Shown here: positions 1 to 64,000 of the stretch, one piece after another
Layout of the letters: each line of letters begins with the position of its first letter
Numbering within the stretch: the stretch's first letter is position 1
From: Aplectana chamaeleonis
Taxonomy: Eukaryota; Nematoda; Chromadorea; Rhabditida; Cosmocercidae
Direction of reading: 5' to 3'
DNA: 64,000 nucleotides
Assembly: GCA_029168955.1 (NCBI GenBank)
Contig: JAPDOI010000365.1
Coordinates: forward strand, 496,001-560,000
Position numbers and translations under genes: made by a program
The notes under the pieces: model-generated
The model's input: only the letters and a program-made list of their open reading frames with translations
Databases searched by the model: none
What the model was told of the DNA's origin: nothing

Positions 1-3000
1 TATGGGTCCCACACACTTTCTACGGCATCCGACGCACTCCCATATGGGTCCCACACACTTTCTACGGCGTCCGGCGCACTCCCAAATGGGTCCCACACAC
101 TTTCTACGGCGTCCGGCGCACTCCCATATGGGTCCCACACACTTTCTACGGCGTCCGACGCACTCCCAAAGGGGTCCCACACACTTTCTACGGCGTCCGG
201 CGCACTCCCATATGGGTCCCACACACTTTCTACGGCGTCCGGCGCACTCCCATATGGGTCCCACACACTTTCTACGGCGTCCGGCGCACTCCCATATGGG
301 TCCCACACACTTTCTATGGCGTCCGACGCACTCCCAAAGGGGTCCCACACACTTTCTACGGCGTCCTGCCACTCCCATATGGGTCCCACACACTTTCTAC
401 GGCATCCGACGCACTCCCATATGGGTCCCACACACTTTCTACGGCGTCCGGCGCACTCCCATATGGGTCCCACACACTTTCTACGGCGTCCGACGCACTC
501 CCAAAGGGGTCCCACACACTTTCTACGGCGTCCTGCCACTCCCATATGGGTCCCGCACACTTTCTACGGCGTCCGGCGCACTCCCATATGGGTCCCGCAC
601 ACTTTCTACGGCGTTCGGCGCACTCCCATATGGGTCCCACACACTTTCTACGGCATCCGACGCACTCCCATATGGGTCCCACACACTTTCTACGGCGTCC
701 GGCGCACTCCCATATGGGTCCCACACACTTTCTACGGCATCCGACGCACTCCCATATGGGTCCCACACACTTTCTACGGCATCCGACGCACTCCCATATG
801 GGTCCCACACACTTTCTACGGCGTCCGGCGCACTCCCATATGGGTCCCGCACACTTTCTACGGCGTCCGGCTCACTCCCATATGGGTCCAACACACTTTC
901 TGTGGCGTCCTGCACACTCCCATATGGGGCCCACACACTTTCCATGGCGTCCGACGCACTCCCAAAGGGGTCCCACTCACTTTCTACGGCGTCCTGCCAC
1001 TCCCATATGGATCCCACACACTTTCTACGGCGTCCGGCGCACTCCCAAATGGGTCCCACACACTTTCTACGGCATCCGACGCACTCCCATATGGGTCCCA
1101 CACTTTTCTACGGCGTCCGGCGCACTCCCATATGGGTCCCACACACTTTTGGCGTCCGACGCACTCCCAAAGGGGTCCCACTCACTTTCTACGGCGTCCG
1201 GCGCACCCCCATATGGGTCCCGCACACTTTCTACGGCGTCCGGCGCACTCCCATATAGGTCCCACACACTTTCTACGGCGTCCGGCGCACTCCCAAATGA
1301 GGCCCACACACTTTCTATGGCGTCCGACGCACTCCCAAAGGGGTCCCACTCACTTTCTACGGCGTCCTGCCACTCCCATATGGATCCCACACACTTTCTA
1401 CGGCGTCCGGCGCACCCCCATATGGGTCCCGCACACTTTCTACGGCGTCCGGCGCACTCCCATATAGGTCCCACACACTTTCTACGGCATCCGACGCACT
1501 CCCATATGGGTCCCACACTTTTCTACGGCGTCCGGCGCACTCCCAAATGGGTCCCACACACTTTCTACGGCATCCGACGCACTCCCATATGGGTCCCACA
1601 CACTTTCTGTGGCGTCCTGCACACTCCCACTTGGGTGCCGCACACTTTCTACGGCGTCCGGCGCACTCCCAAATGGGTCCCACACACTTTCTACGGCATC
1701 CGGCGCACTCCCAAATGGGTCCCACACACTTTCTACGGCATCCGACGCACTCCCATATAGGTCCCACACACTTTATACGGCGTCCTGCCACTCCCATATG
1801 GGTCCCGCACACTTTCTACGGCGTCCGGCGCACTCCCAAATGGGTCCCACACACTTTCTACGGCGTCCGGCGCACCCCCATATGGGTCCCGCACACTTTC
1901 TACGGCGTCCGGCGCACTCCCATATAGGTCCCACACACTTTCTACGGCGTCCGGCGCACTCCCAAATGGGTCCCACACACTTTCTACGGCATCCGACGCA
2001 CTCCCATATGGGTCCCACACACTTTCTGTGGCGTCCTGCACACTCCCATATGGGGCCCACACACTTTCTATGGCGTCCGACGCACTCCCAAAGGGGTCCC
2101 ACACACTTTCTACGGCGTCCTGCCACTCCCATATGGGTCCCGCACACTTTCTACGGCGTCCGGCGCACTCCCATATGGGTCCCACACACTTTCTACGGCG
2201 TCCGGCGCACTCCCATATGGGTCCCGCACACTTTCTACGGCGTCCGGCGCACTCCCATATGGGTCCCACACACTTTCTACGGCGTCCGGCGCACTCCCAT
2301 ATGGGTCCCGCACACTTTCTACGGCGTCCGGCGCACTCCCATATGGGTCCCACACACTTTCTATGGCGTCCGGCGCACTCCCAAATGGGTCCCACACACT
2401 TTCTACGGCGTCCGGCGCACTCCTATATGCGTCCCACACACTTTCTATGGCGTCCGGCGCACTCCCATATGGGTCCCACACACTTTCTACGGCGTCCGGC
2501 GCACTCCCATATGGGTCCCACACACTTTCTACGGCGTCCGGCGCACTCCCAAATGGGTCCCACACACTTTCTACGGCGTCCGGCGCACTCCCATATGGGT
2601 CCCACACACTTTCTACGGCGTCCGACGCACTCCCATATGGGTCCCACACACTTTCTACGGCGTCCGGCGCACTCCCAAATGGGTCCCACACACTTTCTAC
2701 GGCATCCGACGCACTCCCATATGGGTCCCGCACACTTTCTACGGCATCCGACGCACTCCCATATGGGTCCCACACACTTTCTACGGCGTCCGGCGCACTC
2801 CCAAATGGGTCCCACACACTTTCTACGGCGTCCGGCGCACTCCCAAATGGGTCCCACACACTTTCTACGGCATCCGACGCACTCCCATATGGGTCCCACA
2901 CACTTTCTACGGCGTCCGGCGCACTCCCATATGGGTCCCACACACTTTCTACGGCGTCCGGCGCACTCCCAAATGGGTCCCACACACTTTCTACGGCGTC

Positions 3001-6000
3001 CGGCGCACTCCCATATGGGTCCCGCACACTTTCTACGGCGTCCGGCGCACTCCCATATAGGTCCCACACACTTTCTACGGCGTCCGGCGCACTCCCAAAT
3101 GGGTCCCACACACTTTCTACGGCATCCGACGCACTCCCATATGGGTCCCACACACTTTCTGTGGCGTCCTGCACACTCCCATATGGGTCCCACACACTTT
3201 CTACGGCGTCCGACGCACTCCCATATGGGTCCCACACACTTTCTACGGCGTCCTACGCACTCCCATATAGGTCCCGCACACTTTCTACGGCGTTCGGCGC
3301 ACTCCCATATGGGTCCTACACACTTTCTACGGCGTCCGGCGCACTCCCATATGGGTCCCACACACTTTCTACGGCGTCCTGCGCACTCCCATATGGGTCC
3401 CACACACTTTCTACGGCGTCCGGCGCACTCCCATATGGGTCCCACACACTTTCTACGGCGTCCGGCGCACTCCCATATGGGTCCCACACACTTTCTACGG
3501 CGTCCGGCGCACTCCCATATGGGTCCCACACACTTTCTATGGCGTCCGACGCACTCCCATATGGGTCCCGCACACTTTCTACGGCGTCCTGCCACTCCCA
3601 TATGGGTCCCGCACACTTTCTACGGCGTCCGGCTCACTCCCATATGGGTCCCACACACTTTCTACGGCGTCCGGCGCACTCCCAAATGGGTCCCACACAC
3701 TTTCTACGGCATCCGACGCACTCCCATATGGGTCCCACACACTTTCTACGGCGTCCGGCGCACTCCCATATGGGTCCCGCACACTTTCTACGGCGTTCGG
3801 CGCACTCCCATATGGGTCCCACACACTTTCTACGGCGTCCGGCGCACTCCCATATGGGTCCCACACACTTTCTACGGCGTCCGGCGCACTCCCATATGGG
3901 TCCCGCACACTTTCTACGGCGTTCGGCGCACTCCCATATGGGTCCCGCACACTTTCTACGGCGTCCTGCCACTCCCATATGGGTCCCGCACACTTTCTAC
4001 GGCGTCCGGCTCACTCCCATATGGGTCCCACACACTTTCTACGGCGTCCGGCGCACTCCCATATGGGTCCCACACACTTTCTACGGCGTCCGGCGCACTC
4101 CCAAATGGGTCCCACACACTTTCTACGGCATCCGACGCACTCCCATATGGGTCCCGCACACTTTCTACGGCGTTCGGCGCACTCCCATATGGGTCCCACA
4201 CACTTTCTACGGCATCCGACGCACTCCCATATGGGTCCCACACACTTTCTACGGCGTCCGGCGCACTCCCATATGGGTCCCACACACTTTCTACGGCGTC
4301 CGGCGCACTCCCATATGGGTCCCACACACTTTCTACGGCGTCCGGCGCACTCCCATATGGGTCCCACACACTTTCTACGGCGTCCGGCGCACTCCCATAT
4401 GGGTCCCACACACTTTCTACGGCATCCGACGCACTCCCATATGGGTCCCACACACTTTCTACGGCGTCCGGCGCACTCCCAAATGGGTCCCACACACTTT
4501 CTACGGCATCCGACGCACTCCCATATGGGTCCCACACACTTTCTACGGCGTCCGGCGCACTCCCATATGGGTCCCACACACTTTCTACGGCGTCCGGCGC
4601 ACTCCCATATGGGTCCCACACACTTTCTACGGCGTCCGGCGCACTCCCAAATGGGTCCCACACACTTTCTACGGCATCCGACGCACTCCCATATGGGTCC
4701 CACACACTTTCTACGGCGTCCTGCCACTCCCATATGGGTCCCACACACTTTCTACGGCGTCCGGCGCACTCCCATATGGGTCCCACACACTTTCTACGGC
4801 GTCCGGCGCACTCCCAAATGGGTCCCACACACTTTCTACGGCGTCCGGCGCACTCCCATATGGGTCCCACACACTTTCTACGGCGTCCGGCGCACTCCCA
4901 AATGGGTCCCACACACTTTCTACGGCGTCCGGCGCACTCCCATATGGGTCCCACACACTTTCTACGGCGTCCGGCGCACTCCCATATGGGTCCCACACAC
5001 TTTCTACGGCGTCCGACGCACTCCCATATGGGTCCCACACACTTTCTACGGCGTCCGGCGCACTCCCATATGGGTCCCACACACTTTCTACGGCGTCCGG
5101 CGCACTCCCATATGGGTCCCACACACTTTCTACGGCGTCCGGCGCACTCCCATATGGGTCCCGCACACTTTCTACGGCGTTCGGCGCACTCCCATATGGG
5201 TCCCGCACACTTTCTACGGCGTCCGGCGCACTCCCATATGGGTCCCACACACTTTCTACGGCGTCCGGCGCACTCCCATATGGGTCCCACACACTTTCTA
5301 CGGCGTCCGGCGCACTCCCATATGGGGCCCACACACTTTCTGTGGCGTCCGGCGCACTCCCATATGGGTCCCGCACACTTTCTACGGCGTCCTGCCACTC
5401 CCATATGGGTCCCGCACACTTTCTACGGCGTCCGGCTCACTCCCATATGGGTCCCACACACTTTCTACGGCGTCCGGCGCACTCCCAAATGGGTCCCACA
5501 CACTTTCTACGGCATCCGACGCACTCCCATATGGGTCCCACACACTTTCTACGGCGTCCGGCGCACTCCCATATGGGTCCCACACACTTTCTACGGCGTC
5601 CGGCGCACTCCCATATGGGTCCCACACACTTTCTGTGGCGTCCGACGCACTCCCATATGGGGCCGCTGTGGCGTCCCTGCACTCCAAATGGGGTCCCACA
5701 CACTTTCTGTGGCGTCCGACGCACTCCCATATGGGTCCCGCACACTTTCTACGGCGTTCGGCGCACTCCCATATGGGTCCCACACACTTTCTACGGCGTC
5801 CGGCGCACTCCCATATGGGTCCCACACACTTTCTACGGCGTCCGGCGCACTCCCATATGGGTCCCACACACTTTCTACGGCGTCCGACGCACTCCCATAT
5901 GGGTCCCACACACTTTCTACGGCGTCCGGCGCACTCCCATATGGGTCCCGCACACTTTCTACGGCGTCCGGCGCACTCCCATATGGGTCCCACACACTTT

Positions 6001-6858
6001 CTACGGCGTCCGGCGCACTCCCATATGGGTCCCACACACTTTCTACGGCGTCCGACGCACTCCCATATGGGTCCCACACACTTTCTACGGCGTCCGGCGC
6101 ACTCCCATATGGGTCCCACACACTTTCTACGGCGTCCGGCGCACTCCCAAATGGGTCCCACACACTTTCTACGGCGTCCGGCGCACTCCCATATGGGTCC
6201 CACACACTTTCTACGGCGTCCGACGCACTCCCATATGGGTCCCACACACTTTCTACGGCGTCCGGCGCACTCCCATATGGGTCCCACACACTTTCTACGG
6301 CATCCGACGCACTCCCATATGGGTCCCACACACTTTCTACGGCGTCCGGCGCACTCCCATATGGGTCCCACACACTTTCTACGGCGTCCGGCGCACTCCC
6401 ATATGGGTCCCACACACTTTCTATGGCGTCCGACGCACTCCCATATGGGTCCCACACACTTTCTATGGCGTCCGGCGCACTCCCATATGGGTCCCACACA
6501 CTTTCTACGGCGTCCGGCGCACTCCCATATGGGTCCCACACACTTTCTACGGCGTCCGGCGCACTCCCATATGGGTCCCACACTTTTTCTACGGCGTCCG
6601 GCGCACTCCCACATGGGTCCCACACTTTTTCTACGGCGTCCGGCGCACTCCCATATGGGTCCCACACACTTTCTATGGCGTCCGGCGCACTCCCAAAGGG
6701 GTCCCACACTTTTTCTACGGCGTCCGGTGCACTCCCATATGGGTCCCACACACTTTCTATGGCGTCCGGCGCACTCCCAAATGGGTCCCACACACTTTCT
6801 ATGGCGTCCGACGCACTCCCAAAGGAGTCCCACACACTTTCTACGGCGTGGTGCCACT
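1..6858. repeat. 42-bp minisatellite array (array 1), about 163 units, open at the left edge
   Basis: The region is a head-to-tail repeat with period 42 bp (for example tatggg at 1 and 43). Each unit carries a 10-bp palindrome CCCATATGGG or the variants CCCAAATGGG and CCCAAAGGGG, then CACACACTTTCTACGGC and a GTCCGGCGCACT or GTCCGACGCACT segment. Some units read GTCCTGCCACTCCC and are 41 bp; these occur near 365, 531, 990, 1366, 1786, 2120, 3587, 3966, 4720 and 5391. Because 42 is a multiple of 3 and the unit has no stop codon, long frames are open on both strands, but they encode the same DNA in several frames and are not taken as genes. An irregular deleted unit lies at 5,660-5,700. The array ends in decaying units near 6,850. 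Confidence 0.97.
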
Positions 6859-8020
6859 CTCACCGTGTTCCCGTACGCCTTCTACGGCATCCTGCGCGCT
6901 CTTGGAATCCTACTCACACCATACAGCGGTCCGAAAAATACTTCCAAGGTCTCGTCGAATTCGTACAGCTTGAAACCAAAACCGTCTCGAACAGGGCACA
7001 ATCTTGTTTGGAAGCCTATCAGTAACTGTGTTGATTTTCGTTAGTTCATTTTTAAGGATAAGTGAGCGTCGGCTGGTTTGTATAAACATGTTTACTTGTT
7101 TTTGCCTATCTTCGACCTCAATTTTGAGGTTCCGCAAAAATTGAGTTTTTAACTCCAATTTTTAATAGGAGCGACCTGCATCCATTTCCAGCCTCCTGTC
7201 CAACAATGAGCTTCCTAGCTCAATTTTAAGTGTACCCACAAGTTGATGAACGCCAACTGAAAAAAAGGAGATTAACACCAAAATCGAGCGATTTTTTAAA
7301 ATTTTCTCGAAAACCAGCGAACCATTCCTAACCATTTTCGGGGGAGAATACCAACTTTTTGCGCTCTTTTCAATGCAATTTGGATCTAATTTCTAGGTTC
7401 ACTCTGAACTCAGATTTCGAAAAAGCGGTTCCGCGCGTGGCCAGTTCAAAACCAAATCTGGTGCGCGCTTCGCGCGCACCACAATTTTGAATGCTGTAAT
7501 AAGGGAGTCAGCGTAGGTCAAGCTAGGTGAACGCAACGTTCGAATCCATAACACGTTTGATTTCGTTTTGATAAGTTTAATGGAGAAGCTTGTAAAATCC
7601 GATCCCTCGTCTGTCATTGACCACCAAATCGTATTTTTAGTTATTTCACTTCATTTCCTAGCTTTTTTATTACTCCAGGCCATTTTACGCCAAATCGTTT
7701 TCTAGGATATTTCAGTATATTTTTGAAACTTTTTTTGACTCATAAATAGCATTACCAAATCGTTACTTTTGCCAGGAAGCTAAATTTTCAGAAATTGGTT
7801 TTTCAATGCTAGCTGTGCCTTTGCGAAAAAATTGGAACACTGACATTGTCGAAGAACTTAAGGCAGCTTCCGAGAAGTTACTCAACTTTGAGGCATTATT
7901 ATATCATTCCTGAATCCATCATGAGTATTGTAACTTACTGCTATCACATTTATGCACGTACTTAATTTTGTGTGGATTTGCTTGAGTTCAGTGTCAACCT
8001 TACTCGTTTTCGATCACCTA
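6859..8020. repeat. Array-1 flank, copied inverted at 30,424-31,589
   Basis: This stretch has no credible gene. It reads as the reverse complement of 30,424-31,589 almost throughout, including the transition from the array, the CTCCTATT...CCAGCCTCCTGTCC tract near 7,170-7,200, and the junction with the adjacent mariner. Its parts also match the arms of the large palindrome at 39,354-43,785: 7,155-7,490 resembles 42,130-42,480 inverted, and 7,560-7,800 is one arm of the MITE found whole at 39,354-39,868. The flank therefore looks like half of a foldback element joined to the minisatellite. Confidence 0.8.
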
Positions 8021-8421
8021 CCAGGTTATTCAATACTTTTTGTCGTTCGATGAGCGAGGGCGTTGCTACTAGCCCAATCCTTTTTGTTTTGTTGGTACAC
8101 TCTTAATATGAACGTATGCGAAGTTTCATTTCAATCTGTCAATTCATTTTTTGTTTACAAGCCATTTAGTGTCGCCGCGTCACAACAATGGAAAAAATTT
8201 AATAGCGTTTAGTGATAAAATTCTCATTTTTGGAAGGTGTAGCACCAAAAGAAATTCACGAACGAATGTTAAAAGTGCATAATGATTGTTCACCCACAAT
8301 TAGAAAAGTATAAAGATGGGTTGCTGAATTTAAACGTGGTCGTACAAGCCTTGAAGACGATCCACGTGAAGGACGTCCAAAAAGCGCATAAACACCAGAA
8401 ATCATAGCCGAAAAACAGGAT

Positions 8422-8883
8422 ATGGTTTTGGAAGATCGTCGATTGACTGAGAGAGATTTAGTAGAGGTTCTATACATCTCATTAGGTAGTAAGAGTCATA
8501 TTTTAGGTGAAATTTTGGGTTTTAGAAAGCTGTGTGCGCAATGGGTGCCGCATTCGCTAACAATGGAACAAAAACACATTCGATTGCGACTTTCTCAGCA
8601 AAATTTGGAGCGTTTGAAAAAGTATAAAGTGGATTTTGTGTGTCGATTCATCATTATGGATGAGACTAGGGTCTATCATCATGATACTGAAACAAAACAA
8701 GAGGCTAAAGAGTGGTGTGAACCTGGTTGTTCGGCTTCGAACCGAGTTCGTGTCCGGAAATCGGCCAAGAAGGTTATGGCATCAGTTTTTTGGGATGCGA
8801 AAGGAATTTTCTTTGTGGATTACTTGCAAACTGGTAAAATAATCAATTCTGAATATTATAGCAACCCTTTTTGGACCAGTTGA
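8422..8883 (+). pseudogene. Mariner transposase fragment, N-terminal and first catalytic part
   Basis: This is the longest open piece of the copy-1 transposase. It contains WVPHSL, then LSQQNLERL, the first catalytic Asp in the MDET motif, and the EWCEPG segment typical of mariner transposases. It stops after NPFWTS where family members continue. The next piece, with the HQDN motif, resumes in another frame at 8,912. Upstream in-frame stops separate it from helix-turn-helix remnants at about 8,230-8,390. Mariner transposases bind the terminal inverted repeats and cut and paste the element into TA; this copy is dead. Confidence 0.85.
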
Positions 8884-8911
8884 AGCTAAAAATCGTGAAA
8901 AAAGACCCGGT

Positions 8912-9097
8912 TTGCAGAAGAAAATAATCCTTTTTCATCAGGACAATGAACCGTGTCACAAGAGCATTTTGACAATGGCTAAAATCCATGAATTAAAATT
9001 CGAATTGTTGGAGCATCCATCGTATTGCCCCCAGCTACTTCCATTTGTTTCCAGAACTCAGAAGTTTCATGCGTGGCAAGCGTTTTCCATCAAATGA
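8912..9097 (+). pseudogene. Mariner transposase fragment, second catalytic Asp
   Basis: The frame starts QKKIILFHQDNEPCHKS and carries the second catalytic Asp in HQDN. The following HPSYCPQLLPF differs from the expected [13 protein letters not shown], still visible in the inverted copy near 29,375-29,420, so this copy has lost the third-Asp region to a frameshift. It continues 8,422-8,883 of the same dead transposase. Confidence 0.85.
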
Positions 9098-9290
9098 AGA
9101 GGTCATAAGGCTGTTGAAGCGTATTGTGCGGACCTTCCGATTCTCACTTCAGGGATGGGATTCACAGATTGGAGGATCCTTGGAGCGAGTGCATTAATGT
9201 TCAGGGAGATTATACTGAATAATAAAGTGTATTTTGAACCATAAAATTGTGTTTTTTCTTATCGAACGACAAAACTTATTGAACAACCCC

Positions 9291-9510
9291 ACTCTCATGG
9301 TACATTTCATTTAGATTTGAAACTGTGGGAAGCTCTTTAATTTCTCGTGCTGGAACAGTTCGTGGGCTCTAGTTTCACCTATTCCTTGTATTGATTTCAT
9401 GCTTTTTAGAGTCAATGTTATTGGAATTTTTAAATTTGATGTTCGCGCCATGTCGCCGAATTTTTTTTGAGAACGTTGCGTTACATTCATTCAATGGTTC
9501 CGGTTTCCAG
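9291..9510 (+). promoter_or_regulatory. Region directly upstream of the receptor gene, with trans-splice-like acceptor
   Basis: About 220 bp separate the end of mariner copy 1 from the first receptor exon. The last ten bases, 9,501-9,510, are CGGTTTCCAG immediately before ATG. That is a nematode splice acceptor, and its position suggests spliced-leader trans-splicing, though an upstream cis-spliced exon is also possible. I see no TATA box. If transcription begins here, the promoter is squeezed against the mariner and minisatellite. Confidence 0.45.
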
Positions 9511-9635
9511 ATGCTCATCTTCTCCTCTCTCCTTTCGCTGGCTCGATCAATTCCATTGAACGTTTCTGAATTCCCCACAGTTCCAATTCCTGCAGAGAAT
9601 TACACTGGTGAACGCCGATATACTGACGAACAAAG
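9511..9635 (+). CDS. nAChR exon 1: start, signal-like segment, N-terminus
   Basis: ATG at 9,511 follows a TTTCCAG acceptor. The frame begins MLIFSSLLSLARS, a short hydrophobic segment that could be a signal peptide, then two possible N-glycosylation sites (NVS at residue 17, NYT at residue 30). It ends TDEQ plus AG at 9,635, followed by GT. The two spare bases join the A at 9,690 to give Arg. The same frame is open upstream to about 9,391, so an earlier start or a preceding exon cannot be excluded. Confidence 0.7.
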
Positions 9636-9689
9636 GTCCCTATCAGAGCCGTTTTGCAGCGGAATGAACCTTATCTAAACGGATTTCAG

Positions 9690-9846
9690 ACTTTTGTATC
9701 ATTTGATGAAAGACTACGAAAAGGCGGTTCGTCCTGTGAGGAATGCATCGCATACAGTAACTGTTCGACTTGGAATGACAATGACAAACATATTTGATAT
9801 GGACGAGAGGAATCAAGTGCTCACAATCAACGTATGGCTTGATCAG
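9690..9846 (+). CDS. nAChR exon 2: first part of ligand-binding domain
   Basis: The exon follows GGATTTCAG and encodes LLYHLMKDYEKAVRPVRN, then ASHTVTVRLGMT and NQVLTINVWLDQ, the canonical opening of nicotinic receptor extracellular domains. Intron 1 is 54 bp (9,636-9,689). The exon ends in phase 0 at CAG before GTCCGC, a weak donor. It is followed by a 13.6-kb transposon-filled intron. Confidence 0.9.
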
Positions 9847-10734
9847 GTCCGCAAACATTGTCGTTTTCATTCCAGAATGGATAATTCCATCCAAATTAGG
9901 TGTCTGACATATTCTTTAAGACAGCCGTATTCTTAATACTTCTTTATTACCAAATTCATTTCCATAGTCATAATAAGGCATTGTTAAAAATGTGGCATCT
10001 AGTACTTCAGTAAGTTACCAGAGCTAATTTGTATTCGGCGTAATAGTTTTAATTGACAGAAACTGAATACCGTTTTTTCTCCATTAGAAGTACAATTTCT
10101 ATGAACCTCTGGTAGGATTTGGACAGAAAGAGCGCGAGAATTCGTTTTCGCGTTTTTTTTTTGTTCTTTTTGAATAACTCGCTTCAAACTTAACTTTGAG
10201 CCAAACTAGGGTGATATTCATGATCCTGGCTACACATTGGATCCGACTCATTTCGGAAAACTGCAAAAACAGGGTTTTCTCTTCACTTTCAGTCTAATGC
10301 TCCAAGAAAAGATTGTTTTCCAATCGAGACCGTTCAAAGCATTCATACGATGATAGTTTTGTTTCTGACTTGATCTTGAGTGTCCGCAAACAGAAGATTC
10401 TTTGAAATAATTCGGATACCCGCGAAAAATAGGATAATTTTGAAATCTAAGACAATCTCCGAATTAGTCAGAATTTGAAATCAGTTTACCTTTTCGACCC
10501 AGATTCATCTAAACACAAAACCATTCAGTTTTGGGTAGAGCAGAAAAAAGCGACTTTTGCAGATATCCTGAAAGAGTCTATTCCAATCCAAAGTCGTGTT
10601 CTTGTGCTAAAATAGTGCCACCCTTGCTAAAGCTGAATTTTGAGGGCGGAAGAATTGACCGCTACGAGGAATCAAATCTATCAATGCAATCAAGTGTTAT
10701 AGCTCATTTAACAGTACTTCCTTGATTTGATTAT
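9847..10734 (+). other. Start of large intron 2, no gene seen
   Basis: AT-rich intronic sequence without a recognised exon, RNA gene or repeat. Short frames here show no family resemblance. Confidence 0.5.
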
Positions 10735-10995
10735 TTGCTGTTATCACACTCTCAAGTTTTGATTTGTTCACGTCGAGTGGGCAGAAAAGAGGAGGGGGGC
10801 TGCCGAGATGTCGTACGTTCACGCCGTGGCAGTGTGGAGGAAAGAAGATCACCTCTATGCAAACCGACGTCACCCCCTCCACGAAGAGGGTTTTTGTCAT
10901 GGGAGAGGTGCTGGCTGGCCGCAGCTCTCCTGAGGATTCTATTACAAAGAGCCGGCGCCGAGAGGAATCCAGGACCCGCTCAGAAGAAGAAGTAA
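10735..10995 (+). pseudogene. LINE N-terminus with degenerate 2A-like peptide
   Basis: The 86-codon frame ends in a hydrophobic run (CWLAAALLRILLQRAG) followed by AERNPGP and lysines, then TAA. NPGP after a hydrophobic leader is the hallmark of 2A-like ribosome-skipping peptides (consensus D-V/I-E-x-N-P-G-P), known at the N-terminus of several APE-type LINEs. Here the Asp and Val before Glu are replaced by Gly and Ala, so activity is doubtful. The TAA is in the same frame as the following zinc finger, so the parts were once one protein. Confidence 0.6.
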
Positions 10996-13164
10996 CCATG
11001 TGCCACATGCGACAGAGATGTCAATTGGAATGGGACCAGCGTCCAATGCCTTGGATGCCAAAGGTGGGTGCACTTCTCTTGTTCGGGTCTCAGTTCTGTG
11101 AAGCATCATAACTCTTCTTTTCGCTGTGTTATATGCTCTTCACCTACCAACTCTGATTCCTCTTCCTCATATCGCCCCCTTTCCATTGTGCATATCAATC
11201 TCAACGGCCTTCGTACCAAACTTTCTGAGCTCTCTCTCTTCGCACGTACTTACCATCCAGACGTGCTCATGGTTCAAGAAACCAAGCTCTCTCCATCACC
11301 TACCCGTCCTCATCCTAACATCCCGGGCTACACTGCCTTTCATGCTCCAAGGTCAGCTCTTGGCGGAGGAGTTTCAACCTTTGTTTTATCTTCTCTTCCC
11401 TTCCACCTCATACCCAACACCCCCACGGATGGTACTCTCGAGTACCTTCCAATCCATCTCCCTCTTAAAACACCTCTTTCTCTCTTCAACATATATATTC
11501 CACCTACTACCTCATGCCCCTCTTTTTACAATCCTATTCCACTTCTCAAGCAGCTTTACGACTGCTCCCTCTCATCCTCAGTTGTCTTCGTGGGCGATTT
11601 TAATGCTCACACCTTTTGCTCGTCACTCGATTCTGACGCTAGAGGAAATGACGTCGAAGAATGGGCAGAGGAGTGTGACTTGGTCATCTTAAACGATGAT
11701 CAGCCCACTCGTCTCCCTACCAACGGCCGATCTTCCAGCCCAGACATTTCTTTTGTCTCGTCCAACCTCTCTAACTCTTGCTCATGGTCCACCACAACCA
11801 CTTTGCCAAGTGACCATGTCCCCATCTTTATCCATATCGATCTCTCCAACTCTCTCGCTCCCTATTCTGGTGTTCGTCAACGTTCTTATCTTAATTTAGG
11901 CCGAGCAGACTGGAACCTGTTCAGTGAAGTTGCGCTTCGCCTGTCGGCAAATTACCCGTGGAATGGCGACGTGCACCAGAAAGAGTGTCATTTATCTGAC
12001 GCGATCCGCAGAGCCATGAAAGCGGCTATTCCTGTCGGCCGCGTTAAGACGTTCTATCCAAATGTCACAAGGGAGATCCTCGATGAGATCAGGACAAGAG
12101 ATGCCAGGAGAGCGGTCGACCACCTGGACCCCGTCGTTGCTGAACTTGACGATGAGATCAAAAAGGATCTAGACAGGCACAAGAAAGAAGAGTGGGAAAA
12201 GTTCGCTGGGCAGTTGGACTTCAAGACGGACAGTGCAGCTACTTGGAAGGTATTACGGAAGCTCTCGGGTAAGAGCTTACCTGCTACCGTTTCCACAATC
12301 GAATTAGAAAACGGTGTATTCAAATCAGGAAAAGAAGCCGCTTATGCGCTCGGGAGAAGTTTTTTCATCACCAGTGCAAAGCGTGGTCCGCAGAATAGAG
12401 TGACTGTACGAAAGCTGTGCCGCCTCCCGCTTATGAGCACGGCCGAAGCGTTCACTATGACGCAAGTTGAAAAAGTTATAAAGGATATGCGGAATTCAAA
12501 AGCGGTCGGTCCAGACGGGATATGTCCTGCTGTCTTGAAGAAGATACCGAATGAAATCCTACCGCTTCTCACTGATTTGATCAATACCTCGTTCAGATCG
12601 TGCACCACCCCACAGAACTGGAAGACAGCTAACGTTGTGCCGCTGCCCAAGCCGGGGAAACCTCAGGCTTCAGTCAAGGGATACAGACCTATTAGCTTGC
12701 TGTCCACGTTCGCGAAGGTAGCCGAAAAACTGATCGTAAATGACTTGGCGGAGCACAATGAGAAGCAAGTGATTCAGCATGGATTCAGAAAGCTGCATTC
12801 CACCACGACAGCTCTGCTGGAAATTACAAGCTTTGCCATCGATGGGTTCAATGTCCAGAAGCTACAGAGAACTGTGGCTGTTGCCTTAGATCTCACCAAG
12901 GCATTCGACACAGTAAACCATGGAGTTCTGTTAAGCAACTTACTCGAATCATCAATACCGCCGTGGCAGAAACGCTGGATATCGGCATTCATCAAGGGCA
13001 GACGAGCCAGAGTTATGTTCCAGAACCATGTCTCCAATAGTATTCCTATTGCAGCTGGAGTTCCGCAGGGCGGCGTTTTATCGCCTGCCCTCTTCAGTCT
13101 GTACCTCGAAGACATGCCCGCTCCCCCCAGGATATCAAGGTGGTCGTCTATGCCGACGATATGA
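10996..13164 (+). pseudogene. LINE polyprotein: PHD-like finger, APE endonuclease, RT domains A-B
   Basis: Directly after the stop, codons 10,996-11,150 give C-x2-C-x12-C-x2-C-x4-H-x2-C-x14-C-x2-C, a PHD-like finger with WVH at its core. The endonuclease follows with HINLNGLRTK, QETKL, GDFNAH, SSPDISFV and PSDH, all catalytic signatures of the APE family. Reverse transcriptase shows VGPDGICPAVLK, YRPISLL, HGFRK, domain A ALDLTKAFDTVNH and domain B GVPQGGVLSPALFSLYL. The frame breaks in a C run near 13,121 and the YADD box continues in the next frame. The encoded enzyme would nick target DNA and prime reverse transcription there. Confidence 0.92.
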
Positions 13165-13781
13165 CAATAATGTGTCGGGATCGGGATATACATGTGGCCG
13201 CCTCCAAGACCAATGAGTACCTGGTCACACTGAAAAGCTTTTTCGACCGCAAAATGCTAAAGATCTCTGCATCCAAATCGACGGTATCCGTACTCACAAC
13301 GGATCCTTCGGAGCACAGCGCTCACCCGCATGTCGAGTGGGACGGAGATCGATTACCTGCTGCTCGCTTTCCCAAATTGCTCGGTCTGGTGCTCGATCCA
13401 TCGCTCAAGTTTCATAAGAACACCGAGCAGAAGCAGGCCGTCGTCAAAGCCAAGCTTAATGTGCTCAGAGCCCTGGGCGCTACATCATGGGGCAGTAGCA
13501 AAGAAACCATTATTACGACGTATAAGGCGATACTCCAGCCTGCACTAGAATACTGCGCGCCAGTTTGGCAGCATCTGGTTTCGGAATCCTCTAGGTCTAA
13601 ACTGCAACGCCTAGAGAATGCGGCTCTTGGAATAGCCGCCGGTTGTGCAACAAGCTCCCCAGTCGAGCATTTGCATGCGGAGACACGATTATTACCAGTA
13701 AAGAACACTGTCAGCTCCAGGCCCAACTATTTTTCATCAACATTGTCAAACAACCAAATCACCCCTCTTGGAGAGTGCTAA
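13140..13781 (+). pseudogene. LINE reverse transcriptase, YADD box and thumb, shifted frame
   Basis: This continues the LINE in another frame. It starts VVYADDMTIM, the catalytic RT domain C, and runs through FPKLLGLVLDPSLKF and LQPALEYCAPVWQ, typical of LINE RT thumb regions. After LLPVK, near 13,700, a one-base indel moves the coding frame to the one ending at 14,218. Confidence 0.9.
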
Positions 13782-14218
13782 ACCCCGTCAGAGAAAGAAA
13801 GATCAGAAAGCCATTCGCCGATGCTCCAAGCAAAGTCAATCTACAAAGATGGCACGATTCACAGCAAGAACGACTCCGTCTGTTGCGCGAAGAGCGCCCA
13901 CAGTTCGTACGGTGTCATTTGGAAAAGGCGGCGGTAAATCCCATCCTGGGAGTGGTGCCGCCCCGGGTCTGCACATCCGAGTCTCAACTCGGAAGGAGGG
14001 CCAGATGCACCCTGGCATCGCTGCGCTGTGGTCACTCTACTATGCTTATGGCATATGTTAGCAAGATTGACAGCACCGAATCGGACGTTTGCCCAGAATG
14101 TGGATGCCACGGCCACGATACGGCACATTTGTTTGATTGTCCGGAAAGACCAACCACGCTGACCACAATGGACCTATGGACGAATCCATTATTGGTCGCC
14201 CAGTTCCTCAACCTATGA
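13700..14218 (+). pseudogene. LINE C-terminus with zinc-knuckle
   Basis: After the second frameshift the frame continues EHCQLQAQLFFINIV, then LRCGHSTMLMAYVSKID and CPECGCHGHDTAHLFDCP, a C-x2-C...H...C knuckle found at the end of many Jockey/CR1-like LINE proteins. It stops at 14,216-14,218, about 25 bp before the AAG-rich tail. Confidence 0.85.
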
Positions 14219-14260
14219 CAGTACCCTCGACGTGGCTGCAAAGAAGAAGAAGAAGAGGAG

Positions 14261-14619
14261 GGGACGTTTCGGGGACTCCGGAACGCTTGTTTGCAGCCGT
14301 TCTTGTGCTAATACTGCTTTCGACACTGGGAGCAGAGGATTCTCTTTCTCAGACGTTCGCCGTTGTCCACAGGACACGGATGAGATGTCACCTCACGCAA
14401 TGCTCTCTGTAGACATCCGAAAAGGGCAGAGATCGCCCCTCGAGAACTGCCCGTCGCCCCCCTCCATGGTGCCGTAGACAACCTATCCGCGGAAACGCTT
14501 TTGCTGTAGACATCCCATCGGAGGAGAGTCTCCATCCCCGATTCCGCGTTCACATCCTATCAACATCCCGTAGACCTGATATTACCATCCCAGTGAAGCA
14601 TCAGCAGCCTTATGACGTC
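14261..14619 (+). other. GC-rich stretch after the LINE, unrecognised
   Basis: Open frames here are not recognised. One frame (RLFAAVLVLILLSTLGAED) faintly resembles the hydrophobic leader of the LINE just upstream, so this may be a 5' fragment of a related LINE. CCGTAGAC and CCCGTCGCCCCC tracts recur at 18,480-18,680, suggesting a shared repeat. Confidence 0.35.
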
Positions 14620-14800
14620 AACAATCGAAATTCGAATACTTCGTAAAAAGCGGTTTCAAATATTATTCGAAATTCGATCATTTCGAAAACAGACTTTCGA
14701 ATAGTATTCGAATTTCAAATATTTCAAAAACAGACTCTCGAATAATATTCGAAATTCGAATATTTTTAAGAGCATACTCGAATTTTTGAAATTCGAATAA
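14620..14800. repeat. TTCGAA/ATTCGAAT-rich degenerate repeat
   Basis: The stretch is built of loosely repeated ATTCGAAATTCGAATA-type words with spacers such as AAACAGACT. The same texture recurs at 16,990-17,240, 17,360-17,640 and 17,850-17,985, and more weakly near 50,400-51,130. It looks like a decayed tandem repeat, not coding sequence. Confidence 0.7.
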
Positions 14801-15118
14801 TCGAAATGCACAATCATCATTTCATTAGAAATTGTTTTTTTTTCTGATCAACCTTTGAAAGCACACTCTATCAAGGCACCATCTTGGCCTATTCACCCAC
14901 GCCTGATTTGGGGTTCTCACACGCTTGGATCGTGTGAAATATTGCGTCACCGTACAAGGCTCCATCGGTGGGATAGGCTGGCTTGAACGGCCAGCCAGCC
15001 ATTGGTTTCGCTCAGGCCTTGTGAATTTACGAGGAATTTAAAAACTTACGATTTACGATTTACGAAATTACAAAATTCAGTCACGCGCAGCCCTGCGCGA
15101 CGCGGCATGATCGATATT
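14801..15118. other. Intronic sequence, nothing recognised
   Basis: No gene or known repeat is recognised. The short palindrome GGCTGGCTTGAACGGCCAGCC lies near 14,978, with a TTACGATTTACGA duplication near 15,046-15,065. Confidence 0.4.
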
Positions 15119-15312
15119 AGGGGTCGTTTATACTTCTGCCGCCATTTGGCGCGGAGAGGCACATTTCTGTAGGGCGTCGTTTATACTTTCGCCGCTCAGC
15201 AGCGCGGCGAGGTGTAATGCTATATTATCAATCGTGTCGCGCCGCGTGATCAATACTACGGTAATGCACTTGGCCGCGCCGCTTGGCGGTGTGAGTATAA
15301 ACGTCGCATAAG
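15119..15312. mobile_element. Small MITE-like palindromic element
   Basis: GTCGTTTATACT occurs at the left end and again inside (about 15,178), and its inverse AGTATAAACG closes the right end near 15,294-15,303. The interior is GC-rich (GCCGCC, GCGCGG). The layout fits a short terminal-inverted-repeat element of unknown superfamily. Confidence 0.4.
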
Positions 15313-15651
15313 GTCAATGTTACACATTGTCGCTGCTATGAGCGACAGTCATGACATTTAGCACAAATACGGGACCAGCATCGGAGCAATCGCACTGGCC
15401 GTCGTAGGAACAGTTGTCGCGTGTCCGTCGCAGCGACGTGTCGTGGATGGCTGACATACTGCGAATGTGCCTATTCCTGTCGTTGCCACTGTCGCTGTCG
15501 CTGTGCAGCGCACTGCGACAGCGACAGATTTAAAGGGCGGGAGACTATCGCTGTCGCTGTGCAGAGCGACGCGACCTCGTGTCGCAAAACTATACCATTG
15601 GCCTGAAGCCCTTTTCATACCTTTGCTGCCGCGTCAACTACCCTTCCTTAC
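15313..15651. repeat. CTGTCG/CGACAG-rich stretch
   Basis: The stretch holds clustered CTGTCGCTGTCGCTGTG and its inverse TGCGACAGCGACAG around 15,477-15,570, which could form hairpins. No gene is supported. Confidence 0.45.
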
Positions 15652-15655
15652 TTAA

Positions 15656-16139
15656 AGGCAGTGTTCACGATAATCTTCAAGTTTGAGATTATTCGCTTTA
15701 TTGAATAAGGGGCCCCCGGGTAGAACTAAAATGACGTAGAAATTGAGAAAAACGCACCAGAAGTACACGAATTCCTTAAGTATCACCCCGCCTCTTAAGT
15801 ATCACAGGAACTGTTCGTTGTGACAATGAAATCTTTTGTGGACCCGTCCTTGGCAATTCTCTACTCTCTATTGCTCCGTTCTTTCCTTAGGGCCCTAACT
15901 AATCCTGCTTTGCATTGAACATTCTTCTATTTTCGATTGACTCAATTTTCCACCGGTGACAACCACCATGAACATGTCCATCCAACCGGACAACTAGTCC
16001 ATGTTATAGAGTAATGTCACTGAAATACGACGTTTTAATGCGTTTCTCGCCGTTTCTTCGTAATTTTGGTTACACTTGGAGGCCAACGCATTGTTTTATG
16101 TGAAAAACTTAGGGACGAAATTCATTGTGAGCACTGCCT
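15656..16139. mobile_element. TTAA-bounded MITE, copy A
   Basis: TTAA at 15,652-15,655 is followed by AGGCAGTGTTCACGATAA. The right end reads GTGAGCACTGCCT followed by TTAA at 16,140-16,143. The 484-bp element has no transposase frame. Its relatives in this window are listed at 37,174, 37,916, 38,798, 40,580 and 46,140. Confidence 0.85.
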
Positions 16140-16143
16140 TTAA

Positions 16144-16985
16144 GAAAAATGACAAAACGTGGCGGTGGCGGAGAAAACGTTCTCGATCGTTATTACCGCT
16201 ATTGCTGCGTTCGCCGCGCTTTACTGTTTCGTTACCAGTTCCGATCGCAAATTGATTTCGACAGCATTCTAATGTGGAAAGAAGCTAGTTGCCAACTTCC
16301 GGCTAATTTTTCAGTAATCCAATACACTGGCTCCATTGTAGCTCAAAAGCGGCATTTTCCGCGACTGCGAAAGGGCGTAGGGGTTTCAAGCTCGTGTGTT
16401 CAGCTCTGTCTCCCACCTGAAGTCGTGCAAGCTCGGCGGCAGCAAATCTGCCTAAGCCGCGCCGCGCCGTAGTAGTAGTAGTAGGTCTTGAGAGCGGCGC
16501 TAGGGTCTTGGGGCTTGGATGCGTTAAGGCGCTTCCCCGGAAAGGTATAGTGGTGGTCAAGTCTCGCCTGAAGCCAAGCGTCTTGTGCTAGACGCGCGTG
16601 ACGCGCTTGCGGAGACTATGAATACTCCAGCGGCGGCGCTATGGCGGAGCGGATTAGAATGGGTCCTAATTTTGCCGAGCAAGCAAAATCTGTACATGCG
16701 ATCACTATCATAGTAGCAGCGGATAGCACTAAAAATAATTATTATTAAACGGAATGAAATTGGAGACGGATTAATAGTGAAAGTGACGAAAAAGTTACGG
16801 CCGCCTCTGCCATGGCGCAGCGGGCGTCACGCGCGTGTCGCGCGGGCAAGTCGTCAGACCATTAATACATCAACGCCACGCTCGCGCGTGCCGCGTGCCT
16901 AACATTGTGGTAGGCTGATGAATATTTTTACAAAGTGATAGTCACAGCAAATGACAGCTCAAAACTATTTTTTTGAAATCGCACT
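16144..16985. other. Intronic sequence, nothing recognised
   Basis: Contains a short TAG repeat near 16,470-16,484 and GC-rich CGCGCGTGACGCG-type words that suggest unclassified repeats. No frame here resembles a known protein. Confidence 0.4.
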
Positions 16986-17985
16986 ATCATTCGTGAATTC
17001 GAGAAAATTTATCTGAAAAATAGAAATATTTATTCGAAAATTCGAAAAAATTATTCGAGAATTCGAAAATTTTGATTTTCGAATTTACTCGAAAATTCAA
17101 AATTCGAAAAATCAGTTTTTAGAATATAATCGAAAATCCGAAATTTGAAAATACCATTTTCGAGTTTATTCGAAAATTTGAAAATCGAAAAATCTGATTT
17201 CCGAATATATTCGAAAATTCAAAATTCGAAAAATTTTACAGTTTCGCTCAAGTATAGTAGTTATATACTACTTGATGGGAAAGTCATTTTAGCGTAGTCC
17301 GGAATGAGCAAAATGGAGTACATTGCGAGGATGCCCTCGCTATTATGATTTGACATTTTCAATTTTTTTTCGAATACTCGACCTTTCGAATGATTCAAAA
17401 TTTGAGTTTTTCAAATAGTTCGAAAATTTGAGCTCTTCGAATATTCGACTTTTCGAATATTCGGTTATCGAATCATTCGGAAATCGGCGCTTTTCCAATA
17501 GTCGGTTCTCGAATAATTCGGGGATTCGCAATTTTCGAATATTTGGTTTTTCGAATCATTCGGAAATTGACACCTCTCGAATATTCGACTTTTCGAAGTC
17601 GAATTTTCCAGTCGAATGAATATTCGAATCATTCGATTCGGTCAGAGTATACTCGCTACTAGTAGTTAAAGCTGTGAGTGACTCTGGCCTAATCGCAGAT
17701 CATAAAACCTTTCTATTCTATCTACCTTTTTTTTCTATTCTACCTTAGATCATAAATCTCAGAAAGGTAGGTGGACCATCAAGACTAGAATGTTTCTTCG
17801 TGTCCAAATTTTTTCCAGGTTGGCTATTTGGTACACATCGGACCGAACTGTTATTTTCGAACATTTTTAGAATGCTTTTTGGAATTTCGAATCGTTCAAA
17901 ATTCGAGATTTTGGTTTTCAAATATTATTCGAATATTTCGAAAACGGATTTCCGAATGATATTCGAAATTCGAATACTCCGTAAA
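16986..17985. repeat. TTCGAA-rich repeat tracts
   Basis: ATTCGAAAATTCGAAAAAT-type words fill 16,990-17,240 and 17,360-17,640, and recur at 17,850-17,985. They match the tract at 14,620-14,800. Small open frames inside (for example 17,343-17,619) are by-products of the repeat. Confidence 0.65.
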
Positions 17986-19290
17986 AAACTATGTAACTAC
18001 GCTAATTTTTTTTAAATTTACATTTTTTCTTCTAGCTACATTTACCTCTCCTCGCGTATTGACAACATGAGTGGGAATCAGGGTAAATAAACACCACCGA
18101 ATGATCAGAGATTCCTCTCAAACATTTTAAAACGACGACGCAAATGACACACATAAACGCACGGATAAAACCGAAATCTGCCTACGAAGGCGGTTGCTGA
18201 AAGCTCCGTAAACCACGGAGTCCTTCGGGTCCACCACGGGGAACTCCGCGAGGTCCACCTCTCGGCAGGACACCAACACCCCTTCCACGGAAAGACGTTG
18301 TTGAAAAACGAATCGCAGATCTCACATAATCAAAAAATAAGAAGAATTATTATAGAAGTCTACAGCATCATTAAAAAAAACGAATTGCGAATGTAACATA
18401 ACCAAAAATGAGAACTCGGACGGCACAGTCTTCGTGATACATCGATTGATGGACGCTACCAACACCCCTCCTCGCGAATGTTCTGTAGAACAGCCCATCG
18501 ACCTACACCGCCGTAGACATCCCGAATCGACGTCCTGTGGACAACAACTCGGTCTAGGTCGATTGCTGAACGATAGGCTGTTTAACAGCCCGTCGCCCCC
18601 TGCTCAACAGCACACCGGGTCGGCCCCGCGTAGAGCTGCCTGTTCGCCAGCGGTGACTCGTTCTGGGCGGATCGACGTCCTGTAGAGAACGGCGAACGTC
18701 TGAGTTACCCATCATTTTGCAGTGGAAAATCACCGTTAATTCTCACTGTAAAGGTCCCCTCTAAAGAAATTTCGATTAGAAGCTTCACGATTTCTTAACT
18801 ATGAATGCTCTCGGCTATGTTTTCATACTTCAAATCCTGTTCAACCCATGCATTTGAATGAAACCGCATCCTGTGAAGTTGTTGGTTACGATGAAAGTAA
18901 TCGATCACATAATAGTTGTTTTCTGTTTTCAGCAATCAGTGAGACCTCATCGAATTCATTCGTTGGTATTCGAGGTGGATTCCAGCAGTAATTCAATGAA
19001 ATACACAAAATATCTGGTTATGAGTACCATGTTTTACAAAGGAAAATATTGCGCAGTACACCATTGCGATGATTTTCACATGTGCACTTCTATCATCAAA
19101 GATGATTCTAGTTTCGGCTAACTTTTTTTTTCATGGAAAAATGAGAAAATTCATTATTCTGTTGCTAAAAAGTTTTCGAAAATAGTATTGGCATTTCTCA
19201 TCTTTTCTCATGCATTATATTCTGTGAAAAACAATGTTGAGATACTTGTACTATGTACGTACTGGTGCTTGTTAATAAGTGAAAATGCTA
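17986..19290. other. Intronic sequence, nothing recognised
   Basis: No exon or family match. The CGTAGACATCCCGAATCGACG and CCGTCGCCCCCTGC words at 18,500-18,690 echo 14,400-14,580, suggesting a shared old repeat. Confidence 0.4.
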
Positions 19291-20011
19291 TTAGGTTGAT
19301 GCAAAAGTTTCCGGACTTTCACGACTTTAAATTTAAAAAAATATTTATTTCGGAAGCAAACAAGGCTCACCCAACAAAATAATATCCATAACATTCAAGG
19401 ATCCTTTGCCACCGATTGGGCAGATCATGAATTCCCGAAGCGTAGAACTCTGGCTGTTTCGAGTCGAAGTATTCTTCTAAGGCCATTTTGACTTCGTCAT
19501 CGTTAGTGAACTGTTTTCCATCCAGGAAGTGCTGCATCAAGCGGAACAGATGGTAGTCGGAAGGGGCAAGATCTGGGCTGTATGGAGGGTGAGGAAGAAC
19601 TTCCCAGCCGAGGTCCAGCAGTTTCTGTCGGGTTATCCGAGATACGTGTGGCCGAGCATTTTCGTGAAGAAGGCGAACAGAATCTGCTGGACCTGAGCTG
19701 TGAAGTTCTTCCTCACCCTTCATATAGCCCAGATCTTGCCCCTTCCGAATAGCATCTGTTCCGTTCGATGCAGCGCTTCCTGGATGGAAAACAGTTCACT
19801 AACGATGACGAAGTCAAAATGGCCTTAGAAGAATACTTCGACTCGAAACAGCCAGAGTTCTACGCGTCGGGAAATCATGATCAGCCCAATCGTTGGCGAA
19901 GGATCCTTGAATGTGATGGAAATTATTTTGTTGGGTGAGCCTTGTTCGCTCTTGAAATAAATGTTTTCTATTCAATGTCTTACAAGTCCGGAAACTTTTG
20001 CATCAACCTAA
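19291..20011. mobile_element. Foldback mariner deletion derivative
   Basis: The 721-bp element has matching ends TTAGGTTGATGCAAAAGTTT (28 bp identical in inverse) and is flanked by TA at 19,289-19,290 and 20,012-20,013. Both halves carry the same 3' part of a mariner transposase gene in opposite orientation: 19,367-19,723 on minus and about 19,700-19,938 on plus, each ending in a YFVG C-terminus. The HENARPHVS catalytic segment survives only in the minus half. The 5' half of the gene is gone. This mariner differs from the copies at 8,021 and 29,121 in its ends. Confidence 0.92.
19367..19723 (-). pseudogene. Mariner transposase C-terminal fragment
   Basis: The frame includes [11 protein letters not shown] (second catalytic Asp position is Glu-Asn here), [23 protein letters not shown] (third catalytic Asp) and ends ECYGYYFVG. 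It is the 3' third of a mariner transposase; the first catalytic region is absent. A mirror copy runs on the plus strand in the right half of the element. Confidence 0.88.
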
Positions 20012-20432
20012 TATTGCTAATTTTGAGCAATCGTCTTGTTCATTAGGTTCATACGTTTCAAGCAGAATAAGCCATCACTAATAATGTTGATCAAAAAATG
20101 TGTTAGATTCCTGAAGATTTGGGATCAGGGGTGTGCGGCAAAGGAATTTGAAATTTCGGCAAACGGCAACGGCAACGGCAAACCCCAAAAATGACCGGCA
20201 AACGGCAAAACGGCAAAATCTGTTTTGTGCTATAATACACCAACATTTGTTTAGTGATGTGGTATTCCATGCAATATCTGCCAGTTACTATGTGAAAGGC
20301 GTTACACTAGCCTTCACAGGAAGGAAAAATCTCATATATCGAAGCTACTTAAAAGCCTCAGGCGATCAGAAAACGCCCGTGGTCCTGTTCTGTATGTGAT
20401 CTGTGCAGGAGTCCCTCACAAGTTCAAAAAGG

Positions 20433-20635
<203 letters not shown>

Positions 20636-21281
20636 CACAAGTTTACACTCATGTGAAAGAAAAAAGAAAAAAATGAGACAAAAAAAAACAACCTCAAACG
20701 AAGTAGTCAAAGATGTAAACATTGTAACCAACTGGAACGAACAATAGTCAAAAGAGAAGAGCAGCTTCAGCCAATCCCTCGCGGGAGATAATTCTGTTGA
20801 TTTCCTCACCCCTAATCAAAGTTTCCGTAAAAATCAGTGCTAGAGATACAAATTTGGGCGTCTTTTTGAGCAGTGCAAAGTGTGATTGACCCGCAAGGGA
20901 TTGACATACTCTGAAAGGTCAGCGCGACCCAGCCTAGTCGATCCGGGGGCGGGTAGCAAACTCGAGATTTTATTTCGCTTACTTCAAACTGCGGTTGAAT
21001 GGTTTCACTCGTGAGGCTACAGGAGTGGACTGAGACTAGTCTAGCTGGGTGCTCACGATAAAAGCAGCTTTTGAATTAACACCGGAAATCAAGAGCTCCG
21101 AGGGGCACGTTGATCGAACACACAGAAAGAGAGGCATCTAGTGAGAGTTTGACGGGTACGACGCGCGCGACGGAAAGCCGCTGCGCTCACGTCTGGAGCG
21201 TCCGCGTACAGTGCGTTTAGTCAGCCGTACTGCTCTTGGGCGCTTGCCTTTCTGTGTATTCGGCCTACAAGCCGGCACGAG

Positions 21282-21486
21282 GCCCATTACAACAACAATG
21301 TCGGCTAAAAGCGAGCAATAGATTGCTCTACAAGGTCCCAAACTTGAATGTGGTGTGCTCGCCCCACCCACTTCCCCTGTCGCTACCGAGAAAGTAGGTG
21401 GGGGGGGCACACCATGTTCAACTTTCGGGCCGTATATTGCTAGTGGGTGCTCGTTTTCAGACGGTTTTCGACATTGTTGTTGCAAT
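21282..21486. repeat. Imperfect hairpin inside the hAT element
   Basis: ACAACAACAATGTCG near 21,290 and its inverse near 21,470, and CCCAAACTTGAATGTGGTGTG at 21,338 with its inverse near 21,410, define nested stems around a short loop. The 115-codon minus frame over this region is not recognised and is probably not a gene. Confidence 0.6.
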
Positions 21487-22616
21487 GAACCTTGGATCTT
21501 TCGGTTTCTGGTGAAAAGTTAAATGCGGTTCCAATAGTTGCCTTATTTTAGGATTTTTCATTTTTTCTTCTTTACACCATTTCTGAACAAACTTAGCTCT
21601 GAGTCAACCCTTCGTTTCAGCTTATGATCTCGAAATCGGAAATATGATTGAACACCGCCTTTGATGACCGCTGTGAACATTTTTCAATTATAAAAAAGCT
21701 GGACAAAGCATTTGCAGAATTGATCAATTTCCTGCCACAATTACGTACTATTAACATCAGCCCATCAACCGACGACAAGCAGGCTGATCTACACGAGTTC
21801 TCAACGGGTTCATATGTCTGAAAAGGCTGCTTTTAGGCTACAACTTTGATACCACTTGGTTTTGAAATCGTGGAGCTTGCAGGAATCGATATGCTCTCGG
21901 GAAAGAGGTTTTCTTTGCAATTTTGGCATTTCTAAGGGTCCGAGAATTTGATGGTTGAGAAAAGACATTCGGAGGCTCCCAAACAACTTAGAACTTGAAC
22001 GAGCTTCTCTGATTACCTCGTCAGGTTTTTGCCATCAATTTATTTTCATTCATTGTGACGTGGGCGAGAACTAAAGAAAGTGAAAGAGAATTGCTTGTCT
22101 CAATAATACTACATATTAAAGGCAGGATTCGATCTGTTGGAGAAAAAATTGACTCTAATTTGGGGTTTGTTTGTCATAGTACGGAGCATCAGGCATTCTC
22201 TTCTAGTTCTGGAGGATGTGAGACTAAAAAATTTGCTTGAAAATACGGGCGTTTTACCGCTTAGGATTTTAAAGGCCATGACCAAGTCAAACTTACATAG
22301 CTCTTCTTCAGAGAAAAGTCAGAAGACCTAGTCAAATTCTTCTGTCATTTACCCATTTAATGGGAACAGTCACACATTACATGAGCTAGAACTAGTAGCT
22401 GAAACTAGTTAAAATAATTATTTGTAGCAGCTTCGAATCGCTGACCAATACAGAAACGATGGTGAGGGCAAATCTTGTAGTTTTGAAGCACTTTTGCCGA
22501 AAATTTGCCGTTTTAAACGTAAATTTCGGCAAACGGCAACGGCAACTGCAAACCCCAAAAATAGCCGGCAAACGGCAATCGGCAAACGGCAATTGCCGCA
22601 CACCCCTGTTTGGGAT

Positions 22617-22917
22617 GCTTCTCCACATCTTTCTTGCGAAGTGTCTCGCAAATTTGACTGTAACTCTCACTTTCTCATAATCTGCTAGAATATCCTGTGT
22701 TGCCCAAGGATTTTTTCGTAAATCGTCAGAATTGGGTTACAGGGATCCAACCCTGTCCTTATCTGCAAAGGGACCATGGCCCTGCTGTTTGCAGGCCGCA
22801 GGTCCCACTTCAGACCGGGCCCCGCAGTCTGTAGTAGGGTAGAACTCCACAGCAGGCCCCAGGCCAAAGTCTAACTATATACGGAGAATAGTGTAATTGA
22901 CAATCACCAACCAGAAA
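22617..22917. other. Intronic sequence, nothing recognised
   Basis: Contains short palindromic words (GGACCATGGCCC, CTGCTGTTTGCAGG), but no gene or clear element boundary. Confidence 0.4.
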
Positions 22918-23001
22918 CTGCATAGCGGGATACGAACCTCCAACCCGTCCAAGTCGCCATTTCGTTGTCAGCTTGGCTATCCACTTGACCATTTCGCCGC
23001 C
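22918..23001 (-). ncRNA. tRNA-like sequence, possible SINE head
   Basis: On the minus strand GAAATGGTCAAGTGGATAGC resembles a pol III A box and GGTTCGTATCCC matches the B box pattern GGTTCRANNCC, with about 40 bp between. The T stem pairs poorly (GGAGG against CCCGC), so it is not a functional tRNA. A tRNA-derived SINE or tRNA pseudogene is the likeliest reading. Confidence 0.35.
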
Positions 23002-23479
23002 AACGCACTGACCGATACATAGGTTGGGTTATGTGAGGAGCTCTCAATGCGAGCTCAATGGTCGGGGTTATATATCATAACTTTTGATCCGAACAAGATT
23101 AATGCCCCAAATCTTTTCTACATCTATTCTGAACATACGTAAAGGTAATTCAATCGTTAAATCAGCTCTACGCACTTCGACCGACCCGTTCTGGTCTTGT
23201 TCAGATTTTGACCTCTTTAGGGACTACCTGAGGCATTTAGCCGATTCTGAGTCTGGGATATTGGAACATTGTCCTCTCCCCTAAAACATATTAAAATTGC
23301 ATCCCGAAACTCCAGCTTTTCTTGGCAAACCTCCCTTGTCAGTCCTTCAGGTCCTATAGGAGCAGGCGAAGTTAAACTTTTGATGAAAATCCTTCTCAAA
23401 AAAGTCAATTTACTGCTCGGAATGTGTTATGATGGGCAACCGTGTACACTGAAATTTATGTGACATACTCAACTTGTAG

Positions 23480-23589
23480 GAATGGAACGACGAGTTGCTG
23501 AGGTGGAATCCAGACGATTTTGGAGGCATTCAATCACTTCGGGTTCCTTGCGACTTAATTTGGCTGCCAGACATTGTCTTGTACAATAA
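23480..23589 (+). CDS. nAChR exon 3: loop A region
   Basis: The exon follows ACTTGTAG and encodes [16 protein letters not shown], then [22 protein letters not shown] is the loop A signature of the agonist site. It ends with AA at 23,588-23,589 before GTAGGT; the T at 27,752 completes Asn. This continues exon 2 (LDQ) in phase 0. Confidence 0.93.
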
Positions 23590-24284
23590 GTAGGTCGTTG
23601 TTTTGTGTTATGAAAAAAAGGTGAAGGCTTCTTACAGAGTGTGATGGAATTGCGACGCGATCGAACAGAAAGCTCTCACATCGATCTGGTCGCGTCGCAC
23701 GTTCATACACAATCGCCTCAAAAAGTGCTGGAATCGCGCAGTTTGGAGACTCGATGCCTCGAACGCATCTCTGTGCATTGCACGGCGACGAGGTAGTCAC
23801 AACGCCGTGCACACCATCGTATAGCCTTGCGATGAGCACTCTGAAAGAGGCCCAAGATTCACTGTGCAGCCTTAAACTGGGTTTGGACGGCCGACGAGTG
23901 GCTGGAGGTAGAAAATGAAAACTACTTGAGCGTGATGAGTAGGGGCATTCATCATTGCGCGAATCCTGGGTTCGTCGATTTGGGTTGGGTTTGTCACCAG
24001 CACAACCACGGTCGAATAAAAATTATGTATGTAGAAAATTTTTAGACTTTTGGACTATAGTCGCATATCGCACTGTTTCATTCAAGGAGTCCACATCGTA
24101 AGAGTGATTTTTCTTTCGATCATTCGACTCGAATTATTCTTATCCCATTCCTTCTTGCGACCTCATAACTTCTGCTAGAGCCAAACTTCCTTGCGCTTTA
24201 ATTTCTTTACAAACTGTGCTGGATCCACCTACCTCAAAATGACAAAGTCTCAGACGTTTACGCTATCACGACAGATTTTTCAAG
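23590..24284. other. Intronic sequence, nothing recognised
   Basis: A GC-rich part (about 23,640-23,840) has paired words such as GCGACGCGATCG and GGTCGCGTCGCACG, suggesting an eroded repeat. No gene is supported. Confidence 0.4.
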
Positions 24285-24743
24285 GCAGCATACACGTTCG
24301 TAAACGTGTTCGAGATAAGTACGGAAATAGAATGGTATGGCGCAGAACACAACGCCTACGCATTTTGAAGCGTCACAAACGACCCACAATGCCGCTACAC
24401 GAGTGATAGGTTGGCCCCGCCCCTGTATTTCTCCGCGCCCTGTATTTGCCGTTCTCCTCCAAACAGGGGTTCTAGGTCATTCCCACCTTCGGCGATGTAT
24501 GTGGTTTCCTTATTGTACTTATTGTACCACCCAGAAACGTCGCCGACGGTGGGGATGGCCTAGCACCCGTGTTTTGGAGGAGGACGGCAAATATAGGGGG
24601 CGGCAAAATACAGGGCGGGGCATCTTCTCAATCGTGTAGCGAGTCGTTTTTGACGCTTTAAAATGCGTAGGCGTTGCGTTCCGCGCCATACCATTCTGTT
24701 TCCGTAGTTATCTCAACCACGTTTACGAGCGTGTATGCTTCCT
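24285..24743. mobile_element. Foldback MITE directly abutting the next element
   Basis: The left end AGGCAGCATACACGTTCG has its inverse at the right (CGAGCGTGTATGCTTCCT), with TTCA outside on the left and TTAA (24,744-24,747) outside on the right. Internal arms such as GAATGGTATGGCGC at 24,331 and GCGCCATACCATTC near 24,684 pair across the element. No transposase frame. Confidence 0.75.
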
Positions 24744-24747
24744 TTAA

Positions 24748-27239
24748 AGGCAGCAGACACGCTCAAAAATGGTATTGATTTTATGACATAAATCAAAGGT
24801 TTGGAGCTGGTTGTATTGGGAACAGGGCTGGGCACACGTCCCGGCTTGGCGAATCTGAATATGCATCCCCCTTAGCTCGGTAATTTTTAGGCACCCCCTT
24901 ATGGGAAATCGAAATTGGCTGTTTTCCGAATAGTTGGACAGCCATGATCTTGACCTCCTGATTTTGATGAACAAGAATATAAAAAAAGCACTGAATAGCG
25001 AATATTCCGAAAATGGCAACGAAAAAGGTAGTGTAATTTCTGAACTTCAAAACAACTCCATGAGGAAAATTTGTTAGTAAGACGGTAAGTTATGACAAAA
25101 GATAAAACATTTTTCAATTTAAAACAATTGAATAATTACCAATAACAGAACTACTACTATTGCAATAATTAATGTTTCCTGTCGAATGTTTTCATAAACC
25201 TATAAAGGATTAGTTAATCTGTGTTTGATTGTTCTGATGTGGAAATCAGAACTATTTTGTGTTGTGGAACAATGTTAGGATTCATGTGATTCGTAGGGAG
25301 TAGAAAACCCGAGTTTTACCCTCCTAGAATGCCGCAATCCCTTAAAAATTGGCTTGCCGTGCGATACGGTGTTTGTACGCAGCTACACAGCGCACACGGG
25401 AATGGACGCGCACACAATATTAATAAAAAACGTATTTTATTACAGAACGGGGAGGAGAAAAGGATTGAAACTGAAGGAAATGGAAGATGGTAAATGTAGT
25501 CTATTCTGGATGTACCCATTTCAGAAATTTAATGTAAATAAACAAAGTTAGAGCTGGTGTAAATATTTAGCCGTGACAAGGTTCATTCCAACGAACCTAG
25601 TTGATCAAAACTAGCATTAAACTGAGAGCAAAGGATATTGTTAGAATAAGGAGAATCTGGCAAACATTTCAGTTTCAATAGGACTGATTTCTAATGTGAT
25701 TTAAGAACCTTAAATCTCGTCCCGGTTTTACCCCGAAAACCGGGACAAAACCGGGACAAAACCGGGACGAGGTTTAAGGTCCTTATATCACATCAAATAT
25801 CAAACTTATTAAAACCAAAGTGTTTGCCAGATTCTCCTCTTTCTTTCAATGCTCTTACTTTTTATGTTCAATGCTGTTTTCATTTAACTAGGTTCATTTG
25901 AATGAACCTTGTCGAATCCAAAAAACTCACCCCGCTCCAACTTAGTTTATTTACATTACATTTCTATAATGGTTACATTGAAAGTAGCGTACCTCTGCCT
26001 TCTTCCATTTACTCCAGTTTCAGCCCTTTTCTCCTTCCCGTTCTGTAATAAATTACATTTTTAAATTAATATTGTGTGCGCGTCCACTCCAGTGTGCGCT
26101 GTGTTGCTGCGGACAAGCACCAGATCGCACGGCGAGCCGAATTTCAAGGGATTGCGGCACTCCAGATGGCTACAACTCGGGTTTTTATAATTCCAAAGCC
26201 CTATGCAGTGCACTTGTGCTCTGCAGGGTACTGATAGCAGTTTTTTTTTACCATGATGAGAGACATGGTACTTCTCAAGGAGGAGGACACGATCATTAAC
26301 TTCTCTCACAAGACCTTGCAAAGTCCTCAATTTCACAATCGGATCTCTTCATAAGTCACATTCTCATGAGCTAAAATTAGTTGGCTAGTCGTTATATTAA
26401 ATGTGCTACCTGTAATTTCAATCTGTACTGATACAACAGTTCGCTGATTCTTTTTTGAACGTGAACGATAGCGCTTCTGAGCGCTCTCTTTGTATCTTTG
26501 CCTCGAATCTGTTACCACCCGTGTAATAAATGAACGTTGCACCAGAGAAACATTACATCACACCAATCCTTACTTGCTACTAGATAACGGAGTAGTGTTT
26601 ATTTCTTTATCAAAGTAATCAAACAAATTATTGATAATACTTAATTCATAGAGTTATTAAAAAGAAACCTCGACAGCAACTATTAATTTTTGCGAACGCA
26701 ACCTGCATATCTATCAATAATTTGAATTCTGTGAGTGTTTTTTTTTTCGAAAAGCGGAGAAGAAGAGTTGACAAATCAAAAGAAAAGCGTGTACTATTTT
26801 TTTCCCTGAAATTCGGCAGAACAGGCACTTTGTTTTTATCTGGGTGTTCGGTTTAGGCACCCCTCTTTGCCCTCTCCGCAGCGTCCAATATGCACCCTTC
26901 TAAGGTCAACCGGGACGCGTGCCCAGCCCTGATTTGAAACAGCGAATATTAGCCACAAAACGGTTGAGATAGAGAAGCCGATATACTCTTACAGACTGTA
27001 CTGGAACGTTCACTTCGTTGGAAGTATCAAAAACCAGCCAAAGGGACCGTAATAGTACTATCAATGTGGACGAGTTTGTATTTTGGGGCGGGGTTGCAGA
27101 AATTTTTCGATTTGCATTGCTGAAGTTTAGTAGTTTTGATTCGTTTTTGACGTTTCAAACGGCGTGAGCAGTCTACTAGGAGCCATGCGACTTCAGAAAC
27201 GTAATTACTCAACAAGTTTTTCGAGCGTGTCTGCTGCCT
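24748..27239. mobile_element. 2.5-kb nested foldback element bounded by TTAA
   Basis: Ends are AGGCAGCAGACACGCTC and its inverse, with TTAA at 24,744-24,747 and 27,240-27,243. Inside, a second pair CAGGGCTGGGCACACGTCCCGG (24,826) and GGGACGCGTGCCCAGCCCTG (near 26,911), a third pair around 25,322-25,560 and 25,930-26,170, and a central CCGGGACAAAACCGGGAC palindrome (25,694-25,797) form concentric inverted repeats. This suggests serial insertion of foldback elements into each other. No coding frame is recognised. Confidence 0.75.
25694..25797. repeat. Central palindrome with CCGGGACAAAA repeats
   Basis: ATGTGATTTAAGAACCTTAAA and its inverse enclose three direct copies of ACCGGGACAAA, with the inverse TCCCGGTTTTACC on the left side. 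Confidence 0.7.
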
Positions 27240-27751
27240 TTAAGCAAAGCTTGTCTGTGAAACAACTAAAGCCAAGCAGTAGTGTTTCTTTCAGAATCAG
27301 AAAATCATCTGAGATTTTCATTATACTGCTTTTCGCCTATGTTAATCTGTATTTTATTACTGTGTTTACTTTTAACCACGAGTGCTATATGCAACGTAAT
27401 AAACATGAACATCGTCAATATCCCTGTTCCTATTAATGTTCCACGGGGCTCATGCAAAAAAAGCTGCGAGAATCAATGATAAGTTTCAAGTTTGAAAACT
27501 GTGCGCACTTCAATGTTTCCACTTTGTCTGTGAACTCTTATTTTCATGAGAGAGCTCATGAAAATACGCTTTTCTCAGACCTTGAATGTTAGAACTAGCC
27601 TCAGGCTGCGTCACGTGTGCAGTTGTTTCCGAGAACAAGACTAAAAGGTTTATCGTAAAGTTTTGAGCCACCTCACTTCATCATATTCAGCCACACCTCT
27701 GCTAAAGCTCAGCATTTTCATGAATACGTACATACGATGATTTGAATTCAG

Positions 27752-27855
27752 TGCTGACGACTACACAGCAGGCTACATGCGTTCAAGGGCCATGGTCCTT
27801 TACACAGGCACTGTGTTCTGGCCGCCTCCGACTCAGCTTCGCAGCACATGCAAGG
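27752..27855 (+). CDS. nAChR exon 4: binding-domain core up to first Cys of the Cys-loop
   Basis: Following GAATTCAG, the exon supplies the T that completes Asn and then ADDYTAGYMRSRAMVLYTG, VFWPPPTQLRSTCK. It ends with a single G at 27,855 before GTATGT. The Cys in STC (residue 164) is the first Cys-loop cysteine. Confidence 0.95.
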
Positions 27856-27915
27856 GTATGTCTGACCCGCAGGGCGCAAATGTTATGTCCGCTTTAAAAT
27901 GTGGTATTGTTGCAG

Positions 27916-28067
27916 TTGATGTCTCGCTGTTCCCCTTTGATGAACAGCGATGTTCGCTGAAATTCGGTTCATGGACATATCATGGATTTCAAGTGGACGT
28001 CACGAATCGAAGTGAAAACATTGACTTGACAAACTACGTTCCTTCCGGAGAATTCGACCTTGTTAAG
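27916..28067 (+). CDS. nAChR exon 5: Cys-loop and loop B
   Basis: Intron 4 is only 60 bp (27,856-27,915, GTATGT to TTGCAG). The exon completes Val and encodes DVSLFPFDEQRC, closing the 13-residue Cys-loop, then KFGSWTYHGFQVDVTNRS with the loop B Trp, and NYVPSGEFDLVK. Phase 0 end at 28,067. An N-glycosylation site (NRS) lies here. Confidence 0.96.
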
Positions 28068-28728
28068 GTTTGTGTGAGTGTACGCCATCAATGTCGTTTG
28101 TTATTCTGTCTTGTCATTTTTTAACGCTCGTGAGCCCTACGTCGATTCCGCTTTAGGTTGCGCCTTGACGAATTTGACTTTTAATTCATGGTGCACGTTT
28201 TTTCATCAATACAGAATCTAGCTTCAAGGCACCGTCCAGCCTAAAATTCAATTTTTAGAAATTTTGCGTATCCTGGAGGGGATTTCTGAACAACATGCTA
28301 TACATAGTGTCGATGGAATCGCTCGAAGCCTCTGCGAACGAAATTCATCGGAAACTTTTTGAACGAGCCGCCTCGAGTGTATCCTTACTAAGAATTTGCA
28401 GCCGTTTCACAAAAGCTGAAAGTTTTTAAAGAGTTTCTGAAACATTCGTTACTTTCTTGAGCGGCTTTCTGTGGTTTTGAAATGCAGTGCGCTGACATAT
28501 AAACTTTTCAAACTGCTATCTAAGGATTGGCATTTTGCGGAAAAATGTCGTGCACCCTACCCGCTTTTGAAAAAAGTGTCTTCTAAAATGTAGCGCACGA
28601 CGAAATTTCGAGCATTGAGTGTACGAGTAAAAGAACAGCATTATCAATACCTTTTTTATATAACACGAAAAGGTAGTTTCTTGAACGATCAATTGAGAGC
28701 TTCTTTGAAAATCACCTTTTATTGGCAT
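28068..28728. other. Intronic sequence with a diverged foldback arm
   Basis: No exon is seen. 28,575-28,728 resembles, inverted and diverged, the sequence around 34,378-34,730 (for example CACCTTTTATTGGCATTA against TAATGCCAATAAAAGGTG), so part of it is a fragment of the same foldback family. Confidence 0.55.
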
Positions 28729-28730
28729 TA

Positions 28731-29118
28731 TTTCGGTGTATAACACCTTTATCAAGCCTGTAATGTTTCAAATATGTATACAGCAAGTATCTAGCATGGT
28801 CGTAGTAAACAATGCAAACTATGTACTAACTAAGCGAGTCACAAAACCGATTAGTGCGGTCTGCAAAGGCCCTTTTCTGGAGTTGCCAAAATCAACGGCT
28901 CTAACAAGCTCACCCTCTAAGAGACCACGTAGAGGGTGAGCTTGTTAGAGCCGTTGATTTTGGCAACTCCATAAAAGGGACTTTGCAGACCGCACTAATC
29001 GGCTTCGTGACTCGCTTGGTTAGTACATACTTTGCATTGTTTACTACGACCCTGCTAGATATTTGCTGTATACATATTTGAAACATTACAGGCTTGATAA
29101 GGGTGTTATACACCGAAA
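28731..29118. mobile_element. 388-bp near-perfect palindromic MITE
   Basis: The two arms of about 190 bp start TTTCGGTGTATAACACC and end in its inverse, with TA at 28,729-28,730 and 29,119-29,120. They match with few differences and meet near 28,926 at AGAGACCACGTAGAGGGTG. A TA target duplication is plausible. The right-hand TA is also the target of mariner copy 2. Confidence 0.88.
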
Positions 29119-29120
29119 TA

Positions 29121-30423
29121 CCAGGTTGTTCAATAAGTTTCGTCGTTCGATAAGAAAAACACAATTTTATAGTTCAAAATACACTTTATTATTCAGTATA
29201 ATCTCTCTGGACATTCATACACTTGCTCCAACAATCCTCCAATCTGTGGATCCCATCCCTGAAGTGAGAATCGGAAGGTCCGCACAATACGCTTCAACAG
29301 CCTTATGACCTCTTCATTTGATTAAAAACGCTTGCCACGCATACATTTTTTGAGTTCTGGAAACAAATGGAAGTCGCTGGGGGCCAAATCTGGTGAATAC
29401 GATGGATGCTCCAACAATTCGAACTTTAATTCATGGATTTTAGCCATTGTCAAAATGCTCTTACAACACGGTGTGTTGTCCTGATGAAAAAGGATTTTTT
29501 TCTTCTGCAAACCGGGTCTTTTTTCACGATTTTTAGCTTCAACTGGTCCAAAAAGGGTTGCTGTAATATTCAGAATTGATTATTTTACCAGTTTGCAAGT
29601 AATTCACAAAGGAAATTCCTTTCGCATCCCAAAAAACTGATGCCATAACCTTCTTCGCCGATTTCCGGATACGAACTCGGTTCGAAGCCAAACAACCAGG
29701 TTCACACCACTCTTTAGACTCTTGTTTTGATTCAGGATCATGGTGATAGACTCAAGTCTCATTCATATTCATAGTGGTGAATCGATGCACATCCATAGTG
29801 ATGAATCGATGCACGAAATCCACTTTCTCCCTTTTAAAACGCTCCAAATGTTGCTGAGAAAGTCGCATTCGAGTGTGTTTCTGTTCCATTGTTAGCGAAT
29901 GCGGCACCCATTGTGCACACAGCTTTCTAAAACCCGAAATTTCACTTCAAATATGGCTCACACCCCCTAATGAGAGCCTCTACTAAATCTCTCTCAGTCA
30001 ATCGACGATCTTCCAAAACCATATCCTGTTTTTCGGCTATGATTTCTGGTGTTTATGCGCTTTTTGGACGTCCTTCACGTGGATCGTCTTCAAGGCTTGT
30101 ACGACCACCTTTAAATTCAGCAACCCATCTTTATACTTTTCTAATTGTGGGTGAACAATCATTATGCACTTTTAACATTCGTTCGTGAATTTCTTTTGGT
30201 GCTACACCTTCCAAAAATGAGAATTTTATCACTAAACGCTATTAAATTTTTTCCATTGTTGTGACGCGGCGACACTAAATGGCTTGTAAACAAAAAATGA
30301 ATTGACAGATTGAAATGAAACTTCGCATACGTTCATATTAAGAGTGTACCAACAAAACAAAAAGGATTGGGCTAGTAGCAACGCCCTCGCTCATCGAACG
30401 ACAAAAAGTATTGAATAACCTGG
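29121..30423 (-). mobile_element. Defective mariner transposon, copy 2
   Basis: The 1,303-bp element has complete ends, CCAGGTTGTTCAATA on the left and TATTGAATAACCTGG on the right, each flanked by TA. The minus-strand transposase is broken by stops and frameshifts but retains HQDNTPC and [17 protein letters not shown] (second and third catalytic positions, about 29,375-29,490). Its position relative to flank and array mirrors copy 1 exactly. Confidence 0.92.
29322..29510 (-). pseudogene. Mariner transposase fragment with second and third catalytic Asp
   Basis: The 62-codon frame starts QKKKILFHQDNTPCCKS and includes [17 protein letters not shown], the third-Asp motif of DD34D transposases lost in copy 1. 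Upstream parts with the WVPHSL motif and the first Asp region (about 29,750-29,915) lie in other frames. Confidence 0.85.
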
Positions 30424-31589
30424 TAGGTGATCGAAAACGAGTAAGGTTGACACTGAACTCAAGCAAATCCACACAAAATTAAGTACGTGCATAAATGTGA
30501 TAGCAGTAAGTTACAATACTCACTATGGACTCAGGAATGATATTATAATGCCTCAAAGTTGAGTAACTTCTCGGAAGCTGCCTTAAGTTCTTTTACAATG
30601 TCAGTGTTCCAATTTTTTCGCAAAGGCACAGCTAGCATTGAAAAATCAATTTCTGAAAATTTAGCTTCCTGGCAAAAGTAACGATTTGGTAATGCTATTT
30701 ATGAGTAAAAAAAAGTTTCAAAAATATACTGAAATATCCTAAAAAACGATTTGGCGTAAAATAGCCTGGAGTAATAAAAAAGCTAGGAAATGAAGTGAAA
30801 TAACTAAAAATACGATTTGGTGGTCAATGACAGACGAGGGATCGGATTTTACAAGCTTCTCCGTTAAACTTATTAAAACGAAATCAAACGTGTTATGGAT
30901 TCGAACGTTGCGTTCACCTAGCTTGACCTACGCTGACTCCCTTATTACAGCATTCAAAATTGTGGTGCGCGCGAAGCGCGCACCAGATTTGGTTTTGAAC
31001 TGGCCACGCGCGGAACCGCTTTTTCGAAATCTGAGTTCAGAGTGAACCTAGAAATTAGATCCAAATTGCATTGAAAAGAGCGCAAAAAGTTGGTATTCTC
31101 CCCCGAAAATGGTTAGGAATGGTTCGCTGGTTTTCGAGAAAATTTTAAAAAATCGCTCGATTTTGGTGTTAATCTCCTTTTTTTCAGTTGGCGTTCATCA
31201 ACTTGTGGGTACACTTAAAATTGAGCTAGGAAGCTCATTGTTGGACAGGAGGCTGGAAATGGATGCAGGTCGCTCCTATTAAAAATTGGAGTTAAAAACT
31301 CAATTTTGCGGAACCTCAAAATTGAGGTCGAAGATAGGCAAAAACAAGTAAACATGTTTATACAAACCAGCCGACGCTCACTTATCCTTAAAAATGGACT
31401 AACGAAAATCAACACAGTTACTGATAGGCTTCCAAACAAGATTGTGCCCTGTTCGAGACGGTTTTGGTTTCAAGCTGTACGAATTCGACGAGACCTTGGA
31501 AGTATTTTTCGGACCGCTGTATGGTGTGAGTAGGATTCCAAGAGCGCGCAGGATGCCGTAGAAGGCGTACGGGAACACGGTGAGAGTGG
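30424..31589. repeat. Array-2 flank, inverse of 6,859-8,020
   Basis: The sequence mirrors the array-1 flank through the whole stretch, from the mariner junction TAGGTGATCGAAAACGAG to the array edge GGAACACGGTGAGAGTGGCACC. Small frames such as 30,827-31,045 are mirrored at 7,399-7,617, reflecting duplication and not a gene. Confidence 0.85.
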
Positions 31590-33412
31590 CACCACGCCGT
31601 AGAAAGTGTGTGGGACCCCTTTGGGAGTGCGTCGGACGCCATAGAAAGTGTGTGGGACCCATTTGGGAGTGCGCCGGACGCCATAGAAAGTGTGTGGGAC
31701 CCATATGGGAGTGCACCGGACGCCGTAGAAAAAGTGTGGGACCCCTTTGGGAGTGCGCCGGACGCCATAGAAAGTGTGTGGGACCCATATGGGAGTGCGC
31801 CGGACGCCATAGAAAGTGTGTGGGACCCATATGGGAGTGCGCCGGACGCCGTAGAAAGTGTGTGGGACCCATATGGGAGTGCGCCGGACGCCGTAGAAAG
31901 TGTGTGGGACCCATATGGGAGTGCGTCGGATGCCGTAGAAAGTGTGTGGGACCCATTTGGGAGTGCGCCGGACGCCGTAGAAGGTGTGTGGGACCCATAT
32001 GGGAGTGCGCCGGACGCCGTAGAAAGTGTGCGGGACCCATTTGGGAGTGCGCCGGACGCCGTAGAAAGTGTGTGGGACCCATATGGGAATGGCAGGACGC
32101 CGTAGAAAGTGTGTGGGACCCATAACGGAGTGCGCCGGACGCCGTAGAAAGTGTGTGGGACCCATATGGGAGTGCGTCGGATGCCGTAGAAAGTGTGTGG
32201 GACCCATTTGGGAGTGCGCTGGACGCCGTAGAAAGTGTGCGGGACCCAAGTGGGAGTACGCAGGAAGCCGCAGAAAGCGTGTGGGACCCATATGGGAGTG
32301 CGCCGGACGCAGTAGAAAGTGTGTGGGACCCATTTGGATGTGCGCCGGACGCCGCAGAAAGTGTGTGGGACCCATATGGGAGTGCGTCGGGCGCCATAAA
32401 AAGTGTGCGGGACCCAAGTGGGAGTGCGTCGGACGCCATAGAAAGTGTGTGGGACCCATATGGGAGTGCGCCGGACGCCGTATAAAGTGTGTGGGACCCA
32501 TATGGGAGTGCGTCGGATGCCGTAGAGAGTGTGTGGGACCCATTTGGGAGTGTGCAGGACGCCAGAGAAAGTGTGTGGGACCCATATGGGAGTGCGTCGG
32601 ATGCCGTAGAAAGTGTGTGGGACCCATTTGGGAGTGCGCCGGACGCCGTAGAAAGTGTGTGGGACCCATGTGGGAGTGGCAGGACGCCGTAGAATGTGTG
32701 TGGGACCCCTTTGGAAGTGCGTCGGACGCCATAGAAAGTGTGTAGGACCAATATGGGAGTGCGCCGGACGCCGTAGAAAGTGTGTGGGACCCATATGGGA
32801 GTGCGCCGGACGCCGTAGAAAGTGTGTGGGACCCCTTTGGGAGTGCGTCGGACGCCATAGAAAGTGTGTGGGACCCATTTGGGAGTGCGCCGGACGCCGT
32901 AGAAAGTGTGTGGGACCCATATGGGAGTGCGCCGGATGCCGTAGAAAGTGTGTGGGACCCATATGGGAGTGCGCCGGACGCCGTAGAAAGTGTGCGGGAC
33001 CCATATGGGAGTGCGCCGGACGCCGTAGAAAGTGTGTGGGACCCATATGGGAGTGCGCCGGACGCCGTAGAAAGTGTGTGGGACCCATATGGGAGTGCGC
33101 CGGACGCCGTAGAAAGTGTGCGGGACCCATATGGGAGTGCGCCGGACGCCGTAGAAAGTGTGTGGGACCCATATGGGAGTGCGTCGGATGCCGTAGAAAG
33201 TGTGTGGGACCCATTTGGGAGTGTGCAGGACGCCATAGAAAGTGTGTGGGACCCATTTGGGAGTGCGCCGGACGCCGTAGAAAGTGTGCGGCACCCAAGT
33301 GGGAGTGTGCAGGACGCCACAGAAAGTGTGCGGGACCCAAGTGGGAGTGCGCAGGACGCTTTGAAAAGTGCATGGGACCCCACTGGAAGTGCGGAGGTCG
33401 CTTCTGAAAGGC
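31590..33412. repeat. 42-bp minisatellite (array 2), about 43 units, inverse orientation to array 1
   Basis: Units read GGGAGTGCGCCGGACGCC, GTAGAAAGTGTGTGGGACCC and CATAT, the reverse complement of array 1. Units near 32,240-32,290 and 33,210-33,412 carry GTGTGCAGGACGCC and CCAAGTGGGAG variants; the outer edge decays in the last three units. Large overlapping frames on both strands come from the repeat period and are not genes. Confidence 0.97.
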
Positions 33413-33578
33413 ACAATCCAACCTCAGGGGGGAAATTTAGTATAATGTTATTTGGGGCTCTGAACACAATTATGAAGTCTTTTTTCAAGTTTCCAGTAGA
33501 TTACGGAAGATAACGACCGGAAGATCATAAACGACCTTTTTGCTTTTTTTCTCAAAGGGAACCTTTGTTAAAATAAAA
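33413..33578. other. Spacer between array 2 and palindromic MITE
   Basis: Unrecognised sequence starting near CACAATCCAACCTCAGGGG. No gene. Confidence 0.4.
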
Positions 33579-34258
33579 TGAAATTTGTAACTGTTTTGCT
33601 TCGCTATAAAAGGGTTATGATTTGGCATTGAGGAAATCACGAGAATCTCGTTAAAAGAAGTGAAATACTTCTTGTGTATGATTTGGCACATTTGGCACGA
33701 GGGAACGCCAAAAAGTGAGTGAAATGATGGACCATTGATTTGACCGTACACTTGTTCAATAAACAACAAAAATTGAGAGTAGCATTGAAAAAACAAATCA
33801 CACCCGTATTTTCTCCAATCAAGCTAATATTTACAACTTAGCTTTGCAGAGCTGAGAATCAAGTTTTAGCGTTCACCAAAAATTCAGAAACGCATAATTT
33901 CGAATATTACTGATTCCTTCATGTCTGTATATTCGCTAGCGGATAAGTAATGAACCACATTTGTATCAGAAACAATATTTAATGAATTTGAAATTAATTG
34001 CAGTCACACAAAGATATGTGGGTGCTCAGTAAGACGGGTGTGATTTGGTTTTTCAATGCTACTCTCAATTTTTGTTGTTTATTAAACAAGTGTACGGCCA
34101 AATCAATGGTCCATCATTTCACTCACTTTTTGGCGTTCCCTCATGCCAAATGTGCCAAATCATACACAAGAAGTATTTCACTTCTTTTAACGAGATTCTC
34201 GTGATTTCTTCAATGCCAAATCATAACCCTTTTATAGCGAAGCAAAACGGTTACAAAT
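33579..34258. mobile_element. 680-bp palindromic MITE
   Basis: Arms of roughly 240 bp, TTTGTAACTGTTTTGCTTCG at the left and its inverse at the right, are separated by about 200 bp. Shared inner words include GATTTGGCACATTTGGCACG and GAGTGAAATGATGGACCATT. The right end abuts a mariner end fragment, so it probably inserted in or beside a mariner. No transposase frame. Confidence 0.85.
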
Positions 34259-34376
34259 TGACAGATTGAAATGAAACTTCACATAGGTTCATATGAAGAG
34301 TGTACCAACAAAACAAAAAAAATTGGGCTAGTAGCAACGCCGTCTCTTATCGAACGACAAAACTTATTGAACAACC
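34259..34376. mobile_element. Mariner end fragment
   Basis: Closely matches 30,300-30,423, including TTGACAGATTGAAATGAAAC, AGAGTGTACCAACAAAAC, and the terminal TTATTGAACAACCTGG followed by TA. Only the terminal ~118 bp remain. Confidence 0.85.
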
Positions 34377-34439
34377 TGGTAATGCCAATAAAAGGTGATT
34401 TTCAAAGAAGTTCTCAATCGATCGTTGAAGAAACCAACA

Positions 34440-35239
34440 AGTACAATACCCGCGCTAAGTTTTGTAAAAACGGGGAGCATCTGGCAAACTTGGCAGAAAA
34501 GCGTCCGATGCATGTAACTTTGTTGAATGAAGACTTTTTTGAATTCTGAAAACGCTATCATATTCACAGAATAAATTGCTACCTAATCATGTCACTTGTG
34601 TGCCGAAGTTCCCTAAGAGCACTTCGTTTTTGAAGGAAATTGTTTGTGCAATCGTTTTTCAAAAACGTCGCGCGCGGCGAAGTGCGGCGAAACTTTGAGC
34701 AGTATTTGTACAAGTAATGGAAGAGCAATCGGTATGTTTTCTTCAAAAATTAGGTGCAGGTGAGAGAATCTCAAGGTTTGTTCAGGTTGAATTTTCGAAA
34801 TCCTCAATTAAACACGCCTAAGAACTACCTGAAAAGTCGGAGTTTTGTTGCGAAATCCCCGGACTCGTAAATGAAGGATTTCAAAAATTCAACCTAAACA
34901 AACCTTGAGATTCTCCCACCTGCACCTAATTTATGAAGAAAGCATACAGATTGCTCTTCCATTACTTGTACAAATACTGCTCAAAGTTTCGCCGCATTCG
35001 CCGCGCGCGACGTTTTTTGAAAAACGATTGCAAAAAATATTTCCTTCAAAAACGAAGTGCTCTTAGGGAACTTCGGAACACAAGTGACATGATTAGGTAG
35101 CAATTTATTCTGTGAATATGATAGCGTTTTCAGAATTCAAAAAAGTCTTCATTCAAAAAAGTTGCATGCATCGGACGGTTTTTTGCCAAGTTTGCCAGAT
35201 GCTCCCCGTTGTTACAAAACTTAGCGCGGGTATTGTACT
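34440..35239. mobile_element. 800-bp foldback element
   Basis: AGTACAATACCCGCGCTAAG at the left is inverted at the right end, and the arms pair along most of their length, including GCTCTTAGGGAACTTCGG and GAAAACGCTATCATATTCAC-type words, meeting near 34,840. The centre contains CGTCGCGCGCGGCG in both arms. No transposase frame. Confidence 0.88.
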
Positions 35240-35393
35240 AATGAGACTTCGGTATAGCACAATTTTTACCAAATAGCGAGATGAATTTTAGATTCCGGAA
35301 ACAGGAATTCCGTTTATCCCTGGAGCTGATACTCTCGAGGTCTATAACCTTGGCACGCGTCGTACACAGTCTCTTCAGCAATTCTTCTTTTAG

Positions 35394-35544
35394 GTCTACC
35401 AAAAACGTCGTGTTGTGAAGTACACCTGCTGTCCTGAGCCCTATCCAGACATAACTTTTTTCATATACATTCGTCGAAAAACGCTCTATTATCTTTACAA
35501 TATTGTATTTCCGTGTCTGATGATGTCCGTGTTGACCCTTCTTG
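35394..35544 (+). CDS. nAChR exon 6: loop C with vicinal cysteines, M1
   Basis: After TTCTTTTAG the exon encodes VYQKRRVVKYTCCPEPYPDI, with vicinal Cys 228-229 that mark an agonist-binding alpha subunit, then FFIYIRRKTLYYLYN and the start of M1 (IVFPCLMMSVLTLL). It ends with one G before GTGAGT. It joins exon 5 in phase 0. Confidence 0.96.
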
Positions 35545-35607
35545 GTGAGTGCTCGAGGTAATCCTCCTGTTATTCCAGTCTCAGATCGTAATTTGTTATT
35601 ACTTCAG

Positions 35608-35675
35608 TGTTCGTACTACCCCCAGATTCTGGTGAAAAAATAGCGCTCGGTATTACCGTATTGCTCGCCTTTTCC
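35608..35675 (+). CDS. nAChR exon 7: M1-M2 linker and first half of M2
   Basis: Intron 6 spans 63 bp. The exon completes Val and encodes [19 protein letters not shown] then AFS. GEK before M2 is the cation-selectivity filter signature. It ends in phase 0 before GTGAGT. Confidence 0.96.
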
Positions 35676-35741
35676 GTGAGTTTTTTTTTCTTTTCTTTCT
35701 GTTGGCTAAGGAGAGAAGTTTCCGACACTCTCTATACTAAG

Positions 35742-35861
35742 GTGTTCGTGCTTGCAATAGCAGAAAAGATGCCGGAGACATCAGATTCGATGCCGCTCAT
35801 CGGTATCTACCTCACCGTTGTTATGGGCATGACCTCGGTCTCCGTAGTCATGACTGTTTTG
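35742..35861 (+). CDS. nAChR exon 8: second half of M2 and M3
   Basis: Intron 7 spans 66 bp and ends ACTAAG. The 40-codon exon encodes [20 protein letters not shown], then [20 protein letters not shown], finishing M2, the M2-M3 coupling loop ([12 protein letters not shown]) and M3. Phase 0 on both sides. Confidence 0.96.
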
Positions 35862-37169
35862 GTGAGTTTCTTTTGGATCATTTTTCTCATTCAACTACTC
35901 TGAAGTTTTCGATAATGTTACGAGCAGGTTAAAATGCTAGAATCATGTTTCGCTGGGCCTTGTGAGAGTGGAAAACTTGCAGTTTAGTTATTGTCAGTTA
36001 CAAATAGCGCTGTTCGGCAGGCAACCTAGTAGACGTCGGAAGCGTGACAAATATTTCCAGGAACAACTCACTGTAAGGCTTTTGCAACCTCTTCCTTTAT
36101 TGATCAGTTTCATCTTTTTCCACCCTTCACTTTGCTCGTGCGTTACACATACTTTCTCAAATCTTTTTTTTTGCACTGCTTATCAAATTTCCTGTTAGAA
36201 ACCTGTTGTTTGCGCTAATTTCGAGACGAGGAAGCCAGCACGACTAAAAAAACATATAACAGCGTGTTCAGAAGTCAGGTTTTGACGGCTTTGTGGCATT
36301 TGATTAACAGAAAATTTTGAATGCTAACAATTTTTAGGCACAATCTCTAGATTGGGGCTAGCTGAGATCATCAATGCCGCTTACATTAGGACTCTAAAAA
36401 TGCGCTCCCAGAGTGTTATGGCCTCCCAAAAATGGACTTGGGGTTGATAGTCTAGCACATCTGGGTCGATAATCCGTGCAAATGTCTAACAACTTTGAAA
36501 AGAATAGCACCAAGAGCTCTACTGGAAAATTATGTGGTGGTTTTTTAACTGATGATATTATATTATACTTATAATATGGTTATTAACTGATGATATTGTT
36601 TTATATTAGATAGAGAATCTGAATATCTGTATCAAAAAGATTTGGCATGAAGATTGGAGTTACTACCACACATTTCTTGTACCTTATGGCTATTGTGGTG
36701 TTACAAAGAAGTTTTCGAGCGATATTTTAAGCTTCCATGCTTTGCAAAAAGTTTCGAGTAGTTTTCTACGGCCTTCTCTTCGTGGCAAACTAACGATGTT
36801 TCCAAGTGATAAAACAACGGCATTAGTGAAAGATCGAAGTTGTTCTTCACTGCCAGAAAATCCCCTTTTGGAAGAGGATGATGGAGCAGTCGTAGAATAT
36901 ACGAGGAACAGAGAGCCGTGCTCACAGCTACAGCCAATGTTTATTGCCAAAGTAGCTGGGGTACACATCAGCGAATGGAGAGAAGATGTGAATTGCATGT
37001 TCTACAAAATACTGCGTAATACCGTAGAAATCACACTTCTAAGCAAACTTCTGCTCTCCTGTGACTGTGTTAATTCAAATGGGCACAAATGGTTAGCATC
37101 TGAATGAAGAATATATGTACGATGAAGCAATAATGTTCCAAGTCGCAGTTTACAACAGCTTTTGGTGAC
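35862..37169. other. Intronic sequence, nothing recognised
   Basis: No exon fits. A TTAACTGATGATATT duplication with ATATTATAC words lies near 36,547-36,605. Overlapping frames at 36,690-37,107 on both strands are not recognised. Confidence 0.4.
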
Positions 37170-37173
37170 TTAA

Positions 37174-37657
37174 CGGCAGTGTCCACGATGATTCTCGTTT
37201 CCAAGTTTTCCACTCAAAACAATGCGTTGGCAACCAAGTGTTACCCAAATCACGAAGAAACGGCGAGAAACCCACTACTTCGTCTTATTTCAGTGACATT
37301 ATTCTATGGCCTGGACTAGTTGTCTGGTTGGATGAACATGTTCACGGTGGTTGTCACCGGAAAAAAAATGGGACTAATCGAAAGTGGAAGAATATTTTGG
37401 GCAAACAGTATTAGTTAGGGCCCGAAGGAAAGAATGGAGCAATACAGAATGGAGAATTGCAAAAGATGGGTCCACAAAAGATTTCATTGTCACAACGAAC
37501 AGTTCCATTGATACTTAAGAGGCGGGCTGATACTTGAGGATTTCGTGCCCTTCTGGTGCGTTTTTCTCGGGTTCTTCGACATTTCAGTTCTACTCGGGGG
37601 CCAAACAATCGATTTAACGATTAATCTCAAAATCGAAGATTATCGTGAACGCTGACT
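37174..37657. mobile_element. TTAA-bounded MITE, copy B
   Basis: TTAA (37,170-37,173) then CGGCAGTGTCCACGATGA; right end TCGTGAACGCTGACT then TTAA (37,658-37,661). 484 bp, the same length as copy A. Its interior also matches copy A inverted (for example AACAGTTCC and ACACTTAAGAGGCGGG-like words near 37,500-37,525). Confidence 0.82.
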
Positions 37658-37719
37658 TTAATGAGATGGGTCAATTTTTACAAAGTTGATGCTAGAATAG
37701 CTGCGGTTTTTTGAAAAAG

Positions 37720-37895
37720 AATTTTCTTCCCTGTTTAGTTTTTTGACAAGGCGTGATATAGAATTCGACTTCTCCCTTTAAACAAAGCTCCTTATCACTG
37801 CCCGTAAAACTTGTTCCTTTTAGAAATTTGCATTTGAATAAAGTGTGTGGTAGCAGTAGAGAATGATTATATCTGTCGATACTCGTGCCCTATTG
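37720..37895. repeat. Repeat fragment, inverse of 41,345-41,540
   Basis: CTTCCCTGTTTAGTTTTTTGACAAGGCG through ATATCTGTCGATACT matches the reverse complement of 41,345-41,540 with divergence, placing parts of the region in a larger set of inverted copies. Confidence 0.6.
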
Positions 37896-37915
37896 AATTG
37901 CCTAATCTGCCTTAA

Positions 37916-38377
37916 AGGCAGTGCTCACGAAGAAAAAGTTTTCCCTTTTTTCGGCTAAAACGTAATCTTTGGGTCCCTATAAGAAGATTAAGAGCGGAAG
38001 TGCGAAGAAAAATGGCCGTTAAGTGGGTGAAAATCTCGTGAGCCAGTCAACCCATTGGGCCACTCCGCCCACGTCCTGTAACAAATCCCCTGAATTCGTG
38101 GTTAAAGAGAGATGGTTTCCGATCAAAAGCCCGTTTCTTCCCTTCATTCTCAACGTCTCTCTTTACTCAGGTCAGCTCGCATACATTGGCTGCAAAAAAC
38201 GGGAGTTACAAGCCTCGGACAACTCGTCCACAATGCTTCCTAGCTGAACTTTGAGGGGTCATAACTCCGTTTCCAGGGGGTCTTGTACTATTCCAGGGAC
38301 ATCGTTGGAATCAGCATGGGACTGTTTTCAAGATAGGCGGAAAAACAGAAAAACGACTTTTATCGTGAACACTGCCT
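37916..38377. mobile_element. TTAA-bounded MITE, copy C
   Basis: TTAA (37,912-37,915) then AGGCAGTGCTCACGA; right end TCGTGAACACTGCCT then TTAA (38,378-38,381). The interior shares TTTACTCAGGTCAGCTCGC and GGGTCTTGTAC words with copy E and with 54,640-54,930. Confidence 0.88.
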
Positions 38378-38381
38378 TTAA

Positions 38382-38793
38382 ATGAAATAACACCGATTCG
38401 TGAAATTTCTTCTTTTTGGAGCACTAACTTCATATGTAACTGAGTAATACAAGCAATTCTCCATTTAAACCTGTTTATATCACTAATTATTTATTACTTT
38501 ATCAAACAACCGATTCTAAGTTTTTTTTTTCAGTTTTTGAAAACAAAATCAATACTTTGCAAAATAAATATTGCTGATTAGTGATTTTGAAGAATTGATT
38601 GAATTAGTGATTTTGAAGATTAGTGATTTGTTTGAACTTTTCAACTAGAAATTGGCGTCTCAAATTTATCGCACAAAGAAGAAACTTTGTGAATTAAAGT
38701 TTGTGAAAAAAAATGCTAACGTTGCTCCCATGAATGAATCCCGTGAGTCCTTGTGGGTGTCATCATCTAGTGCTAAGAGAAGCCGAATGTTCT
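38382..38793. other. Intronic sequence, nothing recognised
   Basis: AT-rich with a short AGTGATTTTGAAGA repeat near 38,578-38,625. No gene seen. Confidence 0.4.
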
Positions 38794-38797
38794 TTAA

Positions 38798-39338
38798 AGG
38801 CAGTGTTCGCGATAAAATATGCTTGTCTTCTTTTCCTCTCTAAACCCTTTTCTGGGTTTAGACTAGTAGGACCTAATAGAAAGAATCGCGAAAAAACTGC
38901 TGTTTCGGGCCAAATGTGAAGCCTAAACTTTCGTGTCTCTTGACGGTGGACGAGCCCACTCCACATCTCTAATGATCTCTAATACAAAGAATATCAGCTG
39001 GCTTGAAATTGAATTTAAATCAATTAACATTATCCTTCGGACTCATCTAGTGAAAAACATTGACTGAAGTGCTTGCTTTCATTGGTAAACTCTTTTCACT
39101 ACGTAAATTTGAAATTATTTCTCCCTCTGAATGTCGATGATTTTTGACTGCTCGGCATGAGGCGGCGATCTTTTTTTGCAGCGCTGTGCACGTGTGCACG
39201 AACTAGCATCTTTGGGCCCTAACAGCTCCAATTCTAGCCCTTTTTTCACCGCGCTACCTTCATAGTTTTTCAGCTGTTATCTATCTAAGCTGATTTTTAT
39301 AGTTTTTTAGATAACGTTTTTCATCGCGACCACTGCCT
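38798..39338. mobile_element. TTAA-bounded MITE, copy D
   Basis: TTAA (38,794-38,797) then AGGCAGTGTTCGCGATAA; right end TCGCGACCACTGCCT then TTAA (39,339-39,342). 541 bp, no transposase. Confidence 0.86.
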
Positions 39339-39353
39339 TTAATTAGAGGTAGA

Positions 39354-39868
39354 TTTAGCTTCCTGGCAAAAGTAACGATTTGGTAATGATAAAAAAAAAG
39401 TTTTAAAAATGTCTTGAAATATCTTAGAAAGATGATTTGGCGTAAAATAGCCTGGAAAATAAAAAAGCTAGGAAATGAAGTGAAATAACCAAAATTGTGA
39501 TTTGGTGATCGATCATTTCACAAGCTTCTCCGTTAAACTTATCAAAGCGAAATCAAGCACGATATGGAATGAAGCGTTGTGTTATCCTAGCTTCACCTAT
39601 GCTAGTTCCCATATTACAGATTTCGAAAATGGCTTAATGTTTCCGTTGCGCGCTTGATTTCGTTTTGATAAGTTTAACGGAGAAGCTTGCCAAATGATCT
39701 ACCACCAAATCGCAATTTTGGTTATTTCACTTCATTTCCTAGCTTTTTTATTTTCCAGGCTATTTTACGCCAAATCATTTTTTAAAGATATTTCAAGACA
39801 TTTTTAAAACTTTTTTTTTATCATTACCAAATCGTTACTTTTGCCAGGAAGCTAAATTTCCAGAAATT
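39354..39868. mobile_element. Palindromic MITE at the left tip
   Basis: Arms of about 200 bp start TTTAGCTTCCTGGCAAAAG and end CTTTTGCCAGGAAGCTAAA. Inner words GCGTAAAATAGCCTGGA and GAAGTGAAATAACC pair with their inverses. Single arms of the same element occur at 7,560-7,800 and 30,650-30,900 in the array flanks. Confidence 0.88.
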
Positions 39869-40579
39869 TCACATATTTTTCCCGAAGGTTCCCTTTCTGA
39901 CTTCAATTTTGCTCAACGATTTCCATTCCGGAATGATGAAACATCTAACAACGAGATTGTCGAATGAGTACAATTTTTGAAACTTATTACCCAAAACCAT
40001 AAAAAATACCACTCATTGCCGCATTTTGTGCAACATGGGAAAAGTCGATATCATTGATCGATAATGTTCGGTTTTGCATGATGAGAAGAATTTCCCAAAC
40101 AAGTGACTTATTGTTAGAGCCATCAACAATCGAAAATCATTGCGGCATTTTGTGCAAAAGGCGAAAAAATCGATATTATTGATTGGTATTTATCGATAAT
40201 GGCTGATGAGCAAAAATCCCCAACCAAGAAAACCAATCCCATTAACAATCACCACTCCTGGGAGCATTTTCCGCAGAAAGCGCGAAAATCGATAATATTG
40301 ATTATCGATCGATGACGTGTCATGAGGACGAATTCTGACAAGCTCAGTACTTACCTTCAACGACCTGTATTGATTGGCTGCAGATTCACCCACACACCCC
40401 GGTCTCCATAGCCGTAGCAGAAAAAAGCAGTTTTCGTGCTCCACGGCTAATTTAGTATATAAACCCACGATTTTGAGGTACCCTTCAAAGTTAAGGTATC
40501 AAGTTCAAATTGGAATAGGAGCGACCTGCATCCATTTCCAGCCTCCTGTCCAAAAATGAGCTCCCTAGCTCAATTTTAA

Positions 40580-41065
40580 AGGCAGTGTCCACGATAAAAA
40601 CCAGGTCTGATTTTTTGGTGGAGATCGGCAGGCACGGGGCCTATCGCAACCCTAACGTTGAAAAAACTAAGAAAAATGGGCTCGGAACGGTCCCCTACGG
40701 CCTCAAAGTTGGACACCCGTCAGCTCTTCACACCCTAGATGCACTTTCCACGCCCACCGACGTGAACAAATGATTGCTCGAGATTGCGAGATGAGCGATG
40801 AATTCCGATCATTAGCCCCGTTCTTCCCTTTATTCCCAACTTCTCTCTTTACTCAGGTCAGCTCGCATAGATCGGCTGCAAAAGACGGAAGTTACAAGCC
40901 TCGGACAACTCGTCCACCATGTTTCCTTAGCTCAATTTTTGAGGGACCATAACTCCGTTCCTAGAAGGTCTTGTACGATTCCAAAAACATCATTGTAATC
41001 AGCATGGGACCGTCTTCAAGATAGGCGGAAAAGCAGAAAAAGGATTCTTATCGTGAACACTGCCT
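40580..41065. mobile_element. TTAA-bounded MITE, copy E, with visible empty sites
   Basis: TTAA (40,576-40,579) then AGGCAGTGTCCACGATAA; right end TCGTGAACACTGCCT then TTAA (41,066-41,069). It interrupts a repeat whose uninterrupted version reads CTCAATTTTAAGTGTACC at 7,208-7,225 and, inverted, near 42,408-42,420. The empty sites have one TTAA, which shows that TTAA is the duplicated target. Confidence 0.93.
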
Positions 41066-41340
41066 TTAAGTGTACCAACAAGATCGTGTACGCCGTCTGA
41101 AAAAAAAGGAGATTAACAACAAAAATGCGCGGTTTTTCAATTTTTACTCGAAAACCAGTGAACCGTTCTAAACCATTTTTAGGTACATATACCAACTTTT
41201 TGCGCTCTTTTTAATGCAATTTAGCTCTAATTTCTACGTTCACTCCCAACTGAGATTTCGAAAAAGGGGTTGCGCGCGGGGCCGATTCAAAACCAAATCT
41301 GGTCCGCGCTTCGTGCTCACCACAATTAGGCGATTCTAAA

Positions 41341-42124
41341 GAAGACAAGTATCGACAGATATAAATATTCACTACTGCTATTGCACTATTTATTGAAATG
41401 CAGACTTCTAAAACTGAAAAGTTTTACGGGAATCAATAAAGAGTCTGGGTTAGTAGGAGAAACCAAATGTTATATTACGCCTTGCCAAAACAGCCTGAAC
41501 AGGGAAGAAAAAACTTTTTTTTTCTCGAAAACCGCAGTTATTTTTGCATCAAGTGCTCACTGTGCTAACCTTGGGTGGTGGTTCAGTCATGTTACTGCAC
41601 TTTTATTCTCCTCTGAACGGTTTCAACCGCTCCCAACACATAGATGCACATGAAAGTAACTAACACGCGGGCACAGCCGAGCGCCCCTCGTCGCAACGCG
41701 AAACCCGCGGCGCCGCGACCTAATGGCCGCGGCGGGGGGTTCGCGTCGCGATCAGTCGATCGCGGCGCGACACTAATAGTTGGAATCAACATTTTAGAGA
41801 GTTACAGAACTGTTCCGAAATTGTTGCGAACACATTAGGGCTTGAGGCTGCGCAACTTACGATCATGATTTCAACAACTTACGGAAGACTCCGGTAAGTT
41901 GTTGAAATTAATGTTTGCAACATTTCTGAAATCTTCAGAGTAAACAGCTTTCCTCAGTCCCGAATCGAAGTGCGAATAAAAACATCTGTGAATACAAGCC
42001 CTTTTTCCCCCATCTAATGTATTGGTTGTCAGAACCCTTCTTTGGAATCATCAATTTTGGCCTGGAGAGCTAATTTTATATTGCGTACCTTGAAAACGAA
42101 TTACGCTTAATTGTGGTCATTGAC
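41341..42124. other. Centre of the 4.4-kb palindrome
   Basis: Non-paired core with a very GC-rich patch at 41,665-41,775 (CGCGGCGCCGCGACC, GATCGCGGCGCGACAC) able to form hairpins. The part 41,345-41,540 matches 37,720-37,895 inverted. No gene is recognised. Confidence 0.6.
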
Positions 42125-43032
42125 CATTGCCATCTGGTGTGTAGATGGAAATTGTGGTGCGCCCGAAGCGCGCACCAGATTTGTTTTTGAACTGACCCGC
42201 GCGGAACCGCTTTTTCGAAATCTGAGTTCAGAGTGAACCTAGAAATTAGATCCAAATTGCATTGAAAAGAGCGCAAAAAGTTGGTATTATCCCCCGAAAA
42301 TGGTTAGGAATGGTTTGCTGGTTTTCGTGAAAATTTTTGAAAACCGCTCGATTTTGGTGTTAATCTCCTTTTCTTTTTTCAGTTGTCGTTCACCAACTTG
42401 TGGGTACACTTAAAATTGAGCTAGGAAGCTCATTTTTGGACAGGAGGCTGGAAATGGATGCAGGTCGCTCCTATTCCAATTTGAACTTGATACCTTAACT
42501 TTGAAGGGTACCTCAATATCGTGGGTTTGCATGCTAAATTAACCGTGGAGCGCGAAAACTGCTGGGACATGTTAGGGCTGTGGAGAGCAGGGTATGTGGG
42601 TGGATCTGCAGCCAATTAACATAGCTCACTAGGTGTAAGTACTAAACTAGTCATATTTCGTACTCATGACACGTCATCGATCGATAATCAATATTATCGA
42701 TTTTAGTGCTTACTGCACAAAATGCGACGAGGAGTGGCAATTTTTGATGGGTATGGATCTCTTGGTTTGGGAATTTCACTCATCAAACATAATCGATTAA
42801 TACCAGTCAATAATAGCGATTTTTCCGACTGTGGCAAAAAAATTTGGATTGTTGATAGCTCTATCTAAGTTACTCATTTGGGGAATTCTTCTCATCACGA
42901 AACATTGAATATTAGTGATCAATAATATCGATTTTTCACATGTTGCACAAATTGCGGCAATGAGTGGTATTTTTATGGTTGTGGGTCATAAGTTTCAAAA
43001 ATTGTACTCATACGACAATATCGTCTTTTACC

Positions 43033-43163
43033 CTCTATAAAACGACGAAATTCACATCACTCAAGGCGCGAGCGGCGCGCGGCCCTACGCTCCCTCACTG
43101 TCTCTAACCTCCGCTCCACACCAGCACGCGTAGGAACCAAGTGAATTTCGCCGTTTTATAGCC
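43033..43163. mobile_element. Short MITE with CTATAAAACG ends
   Basis: CTATAAAACGACGAAATTCAC at the left (from about 43,035) has its inverse at the right. The interior CTCACTGTCTCTAACC and GCTCCACACCAGCACGCG resembles the element at 51,868-51,998. It is absent from the opposite arm, so it inserted after the palindrome formed. Confidence 0.75.
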
Positions 43164-43254
43164 TGTAGATAGGTTTCATCATTCCAAAATGGAAATCGTG
43201 GAGCGAAATTGAAGTGAGAAAGGGAACCTTTGGGAAAAATATGTGAAATTTCTG

Positions 43255-43785
43255 AAAATTTAGCTTATTGGCAAAAGTAGAGATTTGTTAATGCCATTGA
43301 TAAGTCAAAAAAAAAATTCAAAAATATCTTGAAATTTCTTAAAAAATGATTCATCGTAAAACAGCCTGGAGTAATAACAAAGTTTGGAAATGAAGTGAAA
43401 TAACCAAAAATACGATTTGGTGGTCGATCATTTCACAAGCTTCTCCGTTAAACTTATCAAAACGAAATCAAGCGCGCAACGGAAACAATAAGCCATTTTT
43501 GAAAGCTGTAATAAGTTAATTATCGTAGATCAAGCTAGGTGAACGCAACGCTCCATTACATATCGTGCTTGATTTAGTCTTGATAAGTTTAACGGAGAAA
43601 CTTGTGGAATGATCGACCACCAAATCGTTTTTTTTTTCACTTCATTTCCTAACTTTCTTCTTACTCCAGGCTGTTTTACGCTAAATCATTTTTCAAGAAA
43701 ATTCAAGATATTTTTGAAACTTTTTTCTTGACTTATCAATGGCATTAACAAATCGTTACTTTTATTGCTAAATTTTCAAAAATTT
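43255..43785. mobile_element. Palindromic MITE at the right tip
   Basis: Second copy of the tip MITE, more diverged than that at 39,354: arms carry GATTTGTTAATGCCATTGA, GGAAATGAAGTGAAATAACC and AACTTATCAAAACGAAATCAAG with inverses in the other arm. Confidence 0.85.
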
Positions 43786-44149
43786 CTTCCTTGTACACCA
43801 TTAGAACTCGTTTGGCGAAAAAGTCGTCGAAAAAACTCTTTAAATAGTGGCTCAAAAGAAAGAAAGAATCTCGTTGAAATCATCTCCGATTAATCCATCA
43901 TTTCTTCCGCTGCTAATGTATCCCACCATTTACTAGCAATAAGCCTCTCGGAATTGAGTCTTATTTTCGAAATTTCTCATATGCCACCATTCTTCCTGAA
44001 TCGTGATGAGGCGCCATGACAGAGAACATTTTCTTAATGCTATACTGACAACTCCTGAAAAGCTTCGTTCCTCCTTCTTCAGGTCAAATATGCTATGTAT
44101 CTAAAGATAGATCCATCCGTTTTCTGATGATAGCTTTGTGATAATTTAG
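43786..44149. other. Intron end before nAChR exon 9
   Basis: Unrecognised intronic sequence ending in the acceptor ATAATTTAG at 44,141-44,149. Confidence 0.5.
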
Positions 44150-44263
44150 GTGCTGAACTTCCACCATCGTGGTCCATTCAACGAGCCGGTACCACCTTGG
44201 GTTCGAACATTGGTCCTGGAGCGACTACGACGATTTCTTCGTATGAAGCTTTCCGGCAAAGGT
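44150..44263 (+). pseudogene. nAChR exon 9: post-M3 segment with apparent 2-bp insertion
   Basis: The exon joins exon 8 in phase 0 and reads VLNFHHRGPFNEPVPPWVRT then LVLE, the conserved start of the M3-M4 loop. GAGAG at 44,219-44,223 then shifts the frame and gives TGA at 44,246-44,248. If two of these bases are skipped, the frame continues RLRRFLRMKLSGK to the donor at 44,264. This fits the family well and points to a 2-bp GA duplication in the gene or a sequencing error. Confidence 0.82.
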
Positions 44264-46135
44264 GACCGACTTATTGTTGCTAACTTAGGACGGTCCTGTA
44301 CAGTTCTCCTTTGAACAATAAATTTGAATTATGAGTGTGAGGGCAGCATTCGCAAAAACAAAACCCTCTTTTTCTTATTCACTCTCCAAAAAGGCAGCTA
44401 TGAAAAGTTGTTGAGGTAGCGAAACTAATCGTAGACTCCCACGGCCTGCACCAGGGGTGGTAGTAAACCGGCCAAATTATGATGTGAACTAAGACCTTTA
44501 ACATCGATGTCAATTATGAGATTATTAGTTAAGACAAAAAAAACAGTGTTTTAATATTGCCAAGATAAGCTTCTGTGAAAATCCTAGAACTAAACTTCAA
44601 TGTTACTACCCGTTACCAATGATTTTATCCACTAGAAAACCCTCGATCGCCAACATTGACGTTCGCCAAGTAATCAGCGCTCTCCACAGGCCAGCGACGA
44701 GACACTGCGCCTATCGGGAGTGCGCTGGACGACGATGGTGGGTTCTCAGATAAAAACAGCCTACTTCCCGCCGACCAAGTCGGGTTAGAAGACTTCGCGC
44801 GGCCCCAATTCCGTGGGCGTGGCAAAGCGCCCCACTTCCCGCGGAGAGAGAGGTTTTCCCGTTTTCCCGCGGAGTGTCGGCGGGTGGTCGACTACTATCG
44901 GAGGGGTGCGCGCATGGGTACAAAGAACACATCTGTCCCGTCTCGTCTTTTTTTCGCGTTTGCATCATTGTCTTGATTTCCCTTAATTTACATATGTATT
45001 TGTTTTTCTAGCTTGTTTCAGTTAAGAATATATTACATTTCAATTATCGTGAATATTGCTCTTATATTTGCTGCTGTTTTTTGTTTGTTTCACGTGCACC
45101 TGATGTTATCTGATATATAGGTCTGTTTTTTTGCAGGTTGCTCTCCAAACTATACAAACCTTAAAAACTCAAGCCGCTGATGCCGCTATTTCCGTTATTT
45201 TTATGGACATTTCACTGTGGGCGCCATTTTCAGGATTTTGTCGTAAGTACTACATACTACCTTTTACTATTGGCATTAGGTAACGTGATGTCAGAGAACT
45301 CAAATTAAATGACACAGATGTAGTTGAAAATCACGGTAGAACCTCCAAACTTTTTTATTTGCTGTGGGATGAAATTGTCAGAAAAAGTTTCAGGGAATAT
45401 TGAATCAACCAGTAGAGTCTCATGCAAAGTAGGACTCCTTCCATACCTTCTACCAACTAAATCTTGTTAAGAGTAAGCGGAATGTTGTCTCAGACCTTGC
45501 CCAAGTTTCAACACGTGTTGATGCAGCTCTGGAAAAAGCCAATCCGGAGTGTTGAATTTTCTGATTTTCCAGCAGTTGACCGTCTGACTATGAGTGCGCC
45601 TGAAAACGTGTCTGTGAGAGAGACATTACCTCGATGACTGTAAAAAGAACCTTTTTTTCTGGTCTTTTCATGTGCGTGTGCGGAGCGGAGGGGATGCGGA
45701 GGTAGCAGCATCGTCTGCACACGCACGCGTGATGAGTCATGGAAATTTCGTTTTCTTTCGGTTGATAAAAGCTTTGAAAAATCAATCGCTTCCCAAAACT
45801 CTAATATTTGCCGAAAAATCTCATGATATCAATCTCATGATAAATCCCAACATTTTTATTTGTGATTATTTCAATATTATTGCATGAGCAGCTGGAAGCA
45901 GGTCTACTGAAATGTGGGTGAGGTAACAAACGATTGCATAAAAGAACGGAGTCTCGACTGGACCGGATATTAAGTGTACTCATTAGAAACAAACACTTTT
46001 CTCCCTTTTGACGCGTCAAAATACTGTACTTGGTCAAAATGTGAATCGATTGTAGTGAGAATGTGGGGGGGGGGAGATGCAAGGTTTCGACTACTTGGTA
46101 TAATTTGCATCACCGTCGCCTCACATTTTGTGCAC
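44264..46135. other. Intronic sequence before MITE copy F
   Basis: No confident exon. A GC-rich patch at 44,640-44,960 and a GCGGAGCGGAGGGGATGCGG word near 45,681 (like the inverse of the 43,033 and 51,868 MITE interiors) suggest eroded repeats. A weak exon-like piece at 45,137-45,242 is discussed among the rejected items. Confidence 0.4.
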
Positions 46136-46139
46136 TTAA

Positions 46140-46735
46140 AGGCAGTGTTCACGATGAAAACCATATTTGGGTTTTTGATGTTTTCGTGTTGTACTATCCC
46201 TATAGTGACTAACGGTAGCAAAACGCCCCCTCAAAAACGTCAACTTTTTGAGAAAAACCCATTTTTAGAAAGTTCATAGCAAATTTGAATTTCGCGCCGG
46301 CATCAACTTGTGATAGTTGCGCAGAGAATGCAAGGAACAGTCTTACGCTTCGTTCCTTGGCGCAGCGTTGGAAGCAATTCATCGAGGATGCCGCTCAACT
46401 ACGACTTCAGCGAAATTAAAATGGGCTACCCACCTGCTGCGTCCAGTGCTGCCGGCTGCTTTCGATCGATGCCGAATTCGAAATCGACTGGCGTGTGTAT
46501 TGCGCCCTACGACGCGTCAAGGCACGCCCGCCGTCGGCAACCCAAGAGGTTTGTTCCTTGTAACAACGGGCCGACCCCAAGGTCGGCCCCCAAACCCAGG
46601 AAGCCATTTTGAGGTAAGCGAATCTCCAGTCAGAGACGGTTTTGTAACTCCAAACTTTCTGAGTGACATTGTCATGGCCCACTAGTCCGAATGAACGCAT
46701 AAACCCAAATTCGGTTTTCATCGTGGACGATGCCT
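46140..46735. mobile_element. TTAA-bounded MITE, copy F
   Basis: TTAA (46,136-46,139) then AGGCAGTGTTCACGATGA; right end TCATCGTGGACGATGCCT then TTAA (46,736-46,739). 596 bp. Internal inverse pair AAAACCATATTTGGGTTT and AAACCCAAATTCGGTTTT near the ends supports a foldback. Overlapping frames on both strands are not genes. Confidence 0.85.
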
Positions 46736-46739
46736 TTAA

Positions 46740-48611
46740 GGAATTTTGTTGGATGTCTGAAATCAAATTTTGTAATGTGCTGCCCTAATCGCAGCGAAAT
46801 TCCGGTCCATAGTTGCAGACAACCGCAGTTGCAGCTACCCAGCACAATCATCATAGCGATACGTGCTGCAACAGCGGAACAGATTTTTGCTCCGATAAGG
46901 AAAGTATGTATCTACATATCCTCTGGTTCCAAGCCCAACTTACTCTGTGGCGCGCAGACGCACGTTATGAACGGAAATAAATTTTACTCGTAAACAGAGG
47001 ATATATACACATACAGTAGAGAACTGAGCTCTGTCGCGTGTTCAACTCGAGCGAATTTCAGGGCAACATTTTTTTAGAAGTGTAGGAATTCAGCTTCCTG
47101 CTAACATATAACGCGTTGTAAGATGAAATAACTGTGTAGAAAATTTTCTTTCTTGGCTCAAGATGTATTAGAATCTTCCATTCAATGATAATGATGCACT
47201 GAAATTTCAGGAAACGTGTGCAGCGGCAGATTTGACAACAGATTATTTCAATGGCTTTATCCTACTATTGTAAATGTTGTTCAACCTCATGACTGTCATC
47301 TAAAACATCCTTTATCGTTCAATCAGTAGGTTTTCAGAAAAATGTATTCAGAAAATTCTCTCGCTTTCCTAGGCGAGCTAAGTAAGCTGCGCCCCGGTCG
47401 ATCATGAAAAACATGAAGCCTAGCTTTCTCAGATTATCCCGGAAGGAGTAAGCAGCGGAGTGGTCGGTCGTGGCAAAACACAATAACGATAAAAAGATAC
47501 TGACATGATAAACCCGATAAACCTTCTCTCGACCGACTCAAAATGAGAGAGATAGGTTACAGCGGTGATAACTTTTCAATATGGCTGACCGCTCTCCACT
47601 GGGTACCCCGACGGGCTCGATTCTTCCGTGAAGAACTGTATCTGCACATTTTGGACGTTACACCGTATTTCGCACCTATTACTGATGAGCTTGTTATGCA
47701 GTTGCTCCTAATTTTGTTTTGCGGAAGCTTTTATTGCTCTGATAGTGGTAATGTAATGTTGTTTTCGTGGCATAAAGCTTTTGGTGTCCAAGTTATATGA
47801 TTATGATGAAAACCTATTCCTTTAGTGGTTTGCACCATCGTGACTGTGGTTTCTTTTTCAAAATATCCATGTACGTCGGCCAGTGGTGAAACGCTGGAGT
47901 AGCTGGAGACTAGGGAACGATAGGCAGAAGGGATCTGTCACGAAGAGTTCATTCTCTCTTGTTCACTGATTTGTCTCTAAACGACACGAACTTGGGTGGC
48001 AAAAAAACATCCGGTAAATGTCGGCGCTATTTGACTACCGGGTGAACGCGAATGAAACGGTGGCGAAATATTTCACACTCAACAGAGAGAGAGAGAACCG
48101 AGATGTGCCGATGAGATGGCAGCAGAATGAAGGTAAAGCGGAATGGAAAATTATCAGTTTCAATGCCTACAAAATGCCTTTATAGAACGGGCTAAATACC
48201 TGTAGAACTGCCGCGAAATGCACTCAAATAGCTGTTTAACTTGCCGAAAACTGTACACATAGGGTCCGTCAAAGGTATGATAATTGTCGGATGGACTGCC
48301 GCAGAATGCTGGCAAACAGTTTGCTAAACGGCTGCAAAGTGGTGAATTAATTTGCGCGGGCAGTCGAAGGAACAGCGTTGCCGACTGTCCGCGGTCGATC
48401 TACTGACCTCCCGCGGGAAGGGTTACGGGACGTCGGCTAATGGTACCGCGGTAAGTGAGCTGTCTGTATCTGAGTTAGAGCAAAAAGTCCTCTCGAGTAC
48501 TTTTCACTGGAACCCGCCAACTCCCAGTTCCCCGTCCATTATCACCGATGCCGTAAATGGGCCAAGAACGGTCCAAATACACGTCAATTCCCACACGACT
48601 AGGTGCACCAT
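46740..48611. other. Intronic sequence, nothing firm
   Basis: Short frames without family resemblance. A possible open stretch at 48,352-48,450 ends at a good GTAAGT donor but does not fit the phases of the neighbouring receptor exons. Confidence 0.4.
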
Positions 48612-49880
48612 TAGGCCTAGTGCATACTTCGTCGTGGGTGCGACGGATGTCGCCGCGACAGAGAGTGCTCAACGACGTGATTGGAGATCGGCCGGTCGCC
48701 AGCAAATGGAGATGACGCAATAATGCATCTACGACCAAATACACACTATTTTCTTGACAGTGTGTTTTTTTCATCTCCTCTAAATAATAGGGTCTAATCA
48801 TTTATAATCCAATACAGGCTCATTTGTAGGTGATTGACACGTAGCTGTAATTCATTTTCGTCCTCTCCCTTTTGAACAGATTACTCAATATGTGAGGGGA
48901 TTTTGTTCAATTTCAGATTTGACTTAAACTTCACCTCTGGAGACTTTTAAGGCAGTGATCATTGATGAGATACTTCTTTCGAAATTCCAAAATCACGTAA
49001 GGTGGCTGAGTGACGTTTTACACACCGTAAAGATCGCGATTTATAAAAAATCATAAGCCGATGGTGAATTGCATAGTGATCAGCACCCAAAAAGACTCAT
49101 TCTAGGAAAGGTTGCACCCCTAAATCTAGAACATTTACCCACCGACTTAGATATATGTAAGTATCGGCGTGATCCTATCACAACCTTTTGGAAGCGCTCA
49201 ACAAATCTGAGACTTGGGTTGACCGCCCAGATCAGCCGTGGCAGAAGTTCGAGCGGAAAAATTTCAATGGAATTTCAAAAAGTGGAATAGCGCCAGTCTC
49301 TGTAAATTTCGAAGTCATTTTTCCATTTTCGTGATATTTGTTCTCGAAATAGTGTCTCTCTCTATGATTATCAATGCGAACATAATTTCGGACAAGAAGT
49401 AGTGAGTGCATTGCAATAAAAATCATTAAAAAAGAAAATGTGAAATGATAGAAATAATGAAGAAATTCATTTCATGACAGTATTCAGGGAAAATGAAAAC
49501 CTCCGATTGGCCGATCTTCGATATATAATCTACGCGAACTGTCGATTAGAACACATAACAAACGAATTCGAGGCCATTTTCCAACCAAAAATTGTTGAAA
49601 CAAACGTATTATTGCCTTCCAGGACGGATCTCTGGCGTTTAGGTCGCGGTGTCGTAGTGCCGTGCACGGCGACACGACACACCATCCAGATGGCGCTAAA
49701 CAGCGCGCACATTGAGGAAAAGTGTAGATTGGCCGCGACGCAGGTACGACACGACGCATCGGCCGCGCGCGACGACTGTCAGTGCTAGGCGCGATCGATC
49801 ACTGCGCTGGGCGCGGCCGGTTGGATCAGTTCCTACACCGCGACCCCGTCGCCGCGACGCAAGTATGCACTAGGCCTTAG
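48612..49880. mobile_element. Possible element with TAGGCCTAGTGCATACTT ends
   Basis: TAGGCCTAGTGCATACTTCG at 48,612 is nearly the inverse of CGCAAGTATGCACTAGGCC at 49,861-49,879. GC-rich words such as GTCGCCGCGAC follow inside each end. The two ends may bound one 1.27-kb element or belong to separate small MITEs. A TTTTAAGGCAGTGATCA half-site near 48,946 may be an old TTAA-family end. Confidence 0.4.
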
Positions 49881-51161
49881 TGATGTGCAGTGATAGCGCG
49901 ATCAATAGTGAGTATTGCCTTCCGTTGATTGATAAACGAAGGGCAATCCAGCTGACTGCTCTCTTTGATTCTGTTTTTGTCCATCTCTTTATGTTCACGA
50001 TTTTATTCTTAATCTTTTTGGCTCAAATGATTACTGCGAAATTAGGTGAAGCTGGTCGAGAAAGCTGTAAGAAGAATAGCGGGAATAATTAAAATCCACT
50101 GAAAGATAAACTTGAAAGCTCCATTTTTCGCATTTTGAGACGACCTTGGATTTTTTCGTCTGTGTTTATGTGCTTGGTATTCATTTCTTTCGTGACTCTG
50201 TTATTTTTGTGATTATTCAAATAAATTTGAAAAACTTGAATATTCAATACGTTGGATGGAGAAAATCAAATGTTTTTTTTTCAAAACTCGATATCCATTC
50301 GGCATTGCGTGTTATTCCGTTTTCCAAATATCCGTTTTTAGAATCGTAGAAGGATTTTTATTACTCGACCAACTGCAGGGCATAACATTCCAACGTCCAA
50401 GGGCCGGAAAAGCTGTGCAACAGTTGCAGTCAAGTGTTCGGAAACAATTCGAAAACTTACATGGATACTTGTGAGATATTTGCGGATAATTCGAATCGAG
50501 TGGAAGAAATGTTCTCGAGTTTATTCATCCATTCGAAACATTCAAGTGGTCTCACCCGAAATTGTTAAATCATTCGCGATATACGAAAAAATCATTAATC
50601 CTTGGATTTTCGGAAGAAATTGTTGCAATTATTCACTCAATCGAGGTGGTCTAAAAATGCTATACTCGTATCATTCATTCATTGCAAACTAGCGTCGAAT
50701 GCCTAGTCTGTTAGATTCTGTACGTTGCTCGCACTCGAATATTGGCGATCGCCTTTTCGACCTATCAAGTAAGGACTATTGAATCTCCCTGAATAAATGA
50801 GAAAACCAGATATCTTCTCTCATACTCGATTCGAATGAATATTCGGAAATTTCGTATCAATGCCCTTGTGAATTTTTGAATAATTTCCAAATAGTTCACC
50901 AATGCTGGTAGAAATTTTTCCCTGCTACTATATGTATATTCGAATGCCATAAGTTGGTCGAATTTTCGAAAATTAAATGCTACGACTATGAATAGGACAG
51001 GTATTTGGAAAACCGATTAGTTGGAAATGCCGAATGAACCGAATATTGGAAAAACACTTGATATGATTTCCTCAATGAATCGAATATTAGAATCAGTGGA
51101 ATATTATTCAAACAATTACTCGATTCTGTCCCAAGACTGGTACCTACTTTCCCTGCCTTGA
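49881..51161. other. Intronic sequence with weak TTCGAA-type repeats
   Basis: Words such as TCGAATATTCG, CATTCGAAACATTC and GAATCGAATATT recur from about 50,430 to 51,130, a decayed version of the tract at 16,986-17,985. No gene seen. Confidence 0.45.
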
Positions 51162-51286
51162 GGCCGGGATCACACTTTCCGCGATCGACGTCGGCGACTG
51201 TGCATATCACGCATATTAGATTTTCGGTTGATACTAATGGTAAACATTGAGTCGCGTCGCTCGTCGGGGTATGTATGATCCCGGCC
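51162..51286. mobile_element. 125-bp MITE with GGCCGGGATCA ends
   Basis: GAGGCCGGGATCACACTTTCC at the left pairs with GGTATGTATGATCCCGGCCT at the right. Compact, non-coding, with GCGATCGACGTCGGCGAC inside. Confidence 0.8.
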
Positions 51287-51867
51287 TAATCTGGTGGATG
51301 CGAAAACCGGGAAGAGGAAAAAGTTGCAGTATTTTTGATTGTGTTTATGAGGAAATTATCAATCATACTTGAAAAAAGTAGGATGTCATGGCAAAAGTTA
51401 GTAACAAACTGTAGAAAAACTGACAAAGTCGAAAAAAAAAACGGAAAAATCCAAAGGTAATTTTTCATGGAAAATCTAAATTTTGGATCCTATCTTCCAG
51501 CGGATTCTCGTACGGCTATTCCTCTGACGGATTTAAGGGCCAGTCCTACTCGAATTCGCAACTCTAGCTAGTGTAGAATGAAAACAAAAATCCGGAACGT
51601 ATATCAGGAGAGGTACACAAACAAAGAGCAGTCAGAGGGAAAGTAATCTACTTCACGAAGCAATCAACAAAAACACGGCTACCATCTATTAGGAGGAAGT
51701 GTGCTTTTCAGGATGGTTGAAACGTTTAGTGAACACGGGAAAAACGATTGCCTTATCGTTGAAAACGATGATCTTTGCTGTTATCAGGATCATAGCTGAT
51801 ATCCCTGTCGAGAATGTGTTAATCGTTAATGTAAGACACAAGTTTCAATAGCCTTATCCTCTGTTCC
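51287..51867. other. Intronic sequence, nothing recognised
   Basis: AT-rich, no exon or repeat recognised. Confidence 0.4.
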
Positions 51868-51998
51868 CGGGCGTGATTTATTTCCGTTCGTCGCGTGCGT
51901 CTGCGTGCTTGCGCTGCGTCTCCTTCTCTCCACAATTTCTCGCTGTCTCTACCCTCGCTCCGCACAGGCGCGCGAGGGAACAGAGTAAATCATGCTCG
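51868..51998. mobile_element. Short MITE related to 43,033-43,163
   Basis: GGGCGTGATTTATTTCCGTTC at the left pairs imperfectly with GGAACAGAGTAAATCATGCTC at the right. The interior CTCGCTGTCTCTACCCTCGC and CGCACAGGCGCGCG matches the interior of the element at 43,033. Confidence 0.6.
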
Positions 51999-52862
51999 GA
52001 ACCAGAGGAGAGAAAGCCTCTCGATGGTCTGACACCTCGTGGTTGCGTGGCGCAGCACGATGTCGCGCTGTTGCCTTCAGCGAGGTGATGGGAACGCCCC
52101 CGTACACTCCAGTTTTGCACAAGCGTGTGCAATGGTTTGAGCTGTCACGCACTTCTTGTAGCTGCCCTTCGTCGACATATGGTGCAGAGCGATGTCTCGC
52201 TGTCATTGAATAGTTGTTCGCGAGTTCATCACCGACGGCTACTTTTGCAAACGAATATTATGAGACAGATGCCAATTGGATTGAAGGTTACATCAATGTC
52301 TCGAGCATCAATTCCTCCAGACATGATCGCGGTTTCGAACTCTCAGTTCTGGCTAGTTTACTACCACCCCAGATCGCTTACGCTTTGGAAGCGTCAAAAG
52401 CGGGCGAAAATTACCGTTTTTGAGGAATCCTGAGCTTCCAGCAGCGTCGGACCCCGCCTAAAACGTAGGGCTCCGTCCCCTTTTCTGCGAAGCATCGCTT
52501 CGCGCACGCCCACGCGATGCGCTCGCAAAAATTTTGCTCCCAAATGGAGGGTATGTACTCTACTTATGAGTAATCGGTTTGATGTCGGCTGAAAAAGTCG
52601 GTATCGAGTCAATCGAAGATATGGTTATTCAAAATTGACAATCTAGAATTAGTTGAGATCTCGTCTTTTCCAAATTGTTGGTCGGACATTACTGGTCGGC
52701 GACCTTGTATTGCCCGAGTGCGGTTCTGGCTCATTTCTGGCGTTTCCAACGAAGTTGGCGTTGTGGTAGACGCCATTCGCGTCATTTCAAGTTGATATAT
52801 CCAGCACGTTTACTGACGTGCTTGTTGCATCTAACGTAACTTCTCTTATCATCATAATTTAG
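51999..52862. other. Intron end before nAChR exon 10
   Basis: Overlapping unrecognised frames at 52,000-52,620; no family resemblance. Ends with the acceptor ATAATTTAG at 52,854-52,862. Confidence 0.4.
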
Positions 52863-52959
52863 AATGCTTCCAGGAGACTCTTCAAAGGTTTCTATCTGTT
52901 CGAACAATATGATGAGACGGTTATCAGTTCGTGTCGCTATGGACGATATGCGAAATGAG
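52863..52959 (+). CDS. Probable nAChR exon 10: M3-M4 loop
   Basis: After ATAATTTAG and one base, the frame reads MLPGDSSKVSICSNNMMRRL then SVRVAMDDMRNE and stops at a GTGAAT donor in phase 0. The serine-rich, basic composition suits the cytoplasmic loop, which is poorly conserved, so the call rests on splice sites and agreement with the next exons. Its entry phase needs two bases from a preceding exon, and exon 9 as corrected leaves one, so an unseen exon probably lies between. Confidence 0.5.
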
Positions 52960-53598
52960 GTGAATTTCGTTCCGTCCAGAGAAAATCAGGAGCCCTTTCT
53001 TCCAGCTTGAAAGAAGGAAAAGAGAATTGGCCTTGAAATTTCTCTTACATGATTTGAGGCAACTGTGAGGAACGTCGGAAAAAATATAACGGAAACCCGA
53101 ATTCCTCTGCTCCGGTATCATGTACTTCTGGAAACAGAAAAATACGCTCATGATGATACTCATGCGGTGAAGCATGCTCATTCTGAGGGCAGGTCCTGGC
53201 GTCGTGGCCCCACCTGTGTTTAAAGATTCATGCAGAAGTGACGCTAAAACGTGATTAGGGGTTTGTGAATCGGAACTGTCACTGACGTTCTGTTAAATGG
53301 TTGTTCTTCTTTGAATTATAAATGTTTTGGATTAAGTTGTTCTTCTTCTTCCAATTTCACAACAAACACAGACAAATAGCGCTTCTGGGAGGGGTCCGAG
53401 AAAATCGCCAAAAATTTGACCTATTCACGCTTCTGGGAGGGGTCTGAAAGAATCGCCAAAAGTTTGCTTCTGGAGGGGGGGTCTGAGTAAATTTAGCCTC
53501 GTCCACACCTCGTGCCGAACCCTGACAGCGGTAACGCCCGCTCTCACGACGTATGGATGCTGCCTCAGAGGAACAATAGTTACTTTTCTCAATTTCAG

Positions 53599-53652
53599 AT
53601 CATTAACGAGATGGGACCCGATCTGCTGAACGGTGGTAGCGCTGCTTCTGAA
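53599..53652 (+). CDS. Probable nAChR exon 11: M3-M4 loop
   Basis: An 18-codon exon (IINEMGPDLLNGGSAASE) between TCAATTTCAG and GTATGT, phase 0 on both sides, in agreement with exons 10 and 12. Confidence 0.55.
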
Positions 53653-53704
53653 GTATGTTGACCTGAACATTCCAAGCTCTTCAATACAATTTTCCGAATT
53701 GCAG

Positions 53705-53833
53705 TCGATTCGCCGTGATTCGCTTCTACTCGATGTGCCACACACAGAAATCTCGGTAGATCGGAATGGGGTCACGAGGAAACGTCCACGACCCACAGAT
53801 GACCTGCAAGTCAAACTTCTCAAAACCTTACAG
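53705..53833 (+). CDS. Probable nAChR exon 12: end of M3-M4 loop
   Basis: A 43-codon exon, phase 0 on both sides, between CGAATTGCAG and GTTAGT; the preceding intron is 52 bp. It encodes SIRRDSLLLDVPHTEISVDR, then KRPRPTDDLQVKLLKTLQ. DDLQVKLL-type segments are usual just before the amphipathic MA helix and M4 of nicotinic subunits. The following exon with M4 is not found. Confidence 0.65.
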
Positions 53834-54635
53834 GTTAGTTGGTGCAGGAAGGGGGGGGGGAAGGGAAGGGAGTTATGATCGAGCGAATGATTTCCGTTCC
53901 CCAGACTAGTGTCACAGCTTTCAGAACTGGATTTCACGGAATGCTAACCACATTGTAGCCGTGGTTATTGTGACTATGGCTAACACATGGGGTGCAAATG
54001 GATTGGTCGCAAACCGTCGTAAAAACGTAATTATCGTTTCGTGCGCGCCAAACAGTGAGAAGGTCTGGCAGATCAGAGCTAAGCAGCGCTATTGGTCGTC
54101 AAAGTAGCGTCGACCAATGGCGGTGAGAGTCTTTCTCTCTGATCTGCCCGCCCTTTTGCTGTTTGACGCCACGAGCCGACCACCCTCGTTTCGTGAATCC
54201 CAGCTCGCAAGCAGAATAACACAGATCATATAGGGGACACCGTGCGTAATTACCCCCGCCCGCAGTCTGCTAGCATGCGGCGCCATTGATCAATATAGGT
54301 AAGATCAATGGTGGACATCACAGGAAGCGCGACGCGGGCATTTAGCAACAAGGCAGCTACGCATGGGCAGGATGATACACTACCGCTTGTAGGATTTGGT
54401 CAAGATGCGCGAAGAAACGCGTCTCCAGCGTCGTTCTTCGATAACTTCCTCCAAAATCAACTTTCTCATGGCTAAAAATTCGTTAAAGGCTGCTCCAAGC
54501 TCAGGGGCGAGATGTGAGAATTCCACATAATTGTGAAATATACCTACCCTATACAACCCCTGCGAAGTGCCACCTCTCAATTCCTGCAGATAAGCGGAAC
54601 CCCCTCTGGGGAGCCCCCCTCGAGAAGCCCTTTTG
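53834..54635. other. No gene recognised after the last receptor exon
   Basis: A short inverted repeat (CAGATCAGAG...GCTATTGGTCG against CGACCAATGGC...CTCTGATCTG) lies at 54,070-54,147. No M4-like exon is present. Confidence 0.45.
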
Positions 54636-55290
54636 GCGCGCCCCTTTTACGATCTTTCGACCTGAACAGTGGCGAGATGAGCGATGGTTTCCTAACAATA
54701 GCTCCTTTCTTCCCTTCATTCTCAACTTCTCTGTTTACTCAGGTCAGCTCGCATACATCGGTTGCAAATGACGAAAGTTACAAGCCTCAGGACAACTCGT
54801 CCACCATGATTTTGTAGCTCATTTTTGAGGGCTATAACTCCGTTCCTAGGGGGTCTTGTACGATTCTAAAGACATCATTGGAATCTGCGTAGGACCGTAT
54901 TCAAGATAGGCAGAAAAACAGAAAAGCGATTTTGAGGTTGGACAGCCCAACCTCAGAGACGAAAGCTGAGATTTCCACATATTTGTGAATTAGACCCATT
55001 CTTATATAGCATCTGCCAAATGCGTGATCTCAATTCGTCCAAATAAGCGATATTTAAGTGATCACCACGGGCCAGACACCCTTCCTGATTTTCGAACTCA
55101 ATAGCGGCTTGTACCGGCGTGCGGGTCGGCCAAGCTGCTTGCATCGGCGGTGTGGGGGGACAGACCAGGCCGTCACGGTCTGGGGACATCTGCGACAGGA
55201 CTCTGCACGCTATGCTCGCTCTATACCGACACTGCCACTGCGGGTACAGTATGTACACACAAAGGCCCAAGCTCTGTTTGAGCTGACTCA
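54636..55290. repeat. Two abutting fragments of the MITE interior family
   Basis: 54,640-54,935 matches the interior of copies C and E (TTTACTCAGGTCAGCTCGC, CTCGTCCACCATG, GGGTCTTGTACGATTC, TTCAAGATAGGC). It ends at a hairpin GAGGTTGGACAGCCCAACCTC (54,933-54,953), after which 54,960-55,125 resembles the start of the element at 56,009. Confidence 0.65.
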
Positions 55291-56004
55291 TATTTTACCA
55301 CACAATACTCATCTAAGCAATACGTCACAAATACATCATATCGACTTCGGCGCCCTGGTTCGCGACTCCAAAGCGAAATAACACAAAATACACATGGGCT
55401 GTCGATTATATCGAATAAGGCCATAGCCTGCGGATATTACCGCCACACTTGTCTGTACCTCGCTACACAACAGAACACCAGATAGGTAAGATGCGCTTAA
55501 CCTCTCTTATTTACATAGTGCCTAATACGTCAGGTGCGGATCTCCTCCCGGCCACTAGGGTCGGACCTAAGTGGTGCCTTCGGACCGCTGCGTATCCTCC
55601 GCGTCACTTCGGTGGGACCTGCGTCACCGGGACTGCGGGGTGAAGGCAACTGCCCCCTGCGCCATTGTCCTCCCTTCGAACGTCTGCGTTATAGGCAGTA
55701 CGGTTAGCCCACCTGTTGACTTCGGGCTACTAGGCCTGTTGGAGACTGCGGCCGGATACTGCTTGGCCAGCGAGCTACGGCTCACGGGGCTGAACGAGAC
55801 GACCCATACGTGGTGGCAGGAGAGCTCGGACTCGACTGCGATGTTGAAGAAGGGCAGCCGCACGACGCACCTCACGACGAGACGAATGTTGGCAATCGAT
55901 GCGCGTGGCTCTGGTTGTCTGCGCCCTCTGCTTCTCTGCCACTTTCGAAATCATACCGCGCTAGCGTGCCGCCAGGCCCAGCGCCTGTGCACTCTGCCGG
56001 CCCT
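55291..56004. other. GC-richer sequence, nothing recognised
   Basis: Overlapping frames on both strands (55,571-56,008 plus, 55,624-55,875 minus) show no known family. Possibly part of a degraded retroelement, but there is no positive evidence. Confidence 0.35.
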
Positions 56005-56008
56005 TTAA

Positions 56009-56492
56009 AGGCACAGTACACCCTCGGATATGAATTTTGAGATTTTCATGTAATTGTGTAGAAGACCCCTCCTGTATAACACGTGCCAAATGCCAGATCT
56101 CATTTCCTCCAAGTAAGCAAGATATAAGCGACCACCGCAGGCCCGACCCCCTTTGCTCACCACCAAAGGCCCGACCCCCTAACGGATTTTAGAGCTCGAT
56201 AGCGGCTCGATGGATGGATGGATTCCAACAAGTCGTCGTTCTTTAGTCCATTACCGAACTGTCTCCTTATCCTGACTTTCTCTCACGCAGCGATTGCGAA
56301 TGAAGAGAAATACACGCCTGAGAAAACTTGTCCATCAATTTTTCACCCTCAGACTCTAAGCATCTTTGAAGAGCCATAACTTTGTTCAAAGGGGGTCCTG
56401 GACGATTTCAGAGATACCACTGTGATCAGCGTGTGACTCTCTCCAAGGTAACCATGAAATCTGAAAATTGATTTTTTGGGTGTCCTGTGCCT
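56009..56492. mobile_element. TTAA-bounded MITE, variant subfamily I
   Basis: TTAA (56,005-56,008) then AGGCACAGTACACCC; right end GGGTGTCCTGTGCCT then TTAA (56,493-56,496). 484 bp, the same length as copies A and B, with related interior (CATAACTTTGTTCAAAGGGGGTCCTGG), but with different terminal bases. Confidence 0.82.
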
Positions 56493-56496
56493 TTAA

Positions 56497-57639
56497 TAAG
56501 GGATGACGTCAGCAATTGATAAGTCGGACGAAAGTCACGACACTGGGGGCCCACAAAGGACTGAACCTGCGCGCGCCTCAAGGTAAAAGGAGATACCACG
56601 GGGGAGCAATAGTACAAACACTACCTAGGGGGTAACGACGATCGCATGGACCTATCAGCGCTCGATGTTTATGACGACTGTGACGGCTTGACCAGTGCGC
56701 TGCGAAACCAATGGAAGGAGAGGAGAGCCGGGCGGTCGGTGTTGTTGACGCTGACCTATACATAACCAAGGCCCTACGACCTACGAGTTACCTATGAGAG
56801 AAAACGCTCTCCGATTTTCAACAAAATATATATACAGAATATATACACGATATCACTGTGCTCTTACCGGTCGAGCAAACAAAGTGCATGATTGGCTGGT
56901 GCCGTAGATGGAAAAGCACAGTTCCGTTTTTGACGATGACCACGAAACACCAACAAAGTTGTGGGCTTAGACTACTGGGCAGGGCGTAAGTGCACGACGT
57001 CATAGACTAGTACTTTGTGCGAGGGGAGGAAGAACCTCGCCAGTGACACGAGACCCAAGTAAGGGACAAGGCGGTAGCCCGGAGGCTGTAACTGAACCCT
57101 GGGTCAAGCTAAGAGAAAGAAGAAAGATAAAGAAAGCGGCCTCCTCCGCTTACCCCAAAGACCTGACTATGCGCGTAAAACAGTTGGCAGTACGTGTTTC
57201 TAAAAACACGACTCTGATACTGAAAAACCCGACAGTGCGTGATACACGTACTGCTTTCACCGTATGCTAGATTACCGGAAGAGCGAAGATCATCGAAAAC
57301 CCTTGAGTGCGATATAAGGCTGCATACGTGGATATATAGGAGGTGGGCTTAAGGCCCTCCCTAAACTATAACAACCGTTTTTAGAAACGTCCTCTGCGAA
57401 TTGACTTTTGTGACTCTATAAGAAAGACATTTATAAAAGAAAAGACCGAAAGATGCGAAAGTTGCTAACACGAAAATCGATTCATGCGAGGGTAAGAAAT
57501 GAAAAGTGCGAAGGTGTTAGGAAACGAGTAATCAGATTTAAAACTAAATTACCTTTGACTTCTGAGTCTCGCCATAGCGAGCTTGTGTCTCACTTCTCCC
57601 GCAATCCTACGACCTTCATCCAGACTAGTCGCCATGTGA
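56497..57639. other. No gene recognised
   Basis: Small frames such as 57,043-57,270 show no family match. The stretch lies just 3' of the minus-strand gag remnant and may include its downstream retroelement sequence, but no pol motif is visible. Confidence 0.35.
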
Positions 57640-58960
57640 CCAGTTCTCCAGATCGGTGATCGCATAGGGATCGTTGTTGTAAACACAGAAAGGCGGTGTG
57701 GTGGCAATGCGAGCGGCAAGCTTTACACTTGCGTATGGCATCACATGCGCTTTCGCCGTGCTTACCACCACAGACGGAACAACCACACTCCGCGTGCGTG
57801 GGTCGACCAGATGCGGATAGTTCTGACAGCCCGTTGAGAAGTTTCTCGTGGCAGAAAAAGCAGCGTGTCCGTGATCCTCCGGGTTTTCCTTGACCGGGGC
57901 CGGTTGCCAGCCGGCGGGACGATCAGGGAAAATGGGCTGAGGCCCAGTCTGAGGGGGCACGATAGAATCTGGGTGCGGTCCGGGGTGAGACGGTTGAGCG
58001 GGAGAGCTGGAACGTGCTAAGAGTTTGGGTGCCGGAGTCAAGAAGACCGGGCCCGAAGAAGACGGACGGCGGACCTGGGACTCGACAGAACAAGCTGGAG
58101 AAGCAGTGCGCTTACCTAAATAGTGTGTGGTTGGTTTGCTCTTGGTTTTGAACGTTGGAGCCGATGCGGCGCTGATGGAATGCTGCTGTTGAGCGACGAC
58201 AGTGCGAAAATGTTCACGAACCGCTCCCTGTAGCACCGGAATTTTGTTCGATACGTCGGTGATAAGATCTGTGGTTGTGATATGTGCGTTGTGAATGTCG
58301 CCGATGGTAAGCTCATGCGCATCCAACGCTCGTTGGACTCTCGACTGTTGATCCGTAATGAGAGTCATTGCGAGGTTGAGCAAAACTAAGTTGCGCTTTT
58401 CGTAGAGATTGTCAGGGTGACTGCGTATGGTGATGAGCAACTCAAAGGCTTGAATGCCCTGTGGAGTGCTTTCCATATTCTGTAGGTCCTGAGATACGAT
58501 TGCACGTTTCTGCACAAAGTGCCTGTGTCCCTCAGAGACGGCAATAACTCTGCAAGGTAATAGGCGTTGCGCTGTGAGCAGTGTTTGGCTGAAGTGCAGG
58601 TCCCAGCTAAGCGGTGCTAGCAGGAAGAGATGGCGTGTGCGCTAGCGATGGTCGGCTGGAGAACTGCGCTGGCCGCTGAAGGCTCAGCCGCGAGCTGCTG
58701 AAACAGAGGTGCCTGTACCTGCGGAGCACTTGCAGAAGCTGTTGCAACTGCTGCGCGAACGTAAAATAAGGCGACGTCTCCGGTGCAGCCGATGGCGGTG
58801 GCTGCGAGTAGAACATAGGTTGACCGTTATTCACCGTGAAAGCTGTGTGCTGGTTCAGGGCACGGTACACAAGTTTTCTGAAAAGGAAAGAGTGCGGTAA
58901 CGTGTTAAACCAACAGAAGAATGGGCGCGAATGACGATGAATGCACGAAACGTGCAAATA
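57640..58960 (-). pseudogene. BEL/Pao-type gag-like remnant with zinc fingers
   Basis: On the minus strand a frame from about 58,816 (MFYSQPPPS) crosses a frameshift near 58,610 into the 57,625-58,515 frame (QDLQNMESTPQG, a coiled helical part, then a proline-rich linker PSSSGPVFLTPAP). Near 57,900 another frame gives the cysteine-rich end: CFFCHEKLLNG, THAECGCSVCGGKHGES, CKACRSHCHH. The order helical domain, proline-rich linker, Cys/His fingers is that of retroelement Gag proteins. The association with BEL/Pao rests on the neighbouring pol. At least two frameshifts make it defective. Confidence 0.6.
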
Positions 58961-59997
58961 AATGTTGATAGTTATTGAAGAGGTGAGTGCACCGATGAAG
59001 AGCAGATTTAATAAGCTGCTATGATGAGAATGTACTATTTTTTGTTTGTATTGAATAAAGATTACAAAAAATTGTTTGTTGAATGTGTTGAAAATTTTTA
59101 TAAGTTTTTGGAGTTCTGGAAAAATTTGCGCAGGGGTTCCCACGTGTTTGAGGGCTTACCTGCGCTGAAAACAAGGATAAATTAACGAAAGGTGCGAAAT
59201 GATGCATGAGAGAGAAGAAAAAATGAAAAAAATTAAACAAATTTAAAAAAAGTTTTGGGATTTTTGGAAATTTTGGGCAGAGGTTCCTCTGCATCAAAGG
59301 GATTCCCTGCGCTGAAAACAAGTAGATTTTAAACAAAAATTGTGAACTAGACTACAATGAAAATTTTTGGGGTAAAGGGTAACTGTTGAGGAAAGTCAGG
59401 TTTGTGTGCGGTAGGGGGGTCATGTGTGTGCGGTAGATCACAGTGGGCGCGTGAGGGTCTAAGGTATGACTAAACACTAGATTTGGAAAATAGAAGTGTG
59501 ACTCCAGCAAAGGTGCGAGGAGTACACCTAAGAAAAAGAAAGAGTGCGGGCAATGATGGGGTCATCCACTGTGGAAGTTGCGGGGTGAGGAGCCAAATCA
59601 CACATGAGGGAGAGAATCATAAAATGTGATTTTGGCAGAAACGACGAATGCAAGTCAAAATCAGAAAGAAAGCGCGAGCAAACGCAAAAATCACAAAATA
59701 TGCGCGGCACAATACACCGAAATAGACAAAATTTTAAAGCGGGGTACCTGACTACCATAGAAATAGGGTGTTGCGTCCAATCTGGGTAAACAGTCCAGCA
59801 AACGAGCAACAGCTGACCAGCGAATCCAGAATCGATCACGACCCCAAGATTTCGAAATGAGGCGGGTAGCGCTCGATCGGCATGGCCGCGCTCGGATGAG
59901 ATATGACCGCGACGCGTCTGCCACGTTTTGTTGGAGCATGTTAACTCACTTGTCGACCTGGGATGAAAGAATAACACTAGAAACTGCGGTTTTTTGA
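58961..59997 (-). mobile_element. LTR-like non-coding block between pol and gag remnants
   Basis: About 1 kb without a credible protein separates the end of pol from the start of gag, where a long terminal repeat and leader would lie. A direct-repeat pair (TGCGCTGAAAACAAG with TTCCC/TTACC before it) occurs at 59,160 and 59,308. On the minus strand TGTTATTC at about 59,973 could be an LTR start. Without a second LTR the boundaries are not proven. Confidence 0.4.
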
Positions 59998-61205
59998 CTA
60001 GAGGGAGCCGGAAGAGGCTAAAGCAGTGCGTTTTGAGGCATCCTTGGTTGAACGCGAGGAGGCTGTAGTTCTATCGTAGCCTGACGTCAGTAGATGAATG
60101 TATTTCCAACGGGTACAGGTGTGCTGTAGAACGCTTTCAGTGACTGATGGACGTTCGAACTGTAGCGGTTCGAATTTGTCCATCACGGCTCGGATAAAGC
60201 TGCGTTATTAGACCAAACATCCACTGTCCACGAGGTAACTTATCATCCGCGATGATCACGATGTCACCAAATTGCGGTAGCACGTGTGTAGACCGAGCTT
60301 GTCTCATACGGAGTTGATGGCGTTCTTTTAATGCAGCCAAATACTTGTTCGCTAGATACTCTAGAAATGATCCAGAACGTTGATAGTTTCTTGGAACAAT
60401 TCCGTGAGCCTGTGTTGAGCGATGTGAGGATTGTCCTGTGATACCGGTAACTGCGAAATTTGCAGTCTGACACGCGGTACCAGGAAATCTCAAGGCCTGA
60501 GCACGTGTGCGAAACATTCAGCTTTCCTAAAAGGTGTAATAGGGCCAGATTTGAAGACGGCCTCAATCTCTGAAACTGTAATATGAAGCTGACTGCAAGT
60601 CAGTAGCGATCGTCCAACTGTCTTCCTGAATGCAAACTTGAAGAGTGCTACCATACGTTCATAAAATCCTCCTTTCCACGGCGAAATGGGAGTTATCGAC
60701 CCCCAGACAACTTTGTGCTGGCCGAACCATTCCTCAACCGACTCCGTTGGATTGGAGGAGAATAGAACTTTGAAAATCGCGTCTTCTCCTGCGTGGAAGG
60801 TCGTCGAATTATCACTATAGACCACATCTGGAGTGCCTCGTTGTGCGGTAAAGCGACGAAATGCGAGTATAAATTCCTGCACAGTGTTGTCGTAGACGAG
60901 CTCCAGATGAACTGCTCGAGTAGTCATGCACGTGATGAGACAGGTCCAGCTTTTCTGAATAGTATTTGCGTTGGATCTGTAGCTGATCGGACCCAAATAG
61001 TCTAAACCGATGTACTGGGCTGGTCGAGATCTTTCGATCCTTTCCTTCGGCAACGACGACATATCGGGATACCGATATGGTACACAAAGCCTTTTTACAG
61101 AAGATACACGTGCGTAACGCTTTAGCAACTGCACTACGAATAGAAGGAATAAAATACGTAACGCGTAAAGATTCAATGGTTGAATAAGTGCCAGAGTGGT
61201 ATTTC
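59998..61205 (-). pseudogene. BEL/Pao integrase and C-terminal domain
   Basis: On the minus strand, an H2C2 zinc-binding part (HSGTYSTIES...CIFC, about 61,080-61,190) precedes the integrase core. The core reads QYIGLDYLGP, then VHLELVYDNTVQEFILAFRR, VVYSDNST and SPWKGGFYERMV, supplying the D, D and E catalytic positions. It is followed by a DUF5641-like end, GDIVIIADDKLPRGQW (about 60,190-60,260), usual after Pao integrases. At least two frame changes (near 61,085 and 60,500) break it. It would have joined element cDNA to host DNA. Confidence 0.88.
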
Positions 61206-61860
61206 TATTTGATTATTTATTTATTTATTTATTTATATACGCCCTTTCGGACATGCCGACAACAACACAATGAGAAGGTAAAAATCAAGTGGCAGAGAAA
61301 AACAGAAAAAACAACACAAAAAATCAACTAAGCACATGAACTAGTTGAGCGCATGACAACACATCAACAAGGAGCATCAATGCGCCGGGACAGCAAGGCA
61401 GATCAGGAGGAAGTGGGAGAGAGGGTTTCGCAGAAACAGTCGAAGCTAATCATACCAGGTTAGCTCCTGGATAAAGTACCCAGAGTCAAATACTACCGGC
61501 TACGCATCAAGATAGGTGCATAACGATGCGGCTTCCTTTGTAATTTTGTGATTCATAGTAGTACTTAAACACCATCTAACACTGCGAACACCGGAGGCTG
61601 TTCCCAGGTAGATGCAAGCACGCAACTGGACGAGGCCATTCCAGAGGGGATTCTAAGGAACCTCTTCAAACTAAACACGCACCCCAGGCGATGGCTTGCA
61701 GGGAGCCTCTTTAGATCGCTATATGTGTTCAAGGCAGCTCCAGGTAGAGCACGTCGGAAAGTATAAGAATATTTGGAAGCACCAACAACGAAAATGCAAG
61801 CATACCCAAATAGACCGCGCGCCTCGCATTGAATATTGTGAGTCGTAACCGCTGTAGACA
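61206..61860 (-). mobile_element. 5'-truncated LINE 3' end with (AAAT)n tail, inserted in the Pao pol
   Basis: On the minus strand a frame of about 100 codons (61,565-61,876, ending PPVFAVLDGV) is followed by a 350-bp pyrimidine-rich 3' UTR, GTCCGAAAGGGCGTATA and then six AAAT units ending at about 61,207, where Pao integrase sequence resumes. A tail of short tandem repeats directly at a junction is a mark of LINE insertion. The 5' boundary near 61,860 is approximate and the protein fragment itself is not recognised. Confidence 0.6.
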
Positions 61861-61864
61861 GGCC

Positions 61865-62775
61865 TCTCACTCTCACGATAATGCGCGAGTATGAGATACA
61901 CTTCTGCGGTAATGACGTCCGACACGTAGACAGTACCTATGGGTTCAATTTGGTCAAATAAGTTAGCCTTTTAGCCAAACGTTCCCTGGACTGTGACGAA
62001 AGTTTATTATAGATGGTAAAACGATTAACTTTCAAGCCGTAAACCGTGATGTTAACTAGCTTGCGGTACCGACTGGTAGCAGCGAACGGTATTACTGATA
62101 CAAACTCACCTGAGGAAATGATATTCACCTGAACTCCGTCTCGACTTCAACACAGTTTTCAGGCGGAATAGACACAGGAATGCTGGACCATTCCACCAAA
62201 TATGACCATCAGCGTCCATTGTCGACAGACCACGAGTGGCGCAGTCTGCGGGATTGTCCTTTAACGCGACATAGTAGATTTTGGTATTGATTCCTTGATT
62301 CTTGGAGCCTGAAACAGCGTTGCGGATCTCTGCGACTCTATTTTGGATGAAGGTCTTACACGTCCAAGTCGAATGGATCCAGTGCAACGTGATTAAAGAG
62401 TCCGGAAAAATGTGAATTGCGGTGAGTGATATATCGAGCTGCTTCTGCAGGTACTGCGCAAGACGTACGCTTATTAACGTAGCCAAAAGCTCTGCGCGGG
62501 AGTAAGGTAACCGGCTTGACGTCGTTAAGATGCAACTTCGCCATAACCAACCCAGAATGTACTGCAGATGACGTCCGGCATAGTAGATATGCACAACAAG
62601 CGTACAGACGTTTGGAAGCGTCTTCAAAAACACACAGCTGATATTGAGCAGAGTCTGAGAAGTTAGAAAATACAGAGCGCGGGATAGCAGAAAACGGTTT
62701 TTGTAGGTTTGCTAGCAATGACGTCAACCTATCGAGACCTTAGTCCTGAGGATCGTCCCATTCCAGTCGTTTCGA
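61865..62775 (-). pseudogene. BEL/Pao RNase H and linker remnant, cut by the minisatellite
   Basis: The minus strand carries the RNase H part of a Pao polyprotein: CVFEDASKRLYACCAYL (about 62,580-62,640), RAELLATLISVRLAQYLQ, IHIFPDSLITLHWIHS, AEIRNAV, YYVALKDNPADCATRGL and WWNGPAFL. It continues through SVIPFAATSRYRKLVNIT to DVITAEVYLILAHYRESE near 61,870. It has several frameshifts. Upstream RT and protease are absent: the sequence ends at about 62,775 where the tandem array begins. Confidence 0.9.
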
Positions 62776-62777
62776 TG

Positions 62778-64000
62778 CAGTACCTCAGTAGGAGTTTGCA
62801 GGACATTATGAAACGTGTGAAGGGTCCCAGTAGGAGTGTGCAGTACCTCAGTAGGAGTGTGCAGGACATCATGGAACGTGTGCAGGGTCCCCAGCAGAGG
62901 TGTGGAGGACATCATGGGACGTGTGTAGGACCCCAGTAGGGTTGTGCAGGACGCTGTAGATTGTGTGCAGGACCTCAGTAGGAGTGCGCAGGACATCAAG
63001 GAACGTGTGCAGGACCCCAATAGAGGTGTGCAGGACGTCATAGATAGTGTGCAGAACCTCGGTAGGAGTGTGCAGGACATCATGGGAATGTGTGCAGTAG
63101 CTCAGTAGGAGTTTGCAGGACATTATAGAACGTGTGAAGGGTCCCAGTAGGTGTGTGCAGGGCATAATGGGACGTGTGCAGGACATCATGGAACGTGTAC
63201 AGGGTCCCAGTAAGGGTGTGCAGGACACCATGGAACGTGTGCAGGGTCACAGTAGGAATGTGCAGGACATCAAGGGAACGTGTGCAGGACCCCCAATATA
63301 GGTGTGCAGGACGTCATAGATAGTGTGCAGAACCTCAGTAGGAGTGTGCAGAACATCATAAGAATGTATGCAGTACCTCAGTAGGAGTTTGCAGGACATT
63401 ATGGAACGTGTGAAGGGCCCCAGTAGGTGTGTGCAGGGCATCATGGAACGTGAGCAGGGTCACAGTAGGGAGTGTGCAGGACATCAAGGAACGTGTGCAG
63501 GACCCCAATGAGGTGCGCAGGACGTCATAGATAGTGTGCAGAACCTCGGTAGGAGTGTGCAGGGCGTCATGGAGCGTGGGCAGGACCCCAATAGAGGTGT
63601 GCAGGACGTCATAGATAGTGTGCAGAACCTCGGTAGGAGTGTGCAGGGCGTCATGGAGTGTGGGCAGGACCTCAGTAGGGGTGTGCAGGACGTCAGGGAA
63701 TGTGTGCAGTACCTCAGTAGGAGTGTGCAGGACATCATGGACTGTGTGAAGGACATCATGGAACGCGTGCAGGATCCCTGTAGGGGTGTGCAGGACATCA
63801 TAGGACGTGTTCAGGGTCCCAGCAGGGGTGTGCACGGCATCATGGAGCTTGTGCAGGACCCCAGTAGGAGTATGCAGTACATTATGTGACCTGTGCAGGA
63901 CCCCAGTAGGAGTGTGCAGGACATCATGGAACGTGTGCATGGTCCCAGTATGGGTGTGCAGGACATCATGGAACGTGTGCAGGGTTCCAGTAGGAGTGTG
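62778..64000. repeat. 42-bp minisatellite (array 3), about 29 units, open at the right edge
   Basis: Units read AGGAGTGTGCAGGACATCAT, GGAACGTGTGCAGGGTCCC, AGT with period 42 bp, and with length and sequence variants. Aligned to array 2 (GGGAGTGCGCCGGACGCC, GTAGAAAGTGTGTGGGACCC), roughly 60-65% of positions agree in the same register, so the two are related. Units are more diverged among themselves than in arrays 1 and 2. Large frames on both strands are by-products of the repeat. Confidence 0.93.

Follow-up and report, generated by a model that had tools for sequence, protein, structure and literature searches.

We asked whether the short exons that lie scattered over a large part of a contig of the nematode Aplectana chamaeleonis form a single gene and, if so, which receptor this gene encodes. 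The window, by which we mean the whole stretch of DNA that was analysed, comprises 64,000 nucleotides (contig JAPDOI010000365.1, positions 496,001 to 560,000 of the forward strand), and all coordinates given here refer to it. An earlier note on this DNA had proposed a nicotinic receptor gene of eight exons. The best explanation of our results, which we hold with high confidence, is that the window contains the 5' and middle part of acr-26 in 12 exons, with the M4 exon likely located beyond position 64000.

Exons, frame and extent of the gene

All eight exon starts of the earlier note proved exact. Each of these exons lies between an AG and a GT, and when joined they yield 329 residues without a stop, in which the nicotinic hallmarks that had been pointed out, WLPD, C-x13-C, YTCC and GEK, can be read by eye. 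We also found no phase conflict, as had been claimed; phase agreement is a property of any real gene and is unremarkable on its own. Searching the window by tblastn with annotated orthologues revealed four additional exons downstream. The full model consists of 12 exons on the forward strand, encodes 456 residues in 1368 coding bases and has a span of 44323 nucleotides. All 11 introns start with GT and end with AG, and the phases are consistent throughout. The gene had been described as scattered over 44 kb. This holds as a lower limit, since its exons spread over at least 44 kb, but the eight exons are not all of them: there are four more, the end position given for the gene, 53,833, marks where exon 12 stops, and M4 was not found in the window.

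The exons were compared with the annotated protein Q1695_008496 of Nippostrongylus brasiliensis (P0001, a hypothetical protein of 520 aa), to which the 456 residues are 90% identical over their full length. Exon 1 (9511..9635) carries the start codon, a putative signal peptide and the N-terminus in an open frame that ends at a donor GT, and 33 of its 42 aligned residues equal those of P0001. The ligand-binding domain is encoded by exon 2 (9690..9846; phase 2 in and 0 out; 52/53 residues equal to P0001), exon 3 (23480..23589; 36/37), which contains WLPD, exon 4 (27752..27855; 36/36) and exon 5 (27916..28067; 51/51), which also supplies the remainder of the Cys-loop. The YTCC loop and M1 are found in exon 6 (35394..35544; 51/51), GEK and M2 in exon 7 (35608..35675; 23/23) and M3 in exon 8 (35742..35861; 40/40). 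Among the added exons, which are likewise flanked by AG and GT, exon 9 (44150..44261; E 1.35e-15 in tblastn with P0001; 28/38 residues) encodes the end of M3 and the start of the cytoplasmic loop. The loop continues in exon 10 (52874..52959; E 1.2e-9 with P0003 and 3.4e-6 with P0001; 22/30 aligned columns equal to P0001) and exon 11 (53599..53652; 15/18), and exon 12 (53705..53833; 29/43 columns) extends from the loop to the pre-M4 region; the latter two were recovered jointly with P0001 at E 7.6e-16. The tblastn matches of the exon pieces of P0001 to the window range from 34.7 bits for the weakest to 202 bits, compared to a best match of 25.8 bits among 51 control queries, consisting of reversed P0001 and 50 shuffles of it.

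Three donors, GTCCCT of exon 1, GTCCGC of exon 2 and GTGACC of exon 9, look weak by eye. The start codon of exon 1 lies immediately 3' of TTTCCAG, which could be a candidate trans-splice acceptor. M4 and the last ~60 residues of the orthologues were not found in 53801-64000, the 10.2 kb that follow exon 12, when the three forward frames were scanned without gaps with 52-residue C-terminal pieces of three orthologues at a threshold of 38. Since other introns of the gene measure 4-14 kb, a distant last exon is likely. Thus, at least one further exon encoding M4 most likely lies beyond position 64000, and the gene continues past the end of the window.

It had also been claimed that an annotation based on open reading frames (ORFs) would miss the gene entirely. 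This is true for a naive ORF list, in which a single ORF of at least 120 aa is in frame on any exon, namely 27741-28124 (127 aa, exons 4 and 5). It does not apply to normal eukaryotic annotation, by which the gene can be found, since annotated orthologues of 519-524 aa exist in four species, N. brasiliensis, the hookworms A. duodenale and N. americanus, and H. contortus.

Receptor class and probable assignment to ACR-26

The 329-residue translation matches the Pfam ligand-binding domain PF02931 with an E-value of 2.7e-67, and its residues 253-328 match the membrane region PF02932 with an E-value of 1.9e-22. The presence of M1-M3, as read in the earlier note, is borne out by PF02932 and by the alignment to alpha-7; the PDB matches are led by nicotinic receptor chains, alpha-7 among them. 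The translation contains the Cys-x13-Cys loop that characterises Cys-loop receptors. Moreover, loop C, encoded by exon 6, has the vicinal cysteines of the YxCC type (YTCC) that mark alpha subunits of nicotinic acetylcholine receptors. The reading of these exons as a nematode nicotinic receptor gene is therefore well supported, and we infer that it can be narrowed to ACR-26, as set out below.

When the joined exons were searched against protein databases, in line with the check suggested in the earlier note, annotated nematode orthologues were matched along all or nearly all of the 456 residues. Besides P0001, the proteins of A. duodenale, H. contortus, T. colubriformis and N. americanus show 87-89% identity over 98-100% of the length. 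Within the core, residues 43-329, 285 of 287 residues are the same as in P0001. Most of the differences from P0001 fall in exon 1 and, further on, in exons 9 to 12, which carry the cytoplasmic loop between M3 and M4; such a pattern would be expected of a gene under selection. The locus is an intact-looking, ordinary worm gene and truly belongs to a known family of receptors. A tree was built from 45 rows, the window protein and 44 receptor proteins hand-picked from 148, all of them listed relatives. One of its branches, with support 100/100, separates the 29 nematode rows from the others. The window protein, which is on a short branch (0.044), groups with six strongylid worms (100/98). Hookworms are its nearest neighbours in the tree, with weak support (89/30), whereas BLAST gives N. 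brasiliensis as the best match. Among the strongylids, the Cylicocyclus nassatus protein P0009 (317 aa) stands apart: its core agrees with the window protein at 244 of 265 residues, compared to 97-99% in six other strongylids, which could reflect a duplicate gene or an error in the gene model.

In the parts of the literature that describe them, acr-26 and acr-27 are acetylcholine-gated receptor genes of H. contortus that are not found in C. elegans (PMC4054779), and for ACR-26 the lack of a C. elegans orthologue is also stated in PMC4666645. As described in the latter, ACR-26 has the YxCC motif, and homologues of it occur in molluscs, an annelid, Ixodes and Daphnia, whereas ACR-27, its closest paralogue, is without YxCC and was found only in nematodes; the mature ACR-26 proteins of H. 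contortus and Parascaris are reported there to be 69.7% identical. We compared these descriptions with the relatives of the window protein, the best 120 of 3330 and the best 120 of 3050 matches, which together give 148 distinct rows, each a 90% cluster with a shortened name and some of them unnamed. Proteins of Lottia, Aplysia, Capitella, Ixodes and Daphnia are among the matches listed. No C. elegans name occurs in the 148 distinct rows with their shortened names, in which Caenorhabditis auriculariae is present. In one of the two lists, YxCC is found in all 35 named nematode relatives and in 116 of all 120 rows, so the motif alone discriminates poorly. Counted from the TDEQ motif, the proteins of H. 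contortus (P0004) and Ascaris (P0011) share 333 identical residues, which amounts to 72% of 460 aligned or 67% of 494 total columns and brackets the published 69.7%. On the basis of YTCC, the mollusc, annelid and arthropod relatives, the lack of a C. elegans name in the rows listed and the H. contortus-Ascaris identity, we call the subunit ACR-26. This is the most likely identity of the predicted protein, judged against published descriptions and not against a labelled ACR-26 sequence.

Three other readings have to be weighed against acr-26. The same gene might be present as a decayed or truncated pseudogene copy that has lost M4, for which the absence of M4 from the 10.2 kb after exon 12 could be cited. 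We consider this very unlikely, since the 1368 coding bases are free of stops and frameshifts, the core is nearly the same as that of N. brasiliensis, the branch in the tree is short and the long introns elsewhere make a remote last exon likely. Alternatively, the gene could encode a nematode alpha subunit that belongs elsewhere, such as an ACR-16-like protein or a further unnamed orphan. That the comparison was made without labelled ACR-26 or C. elegans references leaves room for this, as do the database names of the relatives, which read 'alpha-10-like', 'type D' and 'acr-16-like'. The relatives outside nematodes, YxCC and the H. contortus-Ascaris identity, however, fit the published ACR-26, and so does the observation that none of the 148 distinct rows listed names C. 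elegans, which makes membership of another alpha group highly improbable. Finally, exons of at least two neighbouring genes may have been wrongly joined across the long introns, in whose partly repeat-filled sequence gene ends could hide. This is contradicted by annotated proteins from four species (P0001 to P0004), each of which is collinear, as a single protein, with all 12 exons, and we regard its probability as negligible.

With the gene assigned to acr-26, the relatives listed include ten free-living or plant-parasitic nematodes: Caenorhabditis auriculariae, Auanema, two Mesorhabditis, Acrobeloides, Plectus, Panagrolaimus, two Ditylenchus and Aphelenchoides. Their core identity to the window protein is 268/287 in Auanema and 266/287 in C. 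auriculariae and goes down to 195/287 in Aphelenchoides. The check for YxCC covered these nematodes except for Panagrolaimus P0241 and Ditylenchus destructor P0218. All ten fall inside the nematode group of the tree, which holds no other nematode receptor groups; Plectus, which fills 46% of the columns, is oddly placed beside Steinernema, and the branch of Aphelenchoides is long. Among the open-licence papers listed in literature searches, no title or abstract opening reported acr-26 in a free-living Caenorhabditis, and none was listed for an acetylcholine receptor in C. auriculariae. It is likely, in our judgement, that ACR-26 is an old nematode subunit that is not tied to animal parasitism, having been retained by many lineages that are free-living or parasitic on plants, among them C. 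auriculariae, whereas C. elegans has lost it. If true, this would undercut the suggestion, made in 2015, that retention of acr-26 reflects animal parasitism, and it suggests that the near parasite-only distribution seen at that time may have depended on the genomes then available.

Introns, repeats and mobile elements

The sizes of the introns are, in order, 54, 13633, 4162, 60, 7326, 63, 66, 8288, 8612, 639 and 52 bp. Short and long introns are mixed, and the regular alternation that had been described is not seen. To find repeats, we counted the bases with a match elsewhere in the window or on its opposite strand, a measure that is blind to elements present once. In the five long introns, 2294/13633, 1353/4162, 6168/7326, 4529/8288 and 86/8612 bases are repeat-matching. 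The view that the long introns are made of transposons is thus correct in part: repeats are present in some of them, but intron 9 (8612 bp) has nearly none by this self-match test. Repeats explain part of the length of the gene and some introns are enlarged, and the gene model illustrates this repeat-driven enlargement.

Intron 2 (9847..23479, forward strand, 13.6 kb) harbours a LINE with a broken frame at 10996-14218, in which parts of an endonuclease and of a reverse transcriptase are present, together with a PHD-finger match that stays below the cut-off; Pfam RVT_1 and Exo_endo_phos_2 were matched on 10996-13161. A search with the LINE protein gave 97 matches (7991 candidates scored), of which the best (P0133, 89% covered) is 37% identical. 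The best relatives of the LINE protein are approximately 35% identical and mostly unnamed, and no nematode is found among the few named rows. Further downstream in the same intron, 19367-19795 shows a motif recognised by eye that we take to be mariner-like; Pfam gave no match on 19370-19795. Intron 5 (28068..35393, forward strand, 7.3 kb) consists mostly of repeats and contains an inverted copy of a 42-bp satellite element.

The 42-bp satellite forms an array of 163.7 copies upstream of the gene (window 1-6849) and a second array of 42.6 copies in intron 5 (31594-33380), in the opposite orientation. The inverted copies 6801-9288 and 29124-31642, which are 95% identical over 2529 bp, connect the satellite array, at its end, with a piece of mariner-type transposase (Pfam Transposase_1, 8392-8880), and one of them stops 222 bp before the start codon. 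They resemble a mobile element that carries a tandem array inside it. Long palindromic repeats occur in introns 2, 3 and 5, where 19289-20013, 25304-26185, 28729-29120 and 34440-35239 match their own reverse complement at 78-94%; more of them are found in introns 3 and 8. Downstream of the exons, the minus strand of 60140-62711 matches DUF5641 above the cut-off and Pao peptidase A17 just below it. DUF5641 is presumably associated with BEL/Pao, and these pieces look like a BEL/Pao retrotransposon. A degenerate array of ~21-bp units (62776-64000) runs off the window end. Scans of the window for tRNAs and Rfam families gave no match.

In H. contortus, introns are reported to be longer than in C. 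elegans, with an average of 633 bp (PMC4054779), a value that the long introns of the present gene far exceed.

Proposed receptor and comparison with known subunits

Ordinary cis-splicing would join the exons into the transcript of an alpha-type nicotinic acetylcholine receptor subunit. By analogy with ACR-26 of H. contortus and Parascaris, the subunit would most likely pair with the non-alpha subunit ACR-27 to form a cation channel of body-wall muscle, and this channel would be expected to open to acetylcholine, morantel and pyrantel. According to the account in PMC4666645, ACR-26 of both species required ACR-27 to produce currents in oocytes, and the resulting receptor was highly sensitive to morantel and pyrantel; occasional homomeric channels of Ascaris ACR-26, seen by another group, are cited in the same paper. 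The gene would add another orthologue to an anthelmintic target subunit that has already been described.

Among the known proteins, P0001 has the same order of segments across the 12 exons and additionally has M4 and the C-terminus, which were not found in this window. The alpha-7 nicotinic receptor (PDB 9vix) belongs to the same family and shares its motifs, aligning across residues 41-329, but is a distant relative, scoring 303 bits compared to 732 bits for P0001. With ACR-26 of H. contortus and Parascaris, the window protein has the YxCC alpha type in common; those proteins were tested in oocytes with ACR-27, whereas the present comparison is one of sequence alone. From ACR-27, which is without YxCC, it differs by its YTCC.
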